Assembly (NCBI GenBank): GCA_012064415.1
Contig: SSNU01000177.1
Location: forward strand, 125,855-189,854
Direction of reading: 5' to 3'
DNA from: Gyrodactylus bullatarudis
Taxonomy: Eukaryota > Platyhelminthes > Monogenea > Gyrodactylidea > Gyrodactylidae
DNA: 64,000 bases
In this document: piece by piece, positions 1-64,000 of the stretch
Position numbering within the stretch: the stretch's first letter is position 1
Layout: every line of letters begins with the position of its first letter
Translations under genes and position numbers: made by a program
Notes under the pieces: model-generated
What the model saw: only the letters and a program-made list of their open reading frames with translations
The model's database searches: none
Told to the model about the DNA's origin: nothing

Positions 1-337
1 ATCCCAGAAAAATGACGAATTTATCAAAATTTTATGATGATCATCGGTTTTTTTGACTAATTTTGATCCTAAAAATCAACTTTTGATCACTCTCTCACAC
101 TGAAATCAATAAAAAAATTTAACTCAAAGTTCAAAAATTGGCGTTACTTCAAGATTTCAAATTTGCCGTATTTTACTTAAAAATTGATTTTTTTTTCTAA
201 ATTTTTTTTCTCCATGTCGTGAAAGAGGGCCTCATGATCTAGATTCCAAAGAATCTTGATCAAATTCGATTTCTTGATGGAAAAATTAAGAATTTTGTAA
301 AAACCATAAATTCCCATCTTCATATAAACTAGCTTTA
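1..337. repeat. Right half of abundant MITE family (R1)
   Basis: This is the right-hand half of a non-autonomous inverted-repeat element cut off by the window edge. It ends at 337 in the complement of the family terminus TAAAGCTAGTTTATATGAAG. The body (ATCTAGATTCC, TGATCAAATTCGATTTCTTG, CTCCATGTCGTGAAAGAGGG) matches the element at 49445-50193 and the halves at 28022 and 60038. No coding capacity is visible. Confidence 0.85.
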
Positions 338-459
338 GATCCTATTGATGCAAAAAATTGACTCTTATGAAGGAAAAATTTTCATTTCATCTACGTAAAA
401 TTCAATAAATTCTTTCGGGATTGAAAAAATCTTACCAAAAACAAAATTATAATGTTTCT

Positions 460-1270
460 AGACATTAAACCTACTAGCAAAGCGTCGTCACTGGTTATTA
501 CCATATCTATGTGAACTCTAACTTGGTGGAGATTGTCTTCTCACACCTAGATGTTAGAATTCGGATAAACAAGTGTCAATTCCATAAAAGAGTCAAATAA
601 TATTCGTTTCGTCCTTATTAGAACTCGTCAGTACACACTAAACTTGGACGAAATTTTGCAAAATTACTTAATCGATATGAAAAAACTAATCTTAAAGTAA
701 TAAATATAATCCCATCAAATTTCGCTTCAAAATACCTTTTCAAGATAAACAAAATTGTAAAAATTTTAAATTTAAAACGTATTTTTTGACCTATTAAGAT
801 TGTTATTCATGAAAAATAAGACAAATTTCGTTTTGAGCTATTGGAAAAACTATTTTAATAGGATTTAAGTCACTTTTACAACTTTATCTAAAGGTATAAT
901 GTAAATTCAAGTTAAAATTATAAATATAAAAAAATAAAAAAACGTTTTAAATTCAAAATTTTTCACAATTTTGTTTATCTTATTCCAGAAGCATGGAAAG
1001 GTATTTTGAAGCGAAATTTGCTGGGATTATATTTAAATACTTTAAGATTAGTTTTTTCATATCGATGGGCGGATTAAGTAATTTTGCAAAATTTCGTCCA
1101 AGTATACATCTGCCACCGTGAGTTGAATATTATTTGACTCTCTTATGGAATTGATACTTGCTTATCCGAATTCTAACATCTAGGTGTGAGAAGACAATCT
1201 CCATCAAGTTAGAGTTCACATGTATATGGTAATAACCAGTGACCACACTCTGCTAGCAGGTTTAATGTCT
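460..1270. repeat. Foldback element F1 with near full-length inverted arms
   Basis: Two arms of roughly 380 bp are inverted copies of each other. The left starts AGACATTAAACCTACTAGC and the right ends with its complement GGTTTAATGTCT. Shared blocks include GATTGTCTTCTCACACCTAG, GAATTCGGATAA and the inner GATATGAAAAAACTAATCTT. The element is a non-autonomous DNA transposon or foldback. A 128-bp internally deleted relative sits at 36630-36757. No open frame is visible and the superfamily is undetermined. Confidence 0.85.
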
Positions 1271-2513
1271 GAAAACAAAATTTATTTTTCGAGCAAGATC
1301 TTTCCTTAATACTTGGCAAGATCTAATACTCTCATAGATATAACCTTTTCAGAATCACCAATTATAATTATTATGATACTCTGTGGATTCTAGATTTTCC
1401 GCCAATTTTCCAAGACGAATGTAAATTCGGCGGAAAATATTCTATCTAACTTTAATGGGAATCATTTACTTTTTACAATTGCACCTGTAATCAAGTAATG
1501 ATTAAGGTGAAATCTAGACATGTTATTTCAAAAAGATGGTATAGTTAACATCCTTGTAACATCATCTTCATAAGAGATTGATATTATTCCAGCATCTTGA
1601 TCCCGTTGTGCAATAGATTTGTTAATTTCTTCAATTTTCAGTTCTCGTTGTTTGTGTAAGAGTTATTACAGAAGCAGCATGATCTAATTTCTTGGCCAAT
1701 GTGAGACTTTCGAGGCGCAATAGTGACTGACGTATAGACAAATGGATTAGATAAATTAATTTTGGGGTTTTATTACCCAAATTTATTCTTGTTAATACAC
1801 ATCTAGAGACATATTTAACCTTTTAAATTTAAGGGAAGCTTTCTCAAGAATGAAATTTTTGTTAGCTTTTATAATTGAGAATAATTTTCTTGAATTAAAG
1901 GAATTAGCTTCGATGCTTAAGAGCTTTTTCATTAAAATATAGAAAAATAATTAAAACTGCCCAATAAAGGACTACAAAATAACTCAAGTGGAAAATATTC
2001 AAATGAGTTTTCTGATATCATTATTTAAAACTGCATTTTTTAATACCTGAATTTTGATCAAAATCAATCAAATTAATAATTTGGAGGAATAATAGAAATT
2101 CGCAAAAAAATAAATAATAGATATTTTTAAAAACAGTTTATTGAGAAATAAAATTAGATGAATAGTGCAGCACTTATAATCTACAATTTTTCGTTCTTTC
2201 GTACTAGTCACGGTGGGATCCATCTTTAAGCTGTCAGCCATATGGCCTAGGATATACCTAATCGCCTAGAAAGAAATAAAATAGAATTAGAGTTGAGCTC
2301 AAATTCAGGAAGTCTAATTCGTTTATAGTTCTAGCTAATTCAATGACGTATGATATTCCTCACTCTGGTTTCGTCAGACCTCATTCAGCTAAAAATTGAA
2401 GTAAAAGATATATTAACACAATATGCACATTTCAGGGGTATCACTTTAAAATTATAAGATTTAAATGAACTAAAATTATAATTTACAGTAAAAATATTTC
2501 TATTGAAACATCT
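1271..2513. other. AT-rich stretch, nothing recognised
   Basis: No open frame of useful length, splice-supported exon, RNA gene or clear terminal repeat was recognised. It lies downstream of host gene 1 on the minus strand. Confidence 0.5.
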
Positions 2514-2522
2514 TATTTTTAT

Positions 2523-3088
2523 GGGTTAATCTCAAAAGTAGCCCCAAAATTTTCATAAATTCCGAGAGTAGCCCCAAATCTATTGGAAAAATTCCTAAAG
2601 TAGCCCCAAAGTGAGAATAATCCTAAAACTAGCCTCATTCTAGAAAATTTATCTCAGATTTAGCCCCAAAATTAACCCCATCATAATTCAGTTTATCGTT
2701 CTCAACTGAATTATAAAGATGTTTAGGAATTTTTAAATGTGTTTATCACCTCTATGAATAATTAATTATACTAATTTAGAAATTTAGTACTTAGAAATAT
2801 TTTATAAATCTTATTTTTTTAAACGATGGATATATCTGTGAATATATATGAATGGTTCTATGTATTCTCGAACATAGAGTATACATGATTTTATTTATAA
2901 ATAATTAATAAGTTCATGGTTTTACAATAAACTAAACATACTATCTTCATAATTCAGTTGAGAACGATAAACTGAATTATGATGGGGTTAATTTTGGAAA
3001 ATTTTGGGGCTAAATCTGAGATAAATTTTCTAGAATGAGGCTAGTTTTAGGATTATTCTCACTTTGGGGCTACTTTTGAGATTAACCC
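2523..3088. mobile_element. Foldback transposon A, 9-bp TSD (Mutator-like size)
   Basis: The arms begin GGGTTAATCTC and end GAGATTAACCC. They carry spaced repeats of the motif AGTAGCCCC in the left arm and its complement GGGGCTAC in the right. An exact 9-bp duplication TATTTTTAT flanks the element at 2514-2522 and 3089-3097, which fixes the borders. Related copies with 9-bp duplications lie at 24026-24512 and 25967-26641. Nine-base duplications with long inverted arms are typical of Mutator-like elements; that assignment is inference, since no transposase is present. Confidence 0.9.
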
Positions 3089-3249
3089 TATTTTTATTGA
3101 AACACAGTGAATTTTCACATTTTCACAAAAATTCACTTTTTTCCTATTTAAATGTATAGAAATCACTTGATGCATTCTGATGGATCGAGATAAATAATTA
3201 GGGGATAAATATTCGAGTTTCAATAAAAATAAGTTGTTTCAATAGAAAC

Positions 3250-3500
3250 AACTGTAAAATTGTGAAAGAAATAGAATTAAGAATAAATCCAATCCGAAAA
3301 AAACAATAAAACTCTCCAATGAATAGCAATAGTGGAGAGAAAAGTGAAAAGGCTCACATAGGCCAATGTAGTTGAAGATTATAGAAATTATGTAGTTTTT
3401 CTGAACACATATATTACAGGTTATTATTTATTGATAAAGAATTTCTTCTTTACCCATACAACTACACTGTGTAAACTAATTTTTGAATCCCGGGAATCTT
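3250..3500 (-). pseudogene. Penelope-like element 3' end fragment
   Basis: Read on the minus strand, this decayed fragment matches the 3' end of the element at 45919-47244. The C-terminal residues resemble the NLQLPWPM ending (here NLQLHWPM, then stop), followed by the same 3' untranslated hairpin (CTCTCCA and TGGAGAG, 3312-3339). Frameshifts and stops interrupt the rest. It is a 5'-truncated dead copy lying downstream of host gene 1. Confidence 0.75.
3312..3339 (-). other. Conserved PLE 3'UTR hairpin
   Basis: A 7-bp perfect stem CTCTCCA/TGGAGAG closes a 14-nt loop just after the PLE stop codon. The same stem with slightly different loop bases occurs at 31420-31447 and 47259-47286. Confidence 0.7.
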
Positions 3501-3929
3501 GTTACTAATATTAATTTTAGCTGATAATTATCATAATAAGTAATTTTTTGACTTTTAATTTTAATACATTTAGAAAGGAAAATCATTCACTTTATTCATA
3601 ACACCCCAAGAACTTTTTCAGAATTAAAAGAACCTTAGAAGCTTTACAAAATTAGATGCCAGCAGAAATGAAACCTATACCTATTTGATATTCTCTAGAA
3701 TCATAAACTTAAACTTTGCTTCTGATTCATTTTCACTCCATACTAGTAACTAGTTTAACTGAATTGCCAGGGAGTCTTGAGACTATCAAGATTAACTGTA
3801 ACATCTGTAATTAAATGGTGGAATGATTCTCAAATTGACTCATCAAATAAAATTCAATGTTCACAATGTGTGAGAAATAAAAGTAGAGAAAGACAAATTT
3901 GATACAGTAAAATATGAGATTCCAAATAT

Positions 3930-4600
3930 TCCTATTAGTTAGAACGTCTTTTTTCAGAATTTGTTTTTGTTTCTTTTAAATGATATCAAATTTAACTCTA
4001 AAATGTCTAAGGATCAAGTCGTAAATAGGTTTATTCAAGTGTCATAATTATGAAAATTTTGCTATTTGGGTTTTTTGCAAATTTCGCAAAAACTGAGCAA
4101 CTTGTAAAATTTTTAGAAGCAGATTCGGAATCTGCGTAACATTTTACACAAAAAAATTATGCGTTCATCATAAAAAATTCTCCGAATCTTCAACTAAAAT
4201 TGAACGATCCTACAATCTGAGAAATACGACCTATGAAAGTAACTATCTACTCATAACTTACAATAGACTTAATGAAAAGTATGACTTGTCAAATTGTGAC
4301 AACCTCAACTCCATAAAATCTATTACTAAACATATTCGCTCTAAAATTGACTACTCAAAATCTCTCCTATACCCTGATCTTCATTAAGTAGAAGTAACCT
4401 AGTGATTTTCGATTTAATTTTTCAGATCAACTGCCAAAACTCAATTCACTAAAAACTCATTCATAATTCATGTTCTTCCTATCTTTAACAAACACGAGAT
4501 CGATTAATGTCCTATTTTTATTTTTGTATTTATTTTTTCAATATAGATTCTATTTCTACCAAAAAAAAAAAATTATCGCAACCCCCCAACCACCCGTGTT
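3930..4600 (-). mobile_element. Terminal fragment of the long-arm transposon seen at 54-57 kb
   Basis: Positions 3930-4150 match the terminal arm at about 57015-57215 (AAATGATATCAAATTT, AAATGTCTAAGGATCAAGTC, GAATCTGCGTAA). The extreme end CACGGGTGGTTGGGGGGTTG is present on the minus strand at about 4575-4597, and the same bases flank the arm at 53948. Between the two parts sits a LINE insertion (4161-4571). Only one arm is present, so this is a fragment. Confidence 0.8.
4161..4571 (+). mobile_element. 5'-truncated LINE (non-LTR retrotransposon) 3' end
   Basis: An open frame of about 74 codons ends at TAA near 4387. It contains YNLRN and LITYNRLNEKYDL, resembling the C-terminal tail of arthropod LINE ORF2 proteins. 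About 170 bp of non-coding sequence follows, then a poly(A) run at 4561-4571. The bases AAAAAATTAT occur on both sides (about 4151-4160 and 4566-4575) and look like a target-site duplication. The reverse transcriptase core is missing, so family assignment is tentative. It interrupts a terminal arm of a DNA transposon. Confidence 0.65.
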
Positions 4601-5219
4601 GTATTTAGCCCATTCATGAGTAATATCTGTAAATTATACCTTATAATTCTCAAAAGCTACATGAGCCATGCTAGAGAAAATCAAACAAGTTTCCTGAATT
4701 TACATATGAATAAAACTGAATTTGAATTTTGTATCCAAAGATTTTTGATTTAGCTCAATTTTCATTAGAAAAATATATTCTCAGACAAACCATACGAAAT
4801 TAAAGTAATAAGACTTGATTCATGAACATAAAAGGCACATATATTATATTTACAAATTTAATATTTTTCAATGCTCATTAAAAGTTATCTAAATTTTTGA
4901 AATCCATTTGTAATAACCTCTATTTAATCTGTGTGAAATTTCATTCAACAATGGCAAGATCCTGGAAGGGTCGGGGTTTTCTCATAACTGAGTTTGATCG
5001 GATGTTTGGCTAGAAAATCTGGGAAACCAAAAACAATTAGTAATCGAAAATACGATTGTTGAAATAAGATTTTATTACGGATTTGAGACTTGTGATGCTT
5101 CAAATCCTAAAATCTTTACCTTAAAGTTCAAAAGTCACATACTTGATTTGGAATTTGACTTGTCCATTTCGTAAGAGATTCAGAAGTTCATCTTTTCTGA
5201 AAGCTGTAAAAATTATTTA
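4601..5219. other. AT-rich stretch, nothing recognised
   Basis: No gene, RNA or clear repeat boundary was recognised between the transposon end at 4600 and the retroelement fragment at 5220. Confidence 0.5.
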
Positions 5220-5335
5220 TTTTTCTGGTTAAGATGTTCTTCAACATTGGTTTTGAGCTGAGTTACCGATGTCATAGTTATATTTAATGAAATAAGAAGA
5301 TGCCAGATTATTTCACAAAAATATTTATTTTGCAT
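5220..5335 (-). repeat. Pseudo-LTR fragment with truncated hammerhead
   Basis: On the minus strand this segment matches 63230-63345. Shared blocks are GTGAAATAATCTGGCATCTT, then CAAAACCAATGTTGAAGAAC. In the 63.2-kb copy these bases lie immediately 3' of a hammerhead cleavage site; here the ribozyme core itself is missing. It is a truncated retroelement end. Confidence 0.65.
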
Positions 5336-5470
5336 CATAAATTTCTCTTGAGGTTAGTTATTGGATTTATATAGATGAACGCCTCTTCTTGACATGATAG
5401 AATTAAAAAATGAGTAAAATAACTATGGATTGTTCTTTTTTTTAATATGTATATGAAATATATCTTAAAG

Positions 5471-5765
5471 TCCCACAGTGATAGTTGTATCACACCTCAT
5501 TTTTACAACTCATTATTATTCATTCAATTTATTGATTTCCTGGAATACACAAAGATCTTGGCTCTATCATTCGTCAAACTTGCGCATTACTATTTTAAAG
5601 AGAGTTAATTTTTTTCAAAAAAATAATTTTTGTTTAAAACCTTTTTTTTGAAAACCTACTTCCCGGGTTGATAGATAAAAAGTAAGATAACTATTATCGA
5701 GGAATCATACCTCTAGAATTTAAATATGCAATCGCCTGAACATTATCTGTTAAAGCTACAAAGAT
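5471..5765. repeat. Left part of TTAA-type MITE family (TIR CTTAAAGTCCCA)
   Basis: The segment starts near CTTAAAGTCCCACAGTG. It shares internal blocks (GGAATACACAAAGATCTTGGC, ATCGAGGAATCATACCT, CAATCGCCTGAAC) with the complete element at 10718-11219. The right terminus is absent; the next segment is a different foldback. Confidence 0.75.
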
Positions 5766-5777
5766 AGCCTGTTTTTG

Positions 5778-6094
5778 GCTAGCTGACATGAGAATATTCC
5801 AATTTTACAAAAATCGCAAAATCTTTTTTCTGAAAGTGAGGAAAAATTTATTTTTCGAATTCCATAATGAAATAAGCCAATAAGTTATGAACATTCACAG
5901 AAATTCGTCATTATTGTGGGAAATCGAAATGATCCAAAATTTAAAAGTTTAACTTTTTCTTGAAAACAGTAAATTTCCTTATTTGGCTTATTTCATTATG
6001 GAATTCGAAAATAAATTTTTTCCTGACTTTCCGAAGAAAAATATTGCGATTTTTGTGAAGAAAGTAAATTCTCATTTTCATGTCAACTAGCTTT
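5778..6094. repeat. Short foldback of the R1-like MITE group
   Basis: The left end GCTAGCTGACATGAGAATA is mirrored by the right end TTTTCATGTCAACTAGC. Internal arms also mirror (CGAATTCCATAATGAAATAA against TTATTTCATTATGGAATTCG). A central unpaired part of about 100 bp remains. No coding potential. Confidence 0.8.
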
Positions 6095-6154
6095 ACTTGT
6101 AAAGACTAAATGTAGGGTTGAGGTCTGTTAAACAATAAATTCCAGATAAGAATA

Positions 6155-6202
6155 AGAGTTATATTTCAGTAAACTCATCTCTGATGAATCATCAGTCTTT
6201 AC
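6155..6202 (-). ncRNA. Degenerate hammerhead-like motif with GTAAA/TTTAC helix
   Basis: On the minus strand GTAAA pairs with TTTAC just before TGAAAT, the arrangement of the better copy at 63209-63258. Stem I strands AGAG and CTCT can still pair. The core is altered (CTG of CTGATGA missing) and the loop is 24 nt instead of 16-17, so it is probably inactive. Confidence 0.35.
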
Positions 6203-6615
6203 ATATATGTGCACTGAAAATTAGATTAATTCAATAACTTTTTATAGTAAGAATAGGTTAGAAATTATAACTTATTGAAAACATTCTAATTTTTGAATTT
6301 TGCTATTTTTGATATGATGAATAGAATTTCAATATGAATTGACCGGTATAATAATTTCTTCTCTGAGCTTTCTGATACCCGAGATAATTTTGCTGTAAAA
6401 CATGACATGCCCCGTTTTTGCAAACTAAAATTATTTCAGATAAAACTCTTAGCTATTATAGGTAGATTTATCTTTTTTTCCAGAAAATGCTGAAATTTTT
6501 GTTATTTTTCTCGAGAAATTTGCCTCCTGAATTATAATTTAAAAAATTCAAAAAATCTAAAAAACAATCAATTGTCTGAAAATCATTGAATAATTATAAT
6601 TAACATTGTTCTAAT

Positions 6616-7322
6616 TTACTTACTCTCATCAATGTTATTGAGAACTGGAAAAGTTTTTATACTGTTTTCTGAAGAATTTAATTCATCCAAATTTGGCATT
6701 GATATCACCAACGGAATAATTTTTTTATCCATTTCTGTTAGGTGAATACTTTCAACTTTGGTATTTTCAGCCTGAAAAGTATTCAACTCGTTTTCATCTG
6801 AAATTTCTTGTTCATTGTTTGCGTTAAAAGTTTCAGAGTTCAATCTTAGCAACTTTTTTGTCGGCTTCAAATAGAGAAGACCTTCCAGAAGCTCGAATAT
6901 AAATGTAGAACTGAACCCAATGAATAGAGAGCAGAGACCTCCAATTTCTGAAAACAATTTGGCAAGAGTGAAAATTTCTTCTTCCACGGCAATTTCAACA
7001 TTATTGGTCTTATAAATGTTAACTGCTGATACTCTATCTGAGGAATTTCCAGTATACAGAGATTCAATAAAGTTTTGTCTTGAGTATCTGGCTGTAACAC
7101 AAGTGCCTGGACAGACATCATAAGAAATTGGAGTACTCTGACATTGGCTATCCTGGCATTGTAGATTTTTCTTTTTAATATCTAGTCCAAACATTTCTGT
7201 ACTACAATGAGCACTGCAAAATTTTAGCATTTTCTGACAGCAATTTGACCAGCCACAACTTTCTCGACTATAGAGAAAATTTGTCCCAAATAGGTTCATT
7301 GAATCATCTGAATAAGTCCTGT
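6616..7322 (-). CDS. DEG/ENaC sodium channel subunit, exon 3 (C-terminal)
   Basis: Last recognised exon of host gene 1, encoding the distal part of the extracellular domain, the second membrane span and the cytoplasmic tail. An acceptor (TTTTTAG) ends at 7323, and the exon completes a codon split after exon 2. A cysteine-rich stretch (CGWSNCC, then PGTC followed by TARYS) fits the disulfide-rich ectodomain of the family. The pore helix contains the hallmark G-x-S filter as GGLCSLFIGFSSTFIFELLE, near residues 450-475 of the predicted protein. About 85 polar residues follow. The end is ambiguous: the frame stops at TAA within GAGAGTAAGTAAAT, but the same bases form a strong 5' splice site, so a further short exon is possible. 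Family assignment is secure; ligand or gating stimulus is unknown. Confidence 0.9.
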
Positions 7323-8984
7323 CTAAAAATGTATAGTTTAAACGGATTGGATGATTAGAAGAAGATAACGTTTTTACATTGGAATATTAGATAAAAAGGG
7401 TTGAATTCTATCCTGTTAACAGAGAAATTACCTATGATCATTAGAAACTCTAGAACTGAATTATTAAAAGTAGAAGCACATTTAAATAGAAGTTGATGAT
7501 GAAAATTATTTATATTTCATTCAAAAATTCAGGGTTAGTATTAGTATTTTTAATAGTCTATGTGAACCTTCCATGATATACCTATTTTATTACGTCCTAG
7601 ATATATATTATAATTCAATTTCGAATAGTTAATAATATAAAAGAACTAAGCAAAAAATATCATTTGCAGAGATCATAAGAGCTTGAGGGATCAAAGAGAG
7701 AGAAGAAATATAAGATATAAATTTAATAAATTACACAGATCCTTCAATATAGAAACGGAAATGTATCCATCTTTAAAAAAAGTAAAATCGAATTCAATAG
7801 AAATTCATGCAATTAAATTAATTTTAGATGCAGTAGTTCAATTCGAACCTAAATAAACTGAACAAACAGTGTTTAATAAACACCTGAAATTTTTTATTGA
7901 TTTTGAAGGTTTAAAGCAATTTGGTACATACTTTCCGAATCATCATCCATGGCCAAATTAGAATTATTTTTCTTATGATAACGCGAACTACTGTAATTAA
8001 AATAGTTTTTCATATCTAAAATATTCTGAGGTTTAAGGCCTTTCTAGATCAAATTGGAATAAATTATTTCAAATTTCTGCCCCACTAAAAAGAGTACTTG
8101 AATATCCATTATTCAGATTAAACTCACTTTTGATAACATATTATTGACTTTTTTCCTTTTTAAGATTTCTTGAGTATTTCCTAAAAAATTCAGGGCAACT
8201 AATCTTTTTCTTTCTTAAGTTTTTATAAAAATCTCAAAGTAAAAGTATTTGCGTGCGAAAAATACAGATAATGCAATTTATAAATTAAGCAATTCAGATC
8301 AATAGTTATAGTTCTTTTTTAAGAATGTTATTCAATCTTCTCAACATGAAGCTTTTCTATTTTTATCTTTCAATAAAGGAAGTTTAACTTGATCCTCATT
8401 GATTCAAATAATGCGATAATCAAAAATAGATTTACCTCTACTGTAATTAAAATAATAAACTGAATTTGATTCTTTCTAAGGAAATTTATGTCAACTGAAA
8501 TCCTCCGAAACTTCGATTATAATTTTGGTCTTTTTTGCCAACTTCCTTAAAAAATAAGCAAAAAATCTATAACTCAGATCCGGCTTTGGTTCTCACTCCA
8601 ATAAAACCTTCCTTGAAATACGTGATTTAAATCCCTTATGGCTTCGAAGGATAGCTAACGCTGCCATTTTTTTTCAACAAACGAGCCCCATCGTCAACAA
8701 ACAGAAACTATCTAAGATCAGGATCTTGTTTTTCAGTACACTACATCTCTTCAGAGCCCGGTATTAGATAAAATTGTCAATTTTTAACATGGAGACTTGA
8801 AAATATCTTTATCAATTTATTTCAGAGAATCGAAGTTATTTTAAATAATCAACGAATTTATCAATAAAAATCTATTATTATACCTCTTCTATTAAAATAC
8901 TGTAAAATATTAAAATATTTCATCAGATATCTTTTACCGTTGTTAATAGTCCCATATTTTATAGGCCAAAAAAGTAATAATTAC
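7323..8984 (-). other. Intron 2 of the DEG/ENaC gene
   Basis: Bounded by donor CAG/GTAATT after 8985 and acceptor TTTTTAG before 7322, in phase 1. The interior is AT-rich and no mobile element or exon was recognised. Confidence 0.85.
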
Positions 8985-9420
8985 CTGATCCATGGCTTAG
9001 TTCGATGCTTGGATTTGGTATTCTCATTGATTCCAGACGTTTTCTATCGAGCATATCTGTTGGAAATTTATCTCCCTTTTCATTAATCTGAGTTACATTC
9101 ATAGTCTTGTAAAGGCTTTTGGCATCTTGGCCTTCATGGCATGGATTTTTCTTTGTATTCAACATTTTCATTACTGATTTACTCATATAAACAGAATATG
9201 CACGTTGTGGGCGAATCTCTGAATAGATGAACCTATCATAAGCGCTAAATGGAAGTTCACCTCTTTCATGAAGGATCATGGTGAAAATCATATTTGTTTC
9301 TAATTTTATCGGCTGATTATTTGACTGTTCAATAGTAAATTTAAGGGAAGACCATGAATGGCTTGAATCTATTGGACGAAATTCAAAGGTTGTACAGAAT
9401 AACATCATTTCATTTGGAAT
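8985..9420 (-). CDS. DEG/ENaC sodium channel subunit, exon 2 (extracellular)
   Basis: This 436-nt exon encodes about 145 residues of the extracellular region. The acceptor is CTTTTAG just before 9420 and the donor GTAATT follows 8985. The reading frame enters in phase 0 from exon 1 and leaves in phase 1, matching exon 3. The start reads IPNEMMLFCTTFEF and the end SHGSG. This is the variable finger/thumb part of the ectodomain, so it has few family-wide motifs. Its place between a TM1 exon and a TM2 exon, with correct phases on both sides, is the main evidence. Confidence 0.85.
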
Positions 9421-10149
9421 CTAAAAGGAAAAATAATTTTTAATTAAATTTTCTTCAATTTCGTAAAGGTATTTTTTTGTTAAAATAGTAATTAAAATCT
9501 TTTCTTAAAAAATCATTCCACAGACCTTAGTTGAGAGTAATGTTTACACTGAGCAAACAAAAAATTTTCTGAGGTTAAGTTCAACTAGAATGTCAGCAAA
9601 TTATAAACTTTTTCTAATGAAATGGGTTCAAATCGAAACAATCGAAGTAAAATTAAAATTAAAATTTTATTCAAAATCTTTTCGTTCAATATGTTTACTA
9701 TGTTCTTCTATGAATTAAAATCTAAAATTAACAAATCTATTCTAAAATAACAGATAAATAATTAATTATTTATCAACACTTAAAGACTCATAGAAATTTT
9801 TTTCAAGGTACATAGCTTAGATAGAAAATTTTGCATGGTTTCAGAATACTCTTTTATAACTTCTCAAACATTGTAACTTGATAAGTCGTTCGAAAGAATA
9901 TTAGTTATTATTTCAGAAAAGTGGTCAATAAATTATTTTTAGTTTCTTTAAAACAAAATTATGGTTTGAGTAAGTTACCTGACTCATATAATGACCCACT
10001 GGGACTTGAAGGGTTGAAATACATTATTTTTTTAACTTTGAAAGTCTATGGTTTTTCCAAAAATCTCAAATTTTCTTAAAAATTTCGAATATAATTAAGG
10101 CTTCTTAAATATTATGACCCAAAGTTTGAAAGACATAACTCGCCTGATT

Positions 10150-10235
10150 TCCTCGAAGATATTCATTTGTGGGAGGGTTCGAACCTAGGACGATAAAGGT
10201 GAGAGAGATACCACATCGCAAAACCGAGCCTTAAT
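10150..10235 (-). repeat. tRNA-like segment (SINE head or tRNA pseudogene)
   Basis: On the minus strand an A-box-like TTGCGATGTGGTA is followed about 34 nt later by a perfect B-box-like GGTTCGAACCC. This spacing is that of a tRNA gene with an internal RNA polymerase III promoter. The acceptor and T stems do not pair well, so a functional tRNA is unlikely. A tRNA-derived SINE head or tRNA pseudogene fits better. Confidence 0.55.
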
Positions 10236-10717
10236 TATTATTACTAATTTCGATCTTAGATTTCAATTGAGAGCTTTTATGGACATCTCTGTTCAACTGT
10301 TTGTTCCCCATTATTTATACGAGATAGATGGATGAAAATTTCCGCTTGACATTATGAAAGAAATTCCACCAATTTTACTTGGGAAATATAAACAATACAA
10401 TGAGTTAGTTTAATTCATCAAAAAGAAATTCTTTGTTTTTGATAAAGTCATTAAGACTCAACAGTTTAGCTTAAGAGATTGATTGTACCATTATTTGAAA
10501 TAGATTTATATTGATGAAGATGGTTTTACTTTATTCTCTAGTCCATAAATTTTTATTTTCGAAAAATTTTTTTTTTCAAAAATGAATATTCTTTGATGGA
10601 CAGGATATGGTTATAAGGAATGTTTATTCTAAACTGAACTGAATGAAAATAAATATATTCCTTTATTTCTGGTTAGAATTTGGAAAATCTTGAAAATTAA
10701 TGAACAAAAATTTTCAC

Positions 10718-11219
10718 TTAATCCTCAAAGTCCCACTGGGTCATTTCTATCACATATCATTTTAGCAACTCATTATTAATTATTTAAACCTCAGAAAATA
10801 CTCATTTTGCACCCCATTCGAAAGGAAATTTATTATATTCCTGGAATACTCAAAAATATTGGCTCTACCATTCGTGCTATACTAATTCAAAAAGAGTTTA
10901 ATTTTTACAAAAAAATTAATTTTTGCTTAAAACGTTTTTTTGAAGACCTATTTCCCAGGGTCATAGATAAAAAGTAAAATAACTTTAATCGAGGAATCAT
11001 ACCTTAAAATTGGAATATGCAATCGCCTGAACTCTATCTGATAAAGCTAAAAAATAGCCGGTTTTTGGATCAAAATATGATCAATTTTTTCATTGATAAC
11101 ATCTGAACCAAAAATAATTGCAACTCTAGATTCATAATCAGCGTATTCACAAACCATAGAATAACCAAAAGATTGAATGCGTGTCATGAAAAAAAATTCT
11201 CTGGGACTTTAAGGGTTAA
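10718..11219. mobile_element. TTAA-flanked MITE, piggyBac-type ends
   Basis: TTAA occurs at both borders (10718-10721 and 11216-11219). The termini are inverted: TCCTCAAAGTCCCA on the left, CCCTTAAAGTCCCA on the right read inward. TTAA duplication with CCC-type ends is the signature of piggyBac-mobilised elements. Parts of the same family recur at 5471-5765, 40250-40401 and (right end only) about 9998-10013. No transposase is encoded. Confidence 0.8.
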
Positions 11220-11339
11220 TCCTGAATTGGATTCAAATAGTGAAATCAGATTTTCAGTCCCACAGTCAATATAAGGTTAGCTTACCAGGCTTTTGTTAAA
11301 ATGTATCATTTCTATCTTGAATATGAGGCTGCCTAAAAT

Positions 11340-11812
11340 GGGAGTCTATGACTTTTTATAAAAGTGTAATTTTTTTCATCAAAAACTCGGTATGAATCTT
11401 GAGATGGCGTCAAATCTGTGAAAAGATTTGATCGGTTTCTAAAGTTGATTGTTATCCATTAATAGGATTTGGGCACTGGAATTCAGTGATCAATAGTTGA
11501 TTAATCCCGATAATGACCATAAATTTTTGATAAACTCATTATTTCACTGATTTTCAAGCAATAAAAATCATCAGGGAAATCAAAATTCTTGATGATTCAC
11601 AAGATGATTTTTAATTTGATTTCTAATCGTGATCTTTAAAATTAACTTATCCTTCTTTCACTTGAAATCAACAAAAACATGGGAATTCGATATTTGAAAT
11701 GTACCATAATTGTCATAAAATTGAATTTTTGAAAATATTTTTTCTTCTTGATTCTCAAGATAGATTCTTGTATTAATGATAAATTTCTAGCTTCATATCG
11801 ATTTAGATGCAT
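11340..11812. repeat. Degenerate copy of the R1 MITE group
   Basis: The left part resembles the family start (GGGAGTCTATGACTTTTTA and CATCAAAAACTC). The right part ends in AGCTTCATATCGATTTAG. The arms are mutually inverted but strongly diverged. No coding capacity. Confidence 0.5.
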
Positions 11813-14434
11813 TTAGTCTTGAAATAAGTTTTTTTAAAGTTAAGTATTTAATGAGTTGAAGGATAAATATTTTATTTTCTTTTTGGAGAAAATTTTCCTC
11901 GATCACGACTGGAAATAAAGTTTGCTGTCAAAAAATTCAATTTCCCCTAGGAGGATCTGAAATTTTTTTCAATTAATGATTTAAAGAAAGTGTTTCTAGG
12001 ATATCAATCCAAAATTTGCTCCCTTACATATCTTTTAAACATATAATTTATTCAATCTGATTGTTTCTCTTGTATCTGTATTTATGATGGAGAAAAAAAC
12101 TGTTATAATACTAAATGAATACTGTGAATCGTGTGAAAGCAGGGATTCGTACGAATTACTGAATTGGGATTGAGTAGTGAATCGTGTGAAAGGTTCTTAC
12201 GATTCACTAGTTGTATTCTTTGGAATCACTAGTGAATCGTGATTATAATTTTAATTTTCTACTCAATTTTTTTAAAATATCATTGATAAATTGATTGCAG
12301 AATTTGAATTAAATAAAATCCTTTTCTTGATTTTTATAGATAGACATTTATTTTATACCAAAATCAACTTAGATTAATCACTATAGATATTTTTTACAGA
12401 GCTTTTAAGAGTGGTACCTTTTCGCCAATGAAATATATCGGCTAAATACTTCAAATGATTATTCGATAGAAAATTTAGTTTATTTTTACAATAAAAAGCC
12501 ATATTCAATCTCAATTTTAGGGATTTTCATAAATAAATCCTAGAAACGTCCACGAAAATAACGAGGAATTTAGCCTGTTTTCAGACAAGAAATTTACGTA
12601 CAATTCAGGTGATAACAGTTTTGCATATTAGTTCATTCGTTTCTAAAAATTCTTGGGATAAAATGAATTCCGAATTTTCATCAAGTATTTGTTGAGCTTT
12701 TTGAGCTCAATTTTGAATCAAAAAAACATGAATAAAATCTTGATCAAATTTTAATGAAATCAAAAGTATCTTCCTCAGAAATAATTCTAGAATTATTTTC
12801 CAGTTCTATTAGCATTAAAAGTTCTAAATTTGATTCTTAAAATTGCTATACAAAACTCACTAGACCATGCTTAGAACCATCTCTCTAAAGCTTAAAATTG
12901 AATAGAGTTCAAGTTACAAGCGTCTCATCCACTGAAGAAGGTACTTGACTATCTCAGTAGCGAAAAGTCTGAAAGAGTCTTTGATTGGTTATATTCCGAT
13001 TAAATCATTTAATGTTTACAGTTTAACTTTTTTAATGTATTCATAAAAATCGTAATGCCTTCTTGTGATGAAATTAGTTTAAGATGTAGGCTCATATCTT
13101 CAAAGAGTTCTGATTGGAATTATGAAAAGTTCAGACAAACTGTCATATGTGCAATTTAATCCTTTGCCTGTCAAAAGAAAGTTAACAGAATAACATTTTA
13201 ATGTACACTCAGGGATAAGAAAATTTACTTAGCCCAACATAAAAAAATCTAAGGAATGGTGAAAGTTGAAGAATGCTGTTGACTTGAAGTTTTAAACAAT
13301 TTGTATTGCTTAAACGGAGGAAAATTCAAATTTAAATCTCCAACCCACCCTATTTTCTCTGCTTTATTCGATTATATTCACAATTTTGATTATAATTCAA
13401 GCAATTATGCAAGAAAATGCTTTGTCAAGAATAAAATCGACAAAGGAAATCTTCTTCCCTAAAATTGAAATCGATAAGACTTAACTAAAATTATTTTGCT
13501 CTGACATGTGTGAAATAAATTTAGAAATCCTGAATTTTTTGTACCTCAGATGGAAATGCTTTTAATGGTCTAGAAAAAAAGTTTAATGGAAAATTAGACA
13601 TGTTGTTTCAAGTTGAGTAAAAAGCCGCTGATTAAATGAAGAAAATATGCTTCAATCTTACATTTTTGAAAATATATTTTTACGGATTCTGCGACTTGAA
13701 AAATATTTTATCCCATTATTTAAAAACTTAATTTTTTTACATTTTAACTTTAAGTTGAATTTTTTATAAAAATATAAAGTTGATATTAAGGACTAATCTA
13801 TAGGACATTTGCCCCCTCTTGTTTTGCAGTAATTTTTCCGAAAGATAAAGTGTCTAAGGGCTTTTTAACATCGATGAAATGAAAACGAATCCCTTGCGCC
13901 ACTGAAAATTTTGAATGCACCAAAAAGGGTAAATTAATTCTTTTTGGATTTTTAAAATTTATCTCATATCACTGTATATTTGAATGTATGAAATTATAAA
14001 ATTTTTCTTCTTCAGATTGAATTTAATAAATATTTTTGAGATTTTGAAAATGTATACACTTCTTCTAGACCTAATTGACATGAAGATGAGATTTTAATAT
14101 TTTTACAAAAAATCCGATATTTTTATCCGGATTCACAGAAAAAAATTAATTTTTGAATTCTAAAATGGAATTAGCTAATAAGACTTGCTCAGACTTTGGT
14201 CTGGAATCCAATGCTTTGCGGGCTTCAAATAATACATAAAATTAGTGTGAGCTGATTCTTTTAAAGAGTAATATTAGAATCAGAAATAAATACTGAATTT
14301 TTCATTGCTATTCTTTTATATAGTAAATATTTGAGACTTTTAAAAATTAATTTGAATTTTATTATTATTAGTAAACATTTTAAAAATAATTCAATTTTAA
14401 CGATTCATTAAATTTGAAACTACTATTGTTTCAA
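11813..14434. other. Intronic AT-rich stretch with a small repeat cluster
   Basis: No gene or complete element was recognised. A cluster of GTGAATCGTG-type repeats lies at 12120-12245 and a partial R1-type MITE start near 14067-14190. The bases TTGTTTTGCAGTAATTT near 13820-13836 recur with one change near 19597, suggesting another dispersed repeat. Confidence 0.45.
12120..12245. repeat. Cluster of short direct and inverted GTGAATCGTG repeats
   Basis: GTGAATCGTG or its complement appears four times in about 125 bp (twice followed by TGAAAG). The palindrome-like CACTAGTGAATCGTG lies at the end. Spacing is irregular, so it is neither a simple tandem array nor CRISPR-like. It may be the remnant of a transposon end. 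Confidence 0.5.
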
Positions 14435-15534
14435 CCCTTTCAGTACCGTGGCTACATTTAACGATAAAAATTCTTTTTTTGTTAATTTATTTAGGTAAAT
14501 TTCAATTCCTTCATCATTAAGTTCATAAAATATCGATAAACTGCTCTTTTCAACAAACTATTTTTCATTTCTCTAGCATAAATTTAAGATCATGATCCCT
14601 GACACTGAAAAATGAAGAAATGATGCATAATTCAAAGTGGTGTTTTGTCGAAAGTATTATGTATAACATAACAGAAAGTTTATATGTTCTTATTCATAGT
14701 GTAAACTAACTATAATCGAATTATCTCCTATCAAAACTTATTAGGGGCTTAGCTATTTTGATCTTAGTTTTGTATCCAATTGGCTACATTGGTATTATAG
14801 GTATATAAAAATTGACCACCTCAGAAACGAAAAATTTTTTTTTCTTACTTTTTGTCTCAACAAAATACTGAAGAACATCATTTTATTTACATTATAACAG
14901 AAAAATTTAGATTCAACAAAAAATTTCATGATAAAGATCAGCTTATCAAAAATTTAAATAGGACTGATCCTAACTATGATCGCCTGTTCAAAATTCGATC
15001 CCTACTTGGTCTTTAGAAAAAAAATCGTGAATTTCAGCGAGATAAAGTCTACAAATAAACATGAGATTTATAGAGTTCCAAGAAACAAAAAAGGAAGGTG
15101 TTCAATTTGTAAAGTTTTTACTCCTGTAAAATGCCTACAATGTAAAAGCTTTTTTTATCTCCTGGAGAAACGAAATTGCTTCTCAAATCATGCAAATATA
15201 AAATAAGTACTCATATAATGTATATTAGATATTAGCCCGGAATTAGAAAAATATCTAGCTCAATTAAATGGATAGAATATTTGAATACCAATGTATTGTG
15301 AATGAAAAATAATTATGGAAGAAAAAAAAATCATTCTTCTAACTCAATTTTTTGATAAGTCAAATTTTATCACCCTACAGTACCAATGTAGCCATATGGA
15401 ACATGCCAAATTTATGATCTAGATCATGAAATATTTTTTTGAATTTTTCACATAATCATCCGAATCATAAGAAGATCGAACTGTGAAATTTTAAAAGAAA
15501 TCGCATCAAATTTATCGAGTTGGTATTGAAAGGG
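14435..15534 (+). mobile_element. Internally deleted piggyBac-like element
   Basis: Termini CCCTTTCAGTACC (14435) and its inverted match CCCTTTCAATACC (ending 15534) flank 1.1 kb. TTAA follows on the right; the left flank is TCAA, a one-base decay. Inside, the frame from 14909 reads FNKKFHDKDQL then YDRLFKIRSLL, matching the conserved Y-D-R-L-x-K-I-R block of piggyBac transposases. A second frame ending at 15206 carries the C-terminal cysteine-rich finger (GRCSIC, KCLQCK, later RNCFSNH). The catalytic DDE core is missing, so the copy is dead but could have been mobilised in trans. Confidence 0.85.
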
Positions 15535-16163
15535 TTAACTAACCGCATTTATGTAATTTTGGCAAAATTTCGGGATATTTTGACGGACCTTCCTTTGCAG
15601 GGAAATGGAAAATAGTAAATTCTTATGTCTATTAATAATGAATAAAATTGTATAGATCTCTATCACCAGATCAACACCATTTTCATGGATTTATCAAGTA
15701 CAAGAAGATCAATTCTAGATAGGGAAAATATTCAATACCTTAAAAGTAAATTAAACATAATCAATAAGATACTTCGGAAGAAGAAAAACTTGAAGTATGA
15801 AATGTTAGATCCCACATGTATTTTCATATCAATCAACTAATACAGATATCTAACATTTTTTTCGCCAAAATATAAATATAAAATATGATTTTTTCCCAAA
15901 TCTGTACAAATGAATAATGTACCATAAAAAAAAACAACAACAAATATTGTTGAATATTTCCCTTGAAGTACATAGTAAAAACTAGCATGAGTTAAAATGT
16001 TAATTAAAATTCTGAATACATTATAAGATTTTTAATAGCCTGATAGCGACAGATCAATTGTGTTTTTACCCCAAATTTAGAAAGTTTTAAAATGATTTTT
16101 TTTTATTCCCACATTATATTATTCAATAATCTATGATAACTTATCATTGATAAATCTGAAATC
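15535..16163. other. Intronic stretch, nothing recognised
   Basis: AT-rich sequence between the piggyBac-like element and an R1-type MITE. No coding or repeat structure was supported. Confidence 0.45.
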
Positions 16164-16832
16164 TAAAGCTAATTGATATGAAGATGAGAATTTACTATTT
16201 TTACAACTAACTCAATATTCTTCTCCGGATTAACAGAAAACAATAATTTTTTGACTTCTAAAACGGAACGAGCTAGTAAGATGTGAATATTCTTTTGAAC
16301 CCAAAATTTTCATCTGAATTAGTAGAAATATTCATTTCTTAGAGGATTTTGAAGACGAGTGAATAATGAGTAATAAAGCTTTTATTTCACCGGTTCTCAT
16401 AATCGTTTTCGATGATTCGAAGCAGTTAAGTGGTGATATTTGGGATCAACATTAGAATTCGAATTTGGCCATAGAGATAGCAAAGATCTTACTGATTCCG
16501 AGAAAAAGTTAGACTTCAAGATTTTGTATAATTTGTCTTCGTGATAATCGAAAAATTCAAATGGTTCGATTTCCCACAGTAATGACGAATTTCAGAGAGC
16601 CTCTGCAGGTGCATTCGAATTCTTCGTTCAATGTTGATCCCAAATATCATCACTTAACTGCTTCGAATCATCGAAAACGATGAAAATTTTGTTTTCAAAA
16701 GTTGAAAAAGTGGAACTTATTAGCTCATTCCATTTCAGAATTCAAAAAATTTATTTTTTTCTGTGAATCGGGAAAAATATATTGATTTTTTTTTAAAAAT
16801 AGTAAATTCTCATCTTCATGTCAGTTAGGTTT
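16164..16832. repeat. R1-group MITE, full length, with inserted retroelement end
   Basis: It starts TAAAGCTAATTGATATGAAG and ends in the inverted form CTTCATGTCAGTTAGGTTTA. Inner arms mirror each other (GATATTTGGGATCAACATTA against TGTTGATCCCAAATATCATC). A truncated retroelement 3' end is inserted at about 16318-16402, in the left arm. Confidence 0.85.
16318..16402 (-). mobile_element. 5'-truncated PLE pseudo-LTR end inside a MITE
   Basis: On the minus strand it begins partway through the hammerhead (ATGAGAACCGGTGAAATAAA) and runs about 50 nt beyond the cleavage site. It matches 48418-48502 with very few differences. MITE sequence resumes on both sides (CGAAAACGAT and GATGAAAATTTTG). The 5' truncation and the shared 3' limit are as expected for target-primed reverse transcription. 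Confidence 0.75.
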
Positions 16833-18436
16833 ATTATAATTAGTCTAATCGGGATGAATTTGTGTTTTACAAAATATCATACAATATGTATTTCGAGTTG
16901 ACACGTTTATTTCATTTTTTAAAACTTTGGGTTGAAAATTTTTGTTGATTTCAAGGTGTGAGATGGATCTAACGTTACTTTCCAGGAACATCATTAGACG
17001 AGCAAAATAGAAAATTGTTCGTTGAGATTTTGGGAGAAACCCCTTTATTATGCGAAAGTCTACTTCCTATTTCTCGACCATTTTTACTGCTTGAAGATAA
17101 ATAAAGAGAATGTATTAATTTATTTATTCCATTGAACTGATCTAATCTCTACATATTTTTTTTCTTTATATATCCACTAATTGTTAACTATAAGAAAATG
17201 AAGGAGTGTTTGAGAAGGAGACAAAATAGATCAGATCATGATAAAAAAATTAAAATTAGTTCAAGGAAAACACGAAAGGCAGTTTTATCATTGTCTAAGG
17301 ATTTGTTCGGAAGATTAATAAAGTTATTGATTCTTACAGCTCGGAGGAATATTATCTTAGAATTAGTCTTACAACTATAATGAAAGTGTTATGTTTTCTC
17401 AATATCATAAAGGATCTTTCACAATCAAAAGTAATTGCCGAAGATAAATTTATTCCTTTTTTTTCAAACTAAATCATTCTTCCACAGATTCATAGATAGC
17501 TAGTTGAGAATTCACACTCAATACTTTTCTCCGGATAGTTGGGTACAGAATTACATTATACTGAAATTACATAATTATGAAATGAGCCAATAAGTTGTAA
17601 AAAGAAAAAGAATTTCCAAAAAAATCAATCAGGCAAAATATGGTCATTTTTGGAAAAACAGAGATGACGAGATTTCCTCAATCTCTATGGCTAAATTCTG
17701 TCAAATTTCACCATTTTATTACTTAGAAATCTACAAAAGTTTCGTAAATCTACTCTATATAGGCCATCTAAAATTTTTCATTCATTCGTGAAATTAAAGA
17801 AATTATATGGAAATATATGCTCATTTTTTCCAAATTTCAAAATCCTATTCTTTGAACTATGATATGGATTTTTTTTTCGGTTTGAAAATAGCAGATTTTC
17901 AAAAAGAAGTTTTTCAGGATCAATATTAGCCTTTCATGTCCCAAATTATTATTTTTTCATCACTAAAATGAGAAAATTTGCAACCAAAATAATTACACTG
18001 ATTCTGAACCTGAATTCCTTTTTGTAAGCCGATTTATCATATCAAAGATAATAGAGACATTTTTTGGCTCTAAAACCATCTATCTTCTAAACTATGCGAG
18101 ATATCGAGCAGGCGATTGCATATTTGAAATCTACGACTATTGTTTTACGATAGAAAGTTATTTTATTTCTTTCTAAGACCTCAGCAAAAAGGTTTTCGAA
18201 AAAACGTTCTAAATATTTTAAAATATTTGACAACATTTTCAAAAAATCACCCTTCTTCAAGTAACTATGGTGTGCTATCTTTACAAGCTATCTTTATAAA
18301 TTATACATTATTTTTTAGCTTAATAAATTTCCTTTCCAAGGAGAAGTAAACAAAGTGTTTTTGGTATCTTTCAGTTAAAACTATCGCTCGAGAAAGAGTT
18401 GTGTTCCACTGGTGGAACAATGTGACATGAAGGGTT
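16833..18436. other. Intronic stretch with diverged repeat traces
   Basis: Short open frames here (such as 17198-17380) show no recognisable domain. Near 18090-18220 there are traces of the TTAA-type MITE family (GGCGATTGCATATTTGAAAT). Otherwise nothing is supported. Confidence 0.45.
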
Positions 18437-18760
18437 AGGTAAGAAAATCAGTTATGCTAAATTCGATTTAAAGATTCACCTCATTATGGTTTGGGAGTTG
18501 AATTTCGTTTCAATACTTTATTATCAATGAAATTTCGATAAAACAAAATTCCTCAAGAATTGCAGAACTTTCGAAAATTCAATGACGATATTCGTCTTTC
18601 TTGCCTATTTCTAATCCTTAAAAACTTCTTTTAACCACCCTTTCACTAAAAAAATGAATTCTGGCGCCAAATTAAAAATTGACCATAATTTCTAAAACTT
18701 GATGAAAAAATTGAGATTTTTGTAATAAATCATAAACTCCCATCTTCATTCTTCCAAATC
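18437..18760. repeat. R1-group MITE, right half
   Basis: Blocks CTGGCGCCAAATT, GATGAAAAAATTGAGATTTT and the terminal CCCATCTTCAT match the right half of the 20344-21083 element. The left half is missing. Confidence 0.7.
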
Positions 18761-19889
18761 TTTAAATTCCAGGTATAATGAAAAAACATCATGAGAATAA
18801 TCTATTTTCGTTAGCAATAGAATGAAATTGCATGAGAAAAATAATTTCAAGCTCAAGATTCTAATGAATGAGTAAATGATTCAGTAACAATGATTAAAAT
18901 ACCTAGTTTATATGATTTGGGAGGTTAAATCATCTGAAATAAAATCAATCTAAAGCTAGTTGATTATATAGATAAGAATTTAAAATGAAGTAAATGTATT
19001 AAAGCTAATTGATATGAAGTTGGGAATCTGTGATTTTTACGAAAAACTCGGTTTTTTCATCAAAACTTCGAATATATAAGAGATTTTTTGGAATCCTACT
19101 CCTGTTGCCCAATTTCACGAGCTAAAGAAAAAAATTCTATAAAAAAATTATTTTCATAAAAATATGGTCATCTTTCAAATTTCGATTTGGCGCCAAAAGA
19201 TTTTTCATTTGGACTCATTTTATTTAAGAAATAAATTTTTTTAACAAATTCCATTGTGAGATAATATGAAAAAATAGAACATTGCTTTACAATAAACTTA
19301 ACTAAATAAATTTACTCTTGATCCTCATAAATCGATTTTTATTAATCCACATTTTGACAAGTTATCTTTTTCTCGAAATCTTTGATTTGGATTTGAAATT
19401 ATCTACTCTAACTAATGGAAGTTAGTACAGAATTTTTATACAAGTTGCACAATTTGAAGTACATACAAGAAATGTATCGATAAAGTTCTCTTTTTCCTTG
19501 GTACGTGAAAAAATTGGGGGAAAATCTTGAACATTATTCATGGTTATAAAATTGATTTTTTCATCATAGTAAGTGGCAATAAAAAATTTGGCCCCTCATG
19601 TTTTGCAGTAATTTAGCTGAATGACTTTGAGAAAAAATAGTTGGAGAAATTTTCAATTTGAATAATTTCAATAGTACGTTTGATCACAGAAATTTTGGGA
19701 ACTTGCAGCGATTAAAAACTGACAAAAATGAGAAGCTTTGTGATGAAAATAACTTGAGTCTTCTCTTTCGAGTCCAGAAAAAAACAATAATCTTAATTTT
19801 TGAAAAAGCTAATTGCTTTCAGATGTTCCTAAGCCACAAAATGAAGCCCTGAGAATGGTAATTATAATCTTTCTAATAAAATTTATTAA

Positions 19890-20335
19890 AACTTATGTCA
19901 AAATCAGAATTCTCATCCATGGTCTTCCAAAAATTTCGACGGCGATGGGCTTCACACGTCTTCGTCAGTGGCAGAACAAGTTGCGTCGTTACTCTTCAAA
20001 ATTTATATATTTTCATAATTTCATACCCTTAGAATTTTTCCAATCAGAGTAAAGGAAAAGAGATAATAAAAGACACTGCTCAATACACACATCACCAACA
20101 TTTCCATTAAAAGTATCATTACCACCAATTTCTAATGCCTCATGAGTTAAACTTTTTCTATAATTTTTGTACACCTAAAATTTCGACCTCCTTAAAATTA
20201 ATTTTATGAAAATGATTATTAAGAATGTGTTTAAAGACATGAGAATTTGGATCAGTTTTAGTTATAGATTTTTTATGTTCTTCAATTCCAGTCTTGAAAT
20301 TTTTACCTGTTTGACCAATATAATTTTTCTAATTA
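19890..20335 (-). pseudogene. Penelope-like GIY-YIG endonuclease end plus pseudo-LTR
   Basis: Minus-strand frames read NYIGQTGKNFKTGIEEHKKS, then THEALEIGGNDTFNGN. That is the GIY-YIG nuclease region of a PLE (YIG, then the Arg/His-rich helix with EH) followed by its C-terminal tail. At least one frameshift separates the parts. About 200 bp downstream lies a hammerhead-like motif (19927-19971) and then AATAAATTTTATT, as in the palindrome at 22483-23064. The reverse transcriptase is absent, so this is a 5'-truncated copy. Confidence 0.8.
19927..19971 (-). ncRNA. Hammerhead-like ribozyme, short stem III class
   Basis: Minus strand: stem I CCA/TGG, core CTGACGA, stem II GACG/CGTC, then GAA. Stem III is ATTT where the better copy has ACGT, so this one is damaged. 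Hammerheads with tiny stem III that work as dimers are known from Penelope-like elements. Confidence 0.6.
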
Positions 20336-20343
20336 CTTGGAAA

Positions 20344-21083
20344 TAAAGCTAATTGGTATGAAGTTGGGAATCTATGATTTTTACAGAAATCTCGATATTT
20401 TCATCAAGAATTCGAATTTGTTAAAGATTTTTTGGAATCCTACTCAAGTTGCCCACTTTTACCAGTTTAAGAAAAAAATCTGAAAAAAATTATTTTTATG
20501 AAAAATATGGTCAATTTTCAAATTCCCATTTGGTGCAATAATCCCATTTTTTCGAACTTTAAGCTGAAAATTTTTGTTGATTTGAAAGTAGGAGGCTGAT
20601 CGAAAATTGATTTTCAGGATCAAGATTAGACAAGAAAATCAATTCAACTGAATCTGCTCTTATGCTTAACCTTATTATCGTTTGGGAACGGAATTACGAT
20701 TTTTTGATCATTTTCGCTACTTGAAAATCAATGAAATTTCGATAATTCAAAATCTCTCGAAAATGGGGTAACTGTCGATAACTAGACGGTGCTAGTTAGC
20801 TTTCTTGTCTTATCTTGATTCTGAAAATCAATTCTTGATCCCTCTCCCACTTTTAAATCAACAAGAATTTTCAGCTCAAAGTTCGAAGAAATGGGATTTT
20901 GGCGCCAAATGGGAATTTGAAAAATGACCATACTTTTCATTAAAAGCATTTTTTTCTTTAAATGGTAAAAGTGGGCAGCATGAGTAGGATTCCAGAAAAT
21001 CTTTAACAAATTCGAATTCTTAATGAAAATATTGAGATTTCTGTAAAAATCATAGATTCCCAACTTTATATCAACCAACTTTA
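20344..21083. repeat. R1-group MITE, full length (740 bp)
   Basis: It starts TAAAGCTAATTGGTATGAAG and ends in an inverted copy (ATATCAACCAACTTTA). Long mirrored arms include CTTTAACAAATTCGAATTCT and GGCGCCAAATGGGAATTTG. The 98-residue open frame on the minus strand here is only the arm sequence read as codons. Confidence 0.85.
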
Positions 21084-21789
21084 CGAATTCTGTGATACCT
21101 TTTCAAATAATTTTGAGAAGTTGTACAACAAGAACTTTACCAGTGTAATGAATCATCATTTACTTGATGTAATTTTTACAGTAACAATAAATTAAAACCT
21201 AAGGTCATCTGATTAGAGAAATATCAAAAAACCTTGCCATAAATAGAAATAACAAGAAAATGTATTCATTTTTACCGGAGAACTATTTTCAAAGTCTATC
21301 CACAATAAATTACTTGGTTACGTTTGGTATAAAACCTCTATTGTATAATCAAATTATTATTCTAGCTCCCATGTCTCTTATGTTTCTGATCTCTGGCTTC
21401 ATAGATCAAAACCTTTTTATATGGTAATGTCAGTTGCCTATACAGAGAATGCCCAAATTTTCTTTTCACTATTATAAAACAATATTTAACTAACATGAAT
21501 TGTAATAACGAAAATAATGTGTTTATTAAAAATTTCTCTTAGCATCGTCCATCGTTTACAATGTAGAATGTAAATAAGTTTGGTTTTTTCAGATGTTTAA
21601 TCAGATTCGAAATGGTGATTTCAGATTTGTCTATTTTCGAAAAAATCACAAAATTCTGATTGAAAATTAAATTTTTTAAGAAATTGAAGGTTTTTGAAAC
21701 GTGAAATTTTATTAAAGCTATGTTTTGAATGAACTGACAATCTAGTGAACCGAAAGAAGAACCGAAGAGATGATCTTAGTCATATTGAA

Positions 21790-22160
21790 TCCCTTTTTGA
21801 ATTTGGAGATAGCGAAGATCTTAATGTTTCCGAGAAAAAGTTAAACTTCCAGATTTTGGATAATTAGCTTTCGTGATAATCAACAACTTCAAATGGTTCC
21901 CACAGTAATGACGAATTTGAATGAACATTTGCATGCGAACTCGAATTCTTCGTCTAATGTTGATCCCAAATATCATTACTTAACTGTTTCGAATAATCGA
22001 AATCGATAAAAATTTTTGGTTGATTATTTTGATCAGATTTAATTTTTGTCGGAAATTTTTAAAATATCCACAAATTATTAGCTCATTCCATTTTCAAAAA
22101 TTATTTTTCCTGTGAGTCCGGAATTTTTTATAAAAATAGTGAATTATTATATTCACGTCA
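21790..22160. repeat. R1-group MITE, right half of the long form
   Basis: Internal blocks TGTTGATCCCAAATATCATT and CCCACAGTAATGACGAATTT match the 16164-16832 element. The right end GTGAATTATTATATTCACGTC is decayed. Confidence 0.65.
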
Positions 22161-22541
22161 ATTTGGTATATTATAAGATAACACAGCTTTGGGGGTGAAA
22201 GATCTTTGGCTTCTTAGTTTGAGCCTTCAGCGGGAAAAGTAGAAACCTATCATAGAGCAAATTTGAAATACATTTTTGATTAAATTGATTTTTGTGGGTG
22301 ATACCAAGTTCAACCCAGTTGAAGTCGATGAATATTAATGTATCAACGAGTTGAATAAGATTTTAATTTTTAAATATTCTACTTCGAGTCCAACATTTGA
22401 CTAATTAATACCTGAAATATCTTTTGGAGAATTATATGAGATCTTCTTAAAAGCCAATCAATGAGAAACAGAAAAACACTTAGTTTTATAATAAAATTTA
22501 TTAAAACTTAGGTCAATATTAGGATTCTCAGCCATGGTCAT

Positions 22542-22586
22542 CCAAACGTTTCGACGGTGATTGTCTTCACACGCCTTCTTCAGTGG
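22542..22586 (-). ncRNA. Hammerhead ribozyme candidate, left arm of palindrome
   Basis: Minus strand: CCA, CTGAAGA, stem II GGCG/CGTC enclosing 15 nt, GAA, stem III ACGT, T, then TGG pairing with CCA. Cleavage would follow the T. The 4-nt self-complementary stem III cannot form a stable monomer, so a dimeric fold would be needed. Confidence 0.7.
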
Positions 22587-22930
22587 TACGACAAGTTAAT
22601 CAAAAACAAAATACTATTTATATACTTTCATGATCTCATATCTATCGATTTTGTCCAATCAGATGAGAGAAAAGAATAATAAAAGAGGCTGACCTATGAT
22701 AATAAAGTATTGATAATCAGAGAAGAATAGGGGTATAATTTTTCTTCAGATTTAATTTAACTTCCTTCTGATGAAAAATTATACCCCTATTCTTCTCTGA
22801 TTATCAATACTTTATTATCATAGGTCAGCCTCTTTTATTATTTTTTTCTCTCATCTGATTGGACAAAATCGATAGATATGAGATCATGAAAGTATATAAA
22901 TAGTATTTTGTTTTTGATTAACTTGTCGTA

Positions 22931-22975
22931 CCACTGAAGAAGGCGTGTGAAGACAATCACCGTCGAAACGTTTGG
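22931..22975 (+). ncRNA. Hammerhead ribozyme candidate, right arm of palindrome
   Basis: Same motif as the left arm in the opposite orientation: CCA 22931-22933, core 22934-22940, GGCG 22942-22945 with CGTC 22961-22964, GAA 22965-22967, ACGT, T22972, TGG 22973-22975. Compared with 19927-19971, stem II changes GACG to GGCG opposite CGTC and pairing is kept (G-U). Confidence 0.7.
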
Positions 22976-23478
22976 ATGACCATGGCTGAGAATCCTAATA
23001 TTGACCTAAGTTTTAATAAATTTTATTATAAAACTAATTTTAGATCATTTTTCACTGATTCGGAAGAAAAACACTTAATTTCAAATATCTCCATTTTAAT
23101 TTAATCGATCTTCTTTTGTATTTGGAATTAATGATTAGCTTTTTACTGCCACAATTAGTAATTTATTTCTATACAAAGATAGATTGTAATCAAATTTTTT
23201 TCATTTTTTGGTCAAGGTGAGAGCAATTTTAATTAAAAAACGATTTTAATTTTCATTTAGAATAGTTTAATATTTTGTTTAAATATATCATGCAATCTTA
23301 CTAATCTTGAGTAATCTTTGAACTTATGATCATTTCGATTTCTTTATTAAACTTACATTTAGATACCTCAAAAAAAACAGAAAGTGTTACCAATACAATA
23401 ATATAAAATATATTAAGATAATATCTTCTAATATGGATTCAGCTCCCAGATTCGGGATAATGAAAAGTTTCAGGTACC

Positions 23479-23845
23479 TAAAGCTGGTTGACATGAAGAT
23501 TAGAATTTAATTTTTCACCAAAAAACTCAGTATTTTTCTTCGATTCTTCTAAGGATTCTTTGTCTAATGTTGATCTCGAATATCTGCATTTAATTGCTTC
23601 AAATCTTTGGAATCGATAAAATTTTGGGTTCGAAAGTTGAAATAGTGGAAATTTGGTACATTTTTGAAATTATAAAAATGGCCTAATTTTGGTCAGATTG
23701 AATTTTTGTCGGAAATTTTTAAAATATCCTCAAATTATTGGCGTATTTTATTATGGAATTAGAAAAATAAATTTCTTCCTGACTCTTCGAAGAAATATAT
23801 TGAGTTTTTTGAAGAAAAAGTAAATTCTCATGTCAATTAGGTTTA
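23479..23845. repeat. R1-group MITE, short copy
   Basis: It starts TAAAGCTGGTTGACATGAAG and ends CTCATGTCAATTAGGTTTA. The middle carries the shared GTTGATCTCGAATATC block. Arms are inverted. Confidence 0.8.
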
Positions 23846-24025
23846 TATAACTGAGATTTATATATAAACTTACTTACAGACTTGACAGTATATTGTTTTA
23901 TAGAATATTAGTATACGAAAGAGCAGAGGTTCCACAAAGAGTTACAATTTGATGCATTCCTGAAGAGGCGCAAAGTAAAACGAGAAGTGAACCCCTCTCC
24001 TCTAGATCTTGGATATTAATTAAAA

Positions 24026-24512
24026 GGGTTAATTCCAAAAGTAGCCCCAAATCTATTCAAAAAATTTCCAAAAGTAGCCCCAAAGTGGGAATAATCCTAA
24101 AATTAGCCCCATTCTAGAAATTTTTTCTCAGATTTAGCCCCAAATTTTTCCAAAATTAACCCTATCGTAATTAAGTTCATCAAATTCTGAAAATTTTAAC
24201 TTTTTTAAAATATTTTTCTCAAATAAATGCATCCTTTATAAAGTTAGCATGTTAAAGAATTTTAAAATAATGTGTTTATTATTACTATAAATAAATTTTT
24301 TTTTTAATTTTTAATAAAGATGATAAACAATAAATATTAATATTTCAGAAAAGTTAAAATTTTCAGAATTTGATGAACTTAATTACGATAGGGTTAATTT
24401 TGGAAAAATTTGGGGCTAAATCTGAGAAAAAATTTCTAGATTGGGGCTAGTTTATTATTCCCACTTTTGGAAATTTTTCGAATAGATTTAGGGCTACTTT
24501 TGGAATTAACCC
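24026..24512. mobile_element. Foldback transposon B, 9-bp TSD
   Basis: Ends are GGGTTAATTCC and GGAATTAACCC. An exact 9-bp duplication TAATTAAAA lies at 24017-24025 and 24513-24521. The outer arms repeat AGTAGCCCC as in element A; the inner arms (TCAAATTCTGAAAATTTTAAC and its complement) differ from A. Confidence 0.9.
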
Positions 24513-24580
24513 TAATTAAAATCAGTTCAATCAATGGAATGCACAAGATGCAATGCGTTGTGATAGTATTTATATCTCAA

Positions 24581-24628
24581 CCAGGGTAGAATCTGAAGAG
24601 ACCTGGCGAAATTTAACGTTAATCACTA
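24581..24628 (+). ncRNA. Hammerhead-like motif with CCAGG/CCTGG pseudoknot helix
   Basis: CCAGG 24581-24585, core CTGAAGA 24593-24599, CCTGG 24602-24606, then C and GAA. Stem III is ATTTAACGTTAAT, followed by C and ACTA. Stem I is weak here (AAT opposite ACT), so activity is doubtful. A TTTATATC box lies just upstream. The 5' flank matches the copy at 57318-57365. Confidence 0.6.
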
Positions 24629-25774
24629 TGATATACGTCAGTTTTTCTCTATTACCTTACCCCAAGAGTTCAGAACTCAATAATAGTAATATTTATAACA
24701 ATATTATCGTTTAAATCAACAAGAGTATTATTGAAATAATTCAAAATCAACACTTTTTCGAAATGATTCGAAATGAACACGAGACATAAATCACAAGTTA
24801 ATAAAGATTTGCAAAATTGATACGTTTTTTATCCAATAGTATACTTTTTAATTCAAGATTCTGGCAAATAAAGAAGTTTTTAGTATTATTAAATGATATG
24901 AATTACATGATCTTCTAGAGAACGATGAATTCTGTTTATTTGTATGAATTAAAAATAACTAAAGCCTATTTCTTAAGTAGTTTTAAGAGCTTAGATTGAA
25001 TCAGGGTGAAAAATAACTTGATATTCTCCCACAAGCTCACCTAGATTTTCTCATTGGTCCATGTAATCGACTAAAAATATTCAACCAAAATTAAGACCAA
25101 CAATTTTTTTAAAGACGTGTGCTTCATTTATGTTCAGAGAAGATCAAGTAAATTTAAAAATTATTTTCAAGAACTGGATTAAAATTATCGAAAATTTTTT
25201 TTATAATAATTAAAAATCACTCTTCTCTACTAATCCCTAAAGTTTACAACAAAGTCTCAATGAAATTTTTTTCAGATTCAAGTCATCCAGAAGAAAATCA
25301 ATATGAAATTAAACAGAATATAATGTATTTATTTTCTTATATTAACGAATAACTTGAAATAAAGTTAACAAGAAAATCTTGTCATCTTTTATGAATAGAA
25401 TTTATCTCTGTTTATTATGGAAATAGATGCAATACAATGCTCTTATAATTTAGTTGTCCTGTTACGAATAAAACGTATCTATATTGTTAGAAGTTCAATT
25501 TATAATATTGATATTAGAAGTATCTCTTATTTATCTGAATGGTCAAAAACCAAATACACAGATTAGACTTGAACAAATCGAGATAAAACTTTCAACTATT
25601 CTCGATGAATTTGAAGATTAATGATATATTTTTGAAAATTAAATTTTTTTCTTAAACCGATAAAAGTTTTACTTTTGATTCGAGTTTCTGAAAATCTTTA
25701 AAATTTTGTAAAAATTATAAATTTCTAAATTCTTCAAGAATAGCTAATAAAAGAAATATTTGATTTTTTCTACT

Positions 25775-27390
25775 GATAAGTAAAAAATACTCGTATGAAT
25801 ATTAGGAGTAGATTTTTCAAATCTCCAATTTTCAGCCTGTATCGGAGTCAAATTCAGTTTCTTTTTTTGTGAATCCGGAGAAAAATATCGAGTTTTTTGT
25901 AAAATTAGTAAATTCTCATCTTCATGTGAATTAGGTTTATTATTGCAATTATTTATTTAATTAAAAGGCTTAATTCCAAAAATCACTCCGAAGAAATTTT
26001 TTTCCAAAAAGCACCCCAGAAATCACCCCAATGAAAATTTCAACTTTTTACCTCGAATCAATTATTCTCATTTCAAAATTCCCCTCTTATTGAATGGTGT
26101 AAGTTGAATGATTAAAATTCTTTATGCAACTACATGAGTTTCAGAAAGATTGAAAGTGTACTTTCTCCTTAAATAGAACCTTTGACGGTAAAAACCTTGC
26201 GCGAATCTAGATTCTTACAAATTTTTGCTATCCTTAAAGAAGATTTATTTCTTGTTTCTCAAGATCGAAATAGTGAAATAAGAAGAGTTGCTAACTTCAG
26301 CAAACTCCAATGCGCTTGTAGTTTGCAAAAATTATTGAATATCCCTATTAAAATCTGTATGCCGTGGCTTAAAAGTCAGAAGTTGTTTTTAAAAAGTATG
26401 CTCCACGTGAATACAAAATAATCTCCTTGAAAGCAGCTTATCATGCTCCGTGACTTCGAAAATCTAATGGAGTCGGAAAGTTACAGTGTAAATTTAAAAA
26501 ATGGAAAACCGTGCAGAAACCGTAAAATATCAAGCGCTGAAAAAAGGTAGATAAATTATTAAATTAAATTATTATTTTAAAAAAATGTTTGGGGTGAATA
26601 TTAGAAAAGATTTCCTTTGGGGTGATTTTTGGAATTAACCCTAATTAAAATATTAAAAATCAAACAGGAACTTTAAAATTCTCAAGATAAAAAAGATCAC
26701 TTGTAAGTAGCCAGACCATCTTTATGCTATTGAACGCCTAAAAATCAAACTTTGGTTCTATTATTACACAATTCGTAATATTTTAAATCATAGAATAACT
26801 TTTATGGTCGGGCATTTCAAAATTACCATAATTGAATTCCTAATGAATATAGAACTCGTGAATTACGAATAATTCTAACATCTCAATTAAATTTTGCTAT
26901 TCTAAATTTCCGACCGTAAAAGTTATTCAATGTGGTAACTTTTTCGAATTGTTTTTAAATTTTTGAAAAACATTATTTCTAAAATAGTGATAGAATAATT
27001 CTATCATAGAATAGAGCCAAAGTTTCATTTTTAGGCGTTCAATAGCAAAATTATGATCTGACTACTTACAAGTGAACTTTTTTATCCTGAGAATTTAAAG
27101 GTTCCTGTTTGATTTTCGATACTTTAATTAAATAAATAATTGCAATTATACGTACCTTTAAACAAAAATATTCTAATAAAATGAGAATTGAGTAATTTTT
27201 GGCTCCATTGAAGGTAATGTAAAATTTTATCCCCATTATGTCACAAGTAAATATAAGATTTATATACTATGTTTTATACATCATTAGAAACATTTCAAGA
27301 AACTGAATTAGACTCTGACCTAGGCTGAAAATTAGAGATTTGAAAAATCTACTCCTAATCAATATGAATCATCTAGAAAAAGTTTTGTCA
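25775..27390. repeat. Nested inverted-repeat complex
   Basis: The outer arms (about 25775-25850 and 27295-27385) are inverted copies: GAGTAGATTTTTCAAATCTC with GAGATTTGAAAAATCTACTC. Inside, a second foldback runs from about 25946 (ATTGCAATTATTTATTTAAT) to 27148, with the inverted end ATTAAATAAATAATTGCAAT. Element C (25967-26641) sits within its left arm. The tail end of an R1-type MITE lies at about 25858-25945. The outer family recurs at 40607-41132. Confidence 0.75.
25967..26641. mobile_element. Foldback transposon C, 9-bp TSD, nested
   Basis: Ends are GGCTTAATTCC and GGAATTAACCC. An exact 9-bp duplication TAATTAAAA lies at 25958-25966 and 26642-26650. Terminal arms carry CACCCC/GGGGTG-type repeats instead of AGTAGCCCC, so it is a diverged subfamily of A and B. 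The 79-residue open frame inside (26182-26421) has no recognised domain. Confidence 0.88.
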
Positions 27391-28479
27391 TAAAAAATTC
27401 TAGATAAACGAATCATAATTTTTATTTAAGCAATAAAAATACGAATTACTACCTATTAATTTCGGTGTTGAAATGCTAATGATAAAAGAGATAAATAAAT
27501 AAAGCGATTATCGAAAGTAATAAATAGTTCGTTCTTAGTTAAGAGAGTTGAAATCGTCATAAACTTACTTAATTTATTGATTCTTTGAGATAAACTTACT
27601 AGTGTTAAAAATAGAATTCGAAAAATGATGTATGCTTGGTTAGATGGAGGATGGAGGAAAAAATTTAATTTTAGAAATAGTATTGTTTAAAAAAGGACCT
27701 TTAATAAACTAGAGATCAGTCAATGTCACTTTAAATTTATTCGTCGAGATAATCATCAACTATCATTAGTCTGTGTGATTCGGAATTTTTATTACTCACC
27801 ATCAAAATAACCAATGCTTTTTCTATTTTTTCTTAGATTTTGAAAAATCGATATTTTTTGGCACCTGAAATCTGGCATTAAAATTTTGGAGCAAGCAATT
27901 TTTGATACAATCAATAGATTTTTGAGCAAATTTCATACGTCAATATCATTCCAAATTTCTTAAATCATGTTGTTGATCAAATTCAACAAAGAATGGATAT
28001 TTGATTATTTCATGTTTTATATAAAGCTAGCTAATATGAAGATGGGAATTTATGGTTTTTACAAAATTCTCAATTTTTTCATCAAGAAATCGAGTTTGAA
28101 TCTAGATCATGAGGCCCTCTTTCATGATACGGAGAAAAAAAATTTAGAAAAAAAATCAATTTTTAAGTAAAATACGGCAAATTTGAAATCTTGAAGTAGC
28201 GCCAAATTCCCATTTTTTTGAACTTTGAGTTGAAAATTTTTGTTGATTTCAATGTGAGAGAGCGATCGAAAGTTGATTTTTAGGATCCCGATTAGTCAAA
28301 GAAACCGATTATGACCATGAAAATTTTGATAAATTCGTCACTTTTCAGGGATTTTGAAATATCAAATTTCATCGACTTTCAAGTAGGGAAAATGATCAAT
28401 AAATCAAAATTTGATTTTGTCACGATTATAAGGTGATTCTCAAAACCATATTTAGCATATTTGATTTCTTTGTCTTATG

Positions 28480-30700
28480 CATGCCTCGGTTGACGACCTG
28501 TCACACAATTTGAGAGACTCCTTCATGGATTACCTTGAAACTGTCAGTAACGCACGGGCCAAATCAAAATCAATAACACTCAATCAAGAAATCGTTCAAA
28601 CTGCCGATGATATCTCTTTCCCAACCAATCCTCAGAATTTCGTATACAACTTAAGCGACATTTCCCTATCAAAAGAAGCCATAGAAGTTCTGAGCCTTGG
28701 GCCAAAATTTTGTGTACCGAACAAACTCAACCCAGACATTGAAACAGACATAGGCTTCGAGCTCTTTCACGATCAGTTAAAAAACGTACAGGCGTCGTCG
28801 ACGTTGAAAGAAAGATTCGACATCGTTCTGAATGACGCAAGAATCCAATTCAAACAACAAAAGATAGATTTTCCATATCTCTCAGTCAAACACTACCAAG
28901 CTCTCTTAGCGATCAGAAAACATCTGCTCCCTGATCCTAATGACAGTCCAGAACATAGACTTCAAATTCGACGGCTCACACTTCCGACAAATAGGCGGCG
29001 TAGCAATGAGAACTCCACTCGGCCCAATCCTCGCAGACCTATTCCTAGCATCCCTGGAATCGTCAAAAATGCAAAACATCATAAAAAAGTCCCATCTTAC
29101 GTTATGTTGACGATACTTTTCTCTTCCTTCCAGATGATCAAAACCCAGAAACCCTACTGAATGAACTCAACACAATCCACCCGCGTCTGAAGTTCACAAT
29201 GGAGATAGAATCAAACCACATCCTCAGCTTCCTAGACACACTGATAGAACGAATAGCTTCTCATCCAAACTCCACAGGAAACCAGGTATCCCAACAAAAT
29301 ACATGCCCTTTACCAGCTTCTGTCCCATCGACACCAAAAGAGGCCTTGTTCACAGTGAATTTCTTAGAATAAACCGCATTGTATCTACTCATCTCCAAGA
29401 AGAAGAACGGGAACGCACATTCAAACTTTTCGAACTAAGTGACTACCCGAAACAATTCATCCGCAAATTTGCCAAAACGAAAGAGAAAAACAAAGGCCCC
29501 GATGAAGAAAACAGCGAAAAACACATCGTACTCTCCCTTCCATTCAAAGTTGATGTCGCGAATACCATATTGAAGAACAAACTTAGTAAAATCACTACCA
29601 ATACCTACCCGGGAAAAAAACTCAGGATCCTTTAAAAACAACGAAACTCTTGAACGACAAAAACAAAGAACCGACCGATTGGAAATCCAAACAAAATGTG
29701 GTCTATGAGTTCAAGTGTACATGTGGGGAATCTTAAATAGGTATGACAACCAGATGTCTGTCAGCTCGAATGAAAGAACACCTCAACAAAAAGAATGACA
29801 CATCCTTTGTACAAGCCCACATAAAAGACTAACCACTCAGCAGGCTTCGAAAACTAGAAAATAAGATACGCTACTGACCCAAAACTGAGTAAACACAAGT
29901 CAAAACGTATCCTAGAAATAGTCGAGGCAAAGCTAGTGAACGAAGAGCAACCAAAACTATCTGCCCAAAAAATCCTTGAAAGACAACTAGGTTTCACAGG
30001 AGCAAATTTCCATAAATCGCGAAAAGTGCTTCAAAAGGTTGCTAAACTAACGAACCCGACACAACCAAGAAAAGTAGGTCCAATTCCAGCACAAAAATCA
30101 CCAAAATCAACATCAGTTGACAACAAAACCTCTGGAATAACACCCGAACCAAAATTCACCTCTACTCAAGCCCAACATCACAGAGAAACAATAACACAAA
30201 TTTTGCCCCCACAACTGCCCGGGTAAGAAAAACTCCAACCTCAACATTAGTTAATAGACAATCCCAAAACAGTTGTGACGAAGCACTCATCCCAGCAACC
30301 ATGGTCCCCCAGAATGACAACCAACACACAGACACAGGAATGGCTAGAACTCGTTTCTTTTCACAACCAGAAACATCCATTCCATCAAGGAAAAGAAACA
30401 CATCAATATCCCCCCAACAAAAAGGAAAACAGAGAAAAAAGATCCCGAGCAACAACAAGACCACAAACCTAATACATGAGGAACACACCTCAATCCCATC
30501 GAAGGAGAATGAAAGCGATTGGTCAGAATTGAGCAGTGTATTTTATTCATTGATAATTATGTATAAATATTACGTGTCGGTGTAAGGTCTGATGAGAACC
30601 GACGAAAATAAAAGCTTTTATTCACCTTAAACTCGTCGTTCTACTAACCAGCATGACTAGCAGTCAGCAACAAACAAACATTTTGCAAGAAAAAAGGCAG
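28480..30700 (+). pseudogene. Penelope-like element, internally deleted, own 6-bp TSD
   Basis: This GC-richer insertion is flanked by CTTATG (28474-28479 and 30701-30706). Its N-terminal frame reads NLSDISLSKEAIEVLSLGPK, the typical PLE N-terminal signature. The middle of the reverse transcriptase is deleted. Sequence resumes at GGVAMRTPLGPILADLFLAS (palm), then a shifted frame with YVDDTFLFLPDD, the catalytic motif, then HILSFLDTL. A decayed GIY-YIG nuclease follows near 29700-29810 (a stop replaces Y of YIG in GES*IG). A Gln/Pro/Lys-rich tail runs to about 30500. The hammerhead (30576-30629) lies 77 nt before the end. Several frameshifts make it non-functional. Confidence 0.85.
30576..30629 (+). 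ncRNA. Hammerhead ribozyme candidate with GTCGGT/ACCGAC pseudoknot
   Basis: Best-preserved copy. Stem I: TAAGGT 30583-30588 with ACCTTA 30624-30629. Core: CTGATGA 30589-30595. GAA: 30604-30606. Stem III: perfect palindrome AATAAAAGCTTTTATT 30607-30622. Cleavage would follow C30623. An additional helix pairs GTCGGT (30576-30581) with ACCGAC (30598-30603), leaving a 16-nt loop holding the core. A TATAAATATT box lies about 10 nt upstream, and AATAAA is inside stem III. Confidence 0.8.
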
Positions 30701-31379
30701 CTTATGACCAGAGATTTGATAAATTCGTCATTTTTCTGGGATCTTGAAATATCAAATTTCATCGACTTTCAAGTAGGGAAAATGATGAAAAAATCAAAAT
30801 TTGATTTTGACACGGTTTTCATCTTAAAAAGTTCACACAAATTCTTCATTAATGTTGGAAATGAAACCATTTGAATATTCTGGTTATAACGAAGGAAACA
30901 GATCCAAAATTTATAAATGAATCTTTTTCTTAGAGATGGAAATCTCTAAACCTCTATTAGTCTGTATCTTGGAAATTAATAAAGTTTAAGCTTGAACGTT
31001 AAAAATTAGAAATTTGGCACATTCTCAAAGTTAAAAAATAGCCTAGTTTTAATATTATCGAGTTTCTTCTGAAAATAGTAAATATTCATCTTCATCCGAA
31101 ACAGCTTTATATGCTAGACCTTATGGATATTGAATACAAAACCGAATTAATCATGATTATTATTGTTATCGTTATTACGAATTAGTAATTCACGTAGTTT
31201 CTCAAACACGTCCGAAAATCCATTTAAATTCATAATTTAGAAAATTGAGAGAAGATATTAAAATCAGATGAACATTTCTTGAAACATCATCATCAGTGGT
31301 AATTCTTCAAAAATGATATAAGTTAAGATTTCATTCAAGATACTAATTTACAAATTCAGAAAGAAATAGTAAAAGTCAA

Positions 31380-31960
31380 AGAAAATAAGGATAAAATGTA
31401 AGCTGAAAAAACACCAAAACTCTCCAATCAATATCAACAGTGGAGAGAAAAATGAAAAAGCTGACATTGGCGAAGTTAGTTGAAGATTATAGGAATACAG
31501 ATTAGGTTTATGTAGGTTAATAGGAAATTTTTCTTTCACCCATACGTCTATGCTTTCGTAATTAGGGTTTTTGTATAAAACGCAGAAATTAGAAATTGAA
31601 TCTGCATATTCTTCTTGTCTAAGATGTGTAGTAACCGCAGTATCCTTCTTTAAATGATCCTCCGCTCTTGTAGATAATTTCCTAATAGTTCTAGCTATAT
31701 ATGAGGATCTACAATCACACTGGAATTTGTAAACTAATAGAGTTTTCTCCTCTGGCCTCAGCAAATCCTTTTGAATCAAACTAAATAATCTCTGAGTTTT
31801 AAATACAATTTTCAATTTAGTCTTCTCCTAATGTCATTACTGAACCCATCTCCTTTGAAGTTGAGCTTCATAAAAATAGTTGTTTTCTCCAATTCATTCG
31901 TTTCGAAAACCTCATTCATATCCATAGACACAATCATGAATTTTTTATATTCAACTAGAA
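31380..31960 (-). pseudogene. Penelope-like element 3' part, GIY-YIG damaged
   Basis: Minus-strand frame ending near 31460 reads EEKTLLVYKFQCDC then SSYIARTIRKLSTRAEDHL and a tail ending NLQLTSPM, closely related to 45919-47244. The GIY-YIG glycine is replaced (YIA instead of YIG). Upstream, ENNYF-type coding (EKTTIFMKLNFKGDGFSN) continues to about 31950 with a small deletion near 31820. The 3'UTR hairpin lies at 31420-31447. The reverse transcriptase is absent. Confidence 0.82.
31420..31447 (-). other. Conserved PLE 3'UTR hairpin
   Basis: CTCTCCA/TGGAGAG stem with a 14-nt loop, shared with 3312-3339 and 47259-47286. Confidence 0.7.
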
Positions 31961-34900
31961 AATATTATTCCATAACACTTTTCGAAATGAATAGTGTATT
32001 TATTATATTTTTGGTAAATAAATAAAAATATGCATTACGAATATGAAAAGAGTCATAACAAATTTTCATTTAATTTTTTCTAACATAAAAATCTTGTTTT
32101 TAGCAGAAAAAATATATTTCTTTTTTTAGATTTAATTGAATATCCACCACAGAATTGTCCACAAAAGAGCGAAAAAAATTAGAAATCAGATAATAATCTT
32201 GTGTTTTCATTTGAGATTTTCTTCCAATATTGGAGATATTCTTATAACAGCCTTATTATTTCTTAAGAATAACTCGAATGAAACCGAATTTTGTTTCGAG
32301 ATGTTTGATATTTATCTCTATCTGAGCTAAAAAGTGGGAAATTGGGGCATTTTCGAAACTCGTAAAATGATATGATTCAAATTTTATAGAAAAAAAATTG
32401 ATGGGAGCTCGGAATTTCCATTATTCAATATTTTAATTGTCGAAAATATCAATCAAATTATCACAATTATTTTTCACTATCAAACTCATTTTATTGATTA
32501 GTAACAAAATTAGCATTATATTTTCACATTTTCGTGAAGAATTCTGATTATTTAAATGAATAAAATGAGGATTAATCTATGAATATTGGTAAAATCTGGG
32601 TTAAGAAATTTTTGATTATTACAGGGTAGAAATAAAAATCAAAATTAGTCAAAGTAATCAAATATGACCTTTGGAATTTTTCTTTGAGATGATATCTAAA
32701 AACTTGATTGAAGTTACGCTCGAACCGATTCTTCAGCATGTGAAGTTTGTGAAAAATTAACTTATTTATTAACAATCAATGGGAAAGTGAATTAATATTG
32801 AATTGGAAAGCTTGAATGAGAATATTTCGTCTAAGCTCTATTTTTTGTAGAGAAATTGGCCAAACTGAGTAAAATTAATGAATATAGTATTTCCAATTAC
32901 TCTTTTATAAAACAAAGTTTATCACGAATTAAACAGAAATATTTTGTATTTGAGAAATTTGCACGTTTCCATTTATCGGAAATTTCGGAAATTATGAAAC
33001 GAATTGATCTTTAAATGAGGATAGATAATAAATTTATGGGTCAAGTTGATTGGTATCTAGAAAAATCTAAATTTTAAAATAAAAATGATGGGTCTAAAGG
33101 TTTTTTATTGATCGCTATCGATATCTAAATCTAGTTAATTTGAAGATGGGTATTTATGATTTTCACAAAATTCTCAATTTCTTCATCGAATTTGACCATG
33201 AGGCCCACTTTCACGATATGAAGAAAAAAATTTAAAAAAATTTATATCAATTTTGTTTGAATCAGCTTTTCAGAGCTTAGATGCGTTTAGAATAAATCGA
33301 TTAGATTCCTAAATAAATCGCAAAAAACACTAGAATTTTATTCCCTCTTCTTATTATTATTGAATTGAGACTCTATGCTATGAAGTCTCAAGCTTTCACT
33401 TATTTTATTCTTGTAAAATAATTTTGAAAATGTATATTTTAGTAATCAATACTATGCCAATCATTTATTTTATTCATAAAATAAGTCTGATATAAAACAA
33501 AAGAAACTCCTGCTATGAATTCACATTTGTTCAATTCTCCAATATATATAGTGAGAGCTATTATATATTTATATTGCGTTCTAGAATGTAATTGAAACAT
33601 ATTTCAACTGTGGGAAACTAAAAATATTCACAAGAACAATATTAATAAATTTGAAAAAATACTTGAGAATTGAAATTCATGGGTTTGACGCTCATTTGAG
33701 GCTACAAATTTATTTAAAAGTTATTTTAATGTTTGCAATAAATTTATGGAGAAAATCAATATCAGAGATTCATCTGAATAAAAAAGGTGCTGAAGAGTTA
33801 TATCTTTGCAAAAAAAACTTTAGGGATAGCTTTTAATTTAAAAGAGTCAAACCCTTATTGAATTTCAATTTCATTTTCAAGAGAATTAAAATTGAAAAAT
33901 AAAATTTCTTGCACTAATCAAATTATCTAATTATTCATCAGAACGAGTCATATTGCTCTAAAATTTTGATTTTATTTTCTACAAAATCCGAATGAAAAAG
34001 GTTACCGTTGAATGAAAAGACTCAGAAATGTTTCTTAAAAGCTTATATGACAGTTATTTCTACAAAAAACTTGATATTTTTCCCGGGATAGCAAAAAAAA
34101 TGAATAATTATTTTCAAGATTTTTTCTTGAATCTGTATAAGAAGGGAACCTGATCTGGATTCATTTATCATATTCGAATAGTTTATGAAAAAATCATTTT
34201 TCCATTTTATTTTCACGGTATCGAATATGGAACTCAAAATATTCTTAGGTATGAAATATTCCTACTAGCACAAAACAGGGCGATCACTCAAAATTATATC
34301 AAACATTTCATTTACGTAAAACGCATGAGTGAAACTGTCCAATCCTTCGGTTCTCAATTTCCTGACTGAAACAACTAACTTCTCTCTCAATCTCTTCTGC
34401 TTTAATAATGATTCAAATAATTCCTTCCCCTTTCTTATTCACAATCTTCAATTGAGGGAACGGGAAAAAAAATTCAAATCAATAATGATTGTCCGCGAAA
34501 AAAAGTGAGAATCAAGTAGAAATCTTTTCCAATTGTAATCTACAGCGCCCTCTAAGAATGTTTTCTTAATCCTCAATATACAGAGATAGTTGGAGAAACT
34601 TTTTAATTAAAAATATTCAAGAGAATCATAAGGATATACACTGTATATATTTTTAAGTGTTGATCTAGGTTATATTGAGCTCTCATGAGAGATCATTTTA
34701 GACTATGTCAATAAACTAACAAATAAAAGAGAGAATTTATGGAGCCTCTTATCATTACGTTCAAGAAAAGTGTACTTTTCTCAATAAATTTATTTTTACA
34801 AAAATCGAAGGAGATGAAGAAAAATAGGGTACTCCAAGTTTTTGCATTTAAGATCTTTTTTTTCAATGGAAAAATTATTCCCTTATTTATTCCACAAGCT

Positions 34901-35310
34901 AGGTTCTCACTAAATCCCTGAATATCATTGTGGTGATTGAGTTTCAGACTTTATTACTGCGAAACTAGTCTTATCATGTAGGAGAACACCATGATCAAGT
35001 TTGTTTTTCTATGATACCCAGGGAAGATTATAGGACTGATTTGAATTATTCATCGCGAGAGAAAATTATTAAAAAGTTTAACTTTTTCTTGGAATTTTTG
35101 AGTTTCTCTCAACCTTTTATCTCGTATTTTCCATTTAATGATTTTTCTGCTTCGAATTGCTCCAAATCTTCGAAATTGATAAACATAACAACATTAAAAA
35201 ACTAATTTTTTCATTAACTAACAACAAATCAGAACATCTTAAGCCAAGGAAATTGAAAATTGTCACAATTTTTTCAATGCCACAAGGCCTGAGGATTTGA
35301 AAACTCGATT
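31961..35310. other. Intronic AT-rich stretch, mostly unrecognised
   Basis: No gene was recognised. A partial R1-type MITE lies near 33130-33240 (TTGAAGATGGGTATTTATGA, then CATGAGGCCCACTTTCACGA). The small open frames show no domain or splice support. Confidence 0.45.
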
Positions 35311-35318
35311 AATTAACT

Positions 35319-35537
35319 TTGATTAACCAAGATCATTTTACTAAGTTTGTTCGACTCAAAGCATTAAAAACTAAAACAGCCTTGGAAGTTTACCACAATC
35401 TCCTAGACATCTTTCTTGATCATGGTGCACCAAAAATTTTACTGTCTGATAACGGCAGAGAATTTAAAAACTGTATCGTCAAGGGACTTAGTCGTTATTC
35501 GCTAGAAATGAACTTTATTCATGGTAAACCTAGATAG
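35319..35537 (+). pseudogene. Retroviral-type integrase core fragment
   Basis: The frame encodes about 70 residues: DHFTKFVRLKALKTKTALEV, then GAPKILLSDNGREF and FIHGKPR, ending at TAG. This is the central DDE integrase core of Ty3/gypsy-like or Ginger-like elements. SDNGREF carries the second catalytic aspartate, and the piece ends before the glutamate. No LTRs or polymerase lie nearby, so it is an isolated relic. It could equally come from a domesticated integrase-like gene, but the truncation argues against function. Confidence 0.8.
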
Positions 35538-35764
35538 ATTCAAGTTTAACTGGTTTTTTTCAACAGTTTGAGCAATAATTCCTGATCTGCCGATCCATCC
35601 TCTTGAGGTATGCTTGATGAATTTTTAAATCGAACGAATTTCTTACATCTTTAAAGTTGGGAATCGGCTTATGGATTATTTTAATGAATTCAGACTCAGA
35701 AAGTTATCTCATGTCTAATTATAATTAGATAATTGAGAACCGCTCTTCATCTAAAGATGTTTAG

Positions 35765-36093
35765 CCGAATACAAAACTATTTTCAGAATTTAAAGCTAAG
35801 TTTGAAAATGTATTTAGGAATACTCCAACATTTCTGAAAGAGAAGGTAGATATTTTGCATGTTTTAGATATATAATTAATTTATATTGGATGTTCAGGAT
35901 GGCTAAGTGGGTACAGTACCCACCTTAATTATATTATTTCTCCCCTTGTTCAAGTATTAACCCCCTCGACTTTTCTGAGGATTACTAACTTTGTTCTCAG
36001 ATAGTTCTGAGAATAGACTTTAGCATATTTAGAATCCTCTGTATGTGCTTAAAACTGAAATCTGTTCGAGAATTGTAATGTTGATAGTTTTAA
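35765..36093 (+). repeat. Dispersed repeat with tRNA-like boxes, copy 1
   Basis: It matches 58612-58920 over about 300 bp. It contains GGATGGCTAAGTGGGTACAG (A-box-like TGGCTAAGTGG) and, about 50 nt on, TTGTTCAAGTATTAACCCC (weak B box). The upstream part is also shared (GTTTGAAAATGTATTTA, GAGAAGGTAGATATTTTGCA). A tRNA-derived SINE is the simplest reading. Confidence 0.6.
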
Positions 36094-36629
36094 AGCTTGT
36101 GCTGTACTCTATTAGATAATTATCAGAGTTTTGCAAACAATATAATCTTTTATGATGAATAGACCTATTTAATTTCTTTTTTAATTAAAGTCGGACAAAT
36201 TTATAATTTCCTTTTCAGTCATTTATATTTTAAAGATAAACGAAACTGATATTTTATATTTGTTAAAATCTCAAAAATACTAAATTTGATTATGCCACCG
36301 ATTCTAAAAATACAAACGAGCAAACTGGTTCAATAAAAATTAAGATCTGTTTATGGCTCTCAAAAAACATGCCATTTTTATGATAAAACTTAATAAGTAT
36401 GCTCACTGTGTCAAAAAACTTCTCTTCTAAAATCTTTCAATCTAAAAATGTTTGAAACCACGCAATATGTAGCTCGCAATATGGATCCTCTCACTGAATA
36501 GAAAAACGTGGTGACCCGAACTAAAAATCGAAAATTTCTAAAATCTAGTCCTAATGCTCAGGAGGGATAACTTTTTAAGAAATTTTTTTCGAAAATTCCC
36601 AGTTGCCTACATGAATAAAGATCCTTTTT

Positions 36630-36757
36630 AGACATTAAACCTACTAGCTAAGTGTGGTCACTGGTTATTAGGTGTGAGAAGACAATACCCATCAAGTTAG
36701 ATTCACAAGGATATAGTAATAACCAGTGACCACACTTAGCTAGTAGGTTTAATGCCT
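36630..36757. repeat. 128-bp hairpin MITE related to F1
   Basis: AGACATTAAACCTACTAGC and its exact complement GCTAGTAGGTTTAATGCCT form the ends. About 41 bp on each side pair almost perfectly (including GTGTGGTCACTGGTTATTA). The centre contains GTGAGAAGACAAT as in F1. This is a minimal deletion derivative of the 460-1270 family. Confidence 0.85.
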
Positions 36758-38264
36758 AAAAACAAAGTAATTTCTACTTTGTGCTTATTCAAAAGATCCT
36801 TTAGTATTTAAGGAGTCTAGGAGTGAAATTTCTCTTAGATAAAACCTTTTCCTGATTTCAATACAAAGTTTTAAAATTTGCATTTTTTCACGAAAATAAA
36901 TCTCACTACTTTTATCACTACAGCAATCCATGGTAATTTCAATAGATCCAAGAAAATATCTGATCTACATGTTTGGCTTGAACAAATAAATAGCTTCCAT
37001 TAACAAAAATTTATTCTAAGATTGATTATTTATAGCTTCCAAAAATTCGAAAATGATTGTTTCTTTGACTTTCAATACATTTGGATAGAAAAATCTAGGA
37101 CTTTCGCAGAACCTATAGTGTTATACATCATTAGAATCGCCTTTAAAAGTTCTATTCAAAAAATATCTCTAATGCTCAGCCAAGAGGAATTTTTAAATCA
37201 CTGGCAGAACCAAAGTTCATCGAAATTCATCAGAATTTTTATGTCAAATCTAGAGAATAGTCCATTACTTTTGAATTCTTGATAATCCTAATTAGTAGGA
37301 ATTAATTCTGTATAATTGAATATTTAACATATGCGAAAAACACAAAAGAATTATAAAATACAAACTACTTAATTCTCTATTGCCTTAAAGTTATTTTCAC
37401 TTTAAAATACAATCGGAAACTTGTGACATTTTTGATTTATGATCCTGTAGAAATATGGAAGTAAACAATTCTCCTTGATATGCTTAATCGAACTATTAGG
37501 CTTTGATGATTCTGAATAATTCTTCTTTGAACTCCTACTTACTGAAATTCAATTTCATTATTCATCAGATTAACGTGAAAATGAGATTAAAGTAAATAGA
37601 AGAAAAAACTTCCCGAGTTCTGTATTAGACCAGTCAGCATTTTCAAAATCGCAAAACTATATGTTTTTTATTGATTAAAGTAGGTTATCTGTGTTATTAA
37701 ATTCACTCAAAATTTTACAAAATTACGGGCAAAAAGTGGCAAATTTGGTGCTCTAGTTGTCAGGTATTTTCTGAAAAGCATTCTTAATTACAATTTTTAA
37801 TTACTCATTGCAATGTTGAATAAAACTATTTTGGAGAATATAGAAGGATGACAAAAATTGGTCTATATTTTGAATTCCGCAAATTGTGCCAAATTTCCAC
37901 TTATTCAACCTTGAGCTTAAAAATATTTACAAGTTCAAAGTTTTAAAATCCGGAATACTGATTTAGTTGGGAGCAAAATTAGGAAATAGTTCAAATTTTT
38001 TTATGTAAGCTCCAAAATATTGACCATCTTGATGAGAAAGCAGAATTTTCAAATTATCACCAACTCAGAATTATCCATTATTTCTTGATTTCTTATTTTG
38101 ATTTCTAAATATTTATGGCGCGTAAAAGGCAATAGGCTCATTCCTAAATCAAGCATCCTAGATTAAAATATTTACCTATGTCTAGGAAAATCTAAATTAC
38201 GATGATTTTTGAAATCATGGTATTTTTAACAGGACGAATTCAAAGTGCTACTAAAAAAATTTAA
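36758..38264. other. Intronic stretch, nothing recognised
   Basis: No supported gene or bounded repeat. The 86-residue open frame at 37022-37282 has no recognisable domain. Confidence 0.45.
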
Positions 38265-38785
38265 TAATTCGTACTTGAGTATAAATTAGCAGGGATTGCT
38301 CTGCTAATTCGTACTGAAAGGACAGAGGGGAATGAATCGCATAGACCAAGTGTATGCTTAATACTTTCAGTGTCAATTAGTAGAGCAATCCCTGCTAATT
38401 CGTACTGATCTCGATCTATAATGTTTTAATTTATTTTTCACACCTCATTCAAATATAGAATTTCTGGATTTTCGTGTTTTTTTTAAATGATTTATATAGA
38501 TCGAAATTTCTTTGATTTTAGAAAAAATTATGGAGTTCTCTATGAATAAAAATTCTCTATTTGAATGAGTTTTGCAAAAAAATATTTGAAAATTATACAG
38601 GTGAATCCCCTTGAAAGTAAATCAAATTTAATTTAAATGAGAATTTTCAGTACGAATTAGCAGGGATTGCTCTACTAATTGACACTGAAAGTATTAAGCA
38701 TACACTTGGTCTATTCATTCCCCTCTGCCCTTTCAGTACGAATTAGCAGAGCAATCCCTGCTAATTTATACTTTAGTACGAATTA
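38265..38785. repeat. Foldback element with palindromes inside each arm
   Basis: Arms 38265-38407 and 38647-38785 are inverted copies. Each arm holds two partial palindromes of the form TTAGCAGGGATTGCTCTGCT, followed by AATTCGTACT. The interior (about 240 bp) is unique AT-rich sequence. Superfamily unknown. Confidence 0.85.
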
Positions 38786-39702
38786 ACTACAACATGTATA
38801 ATAAAGGCAAATAAAATTGATAAAAAGCGGAAGTCAGCAATCAAACTCTTTAATTCAAACCTAATTTTTTTATTCATGTGAAATTCTACAACGAAATGAA
38901 AAATTGAAAATTTGATAAACTAACTCTTAAACCTTTTCTTTTTTGAAATGCACATTTTGAATTTAAAAATAATGAAAGTAGAATCATTGAAGTTTACATA
39001 CTCGTATGCGATCCTCGAAAAAGCTCATACAATGCTAGAAAACCTTTTAGTAACGAATTGATGATAAATCTCTATATTTTTATTAGAACCTCGAGAATAA
39101 TGATAAAATATCCGGGATTGTAATAATATATTCTCTTTTTTTGGGATCAAAGTTAGAATGCCTATTCAATGGGTTAGAAATCTCTATCCTTGGATTTGAA
39201 ATTGGTATAAAATTCTTGATATTTTTCTAGATATAAAAATTAGAGAATTTGTACATTACTCAAAAATTAGCTTGGTAATTTTATCCGAAATTTAGACCTT
39301 TTTGATTTTCTAATTACAGAATTAGATAATATATTTCCAAGAATGATTAATCAAATTCCCGAAAAATGTTATTCGCCTAACAAATATTTGAAATAAATAA
39401 ATGCATCTCAAAATAAATACACTTGCCTATGTTTTTATAATCTATGTGATTTATGACTATTTAAAAGAAAATTCCCTCATAAATTGAATAAGTATCCTAA
39501 AGTAAAATAAAGCAGCTATGTTGAGTAAGTTTATATTTTTGATGAAACCTTTGAATCAGGGACTAAAGTAATTTTTTTCTTAAAGAATCTTAATATTTAT
39601 GGAATTCAATGAATATAAAATATAGATTTCTGCTGATCTAAACGTGTCTTTTTCTTTGGTTGTACGTGACCTACGTGAAGAGAATTTCACAAATTCATAC
39701 AA
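38786..39702. other. Intronic stretch, nothing recognised
   Basis: AT-rich sequence between a foldback and the mariner relic; no supported feature. Confidence 0.45.
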
Positions 39703-40200
39703 TTAATTTGTGCCACATGATCTCACTGATGCTCAGAAGAGGAAGAGAGCCGAATGTTGCAAAAGACTTCTGCATCGCTTGAGATACGACAACTTTTTGA
39801 ATAGTGTCATCACCAAAGATGAAAAATAGATATTTCTAAAGGATCCTAGCCGCAAGAGATCATGGCATAAGGTTGGTGAGAAGTGTACTCAACCGAACCC
39901 AAATCGGTTTGCAATGAATGTGATGATCACAATTTTTTTTGGTGTCGTAGAGGAATAATTCACTACGGAATTACTTGTATCACTTGAGGAATCCAATGTG
40001 GATGTACTGAAGCATCCACCTTATAGTCCAGATCTTTCTCCGACGGATTATCATCTTTTCCGCTCATTACAAAATCATTTGAAAGGGAAAATCTTCTACT
40101 CAAGAGATGAGGTTTTGAATTCTGTTGACGCGTATTTTGCTCAAAACCCTCAAGAATTTTGGAAAAGATACGCTTTCAGAAAGATGGCATAAATGTGTAG
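39703..40200 (+). pseudogene. Mariner-family transposase relic (C-terminal half)
   Basis: The frame reads VPHDLTDAQKRKRAECCKRL, then VITKDEK followed by a stop where mariner has W, then DPSRKRSWHKVGE. A shifted frame gives WCRRGIIHYG, matching the second catalytic block but with R in place of aspartate. The original frame resumes as HPPYSPDLSPTDYHLFRSLQ, the third catalytic block with aspartate kept. The C-terminus runs to about 40190. Two frameshifts, two stops and loss of the second aspartate show a dead copy. The N-terminal DNA-binding part is missing. Confidence 0.9.
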
Positions 40201-40249
40201 AAAAGAATGGAGATTATTTTGATATATAATATGTGTATATTTCATTAAA

Positions 40250-40401
40250 GTTCATTTTTTGATCAATACCTTCTGAACCAAAAATAATTGCGTTAAAACA
40301 ACTGTAGATTCGTAATCAGCGTATTCAAAAACCATAAGATAAACAAAAGATTGAATGCGAGTCATGAAAAGAAAAATTTTCTGGGACTTAAAAGGTTAAA
40401 G
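40250..40401. repeat. Right end of TTAA-type MITE
   Basis: CTGAACCAAAAATAATTGCG, ATCAGCGTATTC and the terminus TCTGGGACTTAAAAGGTTAA match the right end of 10718-11219. Confidence 0.75.
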
Positions 40402-40606
40402 TTCACAAGTACTGTTTGAACAAGAAATTTCAAATCTTTACTAAAATTTTCGCTCATGTTTTACTCTGGGCTTCTAGCATTCGTGCATAGAATCCCACTG
40501 CTCAGAGATCATATAAATATTACCACATAGATGGAAAATTTGGATGATAAATAGAACATTTTACCTCCTCTTGATCTAATAAAGAGACTATGAACTTTTC
40601 AACATG

Positions 40607-41132
40607 GTCGATGACTAATAGTAGATTAGGGGTAGATTTTAAAAATTTAATTTTGATAATTTCAAACTGCCAAGCCGCACAAGTTCCACATCATGGCAAA
40701 CTATTTCAAGTTCAGTTCAAATTTTTGAAAGATATGATATCTTAGATAGTGACATAATAGAGCCAAAGTTTTGATTTTTTGACACCAAAAAATGATTTCA
40801 AGTAAACTTTTTCATTATAAGACTTTTTGGGTTCCTTTCTCATTTTTTATATTCTTAGTTCATTAATGATTTTAATATCATCTCGACGAAGTTATTAAAG
40901 CTTAAAGTCGAAAAAATTGTGAATAAATGATAATTAGGCAATTCTCTCGTCCATTAGAGTACAATACAAAATGTTTAAACATGATATGTCTCAATCTAAA
41001 GTAGGTTTTTAGACCCATGTTTTATACATCATTAGAACCGTCTCAAAGAGCTGAACCAGATTATGACTAGAGTTAAAAACCGAAAATTGGAAAAATCTAC
41101 CTCTAATGACTATAGATATTAGTCATCGATAA
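40607..41132. repeat. Foldback element of the outer 25.8-27.4 kb family
   Basis: Ends GTCGATGACTAATAGTAGAT and TATTAGTCATCGATAAT are inverted. Internal blocks AATAGAGCCAAAG and TACATCATTAGAA also occur at 27011-27300. No coding capacity. Confidence 0.7.
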
Positions 41133-43583
41133 TAAAAAGACCAGGACGACATTAAACGAAGAGATTTAAGAGGTGGCAACTATTCTCTAATTTAACCGAA
41201 AAATATATCACTTTTATTTTCCAAAAACTAGACAAATATCCTTTGAGTTTGGCTATTTGAATTCTACTTGATTTGTTTCTACAATAATTTTTATAAGAGT
41301 TAATTAGATATGGTATGAGGTAAGTCAAATTGTTGAAACTATACTACTCATTTGATTTGACAACTTTTTTTCTCAAGAAATATTATTAATTAATGAGAGC
41401 AAAAGATTATTATAATTAGTTCTTGATCAATATTGATTTTTAGATAGAAAAAGACTAGAAAAGTAAGCTACTTGATTAACCTCATTCGTATGTCTTGTTA
41501 GGGGTACAGAAATTTTTCTTATGCCAATATTAACTAGCATGACTCAAGCTGAGTGACCTGATCTATATTTGACTTAATAGAGCATCTTGATTGGTTAAAA
41601 ATATGCAACTCGTGTACTCTGATTGGCTTTAATTAATTTTTCTTGTAAATTTTTTCGAGTGCTTCGCTCAACAGAAATAAAAAAATCTTTTCCATGATAA
41701 TTAAAGAAGACATCGGGATCAAAAATGGTAGAACTCCAGTAAGGATTCGTAAAGATGTTCTAAAACATGAAGTTAGTTTAGAATTGAGTCAATGAAAAAT
41801 CAAGAATATTTGAGTTTTACCGTAAAGGAAAATCCATAATTAAATTAGAAAAACGAAAGAAAAACTTTCTTCCAGAAAATAAATGACGAGAACAAACAAT
41901 TTTTGGTGAAAAACACCTCAGGGGTAAGAAAAGCTGAAAATATTGAATTTATCTGACCTGTTCATATAGCTTTGCATAATTTTCACAATCTTCAAAAAAT
42001 ATAGCATATGAAAAATATGTTACATACTACTTGTAAGTGAATTACAAAGAAATATCTTTTTTCGTTTGGGTAAAACAGAGCATTGCGTCCAAACGTGTGA
42101 TCAGACATTTAATTATTAATATCTCAAGCTTAAAATTTTTCTTCGAGCAATCAAAAACCTTCAGAACAGGCCTTATTACTAGATTGAGATGCTTTAGAAA
42201 TAGCTTGATTCAAATGAAGAGATGATAGTAATCAAGAAAATAAGATTTTTTCTCAAGTTACCATTTATCTGACAAGGGCTTAGTCCAGAGAAATAGCAAA
42301 AATACTATAATTACAAAAATTCAATATTTTGCAATATGAAAAAATTTTCGAAAATGCCCCAGTCATATTAGGATCTAGAAATGTTTATGTTCCTGACTAT
42401 AGGGAGAAAAAAATTTAGATTTTTGTTCGGAATCGGTGATTTCGATAAGAGTTGAATATTTATATTTAAATTTTTCCCTGGAATGTCTTTCCCCTGAAAT
42501 ATACTCAAGTTTATTTCAATCTTTGGAAAATGTTTAGATAGATTTGCGTTTTTGCGATTTTTCCTAATATTCTACGATTCATCTTGTCATTACTGAGTGT
42601 TATTTAAAGTTATCGAAACAATGTTAGACAAATACAGAGGAATAAAGGAATGAAGATCTAAAGATTTTGAATGAATGAAAAACTTGATAAAATTTTTTTC
42701 TCCTTATAACATTCGACATGTGTTTTGAAGAAAATTCTTTTGAAATTATGAGAAAAAATTTCCCATGTAAATTATCGCCAAGATCAAAAAAATCTGATTC
42801 GAACGTTTTTTTATCGATTTAAAATTTAAGATTAATTTCGAAATAAAAGAGGCGAGGAAAAATATCTTTTCTTACTGATTTCAGGATTGTTGTGTAATGA
42901 TTTTGCAATTTATTAGAAGAAATTCATTCATACGATACTTTTGTTGAACCTCATAATGATTTCTGGACTCATTAGGAAGGTTAAAAATGTAACCTACAGG
43001 AAATTCCTAATTCTGTCAAATAAATTTCAAATGATATTCAGGTATTTGAAAAGAAATGCGAAATTTTAAAAATCTTTAAACAATTTCTGCTGATAACTAG
43101 AATAACTTCTTCGTTTTTCACGGTGTTATCTTCCCGAAGCATAGTTATAAGGCTAGTTTAACAATGAAATTCATTATATAGATGGGTTCAATTTTATCAT
43201 AAACAGTACAAAATGATTATTTTTAAATCGGTAGTGAAACTTATTTAAAACTTCATTGATTTTAAATAAAATTAGTCTTAAACTTCAATATATCTTAGGT
43301 TTTAAATTGAGAATTGTAAGGAGTAATATTTTTATGAAAATTTCCAAGTACAAATAGATCAATCTATTTCATATTTTGAGAATATTTTGACAATTTTCTG
43401 ATCATGAAAAATTGAGCAAGTCAAGAAGAATAGCATCTAAAAAGTGCATCTGTGTTAAGAAAGTTTATCATCATCAGTTACGAATTAAATTAAATTCAAG
43501 AATCGGTACCAATCAGATTAAAGACATCTTATTAAGTTCTCTAAGCAGTTCTGAGACAAAAAACTTCGAAACAAGAACAAACA
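41133..43583. other. Intronic stretch near exon 1, nothing recognised
   Basis: AT-rich; no exon, RNA or bounded repeat supported. Confidence 0.45.
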
Positions 43584-43601
43584 TTAAGAATCAAAACTCA
43601 C

Positions 43602-44135
43602 TTGTTCTATCACAAAGATACGATCTTTATCCTTATTTTCACCAAGATTGAATTTGATATTGAAATTATAGAAAGAACTATACGCTAAGGATTTTGCATC
43701 AACTTCAGAATTCCAATTCTGTTTGCCTGCTGGTAAGAAGTATGCCTTTGATCGATAATCCCAAGTGTTGTTAGACTTTTTGATCCATAATTTCTTGAGC
43801 ACATCAATCTTTTCGGCAAAGGTTAGAATATGACTAGGGTTATTTGATTTTATATCCAATTTTCCTTTAATATCACTAGCTGTTGGTAAACTCAGGCATA
43901 TTGTAACACCGGGTAACTGATCATAGACATAATCTTCTGATGAGGAATCTAACTGAAACGCTGTCTGATGTTGCATATACTGTCTGACGACAAATGAAAT
44001 GCATATTAGTAGGCCTACACACATGGTGGCAGTGAAAATAGCCCAAACAATGCGGACTGGACGGTCCTTTGCATTGGCAATTTTGGCCAATGGTACCAGG
44101 GAACTATTGATAAAAAGTCTTCTGAATATTGACAT
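43602..44135 (-). CDS. DEG/ENaC sodium channel subunit, exon 1 (N-terminus, TM1)
   Basis: First exon of host gene 1, 178 codons from an ATG at 44135 to a phase-0 donor CAA/GTGAGT. The first 25 residues are cytoplasmic. TM1 follows (IVWAIFTATMCVGLLICISF, about residues 29-50), then the family post-TM1 motif as LPGVTICLSL. The early ectodomain includes DYRSKAYFLPAG. The cytoplasmic His-Gly gating dipeptide expected before TM1 is not seen (NSSLVPLAKI stands there). Joined to exons 2 and 3 the product is about 558 residues, normal for the family. It should form a trimeric cation channel at the plasma membrane. The promoter was not identified. Confidence 0.9.
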
Positions 44136-45089
44136 TTTTTACTTATCCTGTTTTATTCTTGAGGAGATCATGTGATGCTCAATCCTTATTAATTCAAATA
44201 GTCAACAAAGAAAAATTTATACAATTTTAAAAATATATACTTCCCATAAACTGTAAATTACTCTCGAACAATTGGCTGATTGGTTAATGAGGTTAACCAA
44301 TAGAATTCTAGTATTTGCTTTACACTATTTAATTCAATGAAGGAAATTTCGAAATTTTCTATTTTTCCTGTTTAAAAAATAGGAGAAAGGTTTCAACGGC
44401 TTAACTTTTGGAATAATATTTTTATCTAATATAAATATTTAAATTTTAATTCAAATTTCGATAGACTGTTTCTCTAAGAGCAACCCAAGTAACTCTATGG
44501 AAAAATTATAATATAAGTTAAATTGAATAATTTATATCGTTCTAACTCAGATTCTATGGAGCTGAAATAGTTTTAATACATATTTTTCAACTTTTTCTTA
44601 AAAGGCATCTTGAAATTCTCAGTATGTATTTGCATAAACATATCATTTTTCATAGGGAAGAAAATGATTTGAATATCTATTTGGTAAGTACTATTGATTA
44701 TATTTCCTAACATCTAGTCAAGGCTATAAAAATCGTTCTATTCCTAATGATTTAGACCAGATAATTGTTTCTTTCAACAGGCTCACATGAAAAACCCTTG
44801 GATAAATTATATAAAAGCTAATATATATGGATCATTTCAAGCAGTTGTTTTTTAGGATCAGAATTAGACAAGGTAATCAGGAAGGACTATAGTGATTCAT
44901 TTTATATTGGAAGAATCTATCAACAAAGTATCCCCAAACATTAGCCCATATCAATAATTCTGAATTGAATATGAAAATTTAATTTCTTGAAACATTTCTT
45001 AATCATTCTCATCCTAAAATGTCACTTTAACCCCTATCGAGACGATATGAAAACCAATCGAGAAAAATACTCATAATAAATACTTATTT
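44136..45089. other. 5' flank of the DEG/ENaC gene
   Basis: AT-rich sequence upstream of the start codon. CCAAT-type bases occur (44275-44310: TTGGTTAATGAGGTTAACCAA, an inverted repeat), but no promoter can be assigned. Confidence 0.4.
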
Positions 45090-45670
45090 TAAAAGAAAGA
45101 CTGAAGGAAAATGAATATCCAGATAACTTTGTTCGAAAATACATTGAGAAGAAGCTAACCAACAAGAGACTCAAAATGAACAAAATGAATCGAATATCCA
45201 AATTCATGTCAGACTAACATTTAAGGGAGCTGTACATAGCCATGACCTAAGAAGAAAGCTGAACACGCTTGTGAATGAAAACTATGATGGCATACAATTG
45301 AAGGTTGTATTCAAAACAGCAATTTTGATCAAATTTCAACTTAAAGACAGGCTAGAACCAAAAGAACAATCAAATCTCATTTACTGCTTCGAAGCTACCT
45401 GTGGTGTTAAATACATTGGACGGACCAAAAGAAGACTTGCAATTAGAATACACGAGCATCTTAACAAGAATAATTCTTCAATCAAAAAACATTTGGATAG
45501 ATGCGGTTGTGAGGAAAATGAAGAAAATTTCAAAATCTTATTCAAATGCCCAAACAACAACCTAACAGAACTCAAAATAAGAGAAAATTTCTTCATAATG
45601 AGAGAGGACTCTAACCTATTTATCCAAAAGAACCATCTTCATGACTTGCAGTTACTCTGGCCCAATTGAT
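45090..45670 (+). pseudogene. Penelope-like element 3' part with intact GIY-YIG
   Basis: The frame reads LKENEYPDNFVRKYIEKKL, then after a frameshift RLTFKGAVHSHDLRRKL and on into an uninterrupted nuclease domain. VKYIGRTKRRLAIRIHEHL holds the YIG, the conserved arginine and the EH pair. It ends LHDLQLLWPN and stop at 45669. Compared with 45919-47244 it is another subfamily. The reverse transcriptase is missing. The degenerate hammerhead at 45818 follows about 150 bp downstream, so it may be this copy's 3' pseudo-LTR. Confidence 0.85.
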
Positions 45671-45817
45671 TTTTAATTTTTCTTCTCTATACTTGAACAA
45701 ACCAAGAATGGAGAATTTTTTTGGTTTTTCATCAATTGGAAGTTTTGTGAATCAATTTTACTATTTTTCATTAACTATTTAGTCATTAAAAAACTTTGTA
45801 AATATTATTTAATCAAA

Positions 45818-45863
45818 CCAGGATTAGAGATTGATAAGACCTGGCGAAATATATATTTCTCTT
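45818..45863 (+). ncRNA. Decayed hammerhead with CCAGG/CCTGG helix
   Basis: CCAGG 45818-45822 pairs with CCTGG 45840-45844. Stem I AGAGA (45826-45830) pairs with TCTCT (45858-45862). GAA 45846-45848, stem III ATATATAT. The core is TTGATAA instead of CTGATGA, so catalysis is probably lost while both helices persist. It lies between two PLE copies, the expected position for a pseudo-LTR in a tandem array. Confidence 0.6.
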
Positions 45864-45918
45864 ATAAAATTCTTTTTATAAATTAACCAATGATGGATAT
45901 AAAAAATGATGATAGAAA

Positions 45919-47244
45919 TTGGATATGTCGTCATGTCCACAACATAGTTTAGCTAAATGGTTGATTGGTATATTGAAACCAATCCATGAATATTATTCTA
46001 AATATGTTGTAAGAGATACATTTTCATTTGTTGAAAAAGTTAAGGATTTAAACATAAGTTCAAAAGAAATGATTTCTTTAGATATTAGTTCTTTATTTCC
46101 TAATGTGCCTATAGAAGAAACTTTAACTATCATCAGTTCTTTTATCGATGAACATAACGGTTTTGAAATGCAGAGTAAGGAAATAACAGACCTTATCAGG
46201 ATTTGTTGTACAAATGTTCCTCTATCTTTTCAAAACAAAGTGTTTATCCAAAAGGACGGTATAGCTATGGGTTCACCTTTAAGTCCTCTTTTAGCTGATA
46301 TCTTTTTAGGTTGGTTAGAACTCAATAAAATGTCCGAAACAATTAATTCTTTTACTGATGTGTACATCAGATATGTGGACGACACTTTTATTTTGATGAA
46401 ACCGAATGTATCATCAGATGACTTTTTCTTAAAGATGAATTCGTTTCATTCTAATGATTTTCTAAGTTTCCTAGACGTTAAACTAACTAGATGAGATGAC
46501 GGCTCAATTCAAAGAAACATCTTCAAGAAAAAGACGGACAATGGCAAATATCTGCATTTTGCTAGTTTTAGTCCTATTTCACATAAAGTTGGTCTAGTAA
46601 TTGGATTGAGTAAGAGGATAAGAAGGATAGCGAGTCCAGAAGAAATTCCAAAGGAAATAGAGAATTTGAAGTTGTGTTTAATGGAAAATGGGTATCCCAA
46701 TAAATTTGTGGACAAATTTATCAACTTACCAGTCGATAGAGATGTCGTTGAAAACACAGATGAAGTTGAGAAGACCACAATTTTCATGAAACTTAATTTC
46801 AAAGGAGATGGTTTTAGTAACGATTTAAGGAGAAAGTTGACAAATCTCATCGATCAACATTATAACAACATACAATTGAAAATTGTATTTAAAACTCAGA
46901 GATTGTTCAATTTGATTCACAAAGATTTACTGAGACCTGAAGAGAAGACTCTATTGATTTATAAATTTCAATGTGACTGCGGATCTTCTTATATAGGACG
47001 TACAATCAGAAAGTTGTCAACTAGAGGGAACGATCACCTTAAGAAAGATACAGCGATAACTAGGCATCTTAGACAGGAAGGGCATGAGGCTTCAATTTCG
47101 AATTTTTCAATTTTATACAAAAACCCGAGTGATGACAGTACAGACGTTTGGGTGAAGGAGAAATTCTTCATAAATTTATATAAACCAGACTTATGTGTTC
47201 AAAAGAATTATTCCTATAACCTTCAACTACCTTGGCCTATGTAA
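45919..47244 (+). pseudogene. Penelope-like reverse transcriptase/GIY-YIG, one stop codon
   Basis: Nearly intact 5'-truncated PLE. The polymerase shows LDISSLFPNVPIEETL (first catalytic Asp), GIAMGSPLSPLLADIFLGWL, then YIRYVDDTFIL with the YVDD catalytic pair, then FLSFLDVKLTR. A single TGA at about 46492 splits the frame. The downstream part includes SASFSPISHKVGL-type sequence (HFASFSPISHKVGL), KRIRRIASPEE and a GIY-YIG nuclease with CDCGSSYIGRTIRKLSTRGN. It ends NLQLPWPM and stop. The N-terminal domain is missing. Adjacent to another PLE 3' end in the same orientation, it looks like a tandem array. It is the youngest-looking PLE coding region here. Confidence 0.92.
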
Positions 47245-47258
47245 GCTTTTTCACTTTT

Positions 47259-47286
47259 CTCTCCACTGTTGCTATTTATTGGAGAG
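47259..47286 (+). other. Conserved PLE 3'UTR hairpin
   Basis: CTCTCCA (47259-47265) pairs with TGGAGAG (47280-47286) 15 nt after the PLE stop codon. Shared with 3312-3339 and 31420-31447, with loop changes only. Confidence 0.75.
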
Positions 47287-48401
47287 TTTTGGTGTTTTTT
47301 CAGCTTACATTTATTCTATTTTTCGTCAACTTTTACTATTTCTTTCATAATTTGTAAATTATTATTTTCATTCATCTTTTAACTTTTATCATTATCAAAG
47401 AGACACTACTGACGAACCTTTGAGAAATGTACATTTGGTGTTAATATATCCTTTTTCTACTTTTCCAATTATGAATTTATGTGGATTTTCGGACGTATTT
47501 AAAAATTTACGTGAATATTTTTATCGTAATAAAAAGATTCTAAATGAGATTCTCATGGAATAAGTAGATGAAAACCAAATTTTACTATTTTTGATTATTT
47601 TATCCATTTTTAGACATTTTGGTATTTTTGAGACTTTTTTAGCGTAAATTATAAGATAGATTATGTGATATTATTTAGACCTGCGTAATAACTAAGAATT
47701 TCCGACTTTGAATAATCGCCCTATATAGGGTGAACCTCTCGAAGGCCAAAGAAAGAATAGAATACATCATACATTTAAAATGTAATTATTTTTAGTTCAA
47801 CTGAATTTTATTAGGTCAACAAAATAACCTTGATTATGATAAAATTATGAGAATTTAATTTAGATTGGATAACTTTTTCAAAATAAATTCATATTCAGAT
47901 CGACGTCATGATGAGCTTTTTTGTCATCAGCAACACTACAAACAATTGTTCTTGTTTTAGAAAAATCAAATCTGTAACTCCTTCGAGACTTTTCACGTTA
48001 GAAAGTTTAAATTAGATTCATTTCCAAAGGCAAAATGAATCTATGATTACAGATTTAAAACTCCCTTGACAGTTTAATGAAATAATAATCCATATATCTA
48101 TCAAAAAGGCTTTCATTATACATGTCCGGTTTCTAAGAATTCTATTATAGATTGCTTTTTTTCACGTGGTCTACCTCTTTATTATCGGTTATCTTTTTCG
48201 TATTATAATTTTGAGGTCTATTTTGAATAAATGTCTATAAACGAACCCATATATCATAAATATTGAAGTATCTTTTTTCCAAGGTTCACGTAATTTTTAG
48301 TTATTGGTGGTAACAAAATGAGATTATTTGGTGCATAAGAATTATAAGCTTTAATTCTTTTAACTGAATTGAAAGTATTGGTGGGAAATAGTGCCGAGCA
48401 T
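47287..48401. other. Downstream of the PLE array, nothing recognised
   Basis: The first 100 bp are PLE 3' untranslated sequence. The rest is AT-rich with no supported feature. Confidence 0.45.
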
Positions 48402-48990
48402 CTTCAAAAATTTTATCTGTATTAGCAGAAATATTCATTTCTTAGAGGATTTTGAAGACGAGTGAATAATGAGTAATAAAGCTTTTATTTCACCGGTTCT
48501 CATCAGACTCTTACACCGGCTTGATATTTGTACATACGATAATGAAAAATTAAAAATCCTCTAATTGGACTAATGGGAATTGAAAGAATATCACAGGGAG
48601 GAGGAGTAGGGTTTTACTGAGTTCATAGTCTTTTCTTGAGAAAGGGATCCAGTTGTAACTGCCCGCTACTTTTTTTTCTTTTGACTCCTCGTTTTTTAAT
48701 TGCACACTTTTTTGATTCAGTAATAATTACAGGTGGGGTACCAATTTGATTATCAACTTCCGTTGACTTTTCCTGATTTGCCGTAATTCACCCTTAGCTG
48801 TAATTGTTACTGTGCATGAAGCGGGTACAATTTCAAGACTAACTGCAGATTGAGAACTAACTGGATTATCAACTTCAGTTGACTTGTCTTGGATAGCATG
48901 ATTGTTCTAATCTGCAGTTGCTGTAGGAACGCTTAACAGTAGCTCAGTGAATTGGGGATTTGTTTGTAAGCTTTTTTTGGAATAAAATAC
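48402..48990 (-). pseudogene. PLE C-terminal tail plus pseudo-LTR
   Basis: Minus-strand frames give a Lys/Ser/Val-rich tail (STEVDNPVSSQSAVS) and then KEKKSSGQLQLDPFLKKRL and stop. The SGQLxxDxFLK ending recurs at 57400-57490 and 60693-61085, each just upstream of a hammerhead. The element then runs through the hammerhead at 48471-48520 to about 48402. The upstream polymerase is absent. Confidence 0.7.
48471..48520 (-). ncRNA. Hammerhead ribozyme candidate with GCCGGT/ACCGGT pseudoknot
   Basis: Minus strand: GCCGGT (48520-48515) pairs with ACCGGT (48497-48492). Stem I GAGT/ACTC, core CTGATGA intact, GAA, stem III ATAAA/TTTAT with AGC loop, cleavage after T. The upstream TATA-like box is weak (ACAAATAT). 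AATAAA lies in stem III. Confidence 0.78.
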
Positions 48991-49444
48991 ATATCTCAAG
49001 TTGAGATTCTCAACCATAATTTTGATTTTCATAATAAAAATTTAATTCTTTTAACTGAATTGAAAGTGCTAAAAATTAAATTGAGATGAGTAAAATATGT
49101 AAATATAATTTTAAAATATCTATGATAATTACTAGGCTAGGGTGAATTTTTTTTTCTCCGAACAACTCACGAGAGTATAACTTTTCTGATAAAATTCAGT
49201 ACTGAGATAATGTTTGCATATTTTTAAAGCGTGAAAGTCCTTATGTCATTGCCCTTTTATCCCACAATATCCTATGGACATGATAAAACAACGAAATCTA
49301 CCACGAAGGCTCTCTTGATGAAATCCATTAAATGGCAAAGATATTAATTGATTGCGTAGTGATAATAATTCATTGAAAATTGAGCGGTGATTTGAAAATT
49401 AATGGTGAAGTATTTTCGACGCATGATTCAATATAAAATAATAC
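48991..49444. other. Nothing recognised
   Basis: AT-rich sequence without supported features. Confidence 0.4.
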
Positions 49445-50193
49445 ACCTAGTTAATATGAAGATGGAAATTTATGGTTTTAACAAAATACTCAATTTTTTC
49501 ATCAAGAAATCGAATTTGATCAAGATTTTATGGAATCTAGATCATGAGGCCCTCTTTCACGACATGGAGAAAAAAACTTTAGAAAAAAACAATTTTTAAG
49601 GATAATACGACAAATTTGAAATCTTGAAGTAGCGCCAAATTCCCATATTTTTAAACTTAGAGTTGAAAATTTTTGTTGATTTCAATGTGAGAAAGTGATC
49701 AAAAGTTAATTTAAAGGATCAAAATTATTCAAAGAAATCAAATATGCTGAATCTGGTTTTAAGAATCACTCCATATTCGTGTCAAAATCAAATTTTGAAT
49801 TTTTCATCATTTTCCTTACTTGAAAGTCGATGAAATTTGATATTTCAAGGTCCCAGAAAAATTACGAATTTGTCAAAAATTTTATTATGATCATCGGTTT
49901 TTTTGTCTTATTGTGATCCTTTAAATTAACTTTTGATCACTCTCTCACATTGAAATCAACAAAAATTTTCTACCCCAAGTTCAAAAAATGGGAATATGGT
50001 GCTACTTCAAGATTTCAAATTTGTCGTACTTTCCTTAAAAATTGTTTTTTTCTAAAGTTTTTTTTCTCCATGTCGTGAAAGAGGGCCTCATGATCTAGAT
50101 TCCATAAAATCTTGATCAAATTCGATTTCTTGATGAAAAAATTGAGAATTTTGTTAAGACCATAAATTCCCATCTTCATATTAACTAGCTCTA
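49445..50193. repeat. R1 MITE, best full-length copy (about 750 bp)
   Basis: It starts CCTAGTTAATATGAAGATGG and ends with the inverted CCCATCTTCATATTAACTAG. The arms pair along nearly the whole length (e.g. CTAGATCATGAGGCCCTCTT in both orientations) around a centre near 49810. This is the closest relative of the 1-337 and 60038-60252 copies. Confidence 0.9.
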
Positions 50194-52095
50194 CTTAGAA
50201 AAGTTTGTAATAATATTAGGTTGAAAAATTCACTCTGCCCTAATAATCACCTTAATATTAATGAAATATTAACAAAAGTAGATTCAATCGGAATATTACC
50301 AACCTGTTTCCAAAGCTTCTTCCTGAGTACCTTTTTCCACATTCCAAAATATAGAGATTAAACTTTTTCTCGGAAAGAGTAATTTTTTCTCAAATTCTAC
50401 GGCCAATCTTCGTCTAATGTTGATGCTGATTATCAATATTTAACTGCTTCAAATCTTTGAAATCGATAAAAATTTTGGATTTGAAAGTTGAAAAAGTGGA
50501 AATTTGAAACATTTCCGAAATTCAAAAAACGGCTCAATTTTGGTCAGATTAAATTTTTTTCGGAAATTTTTTTTGTATTCAAAACTAATCAGTTCCATTT
50601 CAGTGGAATCCAAAAAATAAATTTTTTCCTGATTTTCTGGATAAAAATTTTGAGTTTTTTGTAAAAATATGATATTCTCATCTTCATGTCAACTAGCTTT
50701 ACTTTTTTCAATTTTTATCTTACCTTTAGATGTGATCTTTGGTTAGCTTTCATTCTTAACAAATATTTCATGATTCTCGAGTTCTTGATGTATAGTTCGA
50801 GTATTTTGTCATAAATTCTCCTCTTTGTATCAATTGTTTTTGTTTAATTTTCAAACAAGGTTTCTTAGTCAACAATTTCCTTTAATATGATAAAATGCCC
50901 TTTTTTATTCATCTTTGTGCCTTTTTTCCATGATATTTCTATCCATCACAAATACATATTTCCATTATATTTATATTATTGACATATATTAGTTAAACTT
51001 TTGTTATTTTTTTGAATATAAAATCTAATAATTTATGATAAACGAACCATTTTTTGATTAGGAAAAATAAAAACTACAAAGGATTTATTACAAAAATAAA
51101 AAAAAATCTTCCCTTATTTGGTATACCAATCATAAAATTAGATTCAACTGAACAGAAATGGACATTTTCTCAATTGATCGAATCCTCTTAAATTAATCTT
51201 GAAAAACTTTTCAAATGGAAAATACGCTCAAAACTTTTGATCATAGAAAGACGATGCTAGATTCTTTTCATAAATAAAGTTGGTCGAAATCTCTCAAGTT
51301 TTTGATTTTTTACAATTTGTGAATTTAAAGTTCCAGATTTTCTAAAGGAAAAATCTGAAAATTTGGTCTCTTACTTATTTTTTTGATTTAATGTGTGATA
51401 TATTTAGTCCATTGGGACTCCTGAGGTTAAAATAATTGTAAGTGACAAAACATAGCCTTAAATAAACTTTACATTCATGAGAGCAGTGACTTTTAACATC
51501 TTACTGGTCATATGAAGTCCATATATGCTCCGGTCAGTGACATGTTAAGAGATAATGATGTTGACAATTATAAAAAAGATTTAAATCCTGTTGAGTTTAG
51601 TTTATGAAAATCTTCTTTTCTGTGTAAAAGCGTCCAAATTAGGCCAGAAATGATGTTCGGGAAAAAAATATTTTGAATTATCCTGATAAAGGTCATTCAC
51701 AAAGATTACAAGTGGTTTCAATTGTTTACGAAGTTCAATTTAGATCGAATAAATATCGTCGATATTCTTCCAAAATGTAGATTAAAATAAACAGCTGGAT
51801 ATACTCAGCATTTAAGACCAGATTAGAAACTTTCTAATGCAAATATTTAATAATAAAGTTGGGGAATTGGAAGAAATGCAATGAGACATTTTGCTATAGA
51901 TGATAAAAATGTTTTATTTTAATATGACAAGTATTTATTCTATAATTATTGTATCCTAAAATTACTGAAACCATCTGGAATTTTTCTTGAATTTTCTCGA
52001 GATTCCAAACGTTTACAAACTAGAGTAGTGAAATAAGTATTAGATATTAAAAATTACTATAAAAATCCTCGAAATCTTTAAGTACCAATCAAGAG
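50194..52095. other. Repeat remnants and AT-rich sequence
   Basis: A right-end remnant of an R1-group MITE lies at about 50400-50702 (ending CTTCATGTCAACTAGCTTTA). A TTAA-like MITE right end (TTGGGACTCCTGAGGTTAA) lies near 51408-51428. No gene was recognised. Confidence 0.5.
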
Positions 52096-52134
52096 TAAAG
52101 TTGATTGATATGAAGTTGGGAATCTATTATTTTA

Positions 52135-52447
52135 GAAAACAGGGGAAGAGAGCGGCAACGGGGACTCAGAAAATCCAAAAATTCTTCACAACCCCAAAAC
52201 AGTAACTATGCGATTGGTCAGTAATACAAATTAGATACCCTATTAGTTCAAAACAAATGAATATTCGCTATTGGTCAAGACTATCCTTCTATGCTCTTGT
52301 ATTATGTATATATATAACTTCTAAGTCGGTGTAAGGTCTGAAGAGAGCCGACGAAAATAAAAGCTTTTATTCACCTAACCTCTTTCGTCGTTCTAACCAC
52401 CAGCATGACCATTAGTCAGCTCGCTCAGAATATCTTCGAGAAAAATT
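52135..52447 (+). mobile_element. Truncated PLE 3' end inside a MITE
   Basis: A short frame gives KRAATGTQKIQKFFTTPKQ and stop, resembling the KRxSGQLxxDxFLK tail of other PLE ends. Then come a TATATATATAA box, the hammerhead 52325-52378 and the tail CCACCAGCATGACC that also follows the 30.6-kb ribozyme. The RT and nuclease are missing. Confidence 0.7.
52325..52378 (+). ncRNA. Hammerhead ribozyme candidate with GTCGGT/GCCGAC pseudoknot
   Basis: GTCGGT 52325-52330 pairs with GCCGAC 52347-52352 (one G-U). Core CTGAAGA 52338-52344, GAA 52353-52355, stem III AATAAAAGCTTTTATT, cleavage after C52372, then ACC pairing with GGT. Stem I has one mismatch further out. Confidence 0.75.
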
Positions 52448-52957
52448 AGGCAATTAATGTCTCAAAATGAAAATTTTTAGTGAATCGAAAGTCAGAGTGT
52501 GGTCAAAAGAGATTTCTCAGGATCAAGATTAGACAAGAAAACTGACCATCACCGTCGAATATCCGATATTTCCATCATTTTCGAGGGATTTCGATTTACC
52601 GAAATTTCAAAGATTTTCAGTAAAAATGATCAAAAATTCAAAATTCAGCTCCTAAACGATAATGAGGCTATGCATTAGAACAGATTTTGCATAATTTAAT
52701 TTCTTGTTTAGTCGTGATCATAAGAAATTTCTTTTGATCACACTCTGACTTACAAATCAATAAAAATTTTGAGTTCAAAGTTCGAAAAAATGGGACTTTG
52801 GTGGCCAAATAACCAAATTTTTCATAAAATTATATTTTTTAGAACTGTTTTCTTCTAATGCTAAAATTGAGCAACATGATTAGGATTCCAAAAAATCTTT
52901 CGTAAACGAGATTTTCGTAAAAATAATAGATTTCAGACTTCATATCAATCAGCTTTA

Positions 52958-53740
52958 AATGAGTAAAATGCCACCTTCGTTTCAAGCTTCTAATTATAAT
53001 TGGTTCGTTTTGGAATGCAAAATGATGGTCCCAACATCAGTAGTTCTCTGTCCGTCTGGTCGAGCTGCAAATCTGTAAACTTAAAGATGCAGTCTGGAAG
53101 ATTTTTTTTCTTCGTTAGTGAATCAAAGTTAGGTTTTGAGAGTCAACCAAGTCGATGGAAAATTAGAAAAAAATTTAGTCTGAATTTTTCTTAAAGCTAA
53201 TTTCAAAAGCAGATATTTGAACTCTCTTTGTGATAATTGGAACCTCAAAAAGTATTAAAATACTCATTTTAAGCAGCCATTCCCTTTATCAACTTTCGAT
53301 CACTCTTAAACTTTCAAGTCATCAAAAATTATCAACTCAAAATTTAAAAAAAATGGGAATTTGGCACAAACTCTAGAATTCAAATATGCCATAATTTCCT
53401 TGAACATTGATTTTTTCAAAATTTGTTTTTCATATCTCCATGACCTAGAAAATGTTGATCAAATTCGACTTGTTGATGTAAAATTCAAAAATACCCCATC
53501 TTTATATCAACTAGCTTTATTTTGAATTTGCCTTTATCACCAAAGCAATAAAAAACAGAAAAAACTTTGAGTTCTGAGTCGAATAGTTTATTAAGCCAGC
53601 TTTCTAAAACCTAATTGACATGAAGCTGAAAATTTACTCTTTTTACAAATAACCAGATAGCCCCAAAAAATATTTCTGAAAAAAATTGAATCTAGCCAAA
53701 ATAAGGAAATTTAAGCAAATTAAGAAGATGCCAGATTGTT
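52958..53740. other. Repeat remnants
   Basis: An R1-type right half ends near 53517 (CCCATCTTTATATCAACTAG), and a left end begins near 53611 (CCTAATTGACATGAAGC). No gene. The 64-residue open frame at 53000-53194 is unsupported. Confidence 0.5.
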
Positions 53741-53790
53741 TCACAAATAAAGATCTTTATTTCAGGCAACTCATCAGTCTGATACATCCC
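53741..53790 (-). ncRNA. Hammerhead-like motif, related to the 63.2-kb copy
   Basis: Minus strand: core CTGATGA (53777-53771), GTTGCCT, GAA, stem III ATAAAGATCTTTAT, T, then TGTGA against TCAGA (one mismatch). The 3' flank GTGAAACAATCTGGCATCTT matches 63255-63275. The pseudoknot helix is not evident here (GGGAT opposite TTGCC). Confidence 0.55.
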
Positions 53791-54744
53791 ATATAAATAC
53801 AGGTTTAACAAATTTGAAAGAGATGGCCTTATTGGTCCAAATTTTTATAGTTGTACAATTGGCTCTTCCCTGTTACCAGGTCAGAGAAATTAATGTAAGA
53901 AATATGAATTATAATTATTCGAAATTTGTTCAATCAAAGTGATAATTACACGGGTGGTTGGGGGGTTGCGATAAATTTTTGCGACAAACTGATTATAGTG
54001 TAAAATTTTACGCAGATTCTGAATCTGCTTCCAAAAATTTCATAAGTTGTTCAGTTTTTACGCAATTCACGAAAAACCGAAATAGCACAATTTTCATAAT
54101 CGGGACTTGAATAAATCAATTTTTCGACTTGATCCTTAGACATTTCAGAGCCAAATTTGATATCATTTGAAAGAACGTAAAATTCTCTATAAGACGCTTT
54201 CAAGTTCAAACGTGCTTTTGGAATGGATCATCCTCAAAATTGGTCTTAAAGTTGAAAAAAGATGAAAAATTAGCGAAAAATGCCATGCACTTTTTTGTTT
54301 TTACCCTTCAACAGGCTATCTTATTTTGATAAAATCTCAAATTTTAATGGGGGAAAGAATGTGAAATTTATTTCTCTATCCAATGATACCTCGTATGACC
54401 ATTTATCTTTTTTGGTTCAGAAGTTATTCAAGGTTTTTTCATTAGTGATTTCACTCAATTTTTCTCGATTTATTTTTTCTCGATTCTGATTGGTTCATTT
54501 TGATTAGCACAATAATTTCGTATAAAACTGAAGGATTTATAATAAATGATTAAATCAGTATAGACAATAACAGGGATTTGTATATTTATAAAAAAACTTA
54601 ATTTTGATATTAAGTTATAGTCTTTTAAGTGTCTATTTTATTGTTTTTCAAAGTTTTTTTCTTTAAAAATTGCATTTCATTATTTTTTTTCTTAAACGTA
54701 TGTATAAAGATGTACCCTTTTCCCCACCCTGATATTTTCTCATT

Positions 54745-54800
54745 GGTTGTATTCGACCAAACCTTAACCAATCACAGTATTTAACAGGATTTCAAAATAT
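54745..54800 (+). promoter_or_regulatory. Possible transposase promoter
   Basis: CATTGGTTG (inverted CCAAT) and AACCAATCAC flank a 35-nt span and precede the TATA-like AGTATTTAACAGG about 40 nt before the start codon at 54832. The layout fits a polymerase II core promoter, but no experiment or conservation supports it here. Confidence 0.4.
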
Positions 54801-54831
54801 GTTATTTTGTTATTGAATTCATTTAACAAAA

Positions 54832-56455
54832 ATGGATCTTCGTGTCTTTCAATTCCGTAATGATAAAGAAAAATTTTGCTATGTTTGTGGATTTTATTTC
54901 GCTAACCGAAGGATGTACATAATCACTGATGAAATATCAAGAAAAATTATGGATTATTTTCAACCAACCGGTTAACCATGGAAGAAATTTTTCTCCTTCC
55001 AAGTTGTGCCTTTCATGCTACTCAAAAATTAGTTACCCAAATAGGAGCTCCTACAGAAATAAGATTAAAGTTTGGTCTGAACCCTTCAATCATGAAGAAG
55101 ATTGCTACTTTTGCTTGACGCGAATTTGTGCAAATAGAAGGCCATCGACTCAAGTTAGTTTAAGATTTGCATATCCTGTTGTAAGACATTTATGAACATT
55201 GCTATTCCAGAATTATCCAAATTTAAGAACGTGTCGTGATGTTCCTAGACTGCAACAGCCCCTTATCAATGTTCAACAGGATCCAGAATCTAGTGGTAAC
55301 ACTATCGAATAAGAAGAAGATGGAATGACTGTGCGCTTGACCCAGAAAACCCTTGACAAGATCGTTAGAGTATCCAGGCTTTCCAAAAAAAATGCTGTTG
55401 AGGTTGGACGAATCTTAGTGAGTCATAAAATAAATGGCGGAGGAGTAACATTTTCTCATTATAAAAGTAGAGACCTTATTTTTAGACCTTATTTTTCATT
55501 TGAAGACAATCTTTCTTTTTGTAATAATATACCCGGATTATTCAACGAGCTTTCATATGAATTTAATCCAAACTCTCTAAGGCTTTTCATAGATTCGTCC
55601 AAAAATAGTCTTAAAGCAGTTCTTCTAGATAATCTGAACGTAATTCCATCTATTCCAATAGCTTATTCCAGAGAAGTGCCCGAGAACAGAGAGAGTATTG
55701 AGATAATTCTAGATAAAATTAGTTATTATGAATATAATTTTTTCATAATCGCTGATTTTCAAGTAATAAGCTTTTTAATGGGAATTCAAAGAGGGAACAC
55801 GTCCTTCCCATGTTTTCTCTGCTTATGGGAATCAAGAGCTCGAGGTACTCATTATGACCCAAATTTTTTTCCTGTTCCAAGAGGAGTTGGAATGGGCAAT
55901 AAGAGAATTAATGAGCCCCTCGTTGAAAATAATCGAATTCTTCTTCCACCTTTGCACATAAAATTAGAAATTTTTAAGCAATTTATGAAAGCATTGGTTT
56001 CTAGAAATTCCCATTCTCTGGAGCATGTTTATGCTAAATTCTCATATATTTCAAGAACTAAAATAGATGAGGGAATACTCACTGGTCCTCAAATTAATGA
56101 TTTGATAAAAGATGAAATCTTCTCTCTTGTTCTTGTAGAAGAAGAACTTTGAGCATGGAATTCTTTTAAAGATGTGTGTTTAAATTTTTTTGGGAATAAT
56201 AGAGACCCAAATGCTAGAATATTAGTTGAAGAGCTTCTGGTATCTTATGCAGAGTTGGGTTGTCTCATGAACTTGAAGTTACATTTCCTTCGTTATCATT
56301 TTGATTTTTTTCATCAAGTTCCACTTGGTACTATCTCAGATGAACAAGGTGAAAAAATGCACCAAATGATGATGTTCATTGAGGAAAGATATTCAGTAAT
56401 AAATTTGGAACATTGTCTTTCAGATTACTGTTGGTTTATAAAAAATACAGATTAA
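54832..56455 (+). pseudogene. Transposon protein with Asp/Asp-CxxC/Glu-like core, lightly damaged
   Basis: The start MDLRVFQF is followed by CYVCGFYF, then after a +1 shift near 54965 by KLCLSCYSKI, WSEPFNHEEDCYFCL and RFAYP. Two stops lie near 55195 and 55310. The main frame (55325-56152) has LRLFIDSSKNSLKAVLL (first candidate Asp), FFIIADFQVISFLMGIQ (second Asp) and FPCFLCLWESRARG (Cys-x2-Cys). LPPLHIKLEIFKQFMKAL follows. After one TGA it continues GNNRDPN, LKLHFLRYHFDFF and ISDEQGEKMHQ (candidate Glu). I recognise this as a protein repeatedly present in arthropod and cnidarian genomes, usually left uncharacterised. The RNase H-type transposase reading is inference. Length about 540 residues if joined. 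Confidence 0.75.
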
Positions 56456-57317
56456 AGATAGAGAATATTGTTGCTCCCCCAAAATTTGTTTTATACTCAA
56501 TCAAAACCATACAATGTAGAAGAAATTCTGAAAATTTAAATTTGATAAAACAGTTTTACAATATTTTATAATACAAGAATTGTAAATAAAAAAATCAGAT
56601 AAAACTTCAATGTAAACGTTTTTATAAATATACAAATCCCTGTTATTGTCTATACTGATTTAATCATTTATTATAAATCCTTCAGTTTTATACGAAATTA
56701 TTGTGCTAATCAAAATGAACCAATCAGAATCGAGAAAAAATAAATCGAGAAAAATTGAGTGAAATCACTAATGAAAAAACCTTGAATAACTTCTGAACCA
56801 AAAAAGATAAATGGTCATACGAGGTATCATTGGATAGAGAAATAAATTTCACATTCTTTCCCCCATTAAAATTTGAGATTTTATCAAAATAAGATAGCCT
56901 GTTGAAGGGTAAAAACAAAAAAGTGCATGGCATTTTTCGCTAATTTTTCATCTTTTTTCAACTTTAAGACCAATTTTGAGGATGATCCATTCCAAAAGCA
57001 CGTTTGAACTTGAAAGCGTCTTATAGAGAATTTTACGTTCTTTCAAATGATATCAAATTTGGCTCTGAAATGTCTAAGGATCAAGTCGAAAAATTGATTT
57101 ATTCAAGTCCCGATTATGAAAATTGTGCTATTTCGGTTTTTCGTGAATTGCGTAAAAACTGAGCAACTTATGAAATTTTTGGAAGCAGATTCAGAATCTG
57201 CGTAAAATTTTACACTATAATCAGTTTGTCGCAAAATTTTTCTTAAATTTCCCCCAGTGTTATTATTGTTAGATTCTAAACTCATGTGGAAGGTTAGAGA
57301 ACAACAAGCGTAAATTT

Positions 57318-57365
57318 GAGTGATAAACGTTTTATTTCGCCGGGTCTCTTCAGACTCTACCCCGG
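57318..57365 (-). ncRNA. Hammerhead ribozyme candidate with CCGGG/CCCGG pseudoknot
   Basis: Minus strand: CCGGG (57365-57361), 16-nt loop with GAGT and core CTGAAGA, CCCGG (57344-57340), C, GAA, stem III ATAAA/TTTAT with ACG loop, cleavage after C, ACTC pairing with GAGT. All core bases are conserved (position 7 is free in hammerheads). A TTTATATG box lies upstream and AATAAA in stem III. Confidence 0.8.
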
Positions 57366-57399
57366 TTAACATATAAATACTATTACAATGCTCTATTTG

Positions 57400-57490
57400 G
57401 GACCTTCTATTGGTTCATTTTGCCTTTTGAGAAAGTTGTCAATTTGTAACTGCCCACTGTACCCTTTTGAAAGAAGTTGCGAAGCCAATA
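57400..57490 (-). pseudogene. PLE C-terminal tail
   Basis: The minus-strand frame ends YSGQLQIDNFLKRQNEP and stop near 57400, the same tail motif as at 48600 and 61060. Directly upstream of the hammerhead 57318-57365 in the element's orientation. Confidence 0.65.
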
Positions 57491-58611
57491 ATTTTTTTTA
57501 AACCATCAAAATTTTGAAATTCTCACAAATTTTGTTTTTAAAGATAGATTTCAATTCAGAGTTTATATTTATGTAAAAGAAATTCTCAAATCTAAAAGTA
57601 ATGTAAACGAAGATGAATTTATGAATACAAGGAATTCGTTTTTTTATCGCGAACTCTGAATCCAGTGTTCTGAATTTAACGTAATATAGCGATCAAACTT
57701 CTTTGATAAGAAAATTCATAAATGAATACCCTATAAGGGCTTAAAATACTGTGCATTTAATTTTGTCATCATGCCTGGGAAAATTTCTTGATGTTCAAAA
57801 TTAAATCTCTGTAGTTTACACAAAAAAGTATTAATCTAAATGATAATAATTTTCATGCTATTACTAAACGTGAGTTATCCCGAGTAAATCTAGTAATGCT
57901 AGAAAATATAGGTTAAGCTTCCCAAGATTAATCCTGTGATTAACAAAAGATTCTCGAAATAAAGATGATGAAGCCTAGTCTATATTTTTCTTCAAAATAA
58001 TTAAGTTTTATATTAGATATCATATTATATATAAATGAAACAAGTAATGAGAATTAGAAAATACATAGTATCTTGTCCTTTTTTGCATAGAAGAGAATTT
58101 TTTCATTACCTGCATTCAATCTTTTGAGTATCACATGATTTATGAATACGCTGATTACGAATCTGCAGTTAACGCAATTATTTTAAGCTCATGAGTTAAA
58201 AATAGGCTTTATTTGAAGGTGTACAAGGATGGGGGAAATTGTATCTTCTTTCAGTTTTTGGGATACAGTCTCAAAAGTGTAAAAAAAGCGGTTCTTGAAG
58301 CGAGTAGAGAATGCAAAAGTCTGAGTAGGCAATCAAAATAAAATTAAAATGGGCACAAAAATTCGAGAAACTCAATATGAAAAATTCAAATTGAGATTTT
58401 AAATTGTAAATATCTATTGTAATTATCAAAGCTGCCGGAATAATCAGGATAAAAATTCTAATTGGTTATTTCATTTAAAATCCTAAAAATTTTAAGTGGG
58501 AATTATTTAGCTGGTACACATTAGAAGAATATTGTTCCCGAGTTCTGGCTCTGCATTGAAACAAAATTATAAACGCCCATTAGAGGAATGCTTAACTCCT
58601 TAGCATATTTA
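57491..58611. other. AT-rich stretch with a partial TTAA-type MITE
   Basis: At 58100-58200 the minus strand carries GCGTTAACTGCAGATTCGTA and TTCATAAATCATGTGATAC, related to the right end of 10718-11219. Otherwise nothing is supported. Confidence 0.45.
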
Positions 58612-58920
58612 ACCGAATATACAAGCATTTTAAGTATTGAGAGCTGAGTTTGAAAATGTATTTAAAAATACTCCAACTTTTCTTGAAGAGAAGGTAGATA
58701 TTTTGCATGATTTACATATAATAATTAATATGCATTGGTTAATCGGGATGGCTTAGTGGGTACAGTACCTACCCTGTGTTCAAGTATCAACCCCTGGACT
58801 TTTTTGATAATTTCTACCTTTGTTCTCAGATAGTTCTGAGAATAGATTTTTACATAAATAAAATCCTCTCTATCTGTTTATTACTAAATTCTGTTCGAGA
58901 ATCGTAATGTTGATAGTTTT
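58612..58920 (+). repeat. Dispersed repeat with tRNA-like boxes, copy 2
   Basis: It matches 35765-36093. GGATGGCTTAGTGGGTACAG gives an A-box-like TGGCTTAGTGG, and GTGTTCAAGTATC a weak B box 33 nt later. GTTCTCAGATAGTTCTGAGA downstream is an internal palindrome present in both copies. Confidence 0.6.
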
Positions 58921-59737
58921 AACTCTACTCTAACGCCCATCTTTAGCAGATATTAGTGGGCATTAGATGATAAAAATAGTGTTTAAACATAATTATTTTT
59001 ACGATTTATGGGTACAGATTTCAAGTCCACATACGGGACAGCATTTGACCGCTGTTTTTGCACTCGAATGGGTTAATCCACCAGTTATAATTTGAAAAAT
59101 TAATTAAATTCAAAAAATAAAATAGGGGTCCATTGAGTAACCATGAAAATAATTTTTTTATTATTCAATTGTCATAGATATCATTTTTATCAGGCTTCTG
59201 AAATCTGATTTTGTTTTAAAAATTTTGATATATGCAAATTTTTCTTTTTGTTAGAAGCAACAGAAAAAAGATCAGAGGACGGCTAATAAAAATTAGTAGT
59301 AAACGCTATCAGAAAAAGACATTCCATGGGAAACTTTTGTGTATTCAGTACGTTTTTGTCTTTTTTTAAACAAGGGTGGTAAGAAAAAGAATTTATTGTT
59401 AAAAGAAAATAGCTTTTATTCAAGAAAAATTGTATGATTTTCCAATTTGTAAAGAATCCTGGCACCAGAAACATTTACAAATATCAAATTAATTTTTAGA
59501 TAAGTTATCAATAAGATGCCAATGAAGAATTATCTAAGATAATCAAATAATTCATTAGGGTTCAGGATCGAAATTAAGGATCTAAAAATGTCTAGTAAAG
59601 AGAGCTTTAAGATTAGAATTCAAGAAAAGCAATTTAAAAATAATATTTTAAACTTAGCTTATAGGTATGCTCAATAAAGTTTAACTTTAGAAGCTGAAAA
59701 GATTAGAATTATATTTTCAAAAAATTTTATATTCTTC
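58921..59737. other. Downstream flank of host gene 2
   Basis: AT-rich; no exon, RNA or bounded repeat recognised. It should contain the 3' untranslated region of host gene 2 next to 59738. Confidence 0.4.
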
Positions 59738-59931
59738 TTATGGTGTTTTTCTATAATCTGGAGGTTCTTCATATTCTGGAGCATCTTTAGTTCTGATAAT
59801 TGTCGAATAGCGGGCAAGTTTACCAAAAGGTGATTTATTATCGTTTTGACTCATTATATGGGAAGCATCTTCTATGACTTGTTGGGAAGTTGGCTCTCGA
59901 TTCACGTTATAATTTGGATTACCATTTGTAC
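59738..59931 (-). CDS. Host gene 2, terminal exon (cytoplasmic tail)
   Basis: Minus-strand exon following acceptor TTGACTAG, open for 63 codons to TAA at 59740-59738. The frame needs two bases at its start to complete a codon, so the upstream exon must end in phase 1. It reads TNGNPNYNVNREPTSQQVIE, then SPFGKLARYSTIIRTKDAPE and EEPPDYRKTP. The composition is rich in charged, Pro and Tyr residues (PEYEEPPDY), typical of a signalling or adaptor-binding tail. It has codon-like complexity unlike the surrounding sequence. I do not recognise the family. The intron upstream (59932-62511) contains a MITE, a PLE end and a Tc1 relic. Confidence 0.65.
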
Positions 59932-60037
59932 CTAGTCAAAATTAAGAATCTTATTCAACTTCATGACGGTATAAAAAACTATTGTAACAATGACTCTTGA
60001 TATTAAATTTGATAATATTTACCATATGAATGCTATA

Positions 60038-60252
60038 TAAAGCTAGTTAATATGAAGATGGGAATTTATGGTCTTAACAAAATTCTCAATTTTTTCATCA
60101 AGAAATCGAATTTGATCAAGATTTTATGGAATCTAGATCATGAGGCCCTCTTTCACGACATGGAGAAAAAAACTTTAGAAAAAAACAATTTTTAAGGAAA
60201 GTACGACAAATTTGAAATCTTGAAGTAGCACCATATTCCCATTTTTTGAACT
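60038..60252. repeat. R1 MITE, left half
   Basis: It starts TAAAGCTAGTTAATATGAAG and follows the 49445 copy closely up to GAAGTAGCACCATATTCCCA. It then stops abruptly at other sequence related to the 41.0- and 27.3-kb foldbacks (ATCATTAGAATCGTCTC). Confidence 0.85.
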
Positions 60253-60692
60253 TATATCATTAGAATCGTCTCTTCAAGCTTGATCAGAAAATCACCTTGG
60301 CTAAAAATCGATTATTTGCAAAACCCCTAATAAGCTTCAGAATTTGCAATTACTATTAATCATTCAAAGTAAAAACGAAAAATTATATTTTTATAATAAC
60401 TGAGTTTGCTGTATAATAGCTTTCAAAATCATTTTTACACATACATTTACAATGCAAAGGGTTAATCAAATTTTTTAAACTTGTAAAACTGATTCATGAG
60501 TGGAAAAAGAAATCAGTTATTAGTCCATTATAAGTATGAGAAAAACTACCAAAAGACACCTTAATAGCTACCAAGGAAATTGGAGGCCCACACCAAGCTA
60601 TAATGTAGTGTCTTAGTGCTAGGATTCTCAAGAAAAGAGGTCCTAAGCTAGCAATTCCAGACTCACCAAGTAGAAAAATCAAATTTCTCGCG

Positions 60693-61085
60693 ATGGAAAA
60701 AAGATTTCCGTGTTCAAAGATAAAATTTCAAGGGAAACAACTAGCAAAAATCGAGAAAATTCTCAAGCCCCTACCCACACCAAAGTTCAGTTCAACTCAA
60801 AACACAAGTGTAAATCAAGCTGAAAACCAAGAGAAGTTGGCTGTAGTCAAAAATCACCACACACAAGTGCAGAGTTCAGTCCTAGCAACAAGTGTACTGT
60901 TGGCAAAATGTGAAAAATCCAAGAAGTCAACAGTAGTTGATAATCAAATTAAAAGCCAACCTGCAATTAACACTAGGGTAGATTCGACCAATAAACCCTA
61001 AATTAAGCGAAAACGGAAGAGAAACAGTGGCCAGTTACTAATGGATGAATTCTTGAAAGGCCCTAATTTACTAAAGAGGCAGAAG
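60693..61085 (+). pseudogene. PLE C-terminal region
   Basis: The frame of 102 residues (KFSSTQNTSVNQAENQEKLA, KKSTVVDNQIKSQP) ends at a stop and continues as KRKRNSGQLLMDEFLKGPNL. It resembles the tail of the 28480-30700 PLE (PKFTSTQAQ, VDNKT) and ends in the SGQLxxDxFLK motif. A decayed hammerhead follows at 61190. No polymerase or nuclease is present. Confidence 0.65.
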
Positions 61086-61189
61086 TAATGAGTCCATGGA
61101 TACAGGATTGCTCTCCCCCATCCCCAAATTGAAGGATCTCTTTAACCAATGGAAGAGCACAAAATATTGCATTGTAAAAGTATAAAATT

Positions 61190-61223
61190 GAGTCTGAAGA
61201 GACGAATAAAACGTTTATCACTT
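61190..61223 (+). ncRNA. Decayed hammerhead at PLE 3' end
   Basis: GAGT, core CTGAAGA (61194-61200), GAC, GAATAAAACGTTTATC, then ACTT. The pseudoknot helix and one conserved A are lost. An AGTATAAAATTG box lies directly upstream. Confidence 0.5.
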
Positions 61224-61251
61224 ATTATTCGCTTGTTTTCTAATCTTCCTA

Positions 61252-62020
61252 ATGAATCCAAACCAGAATAGTAATATCTTAGATGAAGTTCCACAATATT
61301 ACCGTTCTAAAATAAAATTTCAACTTAATTTGAGATCTTGTTCAAGATCCATTCAGCGTTATTTGAATAGAAATCCTAATGTCTTCTGGGCAAGACCCAA
61401 AACAGTTCCGAATTTAAAAAGTACAAGGCAAAGACTGGACAACTGATTAAATAGTCGAGAATCAAGAAGTTATCTTCTCAGATAAGAAAAAAATCAACCT
61501 AGATGGTCCTGATGGACTAACTTTTTGTTAGATTGACAAATCTATGCCAAAGCTTACTTGTTTCAAAGGAGAATTGGGAGGCGGTAGTGTCAGGGTTTGG
61601 GGATTCATAACAGCAAAAAGTACTGGTAGTATAATGGATTAAACTCTTATTTCGAATTCGTGTCAAAAGTTGTTAGAAGATCAACTATTGCCCTTCAGAG
61701 AGAGAATGACTAATGGAAAATTCGTTTTCAGCCATATAATGAGCTATGCTATTGATCTGCTATAACAAGAAAATGATTTTCTAAAAGAATAAAGGAAGAG
61801 GTATTAGCTTTACCAACTCGAAGGCCAGATTCGAAACCCATTGAGAATCTCTAAGGGATTTTGACGCGAAAAGTATACGAAAATGGAAAAATATTTCTAT
61901 ACAGGCACGAATTGATATACTTGGAGAGTGAAACCAATTGGTAAAGAAATCATTGAAAGTCTTTACAAATTGATGCCAGAAAGATATCTAAGTATAGTTA
62001 TAAATTTTACGCAATAAAAG
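61252..62020 (+). pseudogene. Tc1-like transposase relic
   Basis: The N-terminal frame has a helix-turn-helix-like segment (CSRSIQRYLNRNPNVFWARP). Then come EVIFSDKKKINLDGPDG (first catalytic block with Asp), GGGSVRVWGFITAK, and RRPDSKPIENL where active members have a PDLNPIE-type block. It continues LTRKVYENG. At least six stops and several frame changes show long decay. It lies in an intron of host gene 2. Confidence 0.85.
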
Positions 62021-62511
62021 GTAAAAATTTTAATTTGTCGTTGAATGAAAAATAGCGGATTCTAAAACTTATTAGCGGTATAAAATACAAATCTGTATAT
62101 CAACTGATAAAAATTTTGTTCGATGATGACTTATAATAACCGAGTGATTGCCAAATTAAGTGGTAACAATTTTTATGTCGACCACTATAGCAGTTTTTGA
62201 TAAAACATGAAAAAAAAATTTTTTTTTTCATTTCTACTTGATAGTAGATTGAAGTTATATTAAAAAATAGAAACATGCCTTTCAATTTAGATTCTTTAGC
62301 ATTGTAAAAAAGTATATTAATACCAATTCCATATTAGCTCATGCTTTTAGTCAAATAATGCAAAATAATATTTCCAATATTCTTCTATTTAAACTTGGTT
62401 ATGCTTGAGAAGCATTATAATTTTAGTTTTAATCAATGTGTCAATAAAATTTATCTGAATTAAAGGTTATTAGAGTTAAACAAAGAGATTCCAATGAAAA
62501 ATTACAGAAAC

Positions 62512-62597
62512 TAGTTTTCAAACTATATATTATGATGAATATGATTACGAGGCCAATGATGACTCCAGCTGTTGTCCCAAAGATTATATATTCTTGC
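62512..62597 (-). CDS. Host gene 2, transmembrane exon
   Basis: Minus-strand exon reading QEYIIFGTTAGVIIGLVIIF then IIIYSLKTS, a single membrane helix of about 23 residues with a GxxxG-like TTAGVIIG face. Acceptor TTTTAG lies before 62597; an alternative AG four bases on (GCAAG) would fit the doubtful upstream exon better. A weak donor A/GTTTCT after 62512 gives phase 1, matching the tail exon at 59931. Together they suggest a single-pass membrane protein with an intracellular C-terminus. Exon borders are tentative. Confidence 0.55.
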
Positions 62598-62913
62598 CTA
62601 AAAGTAAAAAATGACATGATAAATTTTCTAATCGAACATATTCGAACTATGGAAATCATTAACTTTGCAATTAAGCGAAAACCCCCTTGGGAAAATTCGA
62701 TAAGTATTTAATGAAAGAAGATAAATAATAAAGAGGACAATTTGTTACCAGGTAAAAGAACTGTTAAAGTTTGAAGATAAAACTGTTCTGTACATTTCAG
62801 GTAATAATTTCAGTGAAAAATATTTCTAAAAGGAAAAGGCATCAAAAGTAAATTATGATGATTATGGTAACTATTGAGTTGCTGTGAAGAATTGTGTTAT
62901 TTTTAAGTTCTAC

Positions 62914-63084
62914 CTCTTCTCGTCTTCTCTTTTGAAGAGGTTTGTGATGCCGGGAGATTTCTTTCCATTGGTTTAGGTAAGTTCATTGGTTTCACATGAT
63001 TGTTTTGGACGCATGGTTTAGATGTAACCATTTTTCCCTGATGGTTTGTAAAGTATTTAATGCCCATGTCCCCCCCCCAAACTG
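62914..63084 (-). CDS. Host gene 2, possible upstream exon
   Basis: An open minus-strand frame reads MGIKYFTNHQGKMVTSKPCV, HVKPMNLPKPMERN and SKEKTRRG, ending at a plausible donor AGAAGAG/GTAGAA. It is hydrophilic, as expected before the membrane helix. The acceptor is uncertain, a run of eight C lies at the start, and the phase fits the next exon only with the alternative acceptor. It may be spurious. Confidence 0.3.
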
Positions 63085-63180
63085 TAATTATTATGATCTG
63101 AAATGTACAGAAAAATTTTATTTCCAAACTTTAACAGGAACCAATTGGAAAATTGTCAATCTAGACCAATAAAGTTCTCT

Positions 63181-63350
63181 TTATTATTTGCAAAACTAGC
63201 ATTTATATGGCATGAACCACACTGATGAGTATGCCTGAAATAGATATCTTTATTTGTGAAATAATCTGGCATCTTCTTGAATACGCTTATGACATAGATA
63301 GCTCAGCTCAAAACCATTGTTGAAGAACATCCAAACCAGTCAATCAGTCT
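63181..63350 (+). repeat. PLE-type pseudo-LTR segment
   Basis: It includes a TTTATATGG box, the hammerhead 63209-63258, and the downstream tail GTGAAATAATCTGGCATCTT to GAAGAACATCCAAACCAG. That tail is shared with 5220-5335 and, for its first part, 53725-53745. Confidence 0.7.
63209..63258 (+). ncRNA. Hammerhead ribozyme candidate with GGCAT/ATGCC pseudoknot
   Basis: GGCAT 63209-63213 pairs with ATGCC 63231-63235. Stem I CACA 63218-63221 with TGTG 63255-63258. Core CTGATGA 63222-63228 intact. GAA 63237-63239. Stem III ATAGA/TTTAT with one G-U. Cleavage after T63254. Confidence 0.75.
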
Positions 63351-64000
63351 ATTATAATTTACTAATTATACAATAAAAAGGATAAACCACATATTTGACT
63401 ATAAACAAAAGAGTTTATCACCAATACTCACATTTTCTTAAAAATATTTTCTTTTAGAATAATTTTTTTCAAAACTTTTATTTGTCATTAATATCGATCG
63501 ATAGATTCTCACCAATAGCTCTGTTGTATGCTATCATTACTTTTGGAAATATTTTAAAGCGTCGTAAAAAAATAGAAAATTGTTTAAAAGCCTCATATAA
63601 AATCAAGAATTTGATATTCCTTTTGTTTGAAAATAAAATATTGAGGAAATTTCCTGTTCATCGGACTCCAGGCATCCAGATTTTTAGAAAAAGTTTCATA
63701 GGATGATTCATCAATTATAAGTCAAATTATATAATATCAATGGAATTTTGTCAGAAAATTTATAGTATAGTAGTGCCTCCGTAATGGATGTGGAAAATTA
63801 ACCCTCTTCATCTCTACCCCATTAAAAAAAAATATTCTCAACCTTACTTGAAAGTATGCTCATTAGTTTATTTCGACCCAAAATAAAAAATTTGTTGATT
63901 TTTACACCATTGGAAAGATCTCGATTAATAGATCAAAACTATACCAATTTCTTACTAATTCTGAGTTCAAATAAGCCTATAATTGATAATTAAATTCTTA
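63351..64000. other. Window end, nothing recognised
   Basis: AT-rich sequence. The 74-residue open frame at 63482-63706 has no domain. Upstream exons of host gene 2 would be expected here or beyond. Confidence 0.4.

Follow-up and report, generated by a model that had tools for sequence, protein, structure and literature searches.

The retrotransposons of Gyrodactylus bullatarudis carry thousands of hammerhead-type motifs in which stem II is reduced to one pair or lost, and is apparently replaced by a pseudoknot with upstream RNA. Judging from the sequences, we consider it very probable that these copies are type-I-like hammerheads in the terminal repeats of several families of Penelope-like elements (PLEs), with a stem II of one base pair (groups A and B) or none (group C), that a leader strand provides the helix they lack, and we predict that they cleave. 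The leader strand, 1-4 nt upstream of stem I, would pair with the 5-6 nt immediately before GAAA. This helix crosses stem I and so forms an H-type pseudoknot, as a preliminary description of this DNA had proposed. It would occupy the place of stem II beside the core, with 1-4 nt linking its distal end to that of stem I. Since it would both take the place of stem II and be tied in this way, a single helix could act as stem II and also clamp stems I and II alongside each other. The predicted cleavage site follows H17 and lies between stem III and the stem I 3′ strand; a cut there would probably divide tandem PLE transcripts into units, and palindromic stem III sequences would allow two motifs to pair as a dimer. 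We infer this three-dimensional arrangement, and with it cleavage, action as dimers and a role in transposition, from the features described below.

Motifs in the window and their Penelope-like elements

The window, the whole 64-kb stretch of DNA that was analysed, contains the motif copies and PLE pieces collected in Table 1. Seven of these motifs had been listed in the preliminary description; when the sequence was re-read all seven were found where it placed them, with the helix strands that it gave and with an enclosed loop of 16-17 nt. The type I core CUGANGA ... GAAA ... UH is present in C-G-S order. Every listed loop had been said to hold CTGANGA, which is true of all but the copy at 45817; this belongs to a family with the core TTGATAA, in which U3-A8 substitutes for C3-G8. 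Stem I of the copy at 24580 is broken. The two group C copies had been overlooked. In the one at 47395 the 6-bp helix directly abuts GAAA, and A10.1 and A11.1 are unable to pair.

Table 1. Hammerhead-type motif copies and PLE pieces in the 64-kb window (RT, reverse transcriptase; EN, endonuclease)
Position (strand)	Feature	Helix	Stem I	Remarks
24580..24628 (+)	Group A copy	CCAGG/CCTGG	broken: GAAT vs ACTA, 2/4 pairs	
28910..29802 (+)	PLE RT/EN remnant, decayed			ahead of the 30576 motif
30576..30627 (+)	Group A copy	GTCGGT/ACCGAC	TAAGGT/ACCTTA	stem III palindrome AATAAAAGCTTTTATT; 787 nt behind decayed PLE RT/EN remnant
31261..31310 (-)	Group C copy	TTGAAG/TTTCAA		core-to-helix-strand gap 5 nt
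31351..31827 (-)	PLE3 EN open frame			ahead of the 31310-31261 motif
45148..45669 (+)	PLE2 open frame, GIY-YIG-type EN end			
45817..45861 (+)	Group A copy, TTGATAA core family	CCAGG/CCTGG		core 165 nt behind EN open frame
45916..46494 (+)	PLE1 RT piece			begins behind the 45817 motif; PF00078, E 2.6e-10
46495..47244 (+)	PLE1 RT end and EN			group C motif core 165 nt behind its end
47395..47441 (+)	Group C copy	TCAAAG/CTTTGA		TCAAAG - AG - ACACTA - CTGACGA - AC - CTTTGA - GAAA - TGTACA - TT - TGGTGT
48471..48520 (-)	Group A copy	GCCGGT/ACCGGT	GAGT/ACTC	
52325..52376 (+)	Group A copy	GTCGGT/GCCGAC, one G-U pair	AGGT/ACCT	
53725..53790 (-)	Group B copy, decayed	broken		ends approximate
57318..57366 (-)	Group A copy	CCGGG/CCCGG	GAGT/ACTC	
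61191..61222 (+)	Group A relic, shortened	none		
63209..63265 (+)	Group B copy	GGCAT/ATGCC	CACA/TGTG	

The motifs had been assigned to PLEs, and their position agrees with this. They lie beside PLE RT/EN genes on the same strand: where a motif has a PLE piece no more than 1 kb away, the closest one is upstream on the same strand in 10 of 15 cases (9 of 13 when the overlapping loci L031 and L032 count once), a test that includes two loci, L015 and L031, with only four of the five helix pairs. The group C motif follows the PLE EN match by 167-191 nt at 8 of the 10 PLE1 loci. The type of helix tracks the PLE family: proteins are 57-73% identical among elements that share a helix type and 26-50% identical across types (at least 40 residues aligned). 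A domain search of the window's EN frames gave no GIY-YIG match; they align to locus L015 across its PF01541 match (C20:3054-3191). Together with the PF00078 match this alignment supplies both parts that characterize a PLE, a reverse transcriptase and a GIY-YIG endonuclease. In the viral contigs searched there was no copy of the motif, looked for as one exact helix type, and no close PLE relative.

The helix in groups A and B

The pattern CTGANGAGN7GAAA occurs 2847 times in the 77.3-Mb genome and its reversal 59 times; for the group C pattern the counts are 2018 and 97. On these counts and the helix shuffles we rejected a chance origin of motif and helix. For groups A and B we sampled 70 places near the head of the list (contigs 1-28), which gave 67 distinct records; this sample follows list order and is not random, and its selection was independent of the helix. 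A helix with 5/5 pairs, G-U allowed, was called fully paired, and 2000 shuffles of the loops served as the control. The covariation claimed for the extra helix is borne out, with 40 of the 67 records fully paired against a shuffled mean of 11.8 and a maximum of 23, although the shuffles overstate the significance because the copies are related. When the register is shifted by two, 0 or 1 records remain fully paired.

Across all 186 distinct records, a set that includes loops purposely chosen as rare, 61 are fully paired (16.0 shuffled, maximum 29), so only 21 of the 119 records outside the sample are. We rejected the rare loop variants as added covariation, as manual reading showed that many are broken copies and several are altered at a CpG. 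The full helix has been lost in 27 of the 67 sampled copies, and many copies are decayed. Stem I covaries on its own, as had been claimed, being paired in 39 of the 67 against 20.5 shuffled, and stem III reaches at least 4 bp in 33.

Does the upstream strand take over stem II in these copies? In 66 of the 67 copies base 11.1 is able to pair with G10.1, a base that the search pattern required, in keeping with the single-pair stem II described earlier. A sixth helix pair, between 11.1 and the base upstream of the helix, occurs in just 8 of 40 copies, and we rejected it as a general rule for groups A and B. Given these two counts, the one-pair stem II seems to be kept and the helix to be a pseudoknot between loop II and the leader, that is, a Watson-Crick helix joining loop II to nucleotides at stem I. 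Groups A and B would thus be better described by a retained G10.1-C/U11.1 pair with such a pseudoknot than by a stem II that is replaced altogether. The earlier proposal that the upstream strand substitutes for stem II finds no support in the copies for which it was made; it finds support in group C, which the preliminary description lacked.

Group C and the place of stem II

Group C was sampled at 40 places chosen by the appearance of the loop, a non-random choice that yielded 38 records. Of the 2018 matches, the first 100 in the list were read by eye, and about 80 of them look as if stem II were split. The helix has 6/6 pairs in 18 of the 38 records and 5/6 in 15; for 6/6 the shuffled mean is 10.3 (maximum 16 of 2000), and other registers give 0. 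Five of the 38, with another linker length or a poor register, were excluded from the alignment A4, where 91.1% of helix cells are paired and 19 carry changes on both sides (4.5 in the shuffles). Helix covariation in A4 is 0.358 against 0.134 shuffled, and none of the 500 shuffles scored as high; two other counts, three pairs with changes on both sides and eight further pair types, do not clearly exceed the shuffles (141 and 56 of 500). In stem I, four of the five pairs change on both sides, while stem III in its 2-pair form is paired in 89.1% of cells, without covariation.

A normal stem II is absent from group C. The pair 10.1-11.1 forms in 14 of 32 group C rows, below all 500 shuffles, and never changes on both sides. 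Base 10.1 was set by the genome search patterns, as G for A/B and as any other base for C; the split between the classes is therefore partly by construction, and a G-C pair is impossible here in group C. The next pair, 10.2-11.2, is possible in only 2 of the 67 A/B copies and forms in 9 of 32 group C rows, and we therefore rejected a conventional stem II hidden in the copies. Neither position covaries in group C, where no stem II contiguous with CUGANGA and GAAA was found. Base 11.1 finds a partner in upstream base 1 in 25 of 32 rows, and U11.1 is left without either partner in 5 of 24 copies.

In group C, then, the upstream strand appears, on sequence grounds, to stand in for stem II. We think it probable that group C represents a natural hammerhead whose connectivity matches none of the six published block orders. 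The leader upstream of stem I would contribute the 5′ strand of stem II, which would no longer be joined to CUGANGA; 2 nt would span the groove of a pseudoknot helix of 6 bp, and the conserved pair 10.1-11.1 would be sacrificed.

Another explanation, possible if rather doubtful, is that all groups are ordinary hammerheads with a very short stem II and the known loop II-leader pseudoknot, and that nothing is replaced. This suits the pairable G10.1 and the scarce sixth pair of groups A and B, and a natural stem II of a single base pair is described in print along with stem I/II pseudoknots (Perreault 2011, PMC3088659). It does not suit group C, with its depleted 10.1-11.1 pair and the frequent pairing of upstream base 1 with 11.1. 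It is very unlikely that the paired strands are an inherited repeat palindrome, or sites of dimerisation between transcripts, instead of a helix within the ribozyme. Several strands do contain the self-pairing CCGG, and PLE hammerheads reportedly work as dimers (Lunse 2017). However, the group B and C helices GGCAT/ATGCC, TTTATG/CATAAA, TCAAAG/CTTTGA and TTGAAG/CTTCAA are not self-complementary, covary and hold a fixed spacing of 7-9 nt to the core. Dead relics with pairing kept by common descent alone, as the loss of the full helix in many sampled copies might suggest, are very improbable, since PLE families of low protein identity (26-50%) have helices that vary in both strands, some group C motifs sit on apparently young PLEs, a PLE frame open over 813 aa precedes one group C motif, and the window's PLE1 piece has at least eight further full-length matches at 100% identity among the matches listed.

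Comparison with known hammerheads

PLEs reportedly carry minimal type I hammerheads (Cervera and de la Pena 2014; Lunse et al. 2017). The motifs described here resemble these in their type I order, in their location in PLE terminal repeats and, in group C, in a short palindromic stem III. Two reviews (PMC6155905, PMC7761336) describe PLE hammerheads as usually without helix III and/or tertiary interactions, whereas here a 5-6 bp contact between stems I and II is conserved and stem III reaches at least 4 bp in 33 of the 67 sampled copies.

The preliminary description knew of no earlier account of the extra helix, but pseudoknots between loop II and the leader are already in print. According to Perreault 2011 (PMC3088659), about 40% of hammerheads carry stem I/II pseudoknots, a compensatory mutant restores cleavage, U3/A8 covariation occurs naturally, and the shortest stem II, in a type II metagenome sequence, is one pair. 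As there, a Watson-Crick pseudoknot here ties the stem I side to the stem II side; unlike there, entire PLE families have a stem II of 0-1 bp, and the leader helix of group C abuts GAAA. The permuted hammerheads SGC, CSG and GCS (Eckert et al. 2023, PMC10085705) likewise have pseudoknotted cores, and in type SGC a linker of typically 3 nt joins stems I and II. In contrast, the copies that we read keep the classic C-G-S order, under search patterns that assume C before G. That paper states as an assumption that stem II is inseparable from the hammerhead core, so that the strand pairing in its place must not be detached from CUGANGA; here it is not contiguous with it. The parts of the literature that we searched, which did not include Lunse et al. 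2017 and Cervera and de la Pena 2014, yielded no account of a leader strand that takes over from stem II.

If a natural family does take its stem II from the leader, this would widen what counts as a hammerhead, and it would explain the silence of the Rfam models on the PLE-type copies scanned. A conserved stem I/II contact, if true, would alter the picture of PLE hammerheads as mostly lacking one. A new descriptor would then be required to search eukaryote repeats for ribozymes, and the different families, through their helix types, would offer ready-made natural compensatory mutants.

An Rfam scan of the window gave no hammerhead family up to E = 10. We also rejected a known Rfam hammerhead as the identity of the PLE motifs: among eight loci scanned at E <= 0.01, RF00163 (Hammerhead_1) matches only the four found with it, and not L009, L013, L019 or L031. 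The RF00163 elements of this genome (L033-L042) have the same core as the PLE motifs and differ in a 4-bp stem II, GUCC/GGAC in the four aligned. Several of them presumably have a tRNA-like box in the flank.

Leader helix and stems in groups A and B

All seven hammerhead-like motifs of the preliminary description were found in the window as described. Across the genome counted for the motif (77.3 Mb in 471 contigs, with the window inside contig 169), the pattern CTGANGAG N7 GAAA has 2847 matches, of which 1372 are forward and 1475 reverse; the reversed pattern has 59. The leader helix, between bases just 5′ of stem I and those before GAAA, was assessed at 70 places (30 + 20 + 20) out of the first 100 listed of these matches. 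Once duplicates and fragments whose flanks were short had been removed, 67 distinct records from 66 loci remained, belonging to groups A and B (the latter with GGCAT/ATGCC). When its upstream strand is placed 7 or 8 nt ahead of CTGA, the helix is complete in 40 of the 67, while shuffled loops give a mean of 11.8 and a maximum of 23 (2000 shuffles); at registers 5-6, 9-10 and 10-11 it is fully paired in 0, 1 and 1 records. The helix noticed in the window is therefore beyond chance, and in a single register. Its main types are GGCAT/ATGCC, CCGGG/CCCGG, CCGGT/ACCGG, CCAGG/CCTGG and TCGGT with ACCGA or GCCGA; TCTAT/ATAGA and TCGAT/ATCGA occur once each. Beyond this sample it is fully paired in 21 of 119 records, a set that includes loops chosen for rarity, many of which are broken copies.

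The same records bear on stem II, for which the upstream strand had been proposed to stand in. In 66/67 records base 11.1 could pair with G10.1, being C in 48 and U in 18; a following pair is possible in 2/67, and the base preceding the helix pairs with 11.1 in 8/40. Therefore, in groups A and B stem II appears to be one pair, with the helix inside its loop, and the proposed substitution is not supported for them. The variable, paired stem I is supported: 4/4 pairs are found in 39/67 records (shuffled 20.5, maximum 30, 300 shuffles), with CACA/TGTG, AAGT/ACTT, GAGT/ACTC, AGGT/ACCT, GAGG/CCTC and other types. Leader helix and stem I are both complete in 27/67. Stem III attains 4 bp in 33/67 and is frequently palindromic.

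Among the 31 group B copies (e.g. L006 and L013 in the genome and window 63222), 24 carry a second GGCAT downstream, versus 3 of 155 other copies. In 22 of the 24 it is 23-28 nt past GAAA, and so beyond stem I. Possibly it pairs with the same loop, as an alternative partner or switch.

A third form, group C

When 10.1 is not G, the pattern has 2018 genome matches versus 97 reversed. By eye, one common form, group C, accounts for about 80 of the 100 matches listed of these 2018, and for none of the first 100 listed of the 2847 CTGANGAG N7 GAAA matches. Forty of these places, picked by loop appearance, gave 38 distinct records, in which the helix has 6 bp and directly adjoins GAAA. Between CTGANGA and the 3′ strand of the helix lie 2 nt; types include TTTATG/CATAAA, TCAAAG/CTTTGA, TTAAAG/CTTTAA, TTGAAG/CTTCAA and TAAAAG/CTTTTA. 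All six pairs form in 18 records, five in 15 and fewer in 5; the 18 complete helices compare with a shuffled mean of 10.3 and maximum of 16 (2000 shuffles), and other registers give 0.

Alignment A4 holds 33 of the 38 records plus the window copy (32 distinct rows), leaving out five whose linker differed or whose register was poor. In its helix 91.1% of cells are paired, and 19 cells changed on both sides against 4.5 shuffled. Covariation is 0.358 versus 0.134 shuffled, reached by 0/500 shuffles, but the pairs changed on both sides (3; 141/500) and the further pair types (8; 56/500) are not clearly above shuffles. The conventional 10.1-11.1 pair is possible in 14/32 rows, below all 500 shuffles; A-U, U-A and C-G remained detectable there, and G-C is not visible because the pattern barred G10.1. 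A pair between 11.1 and upstream base 1 is present in 25/32 rows. To judge from sequence, group C resembles the hammerhead and probably works like one; a contiguous stem II is what it lacks.

Motifs beside Penelope-like elements

The motifs sit downstream of pieces of Penelope-like elements (PLEs) from several families (see table). In the window the reverse transcriptase matches PF00078; Pfam assigned no family to the endonuclease frames, which align to locus L015 across its PF01541 match. Endonuclease pieces are 57-73% identical within a helix type and 26-50% between types (at least 40 residues aligned). A PLE piece lies no more than 1 kb from 15 motifs; the closest one is upstream on the same strand in 10 of them, or in 9/13 after removing the doubling of two overlapping loci; for window 30589 it is on the opposite strand.

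A group C motif lies 167-191 nt behind the PLE1 match, on the same strand, at 8/10 PLE1 matches on contigs common to both match lists (up to C90); at one such match the frame is open for 813 aa. The window PLE1 piece and eight further places in the genome (G000) are 100% identical (rounded) over all 249 residues, the match on C467 scoring slightly lower, and PLE1 has therefore probably moved recently.

Neighbouring motifs less than 2 kb apart are often divergent, minus then plus: 12/23 among the CTGANGAG N7 GAAA matches listed, and 16/18 within 2 kb among those listed of the TTGATAA-core family (window 45831-45849 and genome, 396 matches). In the first 100 listed of the 396, C3-G8 occurs 55 times, U3-A8 41, C3/A8 3 and U3/G8 1; read from these letters, the catalytic 3-8 pair has undergone a compensatory change in nature.

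Features of the window and genome (L, genome loci; C, genome contigs)
Feature	Location	Strand	Remarks
GGCAT helix downstream of PLE piece	L005, L012, L030
CCAGG helix downstream of PLE piece	window 45831; L062
CCGGG helix downstream of PLE piece	L063; L015		L015 with one broken pair
CCGGT helix downstream of PLE piece	L031		one broken pair
TCGGT helix downstream of PLE piece	L014; window 30589
Divergent motif pairs (examples)	C146:15179-15407; C125:122454-122758	minus then plus
Inverted repeat	window 22517-23000		234-nt arms, 99% complementary, 16 nt apart; search covered 22500-23000, repeat may extend further; part scores as microRNA-like hairpins, below gathering cut-off
Long hairpin	window 36632-36757		weak mir-190_2 match, far under gathering score
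Amiloride-sensitive sodium channel gene pieces	window 6616-7386, 43584-44138	minus	PF00858; suggestive of an animal genome

Proposed working and known hammerheads

A 5-6 bp helix in an H-type pseudoknot is usually crossed, on its deep-groove side, by 1-2 nt. Because the leader strand would run in the direction that the 5′ strand takes in a normal stem II, the pseudoknot helix could stack where that stem does. Its far end, tied to stem I by 1-4 nt, would keep both stems side by side, by analogy with known loop contacts. As far as sequence can suggest, the likely role of the motifs would be to cleave PLE transcripts made in tandem, and they may act as dimers. For one lizard PLE, PMC11167929 reports a hammerhead that needed added protein for cleavage and was dispensable for insertion in vitro.

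The preliminary description knew of no account of this helix. Published features include pseudoknots between the stem I and stem II sides, a stem II of one pair, and covariation of U3/A8 (PMC3088659). In the hammerhead literature searched, Lunse 2017 and Cervera 2014 aside, we found no description of a leader helix taking the place of a 0-bp stem II. Accordingly, we class groups A and B as variants of the hammerhead and place group C outside the stem II definition. Permuted hammerheads are also published, on the assumption that CUGANGA and adjacent stem strands stay together (PMC10085705).

An Rfam scan of the window (E up to 10) gave no hammerhead family match. Elsewhere in the genome RF00163 finds at least 57 conventional type I hammerheads, 29 above cut-off, a lower bound because scoring covered 73 of the 11180 first-look candidates. 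Stem II is 4 bp in the four aligned, and sequence letters were examined for ten. Several of those at loci L033-L042 adjoin a GGTTCAAATCCCAG box, which we take to be tRNA-like and which suggests a SINE-like or retrozyme element.
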